From assembly GCA_963920705.1 (NCBI GenBank), contig CAWUCO010000284.1:308222-372221 (forward strand): a stretch of DNA of 64,000 bases. The letters run 5' to 3'. This stretch comes from Odiellus spinosus. Its lineage: Eukaryota > Arthropoda > Arachnida > Opiliones > Phalangiidae. A model generated the notes under the pieces. That model saw only the letters and a list, made by a program, of their open reading frames with translations. It was not told where the DNA came from and did no database searches. The stretch's first letter is position 1, and every line of letters begins with the position of its first letter. This document shows, one piece after another, positions 1 to 64,000 of the stretch. The translations under genes were made by a program, and so were the position numbers.

Positions 1-1
1 A

Positions 2-407
2 TATGTTCCTATTTTGGATTCCCTTCAATCATTGCTAATGAATCAATCCATAATTAAAAATTTAAAAACCTATGATGACCAGGAGAAAAATGACTTGGTA
101 TTAAGCGATTTCTCTGATTGCTCCTTTTTCAAGTCTCACGTGATAAACCAAACTAATAATCCCAAAGAAATTGTGCAGCTAATATTATTTCAAGATGCCT
201 TTGAAATTTTTAATCCCTTAGGTTCCAAAAAGTCTCTGCATAAGCAGGTTGGCGTTTATTATACGATTGGCAACCTTAAAAATTTTTGTAGGTCATCTGT
301 TGATCATATGCAGCTTGCATGCTTGTTTTTGGAATCAGACTTGAAGAATTTTGGCTACGAGAAGGTTTATGGACCATTAATTGAGGATTTAAAAAAACTT
401 GAAGCTG
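2..407 (+). pseudogene. Tnp2-like transposase, N-terminal part, split by an insertion
   Basis: The frame is open from the window edge, so the true start lies upstream; the first in-window codons read YVPILDSLQSLL. Around 191-226 lies QDAFEIFNPLGS, followed by HKQVGVYY and, near 375-406, LIEDLKKLEAG. I recognise this order (an Asp-containing block, NPLGS, HK..VYY, LxxDLKxLE.G) from a large family of uncharacterised animal transposon proteins related to CACTA Tnp2. The frame runs seven codons into the inserted element and stops at 431-433, so those last residues are foreign. The gene resumes in the same frame at 1538. The Asp in QDAFE is probably the first catalytic acidic residue; this is inferred from position, not proven. 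Confidence 0.6.
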
Positions 408-1534
408 GGGTTCGATTCTACAACTGTCCTTAAATATAAGGATTTAAACAATAAGGATAAATCCGTATTTCCCGCCTAAGGATTGTCTAAGGACAAATTC
501 AGTTTTTCAAAAATAACGATATTCTACACCACCTATCCGTACGAAAACTCCTTACATTTAAGGACAGGAGAAAAAATTCTCCTTATTTTCTCTAGTGACG
601 TATTTCCGGACATCTTACCCAATGAAACTTTGAGGAATAAAATTCGCCTCTCGAGCGAGGAGCACCGAGTTTCGTGTAATAATTTGTTAGGCCGAGGCTT
701 AGGGTTAGTCGTTCGGGGGTTATCGATACAAGTTTTGACTGTTTTTGAAATAGCAGTTTATAGAGATTTTAACTATAATTATGGCCAAAAGATTAGGAAA
801 CGTTTCCAACAGAAAAATGGAAAAAAGTACTAGATTTTTTAGAAATGCAATCGAAATTGGTAAGTGGACGCTTTATACGGCCACTTTCACCAAACAATTA
901 AGTACATGATCTATGCCTATGTTATTGTTACGCAGGCATTGACATGATAGACAACTTAGTTCTTAGAATTGGACTAGCTGGAAATCGAAAGAAACAAAAC
1001 CTAAATCTTAAGGCTATCAAAAAATAAATAAGCACGCAAAATTAGTAAAAATATATTAACAAACCATGCAACAAACCTACTTCAATGTCTACGGGAATAG
1101 CTAGAGCGTGATAGGCGATCGGCTAACCTATCCCATAATAGGTACGCGCTATCATTTTTAGCCCTAAATTATTGCTTAAATTGATAATTATTTAATTCAG
1201 AAGCTCGTAATCGATCCCTTACGACTCTTTGACGCCTTAAATCTCGTCTAATTCTTCTCCGTCGGCTTAAGCGGCTAAACGAAAAATTTCCACTGAGCTA
1301 CGATGGCGGCCATCTTTAAAATGTTTAAAAAATAAGGATGATTTTCGGTCCTTAGACCTCTAAGGTGAGGTCTAACCCTCACCTTATCATAAGGACTTTA
1401 TTTTGTCCTTAGTCAGGATAATTTTTGCTAAGGACGCTCCTAGAATATCGACATTGAGGTCTAAGGACTAATCCGTGTTTTAAGGATAAAAAATTATCCA
1501 TACACCTCGTAAGGACAGTTGTAGAATCGAACCC
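408..1534. mobile_element. 1127-bp MITE-like insertion with inverted ends and CTG target duplication
   Basis: The left end starts GGGTTCGATTCTACAACTGT and the right end is its exact reverse complement; the match extends to about 25 bases on each side (408-432 and 1510-1534). CTG stands at 405-407 and again at 1535-1537. Removing 408-1537 restores one uninterrupted frame across the break, which strongly supports a clean insertion with a 3-bp target duplication. The interior is rich in TAAGGA and TCCTTA words and has no convincing gene; a 116-codon frame at 483-833 has no recognisable features. Known: PIF/Harbinger elements make 3-bp duplications of TWA or CWG type and often begin with GGG. Inferred: a non-autonomous Harbinger-like element. 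Only a library search would settle the family. Confidence 0.75.
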
Positions 1535-1537
1535 CTG

Positions 1538-2928
1538 GTCAGGATATATTAATACCAGGATTTTCAGATACTCTAAAAGGTTATGTATTTTGTATTACGG
1601 GTGATAATTTAGGCTCCCATGGATTAGGTGGCTTCGTAGAAAGTTTTAGTGCTGGTTATATATGTCGCTTCTGTACAGTTAAAAAAGAAAAAGATTCTGA
1701 CCTAAAAGATATTTTTGGTGACCGTACAAAGGAGATTTATAACGAGGTTGTTACTAAGTTAAAGCAAGATAGGGGTAAGGGTATCGAAATTGATCATATT
1801 GATGGAATTAAGAGAGATTCAGTATTTAACAGTTTACAGTATTTTCATGTTTGTAACCCTGGTCTACCCAGCTGTATTGGCCATGACATACTTGAAGGAG
1901 TTGTTTCTTATGATATGAGGCTATACATAAATGAGTTTGTAGCAAGGAATTATTTTTGTTTAAATCAGTTAAACACGATAATTAAAATGTTCAAATTTTT
2001 TGGCAACGATTTTACAAGCGGACCTGCACAAGTTAAGGGCAGTTCAAAAAATGTATCTGGAAATGCAAGCCAAAACTGGTGTTTTGTTAGATTTTTTCCA
2101 ATCATGGTTAATGATCTGGTAACGGACAAAGATAATGAGGTCTGGAAATTGGTTATACTTCTAAAGGAAATTTGCGAGCTGATTTTTGCACCCAAAATAT
2201 CTAAAAATCAAATTGCCGTTTTAAAACAAAAAATTGAAGAATACCTTTATTTTAGATGCTCACTATTTCCAAACACCCCTTTAAGACCAAAGCATCATTA
2301 TATGGTCCATTACCCTAAGCTTATTCTGCAGTTTGGACCACTCATCTGGCTTTGGACTCTTCGATTCGAGAGTTTTCACTTTTATTTCAAAAAGGTTGCT
2401 CGTAAAATTCAAAATTTTATTCATATCACAAAAAGTATGGCAAATCACCATCAGATGCTTCAAGCGTATTATAGTGCTGGTAATCTTCTACCAGATGAAA
2501 TTCACGTTCCCCCCACAAATGCGTTCGAGTTAAATTTAGCAGTTTTTAATGATCAGATAAAAAGCTCTATCATAAACTCTGGGTTAGATATATCTGTCCC
2601 TGATATTGGTACCACTTGCACTACAAAGTTGCGTATGCGTGGAACTATCTATGAAAAAAATATGTTTATTTTCCTACGAGAAGACGAGGGTTTTTTTGTC
2701 GTTGGCCAGATAACTTTCATTTTAGTTTCTGGAGGGAGTGTATTTTTAGTGTTCAGTCTCTTCAAGTCTATTTATTCTTATGATATCGGTGTGTATGAAA
2801 TAAGTGAAGATTTGAAAAAGGTTGAATGTGTACCTTATTCGGCTTTAGCAGATTACTACCCCCTCAATATATACTACGTAAAACAAATGAAAGTTCTGAA
2901 TTTGAAGCATTCCATAGTTTTCCCCTGA
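1538..2928 (+). pseudogene. Tnp2-like transposase, central and C-terminal part
   Basis: After the insertion the frame reads GQDILIPGFSDTLKGYV and then GDNLGSHGLGGF, CRFC, a conserved IGHDILEGVV block near 1876-1905, HHYMVHYPKLILQFGPL near 2296-2346, and RFESFHFYF near 2362-2390, ending in a stop at 2926-2928. These blocks in this order match the animal Tnp2-like transposon proteins. The Asp of GHDILEG and the Glu of RFESFH are the likely second and third acidic catalytic residues; this is inferred by comparison with D-P-M-H and F-P-Y-E in the second transposase of this window. Apart from the insertion I see no frameshift or stop, so the lesion at 408-1534 may be recent. A methionine at 1915 exists but is not a credible native start because homology continues upstream of it. 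Confidence 0.65.
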
Positions 2929-3036
2929 TTTTTTTACTTAAGCTTTGTTAAATATATAGTTTATTTCATATTTTTAGTGTTTAAAAAATCACTAGCTGGA
3001 ATATTTATTCAAAATCTTATGGGGATGCCGTATCAA

Positions 3037-3143
3037 GAATTTGTTCTGGTCTATCTTTTTGTTCGTTTTTCTTGGCTTTGAAAAAGTCAGGCTTTCATGG
3101 ATTTATCCGTTAATGTCTGGCGTGTTATGACCAGAACAAATTC
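3037..3143. promoter_or_regulatory. 15-bp inverted repeat in the spacer between the two transposon genes
   Basis: GAATTTGTTCTGGTC at 3037-3051 has a perfect inverted copy at 3129-3143, 77 bp apart. It sits in the 332-bp spacer between the transposase stop and the next gene. A pyrimidine-rich stretch ending TTTCATTTAG at 3237-3246 looks like a splice acceptor, so the second gene may have an untranslated first exon in this spacer. The inverted pair could be a protein-binding site or a promoter element; no role is shown by sequence alone. Confidence 0.35.
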
Positions 3144-3260
3144 ATGTTACTGCTTACTTTGAGAGAGAAAAATTACAAATTTCTTATATAGGCTTATCAC
3201 GATAAAGGAAGTTTTTTTGGGTTTTTTTCTTTTTTGTTTCATTTAGCCCGAAGAAAGAAA

Positions 3261-5172
3261 ATGGAAGATGTTATTAATGAGATGGCTCCAGAACTTGGGG
3301 AGGATACAAAAATAAAGCTTTTCGAACAATTAGAATCATTGGGTGTAAACCAACGACAGATTTGCAGTATATCCACGAGGAAGATGTCAAAGATATAATG
3401 AAAACAATTGAAGCCCGTAAATTCCTAATTGTTTGTAAAGGTAGTATGTTATATTTAAATCATGGCGTAGCTCTTAAAAATTTGGATTGTAATTAGTTAA
3501 GATAAATATTTTAAATTTTAGCTCAAAAGGAAACAAATGAAAATCCTGACACAAATGTGTCACCTACTGGTGCTACTTCCATCACTACTGCCCCTTCATC
3601 AGTTGAAGCTCGGATAATCCTTGGATCGGCTACCAATATTGGCTCTTCACCCACAAATTTTTTGGCTTATCACTTAAATACTTCCTCTCTTCCCACGGAC
3701 GTGGAAGATGCCTTTGTAGAGAACGTAAGGCTTACACCTCCACAGCGGATTGAACTTGTTCGCGTTGTGGTATCAGATGCTTTCAAGTTGACTGTAAGAC
3801 CAAGAAAAGCGGATATGGAGGTTGTGGCTCGAAAAATTGTTTCCGAATATCCGAAGAGCTTGCAAGATAAGGCTGGAACTGATATCATTGGTAATGGCTA
3901 CACATCGCTTTTACATCAGTTGGTAGCCAAAGTGGATAATGTATTAAGGAACAAATCCATTCGAATCCGTAAACCTGCCAAGAAGACACCAAAAATATCG
4001 AACCAGGAAAATATTGATGACCCAGCTGCCGCTAACACTAGTCAAGACATGGAAAATGTTGCAAAGCCAAACAGTTCTAACCAGAAACGAAAGTCAGATA
4101 TCGTTCTTTGTCAAGAGAGCTATGGGTGTGTTAATTTTATGCCATCCGTTTCGCCAAGGCAGCATGCAGAAATGAAAGAGAAATCGACTCAACTGAAGAG
4201 GCTTTTTCGGGAAAACCAGTTGGACAAGGAAACAATGAAACTATTTCTTGAAACTTACAATTTACAAAGACTTTTAATTAATGAGGCTGAAATGTCAGTT
4301 CTTGATATCCAAGAAGAATTTCCAATTTTGTGGATTGAGAAGGGTTTCTTGGCGCATGCCAAAGAACTTATGGGTTTTGATATGAAAGAAAAAATTATTT
4401 CAACCATGGAAGAGGAAACCACACGGCTTTTCAATTTCTTCAAAAGCCAAAAAAAAAAAATCACCTTTCCTAGAAGGTATTTTTGGATGAGGTTTCAAAA
4501 ATAGAGGATTCTAAATCTGCCGAAGTTCAAGCCATATTTTTCATGATTGTCGACTATTTCAACGAGCAACCAATTTTTTTTTTTCAACTAAAGCCTGTAA
4601 GTCATTTTTTATTAAGATAGGGTACCCATTGATAAAGAGCTATCTATATATTAATTGATTTCATCTAGGTTACAGAAACTATTTCATCTATAGAGGAATC
4701 TGGAACTCTCCCAGCTACTCCAGTCATCATATCTTTTGGTGCGGAAAACCCGTTAATCATTAAAACTTTTAGTGTGCCTTCAGTATGACAATATTGTTTT
4801 TGATTTCATTTACAGGGAATTCCAACGTTCTGGAGGCAGATTTCACTATAGCGATTGATGGGAAAGTGGTTATAAAACTGATAAGCAGCTTCATGACAGC
4901 CATCACCATTTGGTTTGCGTCTTTTTATGTTTTAAATATCAAATATCCAGATGAATGTATGCTGACTCTAGAGTTCATTCAAAGGTAATGACATTGTTTA
5001 TAAGTTTTTTATTTATATATGTATTTATTTAAAACTCGCTCAATTTTTATTAAGGTGCCTACTTAAAATCAATCCGTCAACTGGAAGCAAGGGAAAGAAG
5101 CGTGGCATGAATAGGAGAGTCTTGGGTCTAGTTAACAAAATAGCTATGCATGTTAATGATTCTTCTGTTTAA
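3261..5172 (+). pseudogene. Transposon accessory gene with SAM-like N-terminus, five exons, frameshifted
   Basis: Proposed exons are 3261-3440, 3522-4596, 4669 to about 4784, 4816-4984 and 5055-5172. Introns start GT and end AG (GTAGTA...TTTTAG, GTAAGT...ATCTAG, GTAATG...TTAAG). Exon 1 encodes a SAM-like domain (FEQLESLGV, then DLQYIHEEDVKDIMK and IEARKFL), but the two halves are in different frames, so there is an indel near 3345-3360. Exon 2 carries a low-complexity basic linker and a helical C-terminal part. A second frameshift lies in the A-run at 4449-4460, after which the frame continues DEVSKIEDSKSAEVQAI. Exon 4 has WFASFYVLNIKYP and LEFIQR; exon 5 ends in LGLVNKIA and a stop. The phase at the exon 3/4 junction does not fit cleanly. 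I recognise this as the partner protein often found beside such transposases in animal genomes, function unknown. Confidence 0.55.
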
Positions 5173-5176
5173 AATT

Positions 5177-5182
5177 AATAAA
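5177..5182 (+). terminator. AATAAA polyadenylation signal
   Basis: AATAAA lies five bases after the stop codon of the accessory gene and is the expected 3'-end signal for that transcript. The hexamer is common in AT-rich DNA, so position is the main support. Confidence 0.45.
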
Positions 5183-5280
5183 TTGGAGGAATAATTAAAA
5201 AATGAAAATCAACTGGTCTAATTACAATTTTTGTGTTTATTGCGTCATTTGAGTGTCTTAAAATCAACTATAAAAATATT

Positions 5281-5470
5281 GTAGAAATAATGGGAATTTT
5301 CATGTTGCAACAACGAGCTAACTAAATTCTACATCTAAATTGCCGTGGAAGTAATGGGAATTTTCATGTTGCAACAACGAGCTAGCTAAATTCTACATCT
5401 AAATTGCCGTGGAAGTAATGAGAATTTTCATGTTGCAACAACGGGTTGTCGTGGAAATAATGGAAAATTA
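5281..5470. repeat. 64-bp tandem repeat, about 2.7 copies
   Basis: TAATGGGAATTTTCATGTTG begins at 5288 and 5352, and with one base change at 5416, giving an exact 64-bp period. The third copy loses the middle part and passes into unrelated sequence. It lies in the 3' noncoding part of the CMC transposon, where tandem subterminal repeats are common in this group. Confidence 0.85.
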
Positions 5471-5584
5471 TCGTTATCATATCGAGTAAAAGTAAAATTT
5501 CTTCATACTTGTCGTATCTAGAACTATCATTTACTTGCAATTTTTACGTCAATATTGCTGTCATGGTTTACATTACATATCGAC

Positions 5585-5661
5585 CGTAACTTTACAGTAA
5601 CTTTCCTGGTAATTTTCTGCCAGGTTATTTACCGTAAAATCAACAGTAACTTTTAACAGTG
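5585..5661. other. Right terminus of the CMC transposon with subterminal repeats
   Basis: The last bases read AACAGTG at 5655-5661. Inside them are CGTAACTTTACAGTAACTTT (5585-5604), CCTGG/CCAGG in inverted orientation (5605 and 5621 areas), TTACCGTAAAAT and CAGTAACTTTT (5644-5654). Read from the other strand the end starts CACTGTTAAAAGTTACTG. CACT-type ends with repeated short words just inside are typical of CMC transposons. The partner left end is outside the window, so this stays an inference. Confidence 0.5.
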
Positions 5662-6385
5662 CAGGAATTTGTCTCTGTGCAAGTTTCTTATGTAACTTTG
5701 GTTTTGCAGACCATTTCAGTCACCCCTTCCTCAACCCCCGTTGGCATCTCCCATTCCTTTCGCGTTTAATATTCCGCATACCACAAGCGCGAATACAGGG
5801 ACAGTTATAATGTAATTTGCCCCACCTAATTAAGTTGATCTGGAGCGTTTGCTACATGGGTGCTTACTCTTCTCTAAAACTTTAGGAATTTACAACAACC
5901 AACAATATGGGTTGATATCTATAATAGAGTAAATTTGCAATAGGAATAAAATTGCAATACTTGAGATCATACGCCTTAAACGTAGACTATTTTTCGAATT
6001 GTTCATCTTTCTATTATCTTTCTAATGTATAATAATTGATCAGAATAATTCGGAGAACCCGGTAGGGTTCTATGTTATGGGCTGATCATCATTTGTAATG
6101 TTATTTTGATTTCCTAAAAAATTCAGTCTAGCCAATCAAAACGCTCCATTTTCCCATAGAAATAACATTAAAATCGACTTTTTCGAGGACATGTCCGTTC
6201 CGGGACATAACTTATCGAAATAATCATTTGTTACAGTTGAAACTAATTTTATATGGTAGAGCAAGGTTCGAATGTGTGCCTTTTCCAAGTTTCATTTAAA
6301 AATATTAAGTCTAAGTATTTTAAAAATAATTCTGAAGTTGACCCTTTTTTTGGTACTTAGCTGGTTTCGCGCATGGCCAAATTCG
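5662..6385. other. Gene-free stretch with a weak hairpin
   Basis: No open frame or known element is recognised here. A perfect AGAACCC/GGGTTCT pair at about 6055-6071 sits inside a longer imperfect dyad with TGATCAG and CTGATCA at its outer ends (about 6038-6091). The text around 6100-6170 (AATGTTATTTTGATT and CCCATAGAAATAACATT) resembles the ends of the neighbouring 491-bp palindrome and may be a decayed relative. Confidence 0.4.
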
Positions 6386-6876
6386 TAATGTTATTCTATG
6401 GGATTTGGTTTTTTGAAAGTGGCTTACCTTTCAGGTTTATTTTCTAATACTTCCGGATATTTTTAAAACTTGGATTTTCCGTGTGGTATGAACTAAGATT
6501 CGAGCTTTATTTTAAGACTAATTTCATAATAATACACCGATTAGTTGGCCCACAATCTATTCATGAAAACGGAGGGAACAACAAGGCGGAGAAATAGATT
6601 CGCCAAAAACCTAAGCCTAATTTGTCAAATTAGGCTTAGGTTTTATATGTCTTTTTAAAATCACGAGCAGGAGCGCGCTTGATATGGACGCTAATGACCT
6701 AATTTCTCCTCCTTCATATTTTTGCCGTTTTTATAAATAGACTGTGGGCAAACTATTCGGTGTAAAATTATGAAATTAATCTTAAATTAAAGCCCGAAAA
6801 ATATCTGGAAGCATTAGAAAATAAATCTGATAGGTAAGTCTCTTTCAAAAAATCTAAATCCCATAGAATAACATTA
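6386..6876. mobile_element. 491-bp foldback (palindromic) element
   Basis: The stretch is one long inverted repeat centred on 6624-6626. The core has 18-bp perfect arms (AAAACCTAAGCCTAATTT and its complement) around the loop GTC. Pairing continues imperfectly outward to the ends, which read TAATGTTATTCTATGGG at 6386 and its exact complement at 6860-6876. No coding capacity is seen. The best guess is a non-autonomous foldback or MITE element; TA at both ends could be a TA target duplication, but being part of a palindrome it is ambiguous. Confidence 0.75.
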
Positions 6877-6969
6877 AGTTTCAATTTCTCCGCCTTAAAA
6901 CTTAAAAGTACTCTCCTTTTTAAAAATGTGAAAGTCCGAACGACTTGGCATTTCGAACGGCAATAAGGA

Positions 6970-8551
6970 AGGTATTAACATCCAAAATAATGAAAAAAAT
7001 AATTTAAATTTACTTTAAAGGGTAATGGGAAAAATATGAAGATTTCGCTGCGGCTGTCGGAGGTATTAACATCAAAAATGATGAAAAAATTAATTTTAAT
7101 GGGATTAAAGGGCACTGGTAAAAATGTAGAGATTTGACTGGAATCAAGTGCGGCTGCCGGAGGTATTAACATCAAAAATTATTAAAAAAATAATTTTAAT
7201 TGGGTTTGAAGGGCACTGGTAAAAATGTAGAGATTTGACTGGAATCAAGTGCGGCTGCCGGAGGTATTAACATCAAAAATTATGAAAAAATTAATTTTAA
7301 TTGAGTTTAAAGGGCAATGGTAAAAATGTAGAGATCTGACTGAATCAAGTGAGGCTGCCTCAGCTATTAACATCAAAAATTGTAAAAAAAAATAATTTTA
7401 ATTGGGTTTAAAGGGCAATGGTAAAAATGTAGAGATCTGACTGAATCAAGTGAGGCTGTCACAGCTATTAACATAAAAAATTATGAAAAAATTAATTTTA
7501 ATTAGGATTAAAGGGCACTGGTAAAAATGTAGAGATTTGACTGAATCAAGTGCGGCTGCCACAGCTATTAACATCAAAAATTATGAAAAAATTAATTTTA
7601 GTTGGGATTAAAGGGCAATGGTAAAAATGTTGAGATTTGACTGAATCAAGTGCGGCTGCCCCAGCTTTTATTTACATCAAAAATAATGAAAAAATTAATT
7701 TTAATTGGGATTAAAGGGCAATGGTAAAAATGTAGAGATTTGACTGAATCAAGTGCGGCTCCCCCAGCTATTAACATCAAAAATAATGTAAAAATTAATT
7801 TTAATTGGGATTAAAGGGCAATGGTAAAAATGTAGAGATTTGACTGAATCAAGTGCGGCTGCCCCAGCTATTAACATCAAAAATAATGTAAAAATTAATT
7901 TTAATTGGGATTAAAGGGCAATGGTAAAAATGTAGAGATTTGACTGAATCAAGTGCGGCTGCCCCAGCTATTAACATCAAAAATAATGTAAAAATTAATT
8001 TTAATTGGGATTAAAGGGCAATGGTAAAAATGTAGAGATTTGACTGAATCAAGTGAGGCTGCCCCAGCTATTAACATCAAAAATAATGAAAAAATTAATT
8101 TTAATTGGGATTAAAGGGCACTGGTAAAAATGTAGAAATTTGACTGAATCAAGTGAGGCTGCCCCAGCTATTAACATCAAAAATTGTGAAAAAATTAATT
8201 TTAATTTGGTTTAAAGGGCAATGGTAAAAATGTAGAGATCTGACTGAATCAAGTGCGGCTGCCGCAGCTATTAACATCAAAAATTATGAAAAAATTAATT
8301 TTAATTGGGATTAAAGGGCAATGGTAAAAATGTAGAGATCTGACTGAATCAAGTGAGGCTGCCTCAGCTATTAACATCAAAAATTGTAAAAAAAAATAAT
8401 TTTAATTGGGTTTAAAGGGCAATGGTAAAAATGTAGAGATCTGACTGAATCAAGTGAGGCTGTCACAGCTATTAACATCAAAAATTATGAAAAAATTAAT
8501 TTTAATTGGGTTTAAAGGGCAATGGTAAAAATGTAGAGATTTGACTGAATC
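6970..8551. repeat. 100-bp minisatellite, about 16 copies
   Basis: ATGGTAAAAATGTAGAGATT recurs at 7821 and 7921 and, with small changes, through the block at 100 +/- 2 bp. Each unit runs GCTATTAACATCAAAAATTA, an AT-rich middle (AATTAATTTTAATTGGG), ATTAAAGGGCAATGG and GACTGAATCAAGTGCGGCTG. The first copies (6970-7170) are the most diverged and carry GGAGGTATTAACATC. The central copies from about 7680 to 8040 are nearly identical, a sign of recent homogenisation. There are no spacers between copies, so it is not a CRISPR array. The last copy breaks off at about 8551, 67 bp before the next foldback element. Confidence 0.92.
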
Positions 8552-8617
8552 ACTTTTTAAAGGGCTAGTCTTTTAATATAGAAGTTAACACTTTCGTGTT
8601 AGACTGAAGTGACAGAT

Positions 8618-10340
8618 ATTATATCAAAAATGTCTTTGCGAACAATGACCCAGAAGGACATGTTATGGCCTTGAATGTCTGAAGTGACAGATATTTAATT
8701 TTCTTTTAAAACATTAAATTTAAATACAATTAAATTTTCTTTTAAAACATGAAATTTAAATATAATTAGATTTTCTTTTAAAACGAAATTTAAATATAAT
8801 CACAATCTGGCACGATTTAGAGTTTCAAATTTCAAAACAACTGATTTTATTCACTCGGAAATATTTAAGAAAAAACATTACAGACTATTTTCTCCCATTG
8901 ACGCTTAACATTAAATTTCGCTTAATTATTTTTCAGGGATTACGTGTCAAACAAAACGAAACTTTTCGTTCGATAGAAAAATTTACTTAATTAAGCTTTG
9001 GCTTTAGGCATAGACTCAAAGTTCTATGATCTGATCTCATACCTTAATTGGATAATGTTTTCTATGGATAATGTTTTATTATAACTCCTCGACCTTAGTC
9101 GAGGCAATTCGTTCATGTTAGCTTATGAATGCTTATACAAGGAATTTAAAGGGAAAAATATCCCCATATTTTAATTTTTAATTTAGGTTGCAAACGAACA
9201 AACCTAATCCATGGATAATGTTTTGTTAAAACTCCTCGACTTTAGTCGAAGCAATTCGTTCATGTTAGCTAATGAATGCTTATCAAGGAATTTAAAGGGG
9301 AAAAAATTCCCCATATTTTAATTTTTAATCTAGGTTGCAAACGAACAAACCTAATCCATGGATAATGTTTTATTACAACTCCTCGACTTTAGTCGAGGCA
9401 ATTCGTTCATGTTAGCTTACGGATGCTTATACAAGGAATTTATAGGGAATAAAAATTCCCCATATTTTAATTTTTAATTTAGGTTGCAAACGAACAAACC
9501 TAATCCATGGATAATGTTTTATTATAACTCCTAATAACTAATTAGTGGTCCCTTATGGAAATCATCATTTTAATTGTACGGTTTTAATGAAAAGAAAAAT
9601 AAAAGTATTACAATTTATTTAAAAACCTTATCCGCTCTAAAATTCGTCGCTTTGAAAATCTCTTCCCTTGCGCGCACAATGTAGCTTTGAAAGTACAAAT
9701 TGTTATGGTTTGCGTTGTCTGCTAAGTTAGAAAAGAAGGTGACTTTAAACGGGCTTTAAAAAACACATTTCCCTTTATCATATACCCATTCCAATGAACC
9801 GGCGAGTATTTTAACGATCCGTTCAATTGCGAGTCGTGGAAATTCGGGTTACATTAAGAAAACAAAAAGTGGACTCGCGTTATACTGAAAAATAACAGTT
9901 CAATACACGTTTTCCCTGAAAAATAATTAAGCGAAATTTAATGTTAAGCGTCAATGGGAGAAAATCGTCTGTTATGTTTTTTCTTAAATATTTCCGAGTG
10001 AATAAAATCAGTTGTTTTGAAATTTGAAACTCTAAATCGTGCCAGATTGTGATTATATTTAAATTTCGTTTTACAAGAAAATCTAATTATATTTAAATTT
10101 CGTTTTACAAGAAAATCTAATTATATTTAAATTTCATGTTTTAAAAGAAAATGTAATTGTATTTAAATTTAATGTTTTAAAAGAAAATTTAATTGTATTT
10201 AAATTTAATGTTTTAAAAGAAAATTTAATTGTATTTAAATTTAATGTTTTAAAAGAAAATTAAATATCTGTCACTTCAGACATTCAAGGCCATAACATGT
10301 CCTTCTGGGTCTTTGTTCGCAAAGACATTTTTGATATAAT
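8618..10340. mobile_element. 1.7-kb foldback element with 330- and 437-bp inverted arms
   Basis: Left arm 8618-8948 and right arm about 9904-10340 are inverted copies. The outer ends ATTATATCAAAAATGTCTTT and the complement of 10321-10340 match almost fully, and the pairing covers the GAAGTGACAGATATTTAATT block, the AT-rich repeats, and the inner end TTAATTATTTTTCAGGG. The right arm is longer because a roughly 37-bp word (ATTTAATGTTTTAAAAGAAA type) is present in about five copies there against about three in the left arm. The loop holds a 147-bp tandem repeat and about 370 bp of unique sequence, with no transposase gene. Long arms with internal repeats are typical of foldback elements. A clear target duplication was not found. 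Confidence 0.8.
9064..9531. repeat. 147-bp tandem repeat in the loop of the foldback element, 3.2 copies
   Basis: ATGGATAATGTTTT starts at 9064, 9211, 9358 and 9507 (periods 147, 147, 149); the fourth copy stops after about 25 bp. Each full unit has the short dyad CTCGAC..TAGTCGAG, then GTTCATGTTAGCTTA, an AT-rich middle and GGTTGCAAACGAACAAACC. In the second unit the dyad arm has one change (AGTCGAAG). Confidence 0.9.
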
Positions 10341-10498
10341 TTTATAATTATCTGCTTGTTGGAAGTTTATAATAAATTTCAAGATGTATCTACAATTTTA
10401 TAGAGAAAACACTAGATGGCAGAAAATCCTAAACTCATGTCTGATCTATTTTAATGAATAAATGTTTATTTAAAAGGGTTCAGATAAATTTGTTGTTA

Positions 10499-10501
10499 TA
10501 G
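10499..10501 (+). other. Possible splice acceptor before the second transposase
   Basis: TTGTTGTTATAG ends at 10501, ten bases before the proposed start codon at 10511. It would fit an untranslated or short coding first exon upstream, but no matching donor is identified, and the foldback element ends only 161 bp away. Confidence 0.3.
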
Positions 10502-10510
10502 GAGTATTCA

Positions 10511-12604
10511 ATGAAGAAACAATTTTTCTCCGTTTCAAAACGGCAAAAAATTAGGGAAGTCTCGCAGTTTGTCAGGGAGGATTTGGAAATTACTAAAGAT
10601 GCACCAATGCAAGAATCAAGAATTGATGATGAGCGAAACAAACCTGGCACAAGCCGCATGGAGGAGAATTTTCCTAGCGCAATTGGTGATGAAGGAATTG
10701 TACATGGTGCAAGCGGTTATGATGAAAATGTACCCGATTCAGGTCGAGATGGAGGGAATGAAGATGATGAGTTTAACGAAGAACTCTCTGATCATTATGA
10801 TGACTTTTTTGAAAAGGACGCTGATTCAAGCGATAATGAAATTTTTTTTACAGATTCCGATGACGAGCCACCAAGTGTTCAAGAAAATTTAAAACATGGG
10901 CATTGGAAAAATCAAATAAGCCATGAAGCTTTCAATAAGCTTCTGAGAATTTTACACCCACATCATACTTCCCTACCACTTGATTCTAGAACAATTCTGG
11001 CTTCGAATCTTGGTGTAGCTTTGGCAGTGGATACGTTGGAAAATGTAGAATACTTTCATTTAGGTCTTGCTGAAGGCATAAAATCCAGGCTAAAATCTTG
11101 CTTGAAGAAACAGACGAAGTTCTTAACCTCTCTTTTAATTTTAATATCGATGGGATACCAATACAAAAAACGCACGGGATTACAATTTTGGCCTATCTTG
11201 TGCCGTTGCTTGGCAACAAAAGACGAAGAGCCCATTGTTGTTGGCCTTTTTTGTGGGAATGAAAAGCCCAAGAAATCAGAAACATTCCTTCGTAAATTTA
11301 TAAAGGAAGCTCAAGAGTTGATTCAAAATGGCTTACAATTTGAAGGTCAGAATTTCGAAATTAAACTTGGACCTTTCATTTGCGACGCTCCAGCAAAGGC
11401 TTATTTTAAATCCATTATGAGCCACAACAGCTACTTTGGATGTGACTATTGTACACAGAAAGGCAATTATTTTACCAAAGTAATATATGATGCGTTCGAT
11501 GCCCCATTAAGAACAAATGAAAGTTTTCGAAGTCAAGCGCAAAAAGAACCTCACACGGGAAAATCACCATTGGAAGAATTGCCCATTGATATGATTTTGA
11601 ACTTTCCAATTGACCCAATGCATTTAGTTTTTCTTGGTTGCGTAAAACGTATCATTCTTAGTTTGACTACACATAAATCAAAAATGAAGCAACGTCGGGA
11701 AGTCATTCATCAACTATCTGGTAGAATTGTAAATTGGTCTAGCTACGCTCCTAAAGAGTTTTCAAGAAAACCAAGGGCAATATCAGAAGTCCATAAGTGG
11801 AAAGCAACTGAATATCGCACTTTTTGCCTCTATATTGGATGTTTTGTGTTCAAAAACATTTTGCCCAAAGTTTTTGTTGACCATTTTCCACTTCTGCACT
11901 GTGCAATTTACATTCTATGCCGAGAAACGCCTGAACCCGAAATGATAACCTACGCGGAAACTCTTCTAAAAGAATTTGTAAAGTCTGCCAAAGACGTGTA
12001 CGGCCGTGGGATATACGTATATAACATACATAATTTAATTCATATTGCTGAACATGCTAGAGTTTATGGTGGCTTAGAAATGTTTTCCGCTTTCCCGTAC
12101 GAATCTTATCTTGGAAAATTAAAAAAACTAATAAGGACCCCAGGCAAGCCTCTTCAACAAGCTATATTTAGACTAAAGCAATTAGAATCTCTAAAGAAAG
12201 ATTTCCCCAGTAAGGATCTAGGCATTGTGGTAAAAGCTAGTCACACTGGTCGGCCAACTCTTGATATTGTTGATGGTGTTCAATATAAGAGACTTAATAC
12301 AAAGGGCTTCGTTTTTACAACTAAACCCTCTGATTCTCATTGTAAACTTTCTAGTGGATTGGTGATTAGAATTGAGAACTTTATTAAAAAAGGTGTTATT
12401 GTCTACTTGATAGGTAGATGTTTTAGAAAATCCACTAATGCTTACGATTATCCCTGCAATTCCACAATGCTTGGAATTGAGATGGTTTCTGATTTGTCAC
12501 CACTAAATAAGTACCTAGCTAGCGATATCACTCAAAAGTGTTATTTCCTCCCTTTTATCTCAGACTCTTCAGGTATTTCTGTTCCTCTTGTACATAGTTT
12601 TTAA
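10511..12604 (+). pseudogene. Second Tnp2-like transposase, 697 codons, internal compensating frameshifts
   Basis: The N-terminus is acidic and low-complexity (about residues 84-125, ELSDHYDDFFEKDADSSDNE). A CDYC zinc-type pair is at residue 311. IDPMHLVFLG follows at about 367, WKATEYRTFCLYIG at about 430 and YNIHNLIHIAEHAR at about 510. FSAFPYESYLGKLKK has its Glu at residue 531. This is the block order of animal Tnp2/CACTA-type DDE transposases. The first catalytic block is missing from the main frame: between about 11104 and 11180 the homologous text EETDEVLNLSFNFNIDGIPI lies one frame away, and QFWPIL is back in the main frame. So two opposite indels flank the IDG motif and the encoded protein would lack it. 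A start at 10511 is plausible; an upstream exon cannot be excluded. It is a different lineage from the transposase at 2-2928. Confidence 0.7.
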
Positions 12605-13123
12605 TAATCTACAACATATTAAATGAGAAACACTTATATCAGATAAAGCTTTAGAGCAATGTTACAATATCACGCCGATTAGCCGAAACATTACCATTAA
12701 AGGGACAGTATAAATTAAGCTTTCGACATCACTAATGTATAACTAGGTTGCATGCATCAAAATATGTTATAATTACGGTTATAATCAATCCCACTTAAAA
12801 AGAATTCAATAACTTTGAGATCAAAATATCAGAACTCCCCGCCATTCCTACGTCATCATTCCGTTGTTGAACAAAAAAAACTGCTCTTCCAGCGGATGAC
12901 TTCGTTGACTGCCCGACTAGCAACGTGACGTTGAAGCGGAAGTACAAAAAGTTCAATTAATATGGGTCAGCTCAGCGCTGAGTCCGTTGATTGTTACTGA
13001 ACGTAACCTAGGCTTTACGAGTTTTTGAGCTCACGAGAAAGTCACATCATAAGCGGGGAACTAAAAACAGACTGAAATTTTATTCGCGGAGTTTTAAATA
13101 TATATCGAAACATCTAGAACATG
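12605..13123. other. Gene-free stretch
   Basis: No open frame, poly-A hexamer at a convincing distance, terminal repeat or known element is recognised between the second transposase and the palindromic mariner element. The 3' terminus of the second transposon should lie here or has been lost; I found no CAGTG or TAGTG end with subterminal repeats. Confidence 0.4.
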
Positions 13124-13378
13124 TATACAGGGTGTTTCTGAAAGGTCTGGAAAAAATGAAGGTGGTTTTTCGTGGGGTCAGACTGAGTGAAAAATGTATA
13201 TGAACCTTTAGTCTCACGCGCTGCGTTGCGTAGTTATGAGCCCTTGAAAATAGTCTTCAAAAATACGAAAAACGACCGAAAGGTGTAGGTAAGGTTGTGC
13301 CTTTGACCATTATTGTTTTTCAATTTAATTGTGCATAAGCTAATTATCGAAAGATAAGTGGAGCAAGGTGTTTATTAA

Positions 13379-13965
13379 CTAAAAAAACGTTGATACACAC
13401 TTGAGCACGTCTAATAAATGATTGTCTAACTCGTTCGAAGATCCCTGGTGTGTTGCGCGTATGGTTTCGAAGGCATCAATAATCCTTTGACGTAGATCTT
13501 CCACGTTACGCGCTTCACTAACATAAACTAAGTCCTTAAGGTGGCCCCAAAGAAAGAAGTCACAAGGGTTTAGGTCCGGAGATCTGGCTGGCCACGCAAC
13601 CGTTCCGCCACGACCAATCCACCTCAAAGGGAATGTTTCATTAAGGAAGGCCCTAATTAGGAGAGAAAAATGAGGTGGTGTACCGTCGGGCATAAACCAC
13701 ATGTCTCGTATCCAGGCCAATGGTACGTCTTCAAGAAGCTCGAACAGATTGTCTTGAAGAAATCGGAGATGTGCCTCACCATTAAGCCTTGGCTGCAAAA
13801 AGAATGGTCCAATTAAATGGTCACCAACAATTCCGCACCAGACGTTTAAGCTGAATTGAACTTGGTGAGCCCTAACACTTGTAGCGGGGGGTTTTGATGC
13901 GCCCACTGATGCCTGTTGTGCATGTTCAATATGCCATCACGGAAAAAATTGGCCTCATCTGTAAC
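13379..13965 (-). pseudogene. Tc1/mariner-like transposase, catalytic half, left inverted copy
   Basis: Read on the minus strand it starts at VTDEANF (first catalytic Asp, 13951-13965) with a TAA directly upstream. A frameshift in the C-run near 13887-13892 follows, and then a 175-codon frame from 13906. Visible blocks are VRAHQVQFSLNVWCGIVG, DGTPPHFSLLIRAFLNE (second Asp), RWIGRGG, and WPARSPDLNPCDFFLWGHLK with the third acidic position at the Asp of PCD. The C-terminus is cut by the 190-bp deletion: the frame runs into noncoding sequence after CVS and stops. The helix-turn-helix half is absent. Codons otherwise match the right copy closely, so the duplication is not ancient. Confidence 0.75.
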
Positions 13966-14048
13966 TTAAAGGGTTTTGGGGTAAGTTGATGTCTTGATGT
14001 TGAGCGATAAACCACTGACAAGACATCAAATTACCCCAAAACCTTTTA

Positions 14049-14653
14049 GTTACGGATGAGGCCAATTTTCCCCGTGATGGCATATTGAACATGCACAACA
14101 GGCATCAGTGGGCGCAACAAAACCCCAACGCTACAAGTGTTAGGGCTCACCAAGTTCAATTCAGCTTAAACGTCTGGTGCGGAATTGTTGGTAACCAATT
14201 GGACCATTCTTTTTGCAGCCAAGGCTTAATGGTGAGGCATATCTCCGATTTCTTCAAGACAATCTGTTCGAGCTTCTTTAAGACGTACCATTGGCCTTGA
14301 GACGAGACATGTGGTATGCGCACGACGGTGCACCACCTCATTTTTCTCTCCTAGTTAGGGCCTTCTTTAATGAAACATTCCCTTTGAGGTGGATTGGTCG
14401 TGGCGGAACGGTTGCGTGGCCAGCCAGATCTCCAGACCTAAACCCTTGTGATTTCTTTCTTTGGGGCCACCTTAAGGACTTAGTTTATGTTAGTGAAGAG
14501 CGTGACGTGGAAGATCTACGTCAAAGAATTATTGATGCCTGTGAAACCATACGCAACACACCAGGGATCTTCGAACGAGTTAGACAATCATTTATTAGAC
14601 GGGCTCAAGTGTGTATCAACGCTGACGGAATGCATTTCGAACAATTTTTGTAA
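14049..14653 (+). pseudogene. Tc1/mariner-like transposase, catalytic half, right inverted copy
   Basis: It begins in frame with VTDEANF at 14049 (first catalytic Asp at 14055) and runs through HNRHQWAQQNP and VWCGIVG. It is frameshifted around 14210-14290, so a short frame ends at 14300. From 14291 a second frame carries DGAPPHFSLLVRAFFNE, RWIGRGG, WPARSPDLNPCDFFLWGHLK and a full C-terminus (FIRRAQVCINADGMHFEQFL, stop at 14651-14653). The natural C-terminus is kept here, unlike in the left copy. No N-terminal DNA-binding domain is present on either side of the palindrome centre. Confidence 0.75.
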
Positions 14654-15083
14654 ATACGTCTGATTCCGATTATTAACTAATTGATAATTATGGTAATTAA
14701 TAATGGTTTCTTGTAAAATTCCCTTTTCAACACCCGAAACACATGTAATAAACCACACTTTGAGTTCAAGTACTTCTGACCAAAGTTAATGATTGCACAC
14801 CCCTAAATATGTTGATCTACTTTTTTTAGTTAATAAACACCTTGTTTCACTTATCTCTCGATAATTAGCTTATGCACAATTAAATTGAAAACAATAATGG
14901 TCAAAGGCACAATCTTACCTACACCGTTCGGTCGTTTTTCGTATTTTTGAAGACTATTTTCAAGGGCTCATAACTACGCAAAGCAGCGCGTGAGACTAAA
15001 GGTTCATAAACATTTTTCACTCAGTCTGACCCCACGAAGAACCCCCTTCATTTTTTCCAGACCTTTCAGAAACACCCTGTATA

Positions 15084-15243
15084 TCAATATTGTTTGATTT
15101 GTTCAGGCTCTATCCGATTGAATATGAATTTCCACAAGACTCTCCCTTTAAAGAACTAAAATGAATAGTGCCAACAATTAAAAGGAGCTATGAGAATAAA
15201 AGAAATGGTAAACAACAAATATTCTAATGCGCTAATTTTACAG
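15084..15243. other. Upstream flank of the DUF4806-like gene with a splice acceptor
   Basis: This 160-bp AT-rich stretch ends in GCTAATTTTACAG at 15243, a good acceptor 14 bases before the start codon of the next gene. An untranslated first exon would lie further upstream, on the far side of, or displaced by, the palindromic mariner element. Confidence 0.35.
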
Positions 15244-15257
15244 TCGAAATCAAAAAA

Positions 15258-15670
15258 ATGTTCCAAGTAGTGGAATTCAAGAAATCGGCCGATGGTGTTA
15301 CAGAAGTTGGCGTAGTGCACAAAAATTGGGTTTACCCAAAAGGAAAATGCTACTGGCCACCATACCGTACAAATGATAGAAAGGACAAGTCTTGCATGGC
15401 TGGTGAGCAGCCAGCTGACAACTGGAAACTTTGTTTTATTGCCAGAGTGCTTTACTCGACTGGTATGTCGAACTGTATATTTAAAGAGAAAAATGGTTTA
15501 ATTGTAGTCATTGTTTTCAGATGATTACAAAAGTGCCAAAAAAAAAGAAAAAGAATCGAAATTAACATCGGATCTGAATGATACCGACGGAGAAGTTTTC
15601 GCTAACAAAAAAAGAAAATTAATGTCTAATAAGACAGCTTGTGAAGATGGCAATCCTTTTGATACTGATG
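15258..15670 (+). CDS. 5' exons of a DUF4806-type or similar uncharacterised insect gene
   Basis: Exon 1 (15258-15462) encodes MFQVVEFKKSADGVTEVG, HKNWV, CYWPPY and NWKLCFIARVL. Exon 2 (15521-15670) continues in phase as DDYKSAKKKEKESKLTSDL and a basic tail (NKKRKL, a possible nuclear signal). The 58-bp intron starts GTATGT and ends TTGTTTTCAG; exon 2 ends at GATG|GTAAAG. I recognise the pattern (VVEF, W(V/I), CYWPP, W..., DDY..A..K...) from N-termini of insect proteins that often carry a C-terminal DUF4806 domain. That domain is not in the window: the satellite starts 56 bp after the second donor. Both exons are clean, without stops or frameshifts. The gene may be a host gene or a domesticated or transposon-linked copy; function unknown. 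Confidence 0.55.
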
Positions 15671-15726
15671 GTAAAGTTTTTTTTTTGTTTTAACGGACGT
15701 ACATGCGCCAAATCCTAATTTATAAA
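15671..15726 (+). other. Start of intron 2, junction to the satellite
   Basis: GTAAAGTTTTTTTTTTG follows exon 2 directly. After about 45 further bases of unique sequence the first satellite unit starts at about 15727 with AACAAGAGTTTTGG. If the donor is used, the whole array is intronic. Confidence 0.45.
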
Positions 15727-18700
15727 AAACAAGAGTTTTGGAAAATCCGTTGAAAAACATGGAAAATATGGCCAATTAAAAAAAAACATCCAATATCAAA
15801 AAGCAAATTTTTAAAATCTGAAATTTGACTATTTTGATATTGTATGATTTCTTGAATTGGCCATATTTTTCTTGTTTTTCAACGGATTTCTGAAAACTCT
15901 TATTATTTAGACTGTCCATTAATGGCTCTTTCGAATGAATTTGGTTTTGTCTAAATTGCAACAACGTGACAAATATAAAATTGGTTAAAATTAAGCAAAA
16001 ACGCTTAAAAATCAAAGATTATTGGATTCAAATGGACACAAAACATTTGATTTTTAAGCTATTTAAACAAAATCAACATCAATCGAAAGAGCAAATATTA
16101 GTCTATCTCAAAAACAAGAGTTTTGGAAAATCCGTTGAAAAAAATGTAAAATATGGCCAATTCAAAAAAAAACATCTAATATCAAAAAGTGAATTTTTAA
16201 AATCTGAAATTTGACTATTTTGATATTGTATGATTTCTTGAACTGGCCATATTTTTCTTGTTTTTCAACGGATTTTTGAAAACTCTTATTATTTAGACTG
16301 CAAATTAATGGCTCTTTCGAATGACTTTGGTTTTGTCTAAATTGCCAAAACGTGACAAATATAAAATGGGTTAAAATTAAGCAAAAACGCTTAAAAATCA
16401 AAGATTATTGGATTCAAATGGACACATAACATTTCATTTTTAAGCTATTTAAACAAAATCAACACCAATCGAAAGAGCAAATATTGGTCTTTCTAAAAAA
16501 CAAGAGTTTTCGAAAATCCGTTGAAAACTATGGAAAATATGGCAAATTCAAAAAAAACATCTAATGTCAAAAAGCGAATTTTTAAAATCTGAAATTTGAC
16601 TATTTTGATATTGTATGATTTCTTGAATTGGCCATATTTTTCTTGTTTTTCAACGGATTTTTGAAAACTCATATTATTTAGACTGTTCATTAATGGCTCT
16701 TTCGAATGACTTTGGTTTTGTCTAAATTGAAAAACCGTGACAAATATAAAATTGGTTAAAATTAAGCAAAAACGCTTAAAAATCAAAGATTATTGGATTC
16801 AAATGGACACAAAACATTTGATTTTTAAGCTATTTAAACAAAATCAACATCAATCGAAAGAGCAAATATTGGTCTATCTCAAAAATAAGAGTTTTGGAAA
16901 ATCCGTTGAAAAACATGGAAAATATCGCCAATTCAAAAAAAAAAAACATCTAATATCAAAAAGCGAATTTTTAAAATCTGAAATTTGACTATTTTGATAT
17001 TGTATGATTTCTTGAATTGGCCATATTTTTCTTGTTTTTCAACGGATTTTTGAAAACTCATATTATTTAGACTGTTCATTAATGGCTCTTTCGAATGACT
17101 TTGGTTTTGTCTAAATTGCAAAAACGTGACAAATATAAAATTGGTTAAAATTAAGCAAAAACGCTTAAAAATCAAAGATTATTGGATTCAAATGGACACA
17201 AAACATTTGATTTTTAAGCTATTTAAACAAAATCAACATCAATCGAAAGAGCAAATATTGGTCTATCTCAAAAACAAGAGTTTTGGAAAATCCGTTGAAA
17301 AACATGGAAAATATCGCCAATTCAAAAAAAAACATCTAATATCAAAAAGCGAATTTTTAAAATCTGAAATTTGACTATTTTGATATTGTATGATTTCTTG
17401 AATTGGCCATATTTTTCTTGTTTTTCAACGGATTTTTGAAAACTCTTATTTTTAAGACTGTCCATTAATGGCTCTTTCGAATGACTTTGGTTTTGTCTAA
17501 ATTGCAAAAACGTGACAAATATAAAATTGGTTAAAATTAAGCAAAAACGTTTAAAAATGAAAGATTATTGAATTCAAATGGGCACAAAACATTTAATTTT
17601 TAAGCAATTTCGACAAAATCAACATCAATCGAAAGAACAGATATTGGTCTATCTCAAAAACAAGAGTTTTGGAAAATCCGTTGAAAAACATGGAAAATAT
17701 GGCCAATTAAAAAAAAACATCTAAGATCAAAAAGCGAATTTTTAAAATCTGAAATTTTACTATTTTGATATTGTATGATTTCTTGAATTGGCCATATTTT
17801 TCTTGTTTTTCAACGGATTTTGGAAAACTCATATTATTTAGACTTCATTAATGGCTCTTTCGAATGACTTTGGTTTTGTCTAAATTCCAAAAACGTGACA
17901 AATATAAAATTGGTTAAAATTAAGCAAAAACGCTTAAAAATCAAAGATTATTGGATTCAAATGGACACAAAACATTTGTTTTTTAAGCGATTTAGACAAA
18001 ATCTACACCAATCGAAAGAGCAAATATTCGTCTATCTAAAAAAACAAGAGTTTTGGAAAATCCGTTGAAAAACATGGAAAATATGGCCAATTCAAAAAAA
18101 AAAAATCTAATATCAAAAAGCGAATTTTTAAAATCTGAAATTTGACTATTTTGATATTGTATGATTTCTTGAATTGGCCATATTTTTCTTGTTTTTCAAC
18201 GGATTTTTGAAAACTCAAATTATTTAGACTGTTCATTAATGGCTCTTTCGAATGACTTTGGTTTTGTCTAAATTGCAAAAACGTGACAAATATAAAATTG
18301 GTTAAAATTAGGCAAAAAGTTAAAACGCTTAAAAATCCAAGATTATTGGATTCAAATGGACACAAAACATTTGTTTTTTAAGCGATTTAGACAAAATCTA
18401 CACCAATCGAAAGAGCAAATATTGGTCTATCTCAAAAACAAGAGTTTTGGAAAATCCGTTGAAAAACATGGAAAATATGGCCAATTCAAAAAAACATCTA
18501 ATATCAAAAAGCTAATTTTTAAAATCTGAAATTTGACTATTTTGATATTGTATGATTTCTTGAATTGGCCAAATTTTTCTTGTTTTTCAACGGATTTTTG
18601 AAAACTCATATTATTTAGACTGTTCATTAATGGCTGTTTCGAATGACTGGTTTTGTCTTAATTGCAAAAACGTGACAAATATAAAATTGGTTAAAATTAA

Positions 18701-21700
18701 GCAAAAACGCTTAAAAATGAAAGATTATTGAATTCAAATGGACACAAAACATTTGATTTTTAAGCGATTTAGACAAAATCAACACCAATCGAAAGACCAA
18801 AAATTGGTCTATCTCAAAAACAAGAGTTTTGGAAAATCCGTTGAAAAACATGAAAAATATGGCCAATTAAAAAAAAACATCTAATATCAAAAAGCGAATT
18901 TTTAAAATCTGAAATTTGACTATTTTGATATTGTATGATTTCTTGAATTGGCCATATTTTTCTTGTTTTTCAACGGATTTTTGAAAACTCTTATTATTTA
19001 GACTGTTCATTAATGGCTCTTTCGAATGACTTTAGTTTTGTCTAAATTGCAAAAACGTGAAAAATATAAAATTGGTTAAATTAAGCAAAAACGCTTAAAA
19101 ATGAAAGATTATTGAATTCAAATGGGCACAAAACATTTGATTTTTAAGCGATTTAGTCAAAATCAACACCAATCGAAAGAGCAAATATTGGTCTATCTAA
19201 AAAACAAGAATTTTGGAAAATCCGTTGAAAACTGGAAAATATGGACAATTCAAAAAACATCTAATATCAAAAAGCGAATTTTTAAAATCTGAAATTTTAC
19301 TATTTTGATATTGTATGATTTCTTGAACTGGCCATATTTTTCTTGTTTTTCAACGGATTTTTGAAAACTCATATTATTTAGACTCTTCATTAATGGCTCT
19401 TTCGAATGACTTTGGTTTTGTCTAAATTGCAAAAACGTGACAAATATAAAATTGGTTAAAATTAGGCAAAAACGCTTAAAAATGAAAGATTATTGAATTC
19501 AAATGGACACAAAACATTTGATTTTTAAGCGATTTAGACAAAATAAACACCAATCGAAAGAACAGATATTGGTCTATCTCAAAAACAAGAGTTTTGGAAA
19601 AATCCGTTGAAAAACATGGAAAATATGACCAATTAAAAAAAACATCTAATATCAAAAAGCGAATTTTTAAAATCTGAAATATGACTATTTTGATATTGTA
19701 TGATTTCTTGAATTGGCCATATTTTTCTTGTTTTTCAACGGATTTTTGAAAACTCATATTATTTAGACTTCAATAATGGCTCTTTCGAATGACTGGTTTT
19801 GTCTAAATTCCAAAAACGTGACAAATATAAAATTGGTTAAAATTAAGCAAAAACGCTTAAAAATCAAAGATTATTGGATTCAAATGGACACAAAACATTT
19901 GTTTTTTAAGCGATTTAGACAAAATCTACTCCAATCGAAAGAGCAAATATTCGTCTATCTAAAAAAACAAGAGTTTTGGAAAATCCGTTGAAAAACATGG
20001 AAAATATGGCCAATTCAAAAAAAAACATCTAATATCAAAAAGCGAATTTTTAAAATCTGAAATTTGACTATTTTGATATTGTATGATTTCTTGAATTGGC
20101 CATATTTTTCTTGTTTTTCAACGGATTTTTGAAAACTCATATTATTTAGACTGTTCATTAATGGCTCTTTCGAATGACTTTGGTTTTGTCTAAATTGCAA
20201 AAACGTGACAAATATAAAATTGGTTAAAATTAGGCAAAAAGTTAAAACGCTTAAAAATCCAAGATTATTGGATTCAAATGGACACAAAACATTTGTTTTT
20301 TAAGCGATTTAGTCAAAATCAACACCAATCGAAAGAGCAAATATTGGTCTATCTAAAAAACAAGAGTTTTGGAAAATCCGTTGAAAAACAAGAAAAATAT
20401 GGAAAATTCAAGAAATCATACAATATTAAATAGTCAAATTTCTGATTTTAAAAATTCGCTTTTTGATATTAGATGTTTTTTTGAATTGGCCATACTTTCC
20501 ATGTTTTTCAACGGATTTTCCAAAACTCTTGTTTTTTAGATAGACCTATATTTGCTCTTTCGATTGGTGTTGATTTTGTCTATATCGCTTAAAAATCAAA
20601 TGTTTTGTGTCCATTTGAAAAATATAAAATTGGTTAAATTAAGCAAAAACGCTTAAAAATGAAAGATTATTGAATTCAAATGGGCACAAAACATTTGATT
20701 TTTAAGCGATTTAGTCAAAATCAACACCAATCGAAAGAGCAAATATTGGTCTATCTAAAAAACAAGAGTTTTGGAAAATCCGTTGAAAACTGGAAAATAT
20801 GGACAATTCAAAAAACATCTAATATCAAAAAGCGAATTTTTAAAATCTGAAATTTTACTATTTTGATATTGTATGATTTCTTGAACTGGCCATATTTTTC
20901 TTGTTTTTCAACGGATTTTTGAAAACTCATATTATTTAGACTGTTCATTAATGGCTCTTTCGAATGACTTTGGTTTTGTCTAAATTGCAAAAACGTGACA
21001 AATATAAAATTGGTTAAAATTAGGCAAAAACGCTTAAAAATGAAAGATTATTGAATTCAAATGGACACAAAACATTTGTTTTTTAAGCGATTTAGACAAA
21101 ATCAACACCAATCGAAAGACCAAATATTGGTCTATCTCAAAAACAAGAGTTTTCGAAAATCCGTTGAAAAACATGGAAAATATGGCCAATTAAAAAAAAA
21201 CATCTAATATCAAAAAGCGATTTTTTAAAATCTGAAATTTGACTATTTTGATATTGTATGATTTCTAGAATTGGCCATATTTTTCTTGTTTTTCAACGGA
21301 TTTTTGAAAACTCTTATTATTTAGACTGTTCATTAATGGCTCTTTCGAATGACTTTAGTTTTGTCTAAATTGCAAAAACGTGAAAAATATAAAATTGGTT
21401 AAATTAAGCAAAAACGCTTAAAAATGAAAGATTATTGAATTCAAATGGACACAAAACATTTGATTTTTAAGCGATTTAGTCAAAATTAACACCAATCGAA
21501 AGAGCAAATATTGGTCTATCTAAAAAACAACAGTTTTGGAAAATCCGTTGAAAACTGGAAAATATGGACGATTCAAAAAACATCTAATATCAAAAAGCGA
21601 ATTTTTAAAATCTGAAATTTTACTATTTTGATATTGTATGATTTCTTGAACTGGCCATATTTTTCTTGTTTTTCAACGGATTTTTGAAAACTCATATTAT

Positions 21701-24000
21701 TTAGACTGTTCATTAATGGCTCTTTCGAATGACTTTGGTTTTGTCTAAATTGCAAAAACGTGACAATTATAAAATTGGTTAAAATTAAGCAAAAACGCTT
21801 AAAAATGAAAGATTATTGAATTCAAGTCAGCACAAAACATTTGATTTTTAAGCGATTTAGACAAAATCAACACCAATCGAAAGACAAAATATTGGTCTAT
21901 CTCAAAAACAAGAGTTTTTTAAAATCCGTTGAAAAACATGGAAAATATGGCCAATTCAAAAACACATCTAATATCAAAAAGCGAATTTTTAAAATCTGAA
22001 ATTTGACTATTTTGATATTGTATGATTTCTTGAACTGGCCATATTTTTCTTGTTTTTCAACGGATTTTTGAAAACTCATATTATTTAGACTGTTCATTAA
22101 TGGCTCTTTCGAATGACTTTAGTTTTGTCTTAATTGCAAAAACGTGACAAATATAAAATTGGTTAAAATTAAGCAAAAACGATTAAAAATCAAAGATTAT
22201 TGGATTCAAATGGACACAAAACATATGATTTTTAAGCGATATAGACAAAATCAACACCAATCGAAAGAGCAAATATAGGTCTATCTAAAAAACAAGAGTT
22301 TTGGAAAATCCGTTGAAAAACATGGAAAGTATGGCCTATTCAAAAAAACATCTAATATCAAAAAGCGAATTTTTAAAATCTGAAATTTGACTATTTAATA
22401 TTGTATGATTTCTTGAATTGGCCATATTTTTCTTGTTTTTCAACGGATTTTTGAAAACTCTTATTATTTAGACTGTCCTTTAATGGCTCTTTCGAATGAC
22501 TTTGGTTTTGTCTAAATTGCAAAAACGTGACAAATATAAAATTGGTTAAAATTAAGCAAAAACGCTTAAAAATCAAAGATTATTGAATTCAAATGGACAC
22601 AAAACATTTGATTTTTAAGCGATTTAGACAAAATCAACACCAATCGAAAGAGCAAATATTGGTCTATCTAAAAAACAAGAGTTTTGGAAAATCCGTTGAA
22701 AAACATGGAAAATTTGGCCAATTCAAAAAAGCATCAAATATCAAAAAACGAATTTTTAAAATCTGAAATTTGACTATTTAGATATTGTATGATTTCTTGA
22801 ATTGGCCATATTTTTCTTGTTTTTCAACGGATTTTTGAAAACTCTTATTATTTAGACTGTCCAATAATGGCTCTTTCGAATGACTTTGGTTTTGTCTACA
22901 TTTCAAAAACGTGACAAATATAAAATTGGTTAAAATTAAGCAAAAACGCTTAAAAATCAAAGATTATTGAATTCAAAGGGACACAAAACATTTGATTTTT
23001 AAGCGATTTAGACAAAATCAACACCAATCGAAAGAGCAAATATTGGTCTATCTAAAAAACCAGATTTTTAGAAAATCCGTTAAAAAACATGGAAAATATG
23101 GCCATTTCAAAAAAACATCTAATATCAAAAAATGAATTTTTAAAATCTGAAATTTGACTATTTTGATATTGTATGATTTCTTGAATTGGCCATATTTTTC
23201 TTGTTTTTCAACGGATTTTTGAAAACTCATATTATTTAGACTGTTCATTAATGGCTCTTTCGAATGACTGGTTTTGTCTTAATTGCAAAAACGTGACAAA
23301 TATAAAATTGGTTAAAATTAAGCAAAAACGCTTAAAAATCAAAGATTATGGATTCAAATGGACACAAAACATTTGATTTTTAAGCGATATAGACAAAATC
23401 AACACCAATCGAAAGAGCAAATATAGGTCTATCTAAAAAACAAGAGTTTTGGAAAATCCGTTGAAAAACATGGAAAGTATGGCCAATTCAAAAAAACATC
23501 TAATATCAAAAAGCGAATTTTTAAAATCAGAAATTTGACTATTTAATATTGTATGATTTCTTGAATTTTCCATATTTTTCTTGTTTTTCAACGGATTTTT
23601 GAAAACTCATATTATTTAAACTGTTCATTAATGGCTCTTTCGAATGACTGGTTTTGTCTTAATTGCAAAAACGTGACAAATATAAAATTGGTTAAAATTA
23701 AGCAAAAACGCTTAAAAATCAAAGATTATTGAATTCAAATGGACACAAAACATTTGATTTTTAAGCGATTTAGACAAAATCAACACCAATCGAAAGAGCA
23801 AATATTCGTCTATCTAAAAAAACAAGAGTTTTGGAAAATCCGTTGAAAAACATGGAAAATATGGCCAATTCAAAAAACATCAAATATCAAAAAGCGAATT
23901 TTTAAAATCTGAATCTTGACTATTTTGATATTGTATGATTTCTTGAATTGGCCATAATTTTCTTGTTTTTCAACGGATTTTTGAAAACTCTTATTATTTA
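15727..24000. repeat. Left, more diverged part of the satellite
   Basis: Units here differ more from each other and from the bulk: GCTATTTAAACAAAATC instead of GCGATTTAGACAAAATC in the first four units, variable lengths of the A-run after GGCCAATT, and many single changes. A variant with CAAAAAGTTAAAACGC recurs at about 18317 and 20239 (1922 bp, five units), and ATGGACAATTCAAAAAACAT-type units recur at 1558- and 765-bp steps. So higher-order copying also occurred here, but is older. Confidence 0.7.
20384..20617 (-). repeat. Flipped segment inside the satellite
   Basis: From the shared arm CCGTTGAAAAACA the text switches to the reverse complement of a normal unit: it reads AAGAAATCATACAATATTAA, then TTCGCTTTTTGATATTAGAT, GCTCTTTCGATTGGTGTTGA and TGTTTTGTGTCCATTTG, and at 20618 returns to the forward order with AAAAATATAAAATTGG. 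The flipped piece carries the changes of a variant that is common further right (CATACTTTCC for AAAGTATGG, TATATCGC for GCGATATA, a TTTAATATTG centre). Confidence 0.85.
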
Positions 24001-27000
24001 GACTGTCCATTAATGGCTCTTTCGAATGACTTTGGTTTTGTCTAAATTAAAAAAACGTGACAAATATAAAATTGGTTAAAATTAATAAAAAACGCTTAAA
24101 AATCAAAGATTATTGAATTCAAAGGGACACAAAACATTTGATTTTTAAGCGATTTAGACAAAATCTACACCAATCGAAAGAGCAAATATTCGTCTATCTA
24201 AAAAAACAAGAGTTTTGGAAAATCCGTTGAAAAACATGGAAAATATGGCCAATTCAAAAAAGCATCAAATATCAAAAAGCGAATTTTTAAAATCTGAATC
24301 TTGACTATTTTGATATTGTATGATTTCTTGAATTGGCCATATTTTTCTTGTTTTTCAACGGATTTTTGAAAACTCTTATTATTTAGACTGTCCATTAATG
24401 GCTCTTTCGAATGACTTTGGTTTTGTCTAAATTGCAAAAACGTGACAAATATAAAATTGGTTAAAATTAAGCAAAAACGCTTAAAAATCAAAGATTATTG
24501 AATTCAAATGGACACAAAACATTTGGTTTTTAAGCGATTTAGACAAAATCAACACCAATCGAAAGACAAAATATTGGTCTATCTAAAAAACAACAGTTTT
24601 GGAAAATCCGTTGAAAAACATGGAAAATATGGCCAATTGAAAAAAACATCTAATATCAAAAAGCGAATCTTTATAAATCTGAAATTTGACTAGTTTCATA
24701 TGGTATGATTTCTTGAATTGGCCATATTTTTCTTGTTTTTCAACGGATTTTTGAAAACTCTTATTATTTAGACTGTCCATTAATGGCTCTTTCGAATGAC
24801 TTTGGTTTTGTCTAAATTGCAAAAACGTGACAAATATAAAATTGGTTAAAATTAAGCAAAAACGCTTAAAAATCAAAGATTATTGAATTCAAATGGACAC
24901 AAAACATTTGATTTTTAAGCGATTTAGACAAAATCAACTCCATTCGAAAGAGCAAATATTGGTCTATCTAAAAAACAACAGTTTTGGAAAATCCGTTGAA
25001 AAACATGGAAAATATGGCCAATTGAAAAAAACATCTAATATCAAAAAGGGAATTTTTATAAATCTGAAATTTGACTAGTTTCATATGGTATGAAAATTTG
25101 ACTATTTTGATATTGTATGATTTCTTGAATTGGCCATATTTTTCTTGTTTTTCAACGGATTTTTGAAAACTCATATTATTTAGACTGTTCATTAATGGCT
25201 CTTTTGAATGACTGGTTTTGTCTTAATTGCAAAAACGTGACAAATATAAAATTGGTTAAAATTAAGCAAAAACGCTTAAAAATGAAAGATTATTGAATTC
25301 AAATGGGCACAAAACATTTGATTTTTAAGCGATTTAGACAAAATCAACACCAATCGAAAGACCAAATATTGGTCTATTTCAAAAACAAGAGTTTTGGAAA
25401 ATCCGTTGAAAAACATGGAAAATATGGCCAATTCAAAAAACATCAAATATCCAAAAAGCGAATTTTTAAAATCTGAATCATGACTATTTTGATATTGTAT
25501 GATTTCTTGAATTGGCCATAATTTTCTTGTGTTTCAACGGATTTTTGAAAACTCTTATTATTTAGACTGTCCATTAATGGCTCTTTCGAATGACTTTGGT
25601 TTTGTCTAAATTGCAAAAACGTGACAAATATAAAATTGGTTAAAATTAATAAAAAACGCTTAAAAATCAAAGATTATTGAATTCAAATGGACACAAAACA
25701 TTTGATTTTTAAGCGATTTAGACAAAATCAACTCCAATCGAAAGAGCAAATATTGGTCTATCTAAAAAACAAGAGTTTTTGAAAATCCGTTGAAAAACAT
25801 GGAAAATATGGCCAATTGAAAAAAAACATCTAATATCAAAAAGCGAATTTTTATAAATCTGAAATTTGACTATTTTGATATTGTATGATTTCTTGAATTG
25901 GCCATATTTTTCTTGTTTTTCAACGGATTTTTGAAAACTCTTATTATTTAGACTGTCCATTAATGGCTCTTTCGAATGACTTTGGTTTTGTCTAAATTGC
26001 AAAAACGTGACAAAAATAAAATTGGTTAAAATTAAGCAAAAACGCTTAAAAATCAAAGATTATTGAATTCAAATGGACACAAAACATTTGGTTTCTAAGC
26101 GATTTAGACAAAATCAACACCAATCGAAAGACAAAATATTGGTCTATCTCAAAAACAAGAGTTTTTGAAAATCCGTTGAAAAACATGGAAAATATGGCCA
26201 ATTCAAAAAAACATCAAATATCAAAAATGAATTTTTAAAATCTGAAATTTGACTATTTTGATATTGTATGATTTCTTGAATTGGCCATATTTTTCTTGTT
26301 TTTCAACGGATTTTTGAAAACTCTTATTATTAAGACTGTCCATTAATGGTTCTTTCGAATGACTTTGGTTTTGTATAAATTGCAAAAACGTGACAAATAT
26401 AAAATTGGTTAAAATTAAGCAAAAACGTTTAAAAATCAAATATTATTGAATTCAAAGGGACACAAAACATTTGAATTTTAAGCGATTTAGACAAAATCAA
26501 CACCAATCGAAAGAGCAAATATTGGTCTATCTAAAAAACAACAGTTTTGGAAAATCCGTTGAAAAACATGGAAAATATGGCCAATTGAAAAAAAACATCT
26601 AATATCAAAAAGCGAATTTTTATAAATCTGAAATTTGACTAGTTTCATATGGTATGATTTCTTGAATTGGCCATATTTTTCTTGTTTTTCAACGGATTTT
26701 TGAAAACTCTTATTATTTAGACTGTCCATTAATGGCTCTTTCGAATGACTTTGGTTTTGTCTAAATTGCAAAAACGTGACAAAAATAAAATTGGTTAAAA
26801 TTAAGCAAAAACGCTTAAAAATCAAAGATTATTGAATTCAATGGGACACAAAACATTTGATTTTTAAGCGATTTAGACAAAATCAACACCAATCGAAAGA
26901 GCAAATATTGGTCTATCTAAAAAACCAGATTTTTAGAAAATCCGTTAAAAAACATGGAAAATATGGCCATTTCAAAAAAACATCTAATATCAAAAAATGA

Positions 27001-30000
27001 ATTTTTAAAATCTGAAATTTGACTATTTTGATATTGTATGATTTCTTGAATTGGCCATATTTTTCTTGTTTTTCAACGGATTTTTGAAAACTCTTATTAT
27101 TTAGACTGTCCATTAATGGCTCTTTCGAATGACTTTGGTTTTGTCTAAATTGCAAAAACGTGACAAAAATAAAATTGGTTAAAATTAAGCAAAAACGCTT
27201 AAAAATCAAAGATTATTGAATTCAAATGGACACAAAACATTTGGTTTCTAAGCGATTTAGACAAAATCAACACCAATCGAAAGACAAAATATTGGTCTAT
27301 CTCAAAAACAAGAGTTTTTGAAAATCCGTTGAAAAACATGGAAAATATGGCCAATTCAAAAAAACATCAAATATCAAAAATGAATTTTTAAAATCTGAAA
27401 TTTGACTATTTTGATATTGTATGATTTCTTGAATTGGCCATATTTTTCTTGTTTTTCAACGGATTTTTGAAAACTCTTATTATTAAGACTGTCCATTAAT
27501 GGTTCTTTCGAATGACTTTGGTTTTGTATAAATTGCAAAAACGTGACAAATATAAAATTGGTTAAAATTAAGCAAAAACGTTTAAAAATCAAAGATTATT
27601 GAATTCAAAGGGACACAAAACATTTGATTTTTAAGCGATTTAGACAAAATCAACACCAATCGAAAGAGCAAATATTGGTCTATCTAAAAAACCAGATTTT
27701 TAGAAAATCCGTTAAAAAACATGGAAAATATGGCCATTTCAAAAAAACATCTAATATCAAAAAATGAATTTTTAAAATCTGAAATTTGACTATTTTGATA
27801 TTGTATGATTTCTTGAATTGGCCATATTTTTCTTGTTTTTCAACGGATTTTTGAAAACTCATATTATTTAGACTGTTCATTAATGGCTCTTTCGAATGAC
27901 TGGTTTTGTCTTAATTGCAAAAACGTGACAAATATAAAATTGGTTAAAATTAAGCAAAAACGTTTAAAAATCAAAGATTATTGAATTCAAAGGGACACAA
28001 AACATTTGATTTTTAAGCGATTTAGACAAAATCAACACCAATCGAAAGAGCAAATATTGGTCTATCTAAAAAACAACAGTTTTGGAAAATCCATTGAAAA
28101 ACATGGAAAATATGGCCAATTGAAAAAAAACATCTAATATCAAAAAGCGAATTTTTATAAATCTGAAATTTGACTAGTTTCATATGGTATGATTTCTTGA
28201 ATTGGCCATATTTTTCTTGTTTTTCAACGGATTTTTGAAAACTCTTATTATTTAGACTGTCCATTAATGGCTCTTTCGAATGACTTTGGTTTTGTCTAAA
28301 TTGCAAAAACGTGACAAAAATAAAATTGGTTAAAATTAAGCAAAAACGCTTAAAAATCAAAGATTATTGAATTCAATGGGACACAAAACATTTGATTTTT
28401 AAGCGATTTAGACAAAATCAACACCAATCGAAAGAGCAAATATTGGTCTATCTAAAAAACCAGATTTTTAGAAAATCCGTTAAAAAACATGGAAAATATG
28501 GCCATTTCAAAAAAACATCTAATATCAAAAAATGAATTTTTAAAATCTGAAATTTGACTATTTTGATATTGTATGATTTCTTGAATTGGCCATATTTTTC
28601 TTGTTTTTCAACGGATTTTTGAAAACTCATATTATTTAAACTGTTCATTAATGGCTCTTTCGAATGACTGGTTTTGTCTTAATTGCAAAAACGTGACAAA
28701 TATAAAATTGGTTAAAATTAAGCAAAAACGCTGTAAAGTCAAAGATTATTGAATTCAAATGGACACAAAACATTTGATTTTTAAGCGATTTAGACAAAAT
28801 CAACACCAATCGAAAGAGCAAATATTCGTCTATCTAAAAAAACAAGAGTATTGGAAAATCCTTTGAAAAACATGGAAAATATGGCCAATTCAAAAAAACA
28901 TCAAATATCAAATAACGAATTTTTAAAATCTAAAATTTGACTATTTTGATATTGTATGATTTCTTGAATTTTCCATATTTTTCTTGTTTTTCAACGGATT
29001 TTTGAAAACTCATATTATTTAGACTGTTCATTAATGGCTCTTTCGAATGACTGGTTTTTTCTTAATTGCAAAAACGTGACAAATATAAAATTGGTTAAAA
29101 TTAAGCAAAAACGCTTAAAAATCAAAGATTATAGAATTCAAATGGACACAAAACATTTGATTTTTAAGCGATGTAGACAAAATCAACACCAATCAAAAGA
29201 CCAAATATTGGTCTATCTCAAAAACAAGAGTTTTGGAAAATCCGTTGAAAAACATGGAAAATTTGGCCAATTCAAAAAAGCATCAAATATCAAAAAACGA
29301 ATTTTTAAAATCTGAAATTTGACTATTTAGATATTGTATGATTTCTTGAATTGGCCATATTTTTCTTGTTTTTCAACGGATTTTTGAAAACTCTTATTAT
29401 TTAGACTGTCCATTAATGGCTCTTTCGAATGACTTTGGTTTTGTCTACATTGCAAAAACGTGACAAATATAAAATTGGTTAAAATTAAGCAAAAACGCTT
29501 AAAAATCAAAGATTATTGAATTCAAAGGGACACAAAACATTTGATTTTTAAGCGATTTAGACAAAATCAACACCAATCGAAAGAGCAAATATTGGTCTAT
29601 CTAAAAAACCAGATTTTTAGAAAATCCGTTAAAAAACATGGAAAATATGGCCATTTCAAAAAAACATCTAATATCAAAAAATGAATTTTTAAAATCTGAA
29701 ATTTGACTATTTTGATATTGTATGATTTCTTGAATTGGCCATATTTTTCTTGTTTTTCAACGGATTTTTGAAAACTAATATTATTTAGACTGTTCATTAA
29801 TGGCTCTTTCGAATGACTGGTTTTGTCTTAATTGCAAAAACGTGACAAATATAAAATTGGTTAAAATTAAGCAAAAACGCTTAAAAATCAAAGATTATTG
29901 GATTCAAATGGACACAAAACATTTGATTTTTAAGCGATATAGACAAAATCAACACCAATCGAAAGAGCAAATATAGGTCTATCTAAAAAACAAGAGTTTT

Positions 30001-33000
30001 GGAAAATCCGTTGAAAAACATGGAAAGTATGGCCAATTCAAAAAAACATCTAATATCAAAAAGCGAATTTTTAAAATCAGAAATTTGACTAGTTTCATAT
30101 GGTATGATTTCTTGAATTGGCCATATTTTTCTTGTTTTTCAACGGATTTTTGAAAACTCTTATTATTTAGACTGTCCATTAATGGCTCTTTCGAATGACT
30201 TTGGTTTTGTCTAAATTGCAAAAACGTGACAAATATAAAATTGGTTAAAATTAAGCAAAAACGCTTAAAAATCAAAGATTATTGAATTCAAATGGACACA
30301 AAACATTTGATTTTTAAGCGATTTAGACAAAATCAACTCCATTCGAAAGAGCAAATATTGGTCTATCTAAAAAACAACAGTTTTGGAAAATCCGTTGAAA
30401 AACATGGAAAATATGGCCAATTGAAAAAAACATCTAATATCAAAAAGGGAATTTTTATAAATCTGAAATTTGACTAGTTTCATATGGTATGAAAATTTGA
30501 CTATTTTGATATTGTATGATTTCTTGAATTGGCCATATTTTTCTTGTTTTTCAACGGATTTTTGAAAACTCATATTATTTAGACTGTTCATTAATGGCTC
30601 TTTTGAATGACTGGTTTTGTCTTAATTGCAAAAACGTGACAAATATAAAATTGGTTAAAATTAAGCAAAAACGCTTAAAAATGAAAGATTATTGAATTCA
30701 AATGGGCACAAAACATTTGATTTTTAAGCGATTTATACAAAATCAACACCAATCGACAGACCAAATATTGGTCTATTTCAAAAACAAGAGTTTTGGAAAA
30801 TCCGTTGAAAAACATGGAAAATATGGCCAATTCAAAAAACATCAAATATCAAAAAGCGAATTTTTAAAATCTGAATCATGACTATTTTGATATTGTATGA
30901 TTTCTTGAATTGGCCATAATTTTCTTGTGTTTCAACGGATTTTTGAAAACTCTTATTATTTAGACTGTCCATTAATGGCTCTTTCGAATGACTTTGGTTT
31001 TGTCTAAATTGCAAAAACGTGACAAATATAAAATTGGTTAAAATTAATAAAAAACGCTTAAAAATCAAAGATTATTGAATTCAAATGGACACAAAACATT
31101 TGATTTTTAAGCGATTTAGACAAAATCAACACCAATCGAAAGAGCAAATATTGGTCTATCTAAAAAACAACAGTTTTGGAAAATCCGTTGAAAAACATGG
31201 AAAATATGGCCAATTGAAAAAAAACATCTAATATCAAAAAGCGAATTTTTATAAATCTGAAATTTGACTAGTTTCATATGGTATGATTTCTTGAATTGGC
31301 CATATTTTTCTTGTTTTTCAACGGATTTTTGAAAACTCTTATTATTTAGACTTTCCATTAATGGCTCTTTCGAATGACTTTGGTTTTGTCTAAATTGCAA
31401 AAACGTGACAAAAATAAAATTGGTTAAAATTAAGCAAAAACGCTTAAAAATCAAAGATTATTGAATTCAATGGGACACAAAACATTTGATTTTTAAGCGA
31501 TTTAGACAAAATCAACACCAATCGAAAGAGCAAATATTGGTCTATCTAAAAAACCAGATTTTTAGAAAATCCGTTAAAAAACATGGAAAATATGGCCATT
31601 TCAAAAAAACATCTAATATCAAAAAATGAATTTTTAAAATCTGAAATTTGACTATTTTGATATTGTATGATTTCTTGAATTGGCCATATTTTTCTTGTTT
31701 TTCAACGGATTTTTGAAAACTCATATTATTTAGACTGTTTATTAATGGCTCTTTCGAATGACTGGTTTTGTCTTAATTGCAAAAACGTGACAAATATAAA
31801 ATTGGTTAAAATTAAGCAAAAACGCTTAAAAATCAAAGATTATTGGATTCAAATGGACACAAAACATTTGATTTTTAAGCGATATAGACAAAATCAACAC
31901 CAATCGAAAGAGCAAATATAGGTCTATCTAAAAAACAAGAGTTTTGGAAAATCCGTTGAAAAACATGGAAAGTATGGCCAATTCAAAAAAACATCTAATA
32001 TCAAAAAGCGAATTTTTAAAATCAGAAATTTGACTATTTAATATTGTATGATTTCTTGAATTTTCCATATTTTTCTTGTTTTTCAACGGATTTTTGAAAA
32101 CTCATATTATTTAAACTGTTCATTAATGGCTCTTTCGAATGACTGGTTTTGTCTTAATTGCAAAAACGTGACAAATATAAAATTGGTTAAAATTAAGCAA
32201 AAACGCTGTAAAGTCAAAGATTATTGAATTCAAATGGACACAAAACATTTGATTTTTAAGCGATTTAGACAAAATCAACACCAATCGAAAGAGCAAATAT
32301 TCGTCTATCTAAAAAAACAAGAGTATTGGAAAATCCTTTGAAAAACATGGAAAATATGGCCAATTCAAAAAAACATCAAATATCAAATAACGAATTTTTA
32401 AAATCTAAAATTTGACTATTTTGATATTGTATGATTTCTTGAATTTTCCATATTTTTCTTGTTTTTCAACGGATTTTTGAAAACTCATATTATTTAGACT
32501 GTTCATTAATGGCTCTTTCGAATGACTGGTTTTTTCTTAATTGCAAAAACGTGACAAATATAAAATTGGTTAAAATTAAGCAAAAACGCTTAAAAATCAA
32601 AGATTATTGAATTCAAATGGACACAAAACATTTGATTTTTAAGCGATCTAGACAAAATCAACACCAATCAAAAGACCAAATATTGGTCTATCTCAAAAAC
32701 AAGAGTTTTGGAAAATCCGTTGAAAAACATGGAAAATTTGGCCAATTCAAAAAAGCATCAAATATCAAAAAACGAATTTTTAAAATCTGAAATTTGACTA
32801 TTTAGATATTGTATGATTTCTTGAATTGGCCATATTTTTCTTGTTTTTCAACGGATTTTTGAAAACTCTTATTATTTAGACTGTCCATTAATGGCTCTTT
32901 CGAATAACTTTGGTTTTGTCTACATTGCAAAAACGTGACAAATATAAAATTGGTTAAAATTAAGCAAAAACGCTTAAAAATCAAAGATTATTGAATTCAA

Positions 33001-34219
33001 AGGGACACAAAACATTTGATTTTTAAGCGATTTAGACAAAATCAACACCAATCGAAAGAGCAAATATTGGTCTATCTAAAAAACCAGATTTTTAGAAAAT
33101 CCGTTAAAAAACATGGAAAATATGGCCATTTCAAAAAAACATCTAATATCAAAAAATGAATTTTTAAAATCTGAAATTTGACTATTTTGATATTGTATGA
33201 TTTCTTGAATCGGCCATATTTTTCTTGTTTTTCAACGGATTTTTGAAAACTCATATTATTTAGACTGTTCATTAATGGCTCTTTCGAATGACTGGTTTTG
33301 TCTTAATTGCAAAAACGTGACAAATATAAAATTGGTTAAAATTAAGCAAAAACGCTTAAAAATCAAAGATTATTGGATTCAAATGGACACAAAACATTTG
33401 ATTTTTAGGCGATATAGACAAAATCAACACCAATCGAAAGAGCAAATATAGGTCTATCTAAAAAACAAGAGTTTTGGAAAATCCGTTGAAAAACATGGAA
33501 AGTATGGCCAATTCAAAAAAACATCTAATATCAAAAAGCGAATTTTTAAAATCAGAAATTTGACTATTTAATATTGTATGATTTCTTGAATTTTCCATAT
33601 TTTTCTTGTTTTTCAACGGATTTTTGAAAACTCATATTATTTAAACTGTTCATTAATGGCTCTTTCGAATGACTGGTTTTGTCTTAATTGCAAAAACGTG
33701 ACAAATATAAAATTGGTTAAAATTAAGCAAAAACGCTTAAAAATCAAAGATTATTGAATTCAAATGGACACAAAACATTTGATTTTTAAGAGATTTAGAC
33801 AAAATCAACACCAATCGAAAGAGCAAATATTCGTCTATCTAAAAAAACAAGAGTTTTGGAAAATCCGTTGAAAAACATGGAAAATATGGCCAATTCAAAA
33901 AAGCATCAAATATCAAAAAACGAATTTTTAAAATCTGAAATTTGACTATTTAGATATTGTATGATTTCTTGATTTGGCCATAATTTTCTTGTTTTTCAAC
34001 GGATTTTTGAAAACTCTTATTATTTAGACTGTCCATTAATGGCTCTTTCGAATGACTTTGGTTTTGTCTAAATTGCAAAAACGTGACAAATATAAAATTG
34101 GTTAAAATTAATAAAAAACGCTTAAAAATCAAAGATTATTGAATTCAAAGGGACACAAAACATTTGATTTTTAAGCGATTTAGACAAAATCTACACCAAT
34201 CGAAAGAGCAAATATTCGT

Positions 34220-37200
34220 CTATCTAAAAAACAAGAGTTTTGGAAAATCCGTTGAAAAACATGGAAAATATGGCCAATTCAAAAAAGCATCAAATATCAA
34301 AAAGCGAATTTTTAAAATCTGAATCTTGACTATTTTGATATTGTATGATTTCTTGAATTGGCCATATTTTTCTTGTTTTTCAACGGATTTTTGAAAACTC
34401 TTATTATTTAGACTGTCCATTAATGGCTCTTTCGAATGACTTTGGTTTTGTCTAAATTGCAAAAACGTGACAAATATAAAATTGGTTAAAATTAAGCAAA
34501 AACGCTTAAAAATCAAAGATTATTGAATTCAAATGGACACAAAACATTTGGTTTTTAAGCGATTTAGACAAAATCAACACCAATCGAAAGACAAAATATT
34601 GGTCTATCTAAAAAACAACAGTTTTGGAAAATCCGTTGAAAAACATGGAAAATATGGCCAATTGAAAAAAACATCTAATATCAAAAAGCGAATTTTTATA
34701 AATCTGAAATTTGACTAGTTTCATATGGTATGATTTCTTGAATTGGCCATATTTTTCTTGTTTTTCAACGGATTTTTGAAAACTCTTATTATTTAGACTG
34801 TCCATTAATGGCTCTTTCGAATGATATTGGTTTTGTCTAAATTGCAAAAACGTGACAAATATAAAATTGGTTAAAATTAAGCAAAAACGCTTAAAAATCA
34901 AAGATTATTGAATTCAAATGGACACAAAACATTTGATTTTTAAGCGATTTAGACAAAATCAACTCCATTCGAAAGAGCAAATATTGGTCTATCTAAAAAA
35001 CAACAGTTTTGGAAAATCCGTTGAAAAACATGGAAAATATGGCCAATTGAAAAAAACATCTAATATCAAAAAGCGAATTTTTATAAAACTGAAATTTGAC
35101 TAGTTTCATATGGTATGAAAATTTGACTATTTTGATATTGTATGATTTCTTGAATTGGCCATATTTTTCTTGTTTTTCAACGGATTTTTGAAAACTCATA
35201 TTATTTAGACTGTTCATTAATGGCTCTTTTGAATGACTGGTTTTGTCTTAATTGCAAAAACGTGACAAATATAAAATTGGTTAAAATTAAGCAAAAACGC
35301 TTAAAAATGAAAGATTATTGAATTCAAATGGGCACAAAACATTTGATTTTTAAGCGATTTAGACAAAATCAACACCAATCGAAAGACCAAATATTGGTCT
35401 ATTTCAAAAACAAGAGTTTCGGAAAATCCGTTGAAAAACATGGAAAATATGGCCAATTCAAAAAAACATCAAATATCAAAAATGAATTTTTAAAATCTGA
35501 AATTTGACTAGTTTCATATGGTATGATTTCTTGAATTGGCCATATTTTTCTTGTTTTTCAACGGATTTTTGAAAACTCTTATTATTTAGACTGTCCATTA
35601 ATGGCTCTTTCGAATGACTTTGGTTTTGTCTAAATTGCAAAAACGTGACAAATATAAAATTGGTTAAAATTAAGCAAAAACGCTTAAAAATCAAAGATTA
35701 TTGAATTCAAATGGACACAAAACATTTGGTTTTTAAGCGATTTAGACAAAATCAACACCAATCGAAAGACAAAATATTGGTCTATCTAAAAAACAACAGT
35801 TTTGGAAAATCCGTTGAAAAACATGGAAAATATGGCCAATTGAAAAAAACATCTAATATCAAAAAGCGAATTTTTATAAATCTGAAATTTGACTAGTTTC
35901 ATATGGTATGATTTCTTGAATTGGCCATATTTTTCTTGTTTTTCAACGGATTTTTGAAAACTCTTATTATTTAGACTGTCCATTAATGGCTCTTTCGAAT
36001 GACTTTGGTTTTGTCTAAATTGCAAAAACGTGACAAATATAAAATTGGTTAAAATTAAGCAAAAACGCTTAAAAATCAAAGATTATTGAATTCAAATGGA
36101 CACAAAACATTTGATTTTTAAGCGATTTAGACAAAATCAACTCCATTCGAAAGAGCAAATATTGGTCTATCTAAAAAACAACAGTTTTGGAAAATCCGTT
36201 GAAAAACATGGAAAATATGGCCAATTGAAAAAAACATCTAATATCAAAAAGCGAATTTTTATAAAACTGAAATTTGACTAGTTTCATATGGTATGAAAAT
36301 TTGACTATTTTGATATTGTATGATTTCTTGAATTGGCCATATTTTTCTTGTTTTTCAACGGATTTTTGAAAACTCATATTATTTAGACTGTTCATTAATG
36401 GCTCTTTTGAATGACTGGTTTTGTCTTAATTGCAAAAACGTGACAAATATAAAATTGGTTAAAATTAAGCAAAAACGCTTAAAAATGAAAGATTATTGAA
36501 TTCAAATGGGCACAAAACATTTGATTTTTAAGCGATTTAGACAAAATCAACACCAATCGAAAGACCAAATATTGGTCTATTTCAAAAACAAGAGTTTCGG
36601 AAAATCCGTTGAAAAACATGGAAAATATGGCCAATTCAAAAAACATCAAATATCAAAAAGCGAATTTTTAAAATCTGAATCATGACTATTTTGATATTGT
36701 ATGATTTCTTGAATTGGCCATAATTTTCTTGTGTTTCAACGGATTTTTGAAAACTCTTATTATTTAGACTGTCCATTAATGGCTCTTTCGAATGACTTTG
36801 GTTTTGTCTAAATTGCAAAAACGTGACAAATATAAAATTGGTTAAAATTAATAAAAAACGCTTAAAAATCAAAGATTATTGAATTCAAATGGACACAAAA
36901 CATTTGATTTTTAAGCGATTTAGACAAAATCAACTCCAATCGAAAGAGAAAATATTGGTCTATCTAAAAAACAAGAGTTTTTGAAAATCCGTTGAAAAAC
37001 ATGGAAAATATGGCCAATTGAAAAAAAACATCTAATATCAAAAAGCGAATTTTTATAAATCTGAAATTTGACTATTTTGATATTGTATGATTTCTTGAAT
37101 TGGCCATATTTTTCTTGTTTTTCAACGGATTTTTGAAAACTCTTATTATTTAGACTGTCCATTAATGGCTCTTTCGAATGACTTTGGTTTTGTCTAAATT

Positions 37201-40200
37201 GCAAAAACGTGACAAAAATAAAATTGGTTAAAATTAAGCAAAAACGCTTAAAAATCAAAGATTATTGAATTCAAATGGACACAAAACATTTGGTTTCTAA
37301 GCGATTTAGACAAAATCAACACCAATCGAAAGACAAAATATTGGTCTATCTCAAAAACAAGAGTTTTTGAAAATCCGTTGAAAAACATGGAAAATATGGC
37401 CAATTCAAAAAAACATCAAATATCAAAAATGAATTTTTAAAATCTGAAATTTGACTAGTTTCATATGGTATGATTTCTTGAATTGGCCATATTTTTCTTG
37501 TTTTTCAACGGATTTTTGAAAACTCTTATTATTTAGACTGTCCATTAATGGCTCTTTCGAATGACTTTGGTTTTGTCTAAATTGCAAAAACGTGACAAAT
37601 ATAAAATTGGTTAAAATTAAGCAAAAACGCTTAAAAATCAAAGATTATTGAATTCAAATGGACACAAAACATTTGGTTTTTAAGCGATTTAGACAAAATC
37701 AACACCAATCGAAAGACAAAATATTGGTCTATCTAAAAAACAACAGTTTTGGAAAATCCGTTGAAAAACATGGAAAATATGGCCAATTGAAAAAAACATC
37801 TAATATCAAAAAGCGAATTTTTATAAATCTGAAATTTGACTAGTTTCATATGGTATGATTTCTTGAATTGGCCATATTTTTCTTGTTTTTCAACGGATTT
37901 TTGAAAACTCTTATTATTTAGACTGTCCATTAATGGCTCTTTCGAATGACTTTGGTTTTGTCTAAATTACAAAAACGTGACAAATATAAAATTGGTTAAA
38001 ATTAAGCAAAAACGCTTAAAAATCAAAGATTATTGAATTCAAATGGACACAAAACATTTGATTTTTAAGCGATTTAGACAAAATCAACTCCATTCGAAAG
38101 AGCAAATATTGGTCTATCTAAAAAACAACAGTTTTGGAAAATCCGTTGAAAAACATGGAAAATATGGCCAATTGAAAAAAACATCTAATATCAAAAAGCG
38201 AATTTTTATAAAACTGAAATTTGACTAGTTTCATATGGTATGAAAATTTGACTATTTTGATATTGTATGATTTCTTGAATTGGCCATATTTTTCTTGTTT
38301 TTCAACGGATTTTTGAAAACTCATAATATTTAGACTGTTCATTAATGGCTCTTTTGAATGACTGGTTTTGTCTTAATTGCAAAAACGTGACAAATATAAA
38401 ATTGGTTAAAATTAAGCAAAAACGCTTAAAAATGAAAGATTATTGAATTCAAATGGGCACAAAACATTTGATTTTTAAGCGATTTAGACAAAATCAACAC
38501 CAATCGAAAGACCAAATATTGGTCTATTTCAAAAACAAGAGTTTCGGAAAATCCGTTGAAAAACATGGAAAATATGGCCAATTCAAAAAACATCAAATAT
38601 CAAAAAGCGAATTTTTAAAATCTGAATCATGACTATTTTGATATTGTATGATTTCTTGAATTGGCCATAATTTTCTTGTGTTTCAACGGATTTTTGAAAA
38701 CTCTTATTATTTAGACTGTCCATTAATGGCTCTTTCGAATGACTTTGGTTTTGTCTAAATTGCAAAAACGTGACAAATATAAAATTGGTTAAAATTAATA
38801 AAAAACGCTTAAAAATCAAAGATTATTGAATTCAAATGGACACAAAACATTTGATTTTTAAGCGATTTAGACAAAATCAACTCCAATCGAAAGAGAAAAT
38901 ATTGGTCTATCTAAAAAACAAGAGTTTTTGAAAATCCGTTGAAAAACATGGATAATATGGCCAATTGAAAAAAACATCTAATATCAAAAAGCGAATTTTT
39001 ATAAATCTGAAATTTGACTATTTTGATATTGTATGATTTCTTGAATTGGCCATATTTTTCTTGTTTTTCAACGGATTTTTGAAAACTCTTATTATTTAGA
39101 CTGTCCATTAATGGCTCTTTCGAATGACTTTGGTTTTGTCTAAATTGCAAAACGTGACAAAAATAAAATTGGTTAAAATTAAGCAAAAACGCTTAAAAAT
39201 CAAAGATTATTGAATTCAAATGGACACAAAACATTTGGTTTCTAAGCGATTTAGACAAAATCAACACCAATCGAAAGACAAAATATTGGTCTATCTCAAA
39301 AACAAGAGTTTTTGAAAATCCGTTGAAAAACATGGAAAATATGGCCAATTCAAAAAAACATCAAATATCAAAAATGAATTTTTAAAATCTGAAATTTGAC
39401 TAGTTTCATATGGTATGATTTCTTGAATTGGCCATATTTTTCTTGTTTTTCAACGGATTTTTGAAAACTCTTATTATTTAGACTGTCCATTAATGGCTCT
39501 TTCGAATGACTTTGGTTTTGTCTAAATTGCAAAAACGTGACAAATATAAAATTGGTTAAAATTAAGCAAAAACGCTTAAAAATCAAAGATTATTGAATTC
39601 AAATGGACACAAAACATTTGATTTTTAAGCGATTTAGACAAAATCAACTCCATTCGAAAGAGCAAATATTGGTCTATCTAAAAAACAACAGTTTTGGAAA
39701 ATCCGTTGAAAAACATGGAAAATATGGCCAATTGAAAAAAACATCTAATATCAAAAAGCGAATTTTTATAAATCTGAAATTTGACTAGTTTCATATGGTA
39801 TGAAAATTTGACTATTTTGATATTGTATGATTTCTTGAATTGGCCATATTTTTCTTGTTTTTCAACGGATTTTTGAAAACTCATATTATTTAGACTGTTC
39901 ATTAATGGCTCTTTTGAATGACTGGTTTTGTCTTAATTGCAAAAACGTGACAAATATAAAATTGGTTAAAATTAAGCAAAAACGCTTAAAAATGAAAGAT
40001 TATTGAATTCAAATGGGCACAAAACATTTGATTTTTAAGCGATTTAGACAAAATCAACACCAATCGAAAGACCAAATATTGGTCTATTTCAAAAACAAGA
40101 GTTTTGGAAAATCCGTTGAAAAACATGGAAAATATGGCCAATTCAAAAAACATCAAATATCAAAAAGCGAATTTTTAAAATCTGAATCATGACTATTTTG

Positions 40201-43200
40201 ATATTGTATGATTTCTTGAATTGGCCATAATTTTCTTGTGTTTCAACGGATTTTTGAAAACTCTTATTATTTAGACTGTCCATTAATGGCTCTTTCGAAT
40301 GACTTTGGTTTTGTCTAAATTGCAAAAACGTGACAAATATAAAATTGGTTAAAATTAATAAAAAACGCTTAAAAATCAAAGATTATTGAATTCAAATGGA
40401 CACAAAACATTTGATTTTTAAGCGATTTAGACAAAATCAACTCCAATCGAAAGAGCAAATATTGGTCTATCTAAAAAACAAGAGTTTTTGAAAATCCGTT
40501 GAAAAACATGGAAAATATGGCCAATTGAAAAAAAACATCTAATATCAAAAAGCGAATTTTTATAAATCTGAAATTTGACTATTTTGATATTGTATGATTT
40601 CTTGAATTGGCCATATTTTTCTTGTTTTTCAACGGATTTTTGAAAACTCTTATTATTTAGACTGTCCATTAATGGCTCTTTCGAATGACTTTGGTTTTGT
40701 CTAAATTGCAAAAACGTGACAAAAATAAAATTGGTTAAAATTAAGCAAAAACGCTTAAAAATCAAAGATTATTGAATTCAAATGGACACAAAACATTTGG
40801 TTTCTAAGCGATTTAGACAAAATCAACACCAATCGAAAGACAAAATATTGGTCTATCTCAAAAACAAGAGTTTTTGAAAATCCGTTGAAAAACATGGAAA
40901 ATATGGCCAATTCAAAAAAACATCAAATATCAAAAATGAATTTTTAAAATCTGAAATTTGACTAGTTTCATATGGTATGAAAATTTGACTATTTTGATAT
41001 TGTATGATTTCTTGAATTGGCCATATTTTTCTTGTTTTTCAACGGATTTTTGAAAACTCATATTATTTAGACTGTTCATTAATGGCTCTTTTGAATGACT
41101 GGTTTTGTCTTAATTGCAAAAACGTGACAAATATAAAATTGGTTAAAATTAAGCAAAAACGCTTAAAAATGAAAGATTATTGAATTCAAATGGGCACAAA
41201 ACATTTGATTTTTAAGCGATTTAGACAAAATCAACACCAATCGAAAGACCAAATATTGGTCTATTTCAAAAACAAGAGTTTTGGAAAATCCGTTGAAAAA
41301 CATGGAAAATATGGCCAATTCAAAAAACATCAAATATCAAAAAGCGAATTTTTAAAATCTGAATCATGACTATTTTGATATTGTATGATTTCTTGAATTG
41401 GCCATAATTTTCTTGTGTTTCAACGGATTTTTGAAAACTCTTATTATTTAGACTGTCCATTAATGGCTCTTTCGAATGACTTTGGTTTTGTCTAAATTGC
41501 AAAAACGTGACAAATATAAAATAGGTTAAAATTAATAAAAAACGCTTAAAAATCAAAGATTATTGAATTCAAATGGACACAAAACATTTGATTTTTAAGC
41601 GATTTAGACAAAATCAACTCCAATCGAAAGAGCAAATATTGGTCTATCTAAAAAACAAGAGTTTTTGAAAATCCGTTGAAAAACATGGAAAATATGGCCA
41701 ATTGAAAAAAAACATCTTATATCAAAAAGCGAATTTTTATAAATCTGAAATTTGACTATTTTGATATTGTATGATTTCTTGAATTGGCCATATTTTTCTT
41801 GTTTTTCAACGGATTTTTGAAAACTCTTATTATTTAGACTGTCCATTAATGGCTCTTTCGAATGACTTTGGTTTTGTCTAAATTGCAAAAACGTGACAAA
41901 AATAAAATTGGTTAAAATTAAGCAAAAACGCTTAAAAATCAAAGATTATTGAATTCAAATGGACACAAAACATTTGGTTTCTAAGCGATTTAGACAAAAT
42001 CAACACCAATCGAAAGACAAAATATTGGTCTATCTCAAAAACAAGAGTTTTTGAAAATCCGTTGAAAAACATGGAAAATATGGCCAATTCAAAAAAACCT
42101 CAAATATCAAAAATGAATTTTTAAAATCTGAAATTTGACTAGTTTCATATGGTATGATTTCTTGAATTGGCCATATTTTTCTTGTTTTTCAACGGATTTT
42201 TGAAAACTCTTATTATTTAGACTGTCCATTAATGGCTCTTTCGAATGACTTTGGTTTTGTCTAAATTGCAAAAACGTGACAAATATAAAATTGGTTAAAA
42301 TTAAGCAAAAACGCTTAAAAATCAAAGATTATTGAATTCAAATGGACACAAAACATTTGATTTTTAAGCGATTTAGACAAAATCAACTCCATTCGAAAGA
42401 GCAAATATTGGTCTATCTAAAAAACAACAGTTTTGGAAAATCCGTTGAAAAACATGGAAAATATGGCCAATTGAAAAAACATCTAATATCAAAAAGCGAA
42501 TTTTTATAAATCTGAAATTTGACTAGTTTCATATGGTATGAAAATTTGACTATTTTGATATTGTATGATTTCTTGAATTGGCCATATTTTTCTTGTTTTT
42601 CAACGGATTTTTGAAAACTCATATTATTTAGACTGTTCATTAATGGCTCTTTTGAATGACTGGTTTTGTCTTAATTGCAAAAACGTGACAAATATAAAAT
42701 TGGTTAAAATTAAGCAAAAACGCTTAAAAATGAAAGATTATTGAATTCAAATGGGCACAAAACATTTGATTTTTAAGCGATTTAGACAAAATCAACAACA
42801 AGAGTTTTGGAAAATCCGTTGAAAAACATGGAAAATATGGCCAATTCAAAAAACATCAAATATCAAAAAGCGAATTTTTAAAATCTGAATCATGACTATT
42901 TTGATATTGTATGATTTCTTGAATTGGCCATAATTTTCTTGTGTTTCAACGGATTTTTGAAAACTCTTATTATTTAGACTGTCCATTAATGGCTCTTTCG
43001 AATGACTTTGGTTTTGTCTAAATTGCAAAAACGTGACAAATATAAAATTGGTTAAAATTAATAAAAAACGCTTAAAAATCAAAGATTATTGAATTCAAAT
43101 GGACACAAAACATTTGATTTTTAAGCGATTTAGACAAAATCAACTCCAATCGAAAGAGCAAATATTGGTCTATCTAAAAAACAAGAGTTTTTGAAAATCC

Positions 43201-43470
43201 GTTGAAAAACATGGAAAATATGGCCAATTGAAAAAAAACATCTAATATCAAAAAGCGAATTTTTATAAATCTGAAATTTGACTATTTTGATATTGTATGA
43301 TTTCTTGAATTGGCCATATTTTTCTTGTTTTTCAACGGATTTTTGAAAACTCTTATTATTTAGACTGTCCATTAATGGCTCTTTCGAATGACTTTGGTTT
43401 TGTCTAAATTGCAAAAACGTGACAAAAATAAAATTGGTTAAAATTAGGCAAAAACGCTTAAAAATCAAAG
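34220..43470. repeat. Higher-order repeat domain 1 of the satellite
   Basis: A 27-bp insertion variant (CATATGGTATGAAAATTTGAC junction) occurs here at about 35116, 36294, 38241, 39801, 40978 and 42539, with gaps of 1178, 1947, 1560, 1177 and 1561 bp. These equal 3, 5, 4, 3 and 4 units plus 27 bp. Between matching positions the blocks are nearly identical. Two further copies lie outside the domain at about 25091 and 30490. The domain is a set of nested, length-variable multimers made by unequal exchange. Confidence 0.8.
42790..42805. other. Short deletion in a satellite unit
   Basis: ATCAACAACAAGAGTTTTGG joins the start of ATCAACACCAATCG directly to AACAAGAG. About 35 bp that are present in sister copies are missing; AACA at both sides suggests deletion between short direct repeats. 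Confidence 0.7.
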
Positions 43471-44427
43471 ATTATTGAATTCAAATGGACACAAAACATT
43501 TGGTTTCTAAGCGATTTAGACAAAATCAACACCAATCTAAAGACAAAATATTGGTCTATCTCAAAAACAAGAGTTTTTGAAAATCCGTTGAAAAACATGG
43601 AAAATATGGCCAATTCAAAAAAACATCAAATATCAAAAATGAATTTTTAAAATCTGAAATTTGACTATTTTGATATTGTATGATTTCTTGAATCGGCCAT
43701 ATTTTTCTTGTTTTTCAACGGATTTTTGAAAACTCTTATTATTAAGACTGTCCATTAATGGTTCTTTCGAATGACTGGTTTTGTCTTAATTGCAAAAACG
43801 TGACAAATATAAAATTGGTTAAAATTAAGCAAAAACGTTTAAAAATCAAAGATTATTGAATTCAAAGGGACACAAAACATTTGATTTTTAAGCGATTTAG
43901 ACAAAATCAACACCAATCGAAAGAGCAAATATTGGTCTATCTAAAAAACCAGATTTTTAGAAAATCCGTTAAAAAACATGGAAAATATGGCCATTTCAAA
44001 AAACATTTAATATCAAAAAATGAATTTTTAAAATCTGAAATTTGACTATTTTGATATTGTATGATTTCTTGAATTGGCCATATTTTTCTTGTTTTTCAAC
44101 GGATTTTTGAAAACTCATATTATTTAGACTGTTCATTAATGGCTCTTTCGAATGACTGGTTTTGTCTTAATTGCAAAAACGTGACAAATATAAAATTGGT
44201 TAAAATTAAGCAAAAACGTTTAAAAATCAAAGATTATTGAATTCAAAGGGACACAAAACATTTGATTTTTAAGCGATTTAGACAAAATCAACACCAATCG
44301 AAAGAGCAAATATTGGTCTATCTAAAAAACCAGATTTTTAGAAAATCCGTTAAAAAACATGGAAAATATGGCCATTTCAAAAAAACATCTAATATCAAAA
44401 AATGAATTTTTAAAATCTGAAATTTGA

Positions 44428-47400
44428 CTATTTAATATTGTATGATTTCTTGAATTGGCCATATTTTTCTTGTTTTTCAACGGATTTTTGAAAACTCTTA
44501 TTATTTAGACTGTCCATTAATGGCTCTTTCGAATGACTTTGGTTTTGTCTAAATTGCAAAAACGTGACAAATATAAAATTGGTTAAAATTAAGCAAAAAC
44601 GCTTAAAAATCAAAGATTATTGAATTCAAATGGACACAAAACATTTGGTTTTTAAGCGATTTAGACAAAATCAACACCAATCGAAAGACAAAATATTGGT
44701 CTATCTAAAAAACAACAGTTTTGGAAAATCCGTTGAAAAACATGGAAAATATGGCCAATTGAAAAAAACATCTAATATCAAAAAGCGAATTTTTATAAAT
44801 CTGAAATTTGACTAGTTTCATATGGTATGATTTCTTGAATTGGACATATTTTTCTTGTTTTTCAACGGATTTTTGAAAACTCTTATTATTTAGACTGTCC
44901 ATTAATGGCTCTTTCGAATGACTTTGGTTTTGTCTAAATTGCAAAAACGTGACAAATATAAAATTGGTTAAAATTAAGCAAAAACGCTTAAAAATCAAAG
45001 ATTATTGAATTCAAATGGACACAAAACATTTGATTTTTAAGCGATTTAGACAAAATCAACTACAATCGAAAGAGCAAATATTGGTCTATCTAAAAAACAA
45101 CAGTTTTGGACAATCCGTTGAAAAACATGGAAAATATGGCCAATTGAAAAAAACATCTAATATCAAAAAGCGAATTTTTATAAATCTGAAATTTGACTAG
45201 TTTCATATGGTATGATTTCTTGAATTGGCCATATTTTTCTTGTTTTTCAACGGATTTTTGAAAAATCATATTATTTAGACTGTCCATTAATGGCTCTTTC
45301 GAATGAATGGTTTTGTTATAATTGCAAAACCGTGACAAATATAAAATTGGTTAAAATTAAGCAAAAACGCTTAAAAATCAAAGATTATTGGATTCAAATG
45401 GACACAAAACATATGATTTTTAAGCGATATAGACAAAATCAACACCAATCGAAAGAGCAAATATAGGTCTATCTAAAAAACAAGAGTTTTGGAAAATCCG
45501 TTGAAAAACATGGAAAGTATGGCCTATTCAAAAAAACATCTAATATCAAAAAGCGAATTTTTAAAATCTGAAATTTGACTATTTAATATTGTATGATTTC
45601 TTGAATTGGCCATATTTTTCTTGTTTTTCAACGGATTTTTGAAAACTCTTATTATTTAGACTGTCCATTAATGGCTCTTTCGAATGACTTTGGTTTTGTC
45701 TACATTGCAAAAACGTGACAAATATAAAATTGGTTAAAATTAAGCAAAAACGCTTAAAAATCAAAGATTATTGGATTCAAATGGACACAAAACATTTGAT
45801 TTTTAAGCGATATAGACAAAATCAACACCAATCGATAGAGCAAATATAGGTCTATCTAAAAAATAAGAGTTTTGGAAAATCCGTTGAAAAACATGAAAAG
45901 TATGGCCAATTCAAAAAAACATCTAATATCAAAAAGCGAATTTTTAAAATCAGAAATTTGACTATTTAATATTGTATGATTTCTTGAATTTTCCATATTT
46001 TTCTTGTTTTTCAACGGATTTTTGAAAACTCATATTATTTAAACTGTTCATTAATGGCTCTTTCGAATGACTGGTTTTGTCTTAATTGCAAAAACGTGAC
46101 AAATATAAAATTGGTTAAAATTAAGCAAAAACGCTGTAAAGTCAAAGATTATTGAATTCAAATGGACACAAAACATTTGATTTTTAAGCGATTTAGACAA
46201 AATCAACACCAATCGAAAGAGCAAATATTCGTCTATCTAAAAAAATAAGAGTTTTGGAAAATCCGTTGAAAAACATGGAAAATATGGCCAATTCAAAAAA
46301 GCATCAAATATCAAAAAACGAATTTTTAAAATCTGAAATTTGACTATTTAGATATTGTATGATTTCTTGAATTGGCCATATTTTTCTTGTTTTTCAACGG
46401 ATTTTTGAAAACTCTTATTATTTAGACTGTCCATTAATGGCTCTTTCGAATGACTTTGGTTTTGTCTACATTGCAAAAACGTGACAAATATAAAATTTAT
46501 TTAAAATTAAGCAAAAACGCTTAAAAATCAAAGATTATTGAATTCAAATGGACACAAAACATTTGATTTTTAAGCGATCTAGACAAAATCAACACCAATC
46601 AAAAGACCAAATATCGGTCTATCTCAAAAACAAGAGTTTTGGAAAATCCGTTGAAAAACATGGAAAATATGGCCAATTCAAAAAAGCATCAAATATCAAA
46701 AAGCGAATTTTTAAAATCTGAATCTTGACTATTTTGATATTGTATGATTTCTTGAATTGGCCATATTTTTCTTGTTTTTCAACGGATTTTTGAAAACTCT
46801 TATTATTTAGACTGTCCATTAATGGCTCTTTCGAATGACTTTGGTTTTGTCTAAATTGCAAAAACGTGACAAATATAAAATTGGTTAAAATTAAGCAAAA
46901 ACGCTTAAAAATCAAAGATTATTGAATTCAAATGGACGCAAAACATTTGATTTTTAAGCGATTTAGACAAAATCAACTACAATCGAAAGAGCAAATATTG
47001 GTCTATCTAAAAAACAACAGTTTTGGAAAATCCGTTGAAAAACATGGAAAATATGGCCAATTGAAAAAAACATCTAATATCAAAAAGCGAATTTTTATAA
47101 ATCTGAAATTTGACTAGTTTCATATGGTATGATTTCTTGAATTGGCCATATTTTTCTTGTTTTTCAACGGATTTTTGAAAAATCATATTATTTAGACTGT
47201 CCATTAATGGCTCTTTCGAATGAATGGTTTTGTTATAATTGCAAAAACGTGACAAATATAAAATTGGTTAAAATTAAGCAAAAACGCTTAAAAATCAAAG
47301 ATTATTGGATTCAAATGGACACAAAACATATGATTTTTAAGCGATATAGACAAAATCAACACCAATCGAAAGAGCAAATATAGGTCTATCTAAAAAACAA

Positions 47401-50400
47401 GAGTTTTGGAAAATCCGTTGAAAAACATGGAAAGTATGGCCTATTCAAAAAAACATCTAATATCAAAAAGCGAATTTTTAAAATCTGAAATTTGACTATT
47501 TAATATTGTATGATTTCTTGAATTGGCCATATTTTTCTTGTTTTTCAACGGATTTTTGAAAACTCTTATTATTTAGACTGTCCATTAATGGCTCTTTCGA
47601 ATGACTTTGGTTTTGTCTACATTGCAAAAACGTGACAAATATAAAATTGGTTAAAATTAAGCAAAAACGCTTAAAAATCAAAGATTATTGGATTCAAATG
47701 GACACAAAACATTTGATTTTTAAGCGATATAGACAAAATCAACACCAATCGATAGAGCAAATATAGGTCTATCTAAAAAACAAGAGTTTTGGAAAATCCG
47801 TTGAAAAACATGGAAAGTATGGCCAATTCAAAAAAAATCTAATATCAAAAAGCGAATTTTTAAAATCAGAAATTTGACTATTTAATATTGTATGATTTCT
47901 TGAATTTTCCATATTTTTCTTGTTTTTCAACGGATTTTTGAAAACTCATATTATTTAAACTGTTCATTAATGGCTCTTTCGAATGACTGGTTTTGTCTTA
48001 ATTGCAAAAACGTGACAAATATAAAATTGGTTAAAATTAAGCAAAAACGCTGTAAAGTCAAAGATTATTGAATTTAAATGGACACAAAACATTTGATTTT
48101 TAAGCGATTTAGACAAAATCAACACCAATCGAAAGAGCAAATATTCGTCTATCTAAAAAAACAAGAGTTTTGGAAAATCCGTTGAAAAACATGGAAAATA
48201 TGGCCAATTCAAAAAAGCATCAAATATCAAAAAACGAATTTTTAAAATCTGAAATTTGACTATTTAGATATTGTATGATTTCTTGAATTGGCCATATTTT
48301 TCTTGTTTTTCAACGGATTTTTGAAAACTCTTATTATTTAGACTGTCCATTAATGGCTCTTTCGAATGACTTTGGTTTTGTCTACATTGCAAAAACGTGA
48401 CAAATATAAAATTTATTTAAAATTAAGCAAAAACGCTTAAAAATCAAAGATTATTGAATTCAAATGGACACAAAACATTTGATTTTTAAGCGATCTAGAC
48501 AAAATCAACACCAATCAAAAGACCAAATATCGGTCTATCTCAAAAACAAGAGTTTTGGAAAATCCGTTGAAAAACATGGAAAATATGGCCAATTCAAAAA
48601 ACATCAAATATCAAAAAGCGAATTTTTAAAATCTGAATCTTGACTATTTTGATATTGTATGATTTCTTGAATTGGCCATAATTTTCTTGTTTTTCAACGG
48701 ATTTTTGAAAACTCTTATTATTTAGACTGTCCATTAATGGCTCTTTCGAATGACTTTGGTTTTGTCTAAATTGCAAAAACGTGACAAATATAAAATTGGT
48801 TAAAATTAATAAAAAACGCTTAAAAATCAAAGATTATTGAATTCAAAGGGACACAAAACATTTGATTTTTAAGCGATTTAGACAAAATCTACACCAATCG
48901 AAAGAGCAAATATTCGTCTATCTAAAAAAACAAGAGTTTTGGAAAATCCGTTGAAAAACATGGAAAATATGGCCAATTCAAAAAAGCATCAAATATCAAA
49001 AAGCGAATTTTTAAAATCTGAATCTTGACTATTTTGATATTGTATGATTTCTTGAATTGGCCATATTTTTCTTGTTTTTCAACGGATTTTTGAAAACTCT
49101 TATTATTTAGACTGTCCATTAATGGCTCTTTCGAATGACTTTGGTTTTGTCTAAATTGCAAAAACGTGACAAATATAAAATTGGTTAAAATTAAGCAAAA
49201 ACGCTTAAAAATCAAAGATTATTGAATTCAAATGGACACAAAACATTTGATTTTTAAGCGATTTAGACAAAATCAACTACAATCGAAAGAGCAAATATTG
49301 GTCTATCTAAAAAACAACAGTTTTGGAAAATCCGTTGAAAAACATGGAAAATATGGCCAATTGAAAAAAACATCTAATATCAAAAAGCGAATTTTTATAA
49401 ATCTGAAATTTGACTAGTTTCATATGGTATGATTTCTTGAATTGGCCATATTTTTCTTGTTTTTCAACGGATTTTTGAAAAATCATATTATTTAGACTGT
49501 CCATTAATGGCTCTTTCGAATGAATGGTTTTGTTATAATTGCAAAAACGTGACAAATATAAAATTGGTTAAAATTAAGCAAAAACGCTTAAAAATCAAAG
49601 ATTATTGGATTCAAATGGACACAAAACATGATTTTTAAGCGATATAGACAAAATCAACACCAATTGAAAGAGCAAATATAGGTCTATCTAAAAAACAAGA
49701 GTTTTGGAAAATCCGTTGAAAAACATGGAAAGTATGGCCTATTCAAAAAAACATCTAATATCAAAAAGCGAATTTTTAAAATCTGAAATTTGACTATTTA
49801 ATATTGTATGATTTCTTGAATTGGCCATATTTTTCTTGTTTTTCAACGGATTTTTGAAAACTCTTATTATTTAGACTGTCCATTAATTGCTCTTTCGAAT
49901 GACTTTGGTTTTGTCTACATTGCAAAAACGTGACAAATATAAAATTGGTTAAAATTAAGCAAAAACGCTTAAAAATCAAAGATTATTGGATTCAAATGGA
50001 CACAAAACATTTGATTTTTAAGCGATATAGACAAAATCAACACCAATCGATAGAGCAAATATAGGTCTATCTAAAAAACAAGAGTTTTGGAAAATCCGTT
50101 GAAAAACATGGAAAGTATGGCCAATTCAAAAAAACATCTAATATCAAAAAGCGAATTTTTAAAATCAGAAATTTGACTATTTAATATTGTATGATTTCTT
50201 GAATTTTCCATATTTTTCTTGTTTTTCAACGGATTTTTGAAAACTCATATTATTTAAACTGTTCATTAATGGCTCTTTCGAATGACTGGTTTTGTCTTAA
50301 TTGCAAAAACGTGACAAATATAAAATTGGTTAAAATTAAGCAAAAACGCTGTAAAGTCAAAGATTATTGAATTCAAATGGACACAAAACATTTGATTTTT

Positions 50401-53400
50401 AAGCGATTTAGACAAAATCAACACCAATCGAAAGAGCAAATATTCGTCTATCTAAAAAAACAAGAGTTTTGGAAAATCCGTTGAAAAACATGGAAAATAT
50501 GGCCAATTCAAAAAAGCATCAAATATAAAAAAACGAATTTTTAAAATCTGAAATTTGACTATTTTGATATTGTATGATTTCTTGAATTGGCCATATTTTT
50601 CTTGTTTTTCAACGGATTTTTGAAAACTCTTATTATTTAGACTGTCCATTAATGGCTCTTTCGAATGACTTTGGTTTTGTCTAAATTGCAAAAACGTGAC
50701 AAATATAAAATTGGTTAAAATTAAGCAAAAACGCTTAAAAATCAAAGATTATTGAATTCAAATGGACACAAAACATTTGATTTTTAAGCGATTTAGACAA
50801 AATCAACTACAATCGAAAGAGCAAATATTGGTCTATCTAAAAAACAACAGTTTTGGAAAATCCGTTGAAAAACATGGAAAATATGGCCAATTGAAAAAAA
50901 CATCTAATATCAAAAAGCGAATTTTTATAAATCTGAAATTTGACTAGTTTCATATGGTATGATTTCTTGAATTGGCCATATTTTTCTTGTTTTTCAACGG
51001 ATTTTTGAAAAATCATATTATTTAGACTGTCCATTAATGGCTCTTTCGAATGAATGGTTTTGTTATAATTGCAAAAACGTGACAAATATAAAATTGGTTA
51101 AAATTAAGCAAAAACGCTTAAAAATCAAAGATTATTGGATTCAAATGGACACAAAACATGATTTTTAAGCGATATAGACAAAATCAACACCAATTGAAAG
51201 AGCAAATATAGGTCTATCTAAAAAACAAGAGTTTTGGAAAATCCGTTGAAAAACATGGAAAGTATGGCCTATTCAAAAAAACATCTAATATCAAAAAGCG
51301 AATTTTTAAAATCTGAAATTTGACTATTTAATATTGTATGATTTCTTGAATTGGCCATATTTTTCTTGTTTTTCAACGGATTTTTGAAAACTCTTATTAT
51401 TTAGACTGTCCATTAATGGCTCTTTCGAATGACTTTGGTTTTGTCTACATTGCAAAAACGTGACAAATATAAAATTGGTTAAAATTAAGCAAAAACGCTT
51501 AAAAATCAAAGATTATTGGATTCAAATGGACACAAAACATTTGATTTTTAAGCGATATAGACAAAATCAACACCAATCGATAGAGCAAATATAGGTCTAT
51601 CTAAAAAACAAGAGTTTTGGAAAATCCGTTGAAAAACATGGAAAGTATGGCCAATTCAAAAAAACATCTAATATCAAAAAGCGAATTTTTAAAATCAGAA
51701 ATTTGACTATTTAATATTGTATGATTTCTTGAATTTTCCATATTTTTCTTGTTTTTCAACGGATTTTTGAAAACTCATATTATTTAAACTGTTCATTAAT
51801 GGCTCTTTCGAATGACTGGTTTTGTCTTAATTGCAAAAACGTGACAAATATAAAATTGGTTAAAATTAAGCAAAAACGCTGTAAAGTCAAAGATTATTGA
51901 ATTCAAATGGACACAAAACATTTGATTTTTAAGCGATTTAGACAAAATCAACACCAATCGAAAGAGCAAATATTCGTCTATCTAAAAAAACAAGAGTTTT
52001 GGAAAATCCGTTGAAAAACATGGAAAATATGGCCAATTCAAAAAAGCATCAAATATAAAAAAACGAATTTTTAAAATCTGAAATTTGACTATTTAGATAT
52101 TGTATGATTTCTTGAATTGGCCATATTTTTCTTGTTTTTCAACGGATTTTTGAAAACTCTTATTATTTAGACTGTCCATTAATGGCTCTTTCGAATGACT
52201 TTGGTTTTGTCTACATTGCAAAAACGTGACAAATATAAAATTTATTTAAAATTAAGCTAAAACGCTTAAAAATCAAAGATTATTGAATTCAAATGGACAC
52301 AAAACATTTGATTTTTAAGCGATCTAGACAAAATCAACACCAATCAAAAGACCAAATATCGGTCTATCTCAAAAACAAGAGTTTTGGAAAATCCGTTGAA
52401 AAACATGGAAAATATGGCCAATTCAAAAAACATCAAATATCAAAAAGCGAATTTTTAAAATCTGAATCTTGACTATTTTGATATTGTATGATTTCTTGAA
52501 TTGGCCATAATTTTCTTGTTTTTCAACGGATTTTTGAAAACTCTTATTATTTAGACTGTCCATTAATGGCTCTTTCGAATGACTTTGGTTTTGTCTAAAT
52601 TGCAAAAACGTGACAAATATAAAATTGGTTAAAATTAATAAAAAACGCTTAAAAATCAAAGATTATTGAATTCAAAGGGACACAAAACATTTGATTTTTA
52701 AGCGATTTAGACAAAATCTACACATATCGAAAGAGCAAATATTCGTCTATCTAAAAAAACAAGAGTTTTGGAAAATCCGTTGAAAAACATGGAAAATATG
52801 GCCAATTCAAAAAAGCATCAAATATCAAAAAGCTAATTTTTAAAATCTGAATCTTGACTATTTTGATATTGTATGATTTCTTGAATTGGCCATATTTTTC
52901 TTGTTTTTCAACGGATTTTTGAAAACTCTTATTATTTAGACTGTCCATTAATGGCTCTTTCGAATGACTTTGGTTTTGTCTAAATTGCAAAAACGTGACA
53001 AATATAAAATTGGTTAAAATTAAGCAAAAACGCTTAAAAATCAAAGATTATTGAATTCAAATGGACACAAAACATTTGATTTTTAAGCGATTTAGACAAA
53101 ATCAACTACAATCGAAAGAGCAAATATTGGTCTATCTAAAAAACAACAGTTTTGGAAAATCCGTTGAAAAACATGGAAAATATGGCCAATTGAAAAAAAC
53201 ATCTAATATCAAAAAGCGAATTTTTATAAATCTGAAATTTGACTAGTTTCATATGGTATGATTTCTTGAATTGGCCATATTTTTCTTGTTTTTCAACGGA
53301 TTTTTGAAAAATCATATTATTTAGACTGTCCATTAATGGCTCTTTCGAATGAATGGTTTTGTTATAATTGCAAAAACGTGACAAATATAAAATTGGTTAA

Positions 53401-56400
53401 AATTAAGCAAAAACGCTTAAAAATCAAAGATTATTGGATTCAAATGGACACAAAACATATGATTTTTAAGCGATATAGACAAAATCAACACCAATCGAAA
53501 GAGCAAATATAGGTCTATCTAAAAAACAAGAGTTTTGGAAAATCCGTTGAAAAACATGGAAAGTATGGCCTATTCAAAAAAACATCTAATATCAAAAAGC
53601 AAATTTTTAAAATCTGAAATTTGACTATTTAATATTGTATGATTTCTTGAATTGGCCATATTTTTCTTGTTTTTCAACGGATTTTTGAAAACTCTTATTA
53701 TTTAGACTGTCCATTAATGGCTCTTTCGAATGACTTTGGTTTTGTCTACATTGCAAAAACGTGACAAGTATAAAATTGGTTAAAATTAAGCAAAAACGCT
53801 TAAAAATCAAAGATTATTGGATTCAAATGGACACAAAACATTTGATTTTTAAGCGATATAGACAAAATCAACACCAATCGATAGAGCAAATATAGGTCTA
53901 TCTAAAAAACAAGAGTTTTGGAAAATCCGTTGAAAAACATGGAAAGTATGGCCAATTCAAAAAAACATCTAATATCAAAAAGCGAATTTTTAAAATCAGA
54001 AATTTGACTATTTAACATTGTATGATTTCTTGAATTTTCCATATTTTTCTTGTTTTTCAACGGATTTTTGAAAACTCATATTATTTAAACTGTTCATTAA
54101 TGGCTCTTTCGAATGACTGGTTTTGTCTTAATTGCAAAAACGTGACAAATATAAAATTGGTTAAAATTAAGCAAAAACGCTGTAAAGTCAAAGATTATTG
54201 AATTCAAATGGACACAAAACATTTGATTTTTAAGCGATTTAAACAAAATCAACACCAATCGAAAGAGCAAATATTCGTCTATCTAAAAAAACAAGAGTTT
54301 TGGAAAATACGTTGAAAAACATGGAAAATATGGCCAATTCAAAAAAGCATCAAATATCAAAAAACGAATTTTTAAAATCTGAAATTTGACTATTTAGATA
54401 TTGTATGATTTCTTGAATTGGCCATATTTTTCTTGTTTTTCAACGGATTTTTGAAAACTCTTATTATTTAGACTGTCCATTAATGGCTCTTTCGAATGAC
54501 TTTGGTTTTGTCTACATTGCAAAAACGTGACAAATATAAAATTGGTTAAAATTAAGCAAAAACACTTAAAAATCAAAGATTATTGGATTCAAATGGACAC
54601 AAAACATTTGATTTTTAAGCGATATAGACAAAATCAACACCAATCGATAGAGCAAATATAGGTCTATCTAAAAAACAAGAGTTTTGGAAAATCCGTTGAA
54701 AAACATGGAAAGTATGGCCAATTCAAAAAAACATCTAATATCAAAAAGCGAATTTTTAAAATCAGAAATTTGACTATTTAATATTGTATGATTTCTTGAA
54801 TTTTCCATATTTTTCTTGTTTTTCAACGGATTTTTGAAAACTCATATTATTTAAACTGTTCATTAATGGCTCTTTCGAATGACTGGTTTTGTCTTAATTG
54901 CAAAAACGTGACAAATATAAAATTGGTTAAAATTAAGCAAAAACGCTGTAAAGTCAAAGATTATTGAATTCAAATGGACACAAAACATTTGATTTTTAAG
55001 CGATTTAAACAAAATCAACACCAATCGAAAGAGCAAATATTCGTCTATCTAAAAAAACAAGAGTTTTGGAAAATCCGTTGAAAAACATGGAAAATATGGC
55101 CAATTCAAAAAACATCAAATATCAAAAAGCGAATTTTTAAAATCTGAATCTTGACTATTTTGATATTGTATGATTTCTTGAATTGGCCATAATTTTCTTG
55201 TTTTTCAACGGATTTTTGAAAACTCTTATTATTTAGACTGTCCATTAATGGCTCTTTCGAATGACTTTGGTTTTGTCTAAATTGCAAAAACGTGACAAAT
55301 ATAAAAGTGGTTAAAATTAATAAAAAACGCTTAAAAATCAAAGATTATTGAATTCAAAGGGACACAAAACATTTGATTTTTAAGCGATTTAGACAAAATC
55401 TACACCAATCGAAAGAGCAAATATTCGTCTATCTAAAAAAACAAGAGTTTTGGAAAATCCGTTGAAAAACATGGAAAATATGGCCAATTCAAAAAAGCAT
55501 CAAATATCAAAAAGCGAATTTTTAAAATCTGAATCTTGACTATTTTGATATTGTATGATTTCTTGAATTGGCCATATTTTTCTTGTTTTTCAACGGATTT
55601 TTGAAAACTCTTATTATTTAGACTGTCCATTAATGGCTCTTTCGAATGACTTTGGTTTTGTCTAAATTGCAAAAACGTGACAAATATAAAATTGGTTAAA
55701 ATTAAGCAAAAACGCTTAAAAATCAAAGATTATTGAATTCAAATGGACACAAAACATTTGGTTTTTAAGCGATTTAGACAAAATCAACACCAATCGAAAG
55801 ACAAAATATTGGTCTATCTAAAAAACAACAGTTTTGGAAAATCCGTTGAAAAACATGGAAAGTATGGCCAATTCAAAAAAACATCTAATATCAAAAAGCG
55901 AATTTTTAAAATCAGAAATTTGACTATTTAATATTGTATGATTTCTTGAATTTTCCATATTTTTCTTGTTTTTCAACGGATTTTTGAAAACTCATATTAT
56001 TTAAACTGTTCATTAATGGCTCTTTCGAATGACTGGTTTTGTCTTAATTGCAAAAACGTGACAAATATAAAATTGGTTAAAATTAAGCAAAAACGCTGTA
56101 AAGTCAAAGATTATTGAATTCAAATGGACACAAAACATTTGATTTTTAAGCGATTTAGACAAAAATCAACACCAATCGAAAGAGCAAATATTCGTCTATC
56201 TAAAAAAACAAGAGTTTTGGAAAATCCGTTGAAAAACATGGAAAATATGGCCAATTCAAAAAAGCATCAAATATCAAAAAACGAATTTTTAAAATCTGAA
56301 ATTTGACTATTTAGATATTGTATGATTTCTTGAATTGGCCATATTTTTCTTGTTTTTCAACGGATTTTTGAAAACTCTTATTATTTAGACTGTCCATTAA

Positions 56401-59400
56401 TGGCTCTTTCGAATGACTTTGGTTTTGTCTACATTGCAAAAACGTGACAAATATAAAATTTATTTAAAATTAAGCAAAAACGGTTAAAACTCAAAGATTA
56501 TTGAATTCAAATGGACACAAAACATTTGATTTTTAAGCGATCTAGACAAAATCAACACCAATCAAAAGACCAAATATCGGTCTATCTCAAAAACAAGAGT
56601 TTTGGAAAATCCGTTGAAAAACATGGAAAATATGGCCAATTCAAAAAACATCAAATATCAAAAAGCGAATTTTTAAAATCTGAATCTTGACTATTTTGAT
56701 ATTGTATGATTTCTTGAATTGGCCATAATTTTCTTGTTTTTCAACGGATTTTTGAAAACTCTTATTATTTAGACTGTCCATTAATGGCTCTTTCGAATGA
56801 CTTTGGTTTTGTCTAAATTGCAAAAACGTGACAAATATAAAATTGGTTAAAATTAATAAAAAACGCTTAAAAATCAAAGATTATTGAATTCAAAGGGACA
56901 CAAAACATTTGATTTTTAAGCGATTTAGACAAAATCTACACCAATCGAAAGAGCAAATATTCGTCTATCTAAAAAAACAAGAGTTTTGGAAAATCCGTTG
57001 AAAAACATGGAAAATATGGCCAATTCAAAAAAGCATCAAATATCAAAAAGCGAATTTTTAAAATCTGAATCTTGACTATTTTGATATTGTATGATTTCTT
57101 GAATTGGCCATATTTTTCTTGTTTTTCAACGGATTTTTGAAAACTCTTATTATTTAGACTGTCCATTAATGGCTCTTTCGAATGACTTTGGTTTTGTCTA
57201 AATTGCAAAAACGTGACAAATATAAAATTGGTTAAAATTAAGCAAAAACGCTTAAAAATCAAAGATTATTGAATTCAAATGGACACAAAACATTTGGTTT
57301 TTAAGCGATTTAGACAAAATCAACACCAATCGAAAGACAAAATATTGGTCTATCTAAAAAACAACAGTTTTGGAAAATCCGTTGAAAAACATGGAAAGTA
57401 TGGCCAATTCAAAAAAACATCTAATATCAAAAAGCGAATTTTTAAAATCAGAAATTTGACTATTTAATATTGTATGATTTCTTGAATTTTCCATATTTTT
57501 CTTGTTTTTCAACGGATTTTTGAAAACTCATATTATTTAAACTGTTCATTAATGGCTCTTTCGAATGACTGGTTTTGTCTTAATTGCAAAAACGTGACAA
57601 ATATAAAATTGGTTAAAATTAAGCAAAAACGCTGTAAAGTCAAAGATTATTGAATTCAAATGGACACAAAACATTTGATTTTTAAGCGATTTAGACAAAA
57701 TCAACACCAATCGAAAGAGCAAATATTCGTCTATCTAAAAAAACAAGAGTTTTGGAAAATCCGTTGAAAAACATGGAAAATATGGCCAATTCAAAAAAGC
57801 ATCAAATATCAAAAAACGAATTTTTAAAATCTGAAATTTGACTATTTAGATATTGTATGATTTCTTGAATTGGCCATATTTTTCTTGTTTTTCAACGGAT
57901 TTTTGAAAACTCTTATTATTTAGACTGTCCATTAATGGCTCTTTCGAATGACTTTGGTTTTGTCTACATTGCAAAAACGTGACAAATATAAAATTGGTTA
58001 AAATTAAGCAAAAACGCTTAAAAATCAAAGATTATTGGATTCAAATGGACACAAAACATTTGATTTTTAAGCGATATAGACAAAATCAACACCAATCGAT
58101 AGAGCAAATATAGGTCTATCTAAAAAACAAGAGTTTTGGAAAATCCGTTGAAAAACATGGAAAGTATGGCCAATTCAAAAAAACATCTAATATCAAAAAG
58201 CGAATTTTTAAAATCAGAAATTTGACTATTTAATATTGTATGATTTCTTGAATTTTCCATATTTTTCTTGTTTTTCAACGGATTTTTGAAAACTCATATT
58301 ATTTAAACTGTTCATTAATGGCTCTTTCGAATGACTGGTTTTCTCTTAATTGCAAAAACGTGACAAATATAAAATTGGTTAAAATTAAGCAAAAACGTGA
58401 CAAATATAAAATTGGTTAAAATTAAGCAAAAACGCTTAAAAATCAAAGATTATTGGATTCAAATGGACACAAAACATTTGATTTTTAAGCGATATAGACA
58501 AAATCAACACCAATCGATAGAGCAAATATAGGTCTATCTAAAAAACAAGAGTTTTGGAAAATCCGTTGAAAAACATGGAAAATATGGCCAATTGAAAAAA
58601 CATCTAATATCAAAAAGCGAATTTTTATAAATCTGAAATTTGACTAGTTTCATATGGTATGATTTCTTGAATTGGCCATATTTTTCTTGTTTTTCAACGG
58701 ATTTTTGAAAACTCTTATTATTTAGACTGTCCATTAATGGCTCTTTCGAATGACTTTGGTTTTGTCTACATTGCAAAAACGTGACAAATATAAAATTGGT
58801 TAAAATTAAGCAAAAACGCTTAAAAATCAAAGATTATTGGATTCAAATGGACACAAAACATTTGATTTTTAAGCGATATAGACAAAATCAACACCAATCG
58901 ATAGAGCAAATATAGGTCTATCTAAAAAACAAGAGTTTTGGAAAATCCGTTGAAAAACATGGAAAGTATGGCCAATTCAAAAAAACATCTAATATCAAAA
59001 AGCGAATTTTTAAAATCAGAAATTTGACTATTTAATATTGTATGATTTCTTGAATTTTCCATATTTTTCTTGTTTTTCAACGGATTTTTGAAAACTCATA
59101 TTATTTAAACTGTTCATTAATGGCTCTTTCGAATGACTGGTTTTGTCTTAATTGCAAAAACGTGACAAATATAAAATTGGTTAAAATTAAGCAAAAACGC
59201 TGTAAAGTCAAAGATTATTGAATTCAAATGGACACAAAACATTTGATTTTTAAGCGATTTAGACAAAATCAACACCAATCGAAAGAGCAAATATTCGTCT
59301 ATCTAAAAAAACAAGAGTTTTGGAAAATCCGTTGAAAAACATGGAAAATATGGCCAATTCAAAAAAGCATCAAATATCAAAAAACGAATTTTTAAAATCT

Positions 59401-62400
59401 GAAATTTGACTATTTAGATATTGTATGATTTCTTGAATTGGCCATATTTTTCTTGTTTTTCAACGGATTTTTGAAAACTCTTATTATTTAGACTGTCCAT
59501 TAATGGCTCTTTCGAATGACTTTGGTTTTGTCTACATTGCAAAAACGTGACAAATATAAAATTGGTTAAAATTAAGCAAAAACGCTTAAAAATCAAAGAT
59601 TATTGGATTCAAATGGACACAAAACATTTGATTTTTAAGCGATATAGACAAAATCAACACCAATCGATAGAGCAAATATAGGTCTATCTAAAAAACAAGA
59701 GTTTTGGAAAATCCGTTGAAAAACATGGAAAATATGGCCAATTCAAAAAACATCAAATATCTAAAAGCGAATTTTTAAAATCAGAATCTTGACTATTTTG
59801 ATATTGTATGATTTCTTGAATTGGCCATAATTTTCTTGTTTTTCAACGGATTTTTGAAAACTCTTATTATTTAGACTGTCCATTAATGGCTCTTTCGAAT
59901 GACTTTGGTTTTGTCTAAATTGCAAAAACGTGACAAATATAAAATTGGTTAAAATTAATAAAAAACGCTTAAAAATCAAAGATTATTGAATTCAAAGGGA
60001 CACAAAACATTTGATTTTTAAGCGATTTAGACAAAATCTACACCAATCGAAAGAGCAAATATTCGTCTATCTAAAAAAACAACAGTTTTGGAAAATCCGT
60101 TGAAAAACATGGAAAATATGGCCAATTCAAAAAAGCATCAAATATCAAAAAGCGAATTTTTAAAATCTGAATCTTGACTATTTTGATATTGTATGATTTC
60201 TTGAATTGGCCATATTTTTCTTGTTTTTCAACGGATTTTTGAAAACTCATATTATTTAGACTGTTCATTAATGGCTCTTTTGAATGACTGGTTTTGTCTT
60301 AATTGCAAAAACGTGACAAATATAAAATTGGTTAAAATTAAGCAAAAACGCTTAAAAATGAAAGATTATTGAATTCAAATGGTCACAAAACATTTGATTT
60401 TTAAGCGATTTAGACAAAATCAACTCCAATCGAAAGAGCAAATATTGGTCTATCTAAAAAAGAACAGTTTTGGAAAATCCGTTGAAAAACATGGAAAATA
60501 TGGCCAATTGAAAAAAACATCTAATATCAAAAAGCGAATTTTTATAAATCTGAAATTTGACTAGTTTCATATGGTATGATTTCTTGAATTGGCCATATTT
60601 TTCTTGTTTTTCAACGGATTTTTGAAAACTCTTATTATTTAGACTGTCCATTAATGGCTCTTTCGAATGACTTTGGTTTTGTCTAAATTGCAAAAACGTG
60701 ACAAATATAAAATTGGTTAAAATTAAGCAAAAACGCTTAAAAATCAAAGATTATTGAATTCAAATGGACACAAAACATTTGGTTTTTAAGCGATTTAGAC
60801 AAAATCAACACCAATCGAAAGACAAAATATTGGTCTATCTAAAAAAACAACAGTTTTGGAAAATCCGTTGAAAAACATGGAAAATATGGCCAATTGAAAA
60901 AAACATCTAATATCAAAAAGCGAATTTTTATAAATCTGAAATTTGACTAGTTTCATATGGTATGATTTCTTGAATTGGACATATTTTTCTTGTTTTTCAA
61001 CGGATTTTTGAAAACTCTTATTATTTAGACTGTCCATTAATGGCTCTTTCGAATGACTTTGGTTTTGTCTAAATTGCAAAAACGTGACAAATATAAAATT
61101 GGTTAAAATTAAGCAAAAACGCTTAAAAATCAAAGATTATTGAATTCAAATGGACACAAAACATTTGATTTTTAAGCGATTTAGACAAAATCAACTACAA
61201 TCGAAAGAGCAAATATTGGTCTATCTAAAAAACAACAGTTTTGGAAAATCCGTTGAAAAACATGGAAAATATGGCCAATTGAAAAAAACATCTAATATCA
61301 AAAAGCGAATTTTTATAAATCTGAAATTTGACTAGTTTCATATGGTATGATTTCTTGAATTGGCCATATTTTTCTTGTTTTTCAACGGATTTTTGAAAAA
61401 TCATATTATTTAGACTGTCCATTAATGGCTCTTTCGAATGAATGGTTTTGTTATAATTGCAAAAACGTGACAAATATAAAATTGGTTAAAATTAAGCAAA
61501 AACGCTTAAAAATCAAAGATTATTGGATTCAAATGGACACAAAACATATGATTTTTAAGCGATATAGACAAAATCAACACCAATCGAAAGAGCAAATATA
61601 GGTCTATCTAAAAAACAAGAGTTTTGGAAAATCCGTTGAAAAACATGGAAAGTATGGCCTATTCAAAAAAACATCTAATATCAAAAAGCGAATTTTTAAA
61701 ATCTGAAATTTGACTATTTAATATTGTATGATTTCTTGAATTGGCCGTATTTTTCTTGTTTTTCAACGGATTTTTGAAAACTCTTATTATTTAGACTGTC
61801 CATTAATGGCTCTTTCGAATGACTTTGGTTTTGTCTACATTGCAAAAACGTGACAAATATAAAATTGGTTAAAATTAAGCAAAAACGCTTAAAAATCAAA
61901 GATTATTGGATTCAAATGGACACAAAACATTTGATTTTTAAGCGATATAGACAAAATCAACACCAATCGATAGAGCAAATATAGGTCTATCTAAAAAACA
62001 AGAGTTTTGGAAAATCCGTTGAAAAACATGGAAAGTATGGCCAATTCAAAAAAACATCTAATATCAAAAAGCGAATTTTTAAAATCAGAAATTTGACTAT
62101 TTAATATTGTATGATTTCTTGAATTTTCCATATTTTTCTTGTTTTTCAACGGATTTTTGAAAACTCATATTATTTAAACTGTTCATTAATGGCTCTTTCG
62201 AATGACTGGTTTTCTCTTAATTGCAAAAACGTGACAAATATAAAATTGGTTAAAATTAAGCAAAAACGCTGTAAAGTCAAAGATTATTGAATTCAAATGG
62301 ACACAAAACATTTGATTTTTAAGCGATTTAGACAAAATCAACACCAATCGAAAGAGCAAATATTCGTCTATCTAAAAAAACAAGAGTTTTGGAAAATCCG

Positions 62401-62700
62401 TTGAAAAACATGGAAAATATGGCCAATTCAAAAAAGCATCAAATATCAAAAAACGAATTTTTAAAATCTGAAATTTGACTATTTAGATATTGTATGATTT
62501 CTTGAATTGGCCATATTTTTCTTGTTTTTCAACGGATTTTTGAAAACTCTTATTATTTAGACTGTCCATTAATGGCTCTTTCGAATGACTTTGGTTTTGT
62601 CTACATTGCAAAAACGTGACAAATATAAAATTGGTTAAAATTAAGCAAAAACGCTTAAAAATCAAAGATTATTGAATTCAAATGGACACAAAACATTTGA
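44428..62700. repeat. Higher-order repeat domain 2 of the satellite
   Basis: The variant ACGCTGTAAAGTCAAAG occurs at about 46134, 48050, 50349, 51879, 54180, 54946, 56096, 57632, 59200 and 62269. The gaps (1916, 2299, 1530, 2301, 766, 1150, 1536, 1568, 3069) correspond to 5, 6, 4, 6, 2, 3, 4, 4 and 8 units. A second marker, GAATGGTTTTGTTATAATTG, recurs at about 45304, 47221, 49521, 51051, 53350 and 61439 with gaps of 1917, 2300, 1530, 2299 and 8089 bp, matching the first marker where both are present. Two isolated copies of the CTGTAAAG marker lie at 28731 and 32206. Confidence 0.8.
58352..58425. repeat. 37-bp tandem duplication inside one satellite unit
   Basis: GCAAAAACGTGACAAATATA and the following bases up to AAATTAA occur twice in a row, starting at 58352 and 58389. 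It explains exactly why the marker gap across it is 1568 bp instead of about 1531. Confidence 0.9.
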
Positions 62701-63836
62701 TTTTTAAGCGATCTAGACAAAATCAACACCAATCAAAAGACCAAATATCGGTCTATCTCAAAAAGAGTTTTGGAAAATCCGTTGAAAAACATGGAAAATA
62801 TGGCCAATTCAAAAAACATCAAATATCAAAAAGCGAATTTTTAAAATCTGAATCTTGACTATTTTGATATTGTATGATTTCTTGAATTGGCCATAATTTT
62901 CTTGTTTTTCAACGGATTTTTGAAAACTCTTATTATTTAGACTGTCCATTAATGGCTCTTTCGAATGACTTTGGTTTTGTCTAAATTGCAAAAACGTGAC
63001 AAATATAAAATTGGTTAAAATTAAGCAAAAACGCTTAAAAATCAAAGATTATTGAATTCAAATGGACACAAAACATTTGATTTTTAAGCGATTTAGACAA
63101 AATCAACTCCAATCGAAAGAGCAAATATTGGTCTATCTAAAAAACAACAGTTTTGGAAAATCCGTTGAAAAACATGGAAAATATGGCCAATTGAAAAAAA
63201 CATCTAATATCAAAAAGCGAATTTTTATAAATCTGAAATTTGACTAGTTTCATATGGTATGATTTCTTGAATTGGCCATATTTTTCTTGTTTTTCAACGG
63301 ATTTTTGAAAACTCATTATTTAGACTGTCCATTAATGGCTCTTTCGAATGACTGGTTTTGTCTTAATTGCAAAAACGTGACAAATATAAAATTGGTTAAA
63401 ATTAAGCAAAAACGCTTAAAAATCAAAGATTATTGAATTCAAATGGACACAAAACATTTGATTTTTAAGCGATTTAGACAAAATCAACTCCAATCGAAAG
63501 AGCAAATATTGGTCTATCTAAAAAACAACAGTTTTGGAAATTCCGTTGAAAAACATGGAAAATATGGCCAATTGAAAAAAACATCTAATATCAAAAAGCG
63601 AATTTTTATAAATCTGAAATTTGACTAGTTTCATATGGTATGATTTCTTGAATTGGCCATATTTTTCTTGTTTTTCAACGGATTTTTGAAAACTCTTATT
63701 ATTTAGACTGTCCATTAATGGCTCTTTCGAATGACTTTGGTTTTGTCTAAATTGCAAAAACGAGACAAATATTAAATTGGTTAAAATTTAGCAAAAACGC
63801 TTAAAAATCAAAGATTATTGGATTCAAATGGACACA

Positions 63837-64000
63837 CGAGAAGATGATGCACCTATAATTTAAAATATAGCATTGATATTGGGTAAACATTTCATATAAT
63901 TACCAGGGAGGGTTAAATCAATGCGTAGATTAGAAGCGTCCCCGCAATGCGGATAATGCTGCCAATACTCTGGTTGAAGGCATAGTTTCTTACTCCAAAT
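63837..64000. other. Non-satellite right flank, no gene recognised
   Basis: The array breaks off inside GGACACA (63830-63836), where GGACACAAAACATTTG is expected. The last unit before it has extra changes (CGAGACAAATATTAAATT). The 164 bases after it include one direction-ambiguous AT-rich part and a more GC-balanced end (AGCGTCCCCGCAATGCGG). A short open stretch after CACGAG encodes EDDAPII and then stops. No domain or transposon end is recognised. Confidence 0.5.

What the first reader, a model, noticed from the sequence alone, without database searches (positions are those of the whole stretch)
15727..63836. Satellite whose repeating unit is itself an inverted dimer
Most satellites are head-to-tail. 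Here each roughly 385-bp unit is arm A plus a diverged reverse complement A', so the array alternates orientation every 170-215 bp, giving about 250 potential stems. A' carries about 45 bp that A lacks. The dimer was evidently formed once and then amplified as a block, because A resembles A in other units more than it resembles its own A'. Such DNA can extrude cruciforms and, if transcribed, fold into serial hairpins.
Basis: seen in the sequence. Interest (0 to 1): 0.8.

Follow-up and report, generated by a model that had tools for sequence, protein, structure and literature searches.

The report
Satellite of flippable palindromic half-units
A common repeated DNA of an arthropod is built from two near-palindromes per repeat; in this window the repeats are neatly ordered, but at other places in the same genome single half-repeats lie back to front without losing the beat of the array.

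Summary
Window 15,721-63,836 is an array of about 125 units (consensus 384 bp), each an arm A plus a diverged inverted A': neighbouring A and A' are 77% identical, A-A 95%, A'-A' 96%, and A' has a 45-bp block that A lacks. Satellites with inverted subunits are known (Tribolium), so the window alone is a new member of a known kind. The larger finding lies outside it. The unit is two quasi-palindromic modules, D1 and D2. Here 249 of 250 modules face one way. Elsewhere in the genome arrays keep the D1-D2 alternation and the register while single modules are flipped; in some stretches nearly half of neighbours disagree (18 of 40, 24 of 51). Of 139 chimeric arms, 137 break in or beside short stretches where A and A' are identical, so the flips look like homology-dependent exchange between opposite-facing arms. 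Of five positions not chosen by match, two were scrambled and three ordered. Exact-match counts suggest that the family makes up about 7% of the 443-Mb assembly. A foldback transposon (about 15 near-identical copies) carries satellite units in 8 of 9 copies fetched. Function is untested; the route of exchange and the assembly need raw reads.

The parts
15721..63836 (+). Satellite array, about 125 units of 384 bp (D1+ D2+), left edge set by eye from the sequence
   Evidence: first and last module calls 15742 and 63836
15742..15889 (+). First D1 module with its two flanking inverted sites (dyad 1 inside)
63670..63836 (+). Last, incomplete D2 module; the array ends here against unrelated sequence
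20380..20618 (-). Inverted tract: flipped D1 followed by an A arm in place of A'; enters at the 18-bp block and returns at a short microhomology near the D2 centre
   Evidence: caller places the flipped D1 at 20373-20519
20900..21285 (+). Example unit used for the folding test

Best explanation
A large satellite family whose unit is two quasi-palindromic modules. Because each module resembles its own reverse complement, the whole array resembles its own reverse complement in register (about 70-74%). Opposite-facing arms can therefore pair and exchange at the short blocks where A and A' are identical (two of 18 bp, one of 9 bp), either within one chromatid, which flips a module, or between arrays that face opposite ways. 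Each exchange leaves a chimeric A/A' arm and re-orients modules without changing the period. Ordinary unequal exchange then amplifies re-oriented stretches into higher-order repeats and scrambled domains, seen so far only in the young, widely shared part of the family; this window's array is a diverged, private one that stayed ordered. Shown: modules, register, chimeric arms and breakpoints, ordered and scrambled stretches, subfamilies. Inferred: that recombination or template switching made the junctions, and by which route. No cellular function is needed for this.
For: In-register flips: the gaps at orientation changes are 276 and 107 bp, together 383. Breakpoints of 139 chimeric arms: 97 in the 18-bp block TGTTTTTCAACGGATTTT, 27 in the 18-bp block TTGAATTGGCCATATTTT, 13 in or beside the 9-bp block AAAACTCTT, 2 elsewhere (the fit left out 2 of 23 diagnostic columns). 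Modules keep one A and one A' arm in 697 of 699 scored cases. Two chimeric 30-mers occur 7,235 and 1,389 times genome-wide with 0 in reversed controls. Two of five positions not chosen by match are scrambled, 18 of 40 neighbours discordant in each. In three of nine loci opposite-facing D2 modules are as alike as same-facing ones.
Against: In six of nine loci same-facing D2 modules are 0.4-1.1 points more alike, and junction arms are 95-98% identical between loci, so few founding flips spread by amplification would also fit. 61 of 129 runs outside the window have an even number of modules, which one simple inversion cannot give. Equal breakpoints at both ends of odd runs (Fisher P 0.003, distinct runs) vanish under within-locus permutation (P 0.19). 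Three of five unselected positions show no flip at all. The nine main loci were found with a query that contains a flipped tract, which favours flips. Several array contigs have lengths in round thousands (6235000, 2288000, 678000), a sign of scaffold cutting.
Confidence: 0.65

Rival explanations
1. Founder mosaics only: a handful of flips happened once, and today's scrambled stretches descend from them by amplification and ordinary exchange between like-facing units; no flipping goes on now.
For: Junction arms are 95-98% identical between loci; one class (A inside, A' outside, first 18-bp block) appears 26 times and its mirror class once; higher-order repeats carry fixed flips (L020, L021, L027, L039).
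Against: At least six junction classes exist, and the isolated tract in this window is an extra event with a different right end.
Confidence: 0.3
2. Site-specific inversion, like a shufflon: a recombinase acts on the inverted 18-bp sites that flank each module.
For: Identical inverted 18-bp blocks flank each module and 97 of 139 junctions fall in one of them.
Against: 27 junctions fall in a second 18-bp block, 13 in or beside a 9-bp block and 2 elsewhere; the window tract returns at a microhomology.
Confidence: 0.03
3. Assembly artefact: the flips come from mis-assembled repeats.
For: Satellites are hard to assemble; array contigs with round-thousand lengths; no reads were available.
Against: Flips keep the register, have defined breakpoints, recur in higher-order repeats on several contigs, and chimeric 30-mers number in the thousands.
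Confidence: 0.07
4. Selected structure: dyad symmetry is kept because hairpins or cruciforms serve heterochromatin or centromeres; orientation does not matter to it.
For: Folding potential far above shuffles; modules stay hetero-armed (697 of 699); a similar idea is argued for Tribolium.
Against: No exact CENP-B core in the window; the identity blocks are not significantly more conserved than random blocks in the window units (P 0.078); no chromatin or RNA data.
Confidence: 0.15
5. The satellite was born inside the foldback transposon and later escaped, rather than being captured by it.
For: Eight of nine fetched copies have a satellite core; foldback elements gave rise to a satellite in Drosophila virilis.
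Against: The copy with long ORFs has no satellite module; the copies are recent (TIRs 98-100% identical) and their D2 modules are only 91-93% like arrays elsewhere (searches give 89-93%); no TIR in this window or in the other loci then held outside L029-L033.
Confidence: 0.2

Closest known systems
Tribolium brevicornis 1,061-bp satellite (about 470-bp inverted segments; seen only as cited in PMC13081366)
   Same: Major satellite whose monomer holds two long inversely oriented subunits
   Different: Unit here is 384 bp with arms of 169 and 215 bp, and modules are re-oriented in register; the original paper was not seen, so such re-orientation there is not excluded
Tribolium madens TmSat2 and macro-dyad arrays (PMC13081366, passages read)
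   Same: Monomer with about 300-bp imperfect inverted repeats; orientation changes inside arrays; chromosome-scale abundance
   Different: The passages describe inverted subarrays of several kilobases; here single modules of 114 or 236 bp flip
Trichogramma brassicae 385-bp satellite (80-bp inverted repeats; cited in PMC13081366)
   Same: Nearly the same unit length, inverted repeats inside the unit
Tetris foldback transposon of Drosophila virilis (PMC4079207, abstract and passages)
   Same: Foldback element with long TIRs, tandem repeats in the TIRs, 8-10 bp target duplications, link to a satellite
   Different: There TIR repeats seeded the satellite; here the satellite lies in the core and the TIR repeat (149 bp) is another sequence
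TCAST transposon-like elements of Tribolium castaneum (PMC3411249, passages)
   Same: Major satellite also found within dispersed TIR-bearing elements
   Different: There satellite segments are part of the TIRs around a unique core; here the satellite is the core between non-satellite TIRs

Membership tests
Satellite with inversely oriented subunits (T. brevicornis kind) | Long tandem array of one repeat unit | tested here: met
Satellite with inversely oriented subunits (T. brevicornis kind) | Unit made of two long related subunits in opposite orientation, beyond chance | tested here: met
Satellite with inversely oriented subunits (T. brevicornis kind) | Abundant in the genome | tested here: met
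   47,732 and 59,998 exact 26-mers
Satellite with inversely oriented subunits (T. brevicornis kind) | Location in (peri)centromeric heterochromatin | not testable with these tools
   no cytology or chromatin data
Macro-dyad satellite arrays (Tribolium) | Kilobase-long subarrays meeting in opposite orientation | tested here: inconclusive
   C261 is '+' at 1.0 Mb and '-' at 5.6 Mb, but no junction was seen; L027 has recurrent inverted stretches of six modules, about 1.1 kb
Site-specific inversion system (shufflon-like) | All breakpoints at one recombinase site | tested here: not met
   three or more breakpoint intervals
CENP-B-box satellite | CENP-B core motif (recalled) | tested here: not met
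   0 exact matches in the window; mismatches not tried
Foldback element of the Mutator superfamily (dispersed copies) | Long TIRs with internal tandem repeats | tested here: met
   TIR of about 1 kb with 149-bp repeats
Foldback element of the Mutator superfamily (dispersed copies) | 8-10 bp target site duplication | tested here: met
   Seven copies looked at: 9 of 9 bases in four, 8 of 9 in one, only 7 bp in one, one with a damaged right end
Foldback element of the Mutator superfamily (dispersed copies) | Mutator-type transposase | tested here: inconclusive
   597-aa ORF in L036 without any Pfam match up to E 10

The most novel reading that the evidence does not exclude
An orientation-blind satellite: because its unit is made of quasi-palindromic modules, arrays facing opposite ways can recombine in register, so homogenisation runs across both strands and turns arrays into mosaics of flipped modules. 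Strand polarity, which head-to-tail satellites keep, is here a free, heritable and possibly still changing variable.
Probability: 0.45. Interest if true: 0.75.

Novelty: new variant of a known kind. Interest (0 to 1): 0.58.

Why it matters
Each module's orientation is a readable bit that does not depend on point mutations. It would let one count exchange events along satellite arrays and compare individuals or species, which is hard in head-to-tail arrays. It also gives a concrete test of whether long dyad symmetries in arthropod satellites are selected or a by-product of recombination, and shows a transposon carrying satellite units into chromosome-scale contigs that otherwise have few.

Tried and rejected
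Gene conversion of single arms into perfect palindromes as the main route: not supported, 697 of 699 modules with both arms scored have one A and one A' arm, one is A-A and one unclear.

One simple inversion per flip: not sufficient, 61 of 129 runs outside the window are even-numbered. Equal breakpoints in odd runs (Fisher P 0.0004 on all runs, 0.003 on distinct runs) looked supportive but vanished under within-locus permutation (P 0.19), so this is not used as evidence.

'Scrambled is young, ordered is old': weakened by the unselected sample, since L041, L042 and L044 are ordered and belong to the young group. What stands is that the seven loci with 30% or more discordant neighbours are all in the young group.

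CENP-B box and site-specific inversion: not supported. Higher conservation of the four identity blocks: not significant (P 0.078). Pfam classification of the 597-aa ORF: nothing. Host: TTAGG telomere-type repeats and mitochondrial ORFs in an order that I read as the ancestral insect one (recall) point to an arthropod. My notebook calls the COI protein hemipteran; that was recall and I do not rely on it. The notebook counts (97 of 98) come from the stricter caller and are replaced.

Not in print, as far as searched: eight searches listed no paper that I could recognise as reporting in-register flipping of single satellite modules; I judged by titles and abstract starts, and read passages of three papers only; the library holds open-licence papers.

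Full report
What was given and what holds. The window (G000:C275:308222-372221, of a 443-Mb assembly in 286 contigs) contains a 48-kb array with a period of 383-385 bp. GC is 31-39% in the 2-kb steps before 14 kb and 26-28% in those inside the array. The 384-bp consensus resembles its own reverse complement (70-74% over long cyclic alignments), far beyond 100 shuffles (268 against mean 53.1, maximum 86). Arm A is 169 bp, arm A' 215 bp (medians), and A' has a 45-bp block that A lacks. Neighbouring A and A' are 77.3% identical, A-A 94.6%, A'-A' 95.9%.

A better description of the unit. A and A' share two identical 18-bp stretches, TTGAATTGGCCATATTTT and TGTTTTTCAACGGATTTT, 3 bp apart, and shorter ones. 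Cut at the second, the unit is two modules: D1 (114 bp in the consensus, around one dyad) and D2 (236 bp, around the other). The window has 125 of each and 249 of 250 face the same way. The exception, at 20,380-20,618, enters through the 18-bp block, carries a flipped D1 and an A arm where A' should be, and returns at a short microhomology near the D2 centre. It looks like a template switch or a conversion tract (inference).

Other arrays. The consensus matched nine 10-kb loci with whole units in both directions and gaps of 276 and 107 bp, together one unit, so flips are in register. The module caller (best orientation ahead by at least 43 bits in every module of the window and L019-L027; no module called in a base-shuffled array or in the left flank) shows three states. 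Ordered: this window, L024 on C8 (52 of 52 modules '-'), L040 on C5 (41 of 41 '+'). Ordered with recurrent flips in higher-order repeats: L020, L021, L027 (match spacing about 2,680 bp). Scrambled: L019, L022, L023, L025, L026 with 23 of 50, 24 of 51, 24 of 52, 17 of 52 and 26 of 51 neighbours discordant, against 2 of 249 in the window. L039 shows a four-module higher-order repeat. The D1-D2 alternation is not quite without exception: L019 has two D1-D1 contacts and L042 four places with an 86-bp piece between two D1.

Bias and an unselected sample. L019-L027 came from matches to window 20000-20800, which holds the flipped tract, so they favour flips; L039 and L040 were also chosen. I therefore fetched five positions not chosen by match, on four contigs known to bear the family. 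All five were satellite: two scrambled (18 of 40 neighbours each), three without a flip (0 of 41, 0 of 36, 0 of 40). Genome-wide exact counts do not depend on that choice: the A-type 26-mer occurs 47,732 times and the A'-type 59,998 times, the two chimeric 30-mers 7,235 and 1,389 times, the A-A 30-mer 43,250 times; reversed-pattern controls are 0. In my 710 arms these strings detect 193 of 352 arms that are A-type at that place and 266 of 358 that are A'-type, and 36 of 38 and 14 of 59 of the two chimera classes. From this I infer 80,000-88,000 units, 31-34 Mb, about 7% of the assembly, and roughly 8% of arms chimeric at that block. The detection rates come from the biased sample, so these are rough.

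How the flips are made. Of 710 arms in the window and L019-L027, 571 are pure and 139 chimeric (70 of one kind, 69 of the other). Breakpoints: 97 in TGTTTTTCAACGGATTTT, 27 in TTGAATTGGCCATATTTT, 13 in or beside the 9-bp block AAAACTCTT, 2 elsewhere. They follow A/A' identity, which argues for homologous exchange and against a recombinase with one site. Modules keep one A and one A' arm in 697 of 699 cases. Two routes fit: crossing over between inverted arms of one chromatid, or exchange between arrays facing opposite ways, which pair in register because the array resembles its reverse complement. Even-numbered runs (61 of 129 outside the window) need the second route or several events, and the breakpoint test does not separate the two. 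Junction arms are 95-98% alike between loci, so a small number of founders, amplified later, is possible.

Subfamilies. D2 modules of loci on C6, C27, C100, C104, C112, C132, C157, C197 and C261 are 95-98% identical to each other, whereas those of this window, C5 and C8 are 88-93% identical to them (up to 14 or 12 modules sampled per locus). The seven loci with 30% or more discordant neighbours are all in the first group, which also has ordered stretches (L041, L042, L044). Within loci, facing sorts little with sequence: opposite- and same-facing D2 modules are 97.4 and 97.3% alike in L019, 97.3 and 97.0 in L023, 96.3 and 96.3 in L025, but in six other loci same-facing ones are 0.4-1.1 points more alike.

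A transposon that carries the satellite. All listed A-type matches on C1-C4 except one fragment at C1:1800197 lie in five mobile elements: near-identical TIRs of about 1 kb or more (about 527 bp unique plus a 149-bp tandem repeat) and a core in which '-' units meet '+' units. Target duplications in seven copies: 9 of 9 bases in four, 8 of 9 in one, 7 bp in one, none readable in one with a damaged end. Pairing the TIR matches (40 of 58 candidates scored) gives 15 elements of 3.6-10.7 kb with TIRs 98-100% identical to the query (my pairing). Of nine fetched, eight have satellite modules; the ninth, on C7 (L036/L037), has none and bears long ORFs, one with a weak UCH match below Pfam's cut-off and one of 597 aa without Pfam match. 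I read the eight as derivatives that captured satellite units (inference). No TIR match lies in this window.

Comparison with print. Inverted-subunit satellites are known from Tribolium brevicornis and T. madens and, with short repeats, from Trichogramma brassicae; T. madens arrays also change orientation over kilobases (PMC13081366, passages). Foldback elements tied to satellites are known from Drosophila virilis Tetris (PMC4079207, abstract and passages), and TCAST transposon-like elements from T. castaneum (PMC3411249, passages). My eight searches listed no report that I recognised of in-register flipping of single modules. I file the window as an inverted-subunit satellite and the genome-wide behaviour as a new variant of that kind.

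Limits. No reads, no related species, no chromatin or RNA data; the host is an arthropod of undetermined order; positions on chromosomes are known only from capped listings; several array contigs have round-thousand lengths, so the assembly of these arrays deserves doubt.

Noticed in passing
L029-L035, L038 and L036/L037 (C1, C2, C3, C4, C13, C16, C7): Foldback transposon family with about 1-kb TIRs holding 149-bp tandem repeats and a satellite core; one copy instead has long ORFs (597 aa without Pfam match; 398 aa with a weak UCH match).
   Followed up: partly
L029-L033, L038 cores (for example L030:1809-1928): A 120-bp non-satellite insert with a long perfect hairpin sits beside D2 modules in most fetched transposon copies, probably a small mobile element.
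   Followed up: no
L028:2214-3026 (C1 near 1.80 Mb): Tandem repeat of about 23 bp next to a short satellite fragment.
   Followed up: no
L042 (C261:5600000-5607999): An 86-bp piece in place of a full D2 between two D1 modules, at four places, as a recurrent variant of an ordered array.
   Followed up: no
G000:C17 (near 1.1, 3.0, 3.1, 4.2 and 4.4 Mb): Several COX1-like pieces in a nuclear contig, apparently mitochondrial insertions.
   Followed up: no
G000:C6:612 to beyond 2.98 Mb: Matches to the satellite run from the very start of this 24.9-Mb contig over about 3 Mb (capped lists).
   Followed up: partly
G000:C1 interstitial sites, e.g. 1939677 and 21473613: TTAGG arrays also lie far from the contig end, besides the long one near 35.43 Mb.
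   Followed up: no
window 10511-12604, 13379-13906, 14291-14653: ORFs in the left flank that look transposon-related: one with a weak DUF4218 match below the cut-off, two related to each other by eye and without Pfam match.
   Followed up: partly
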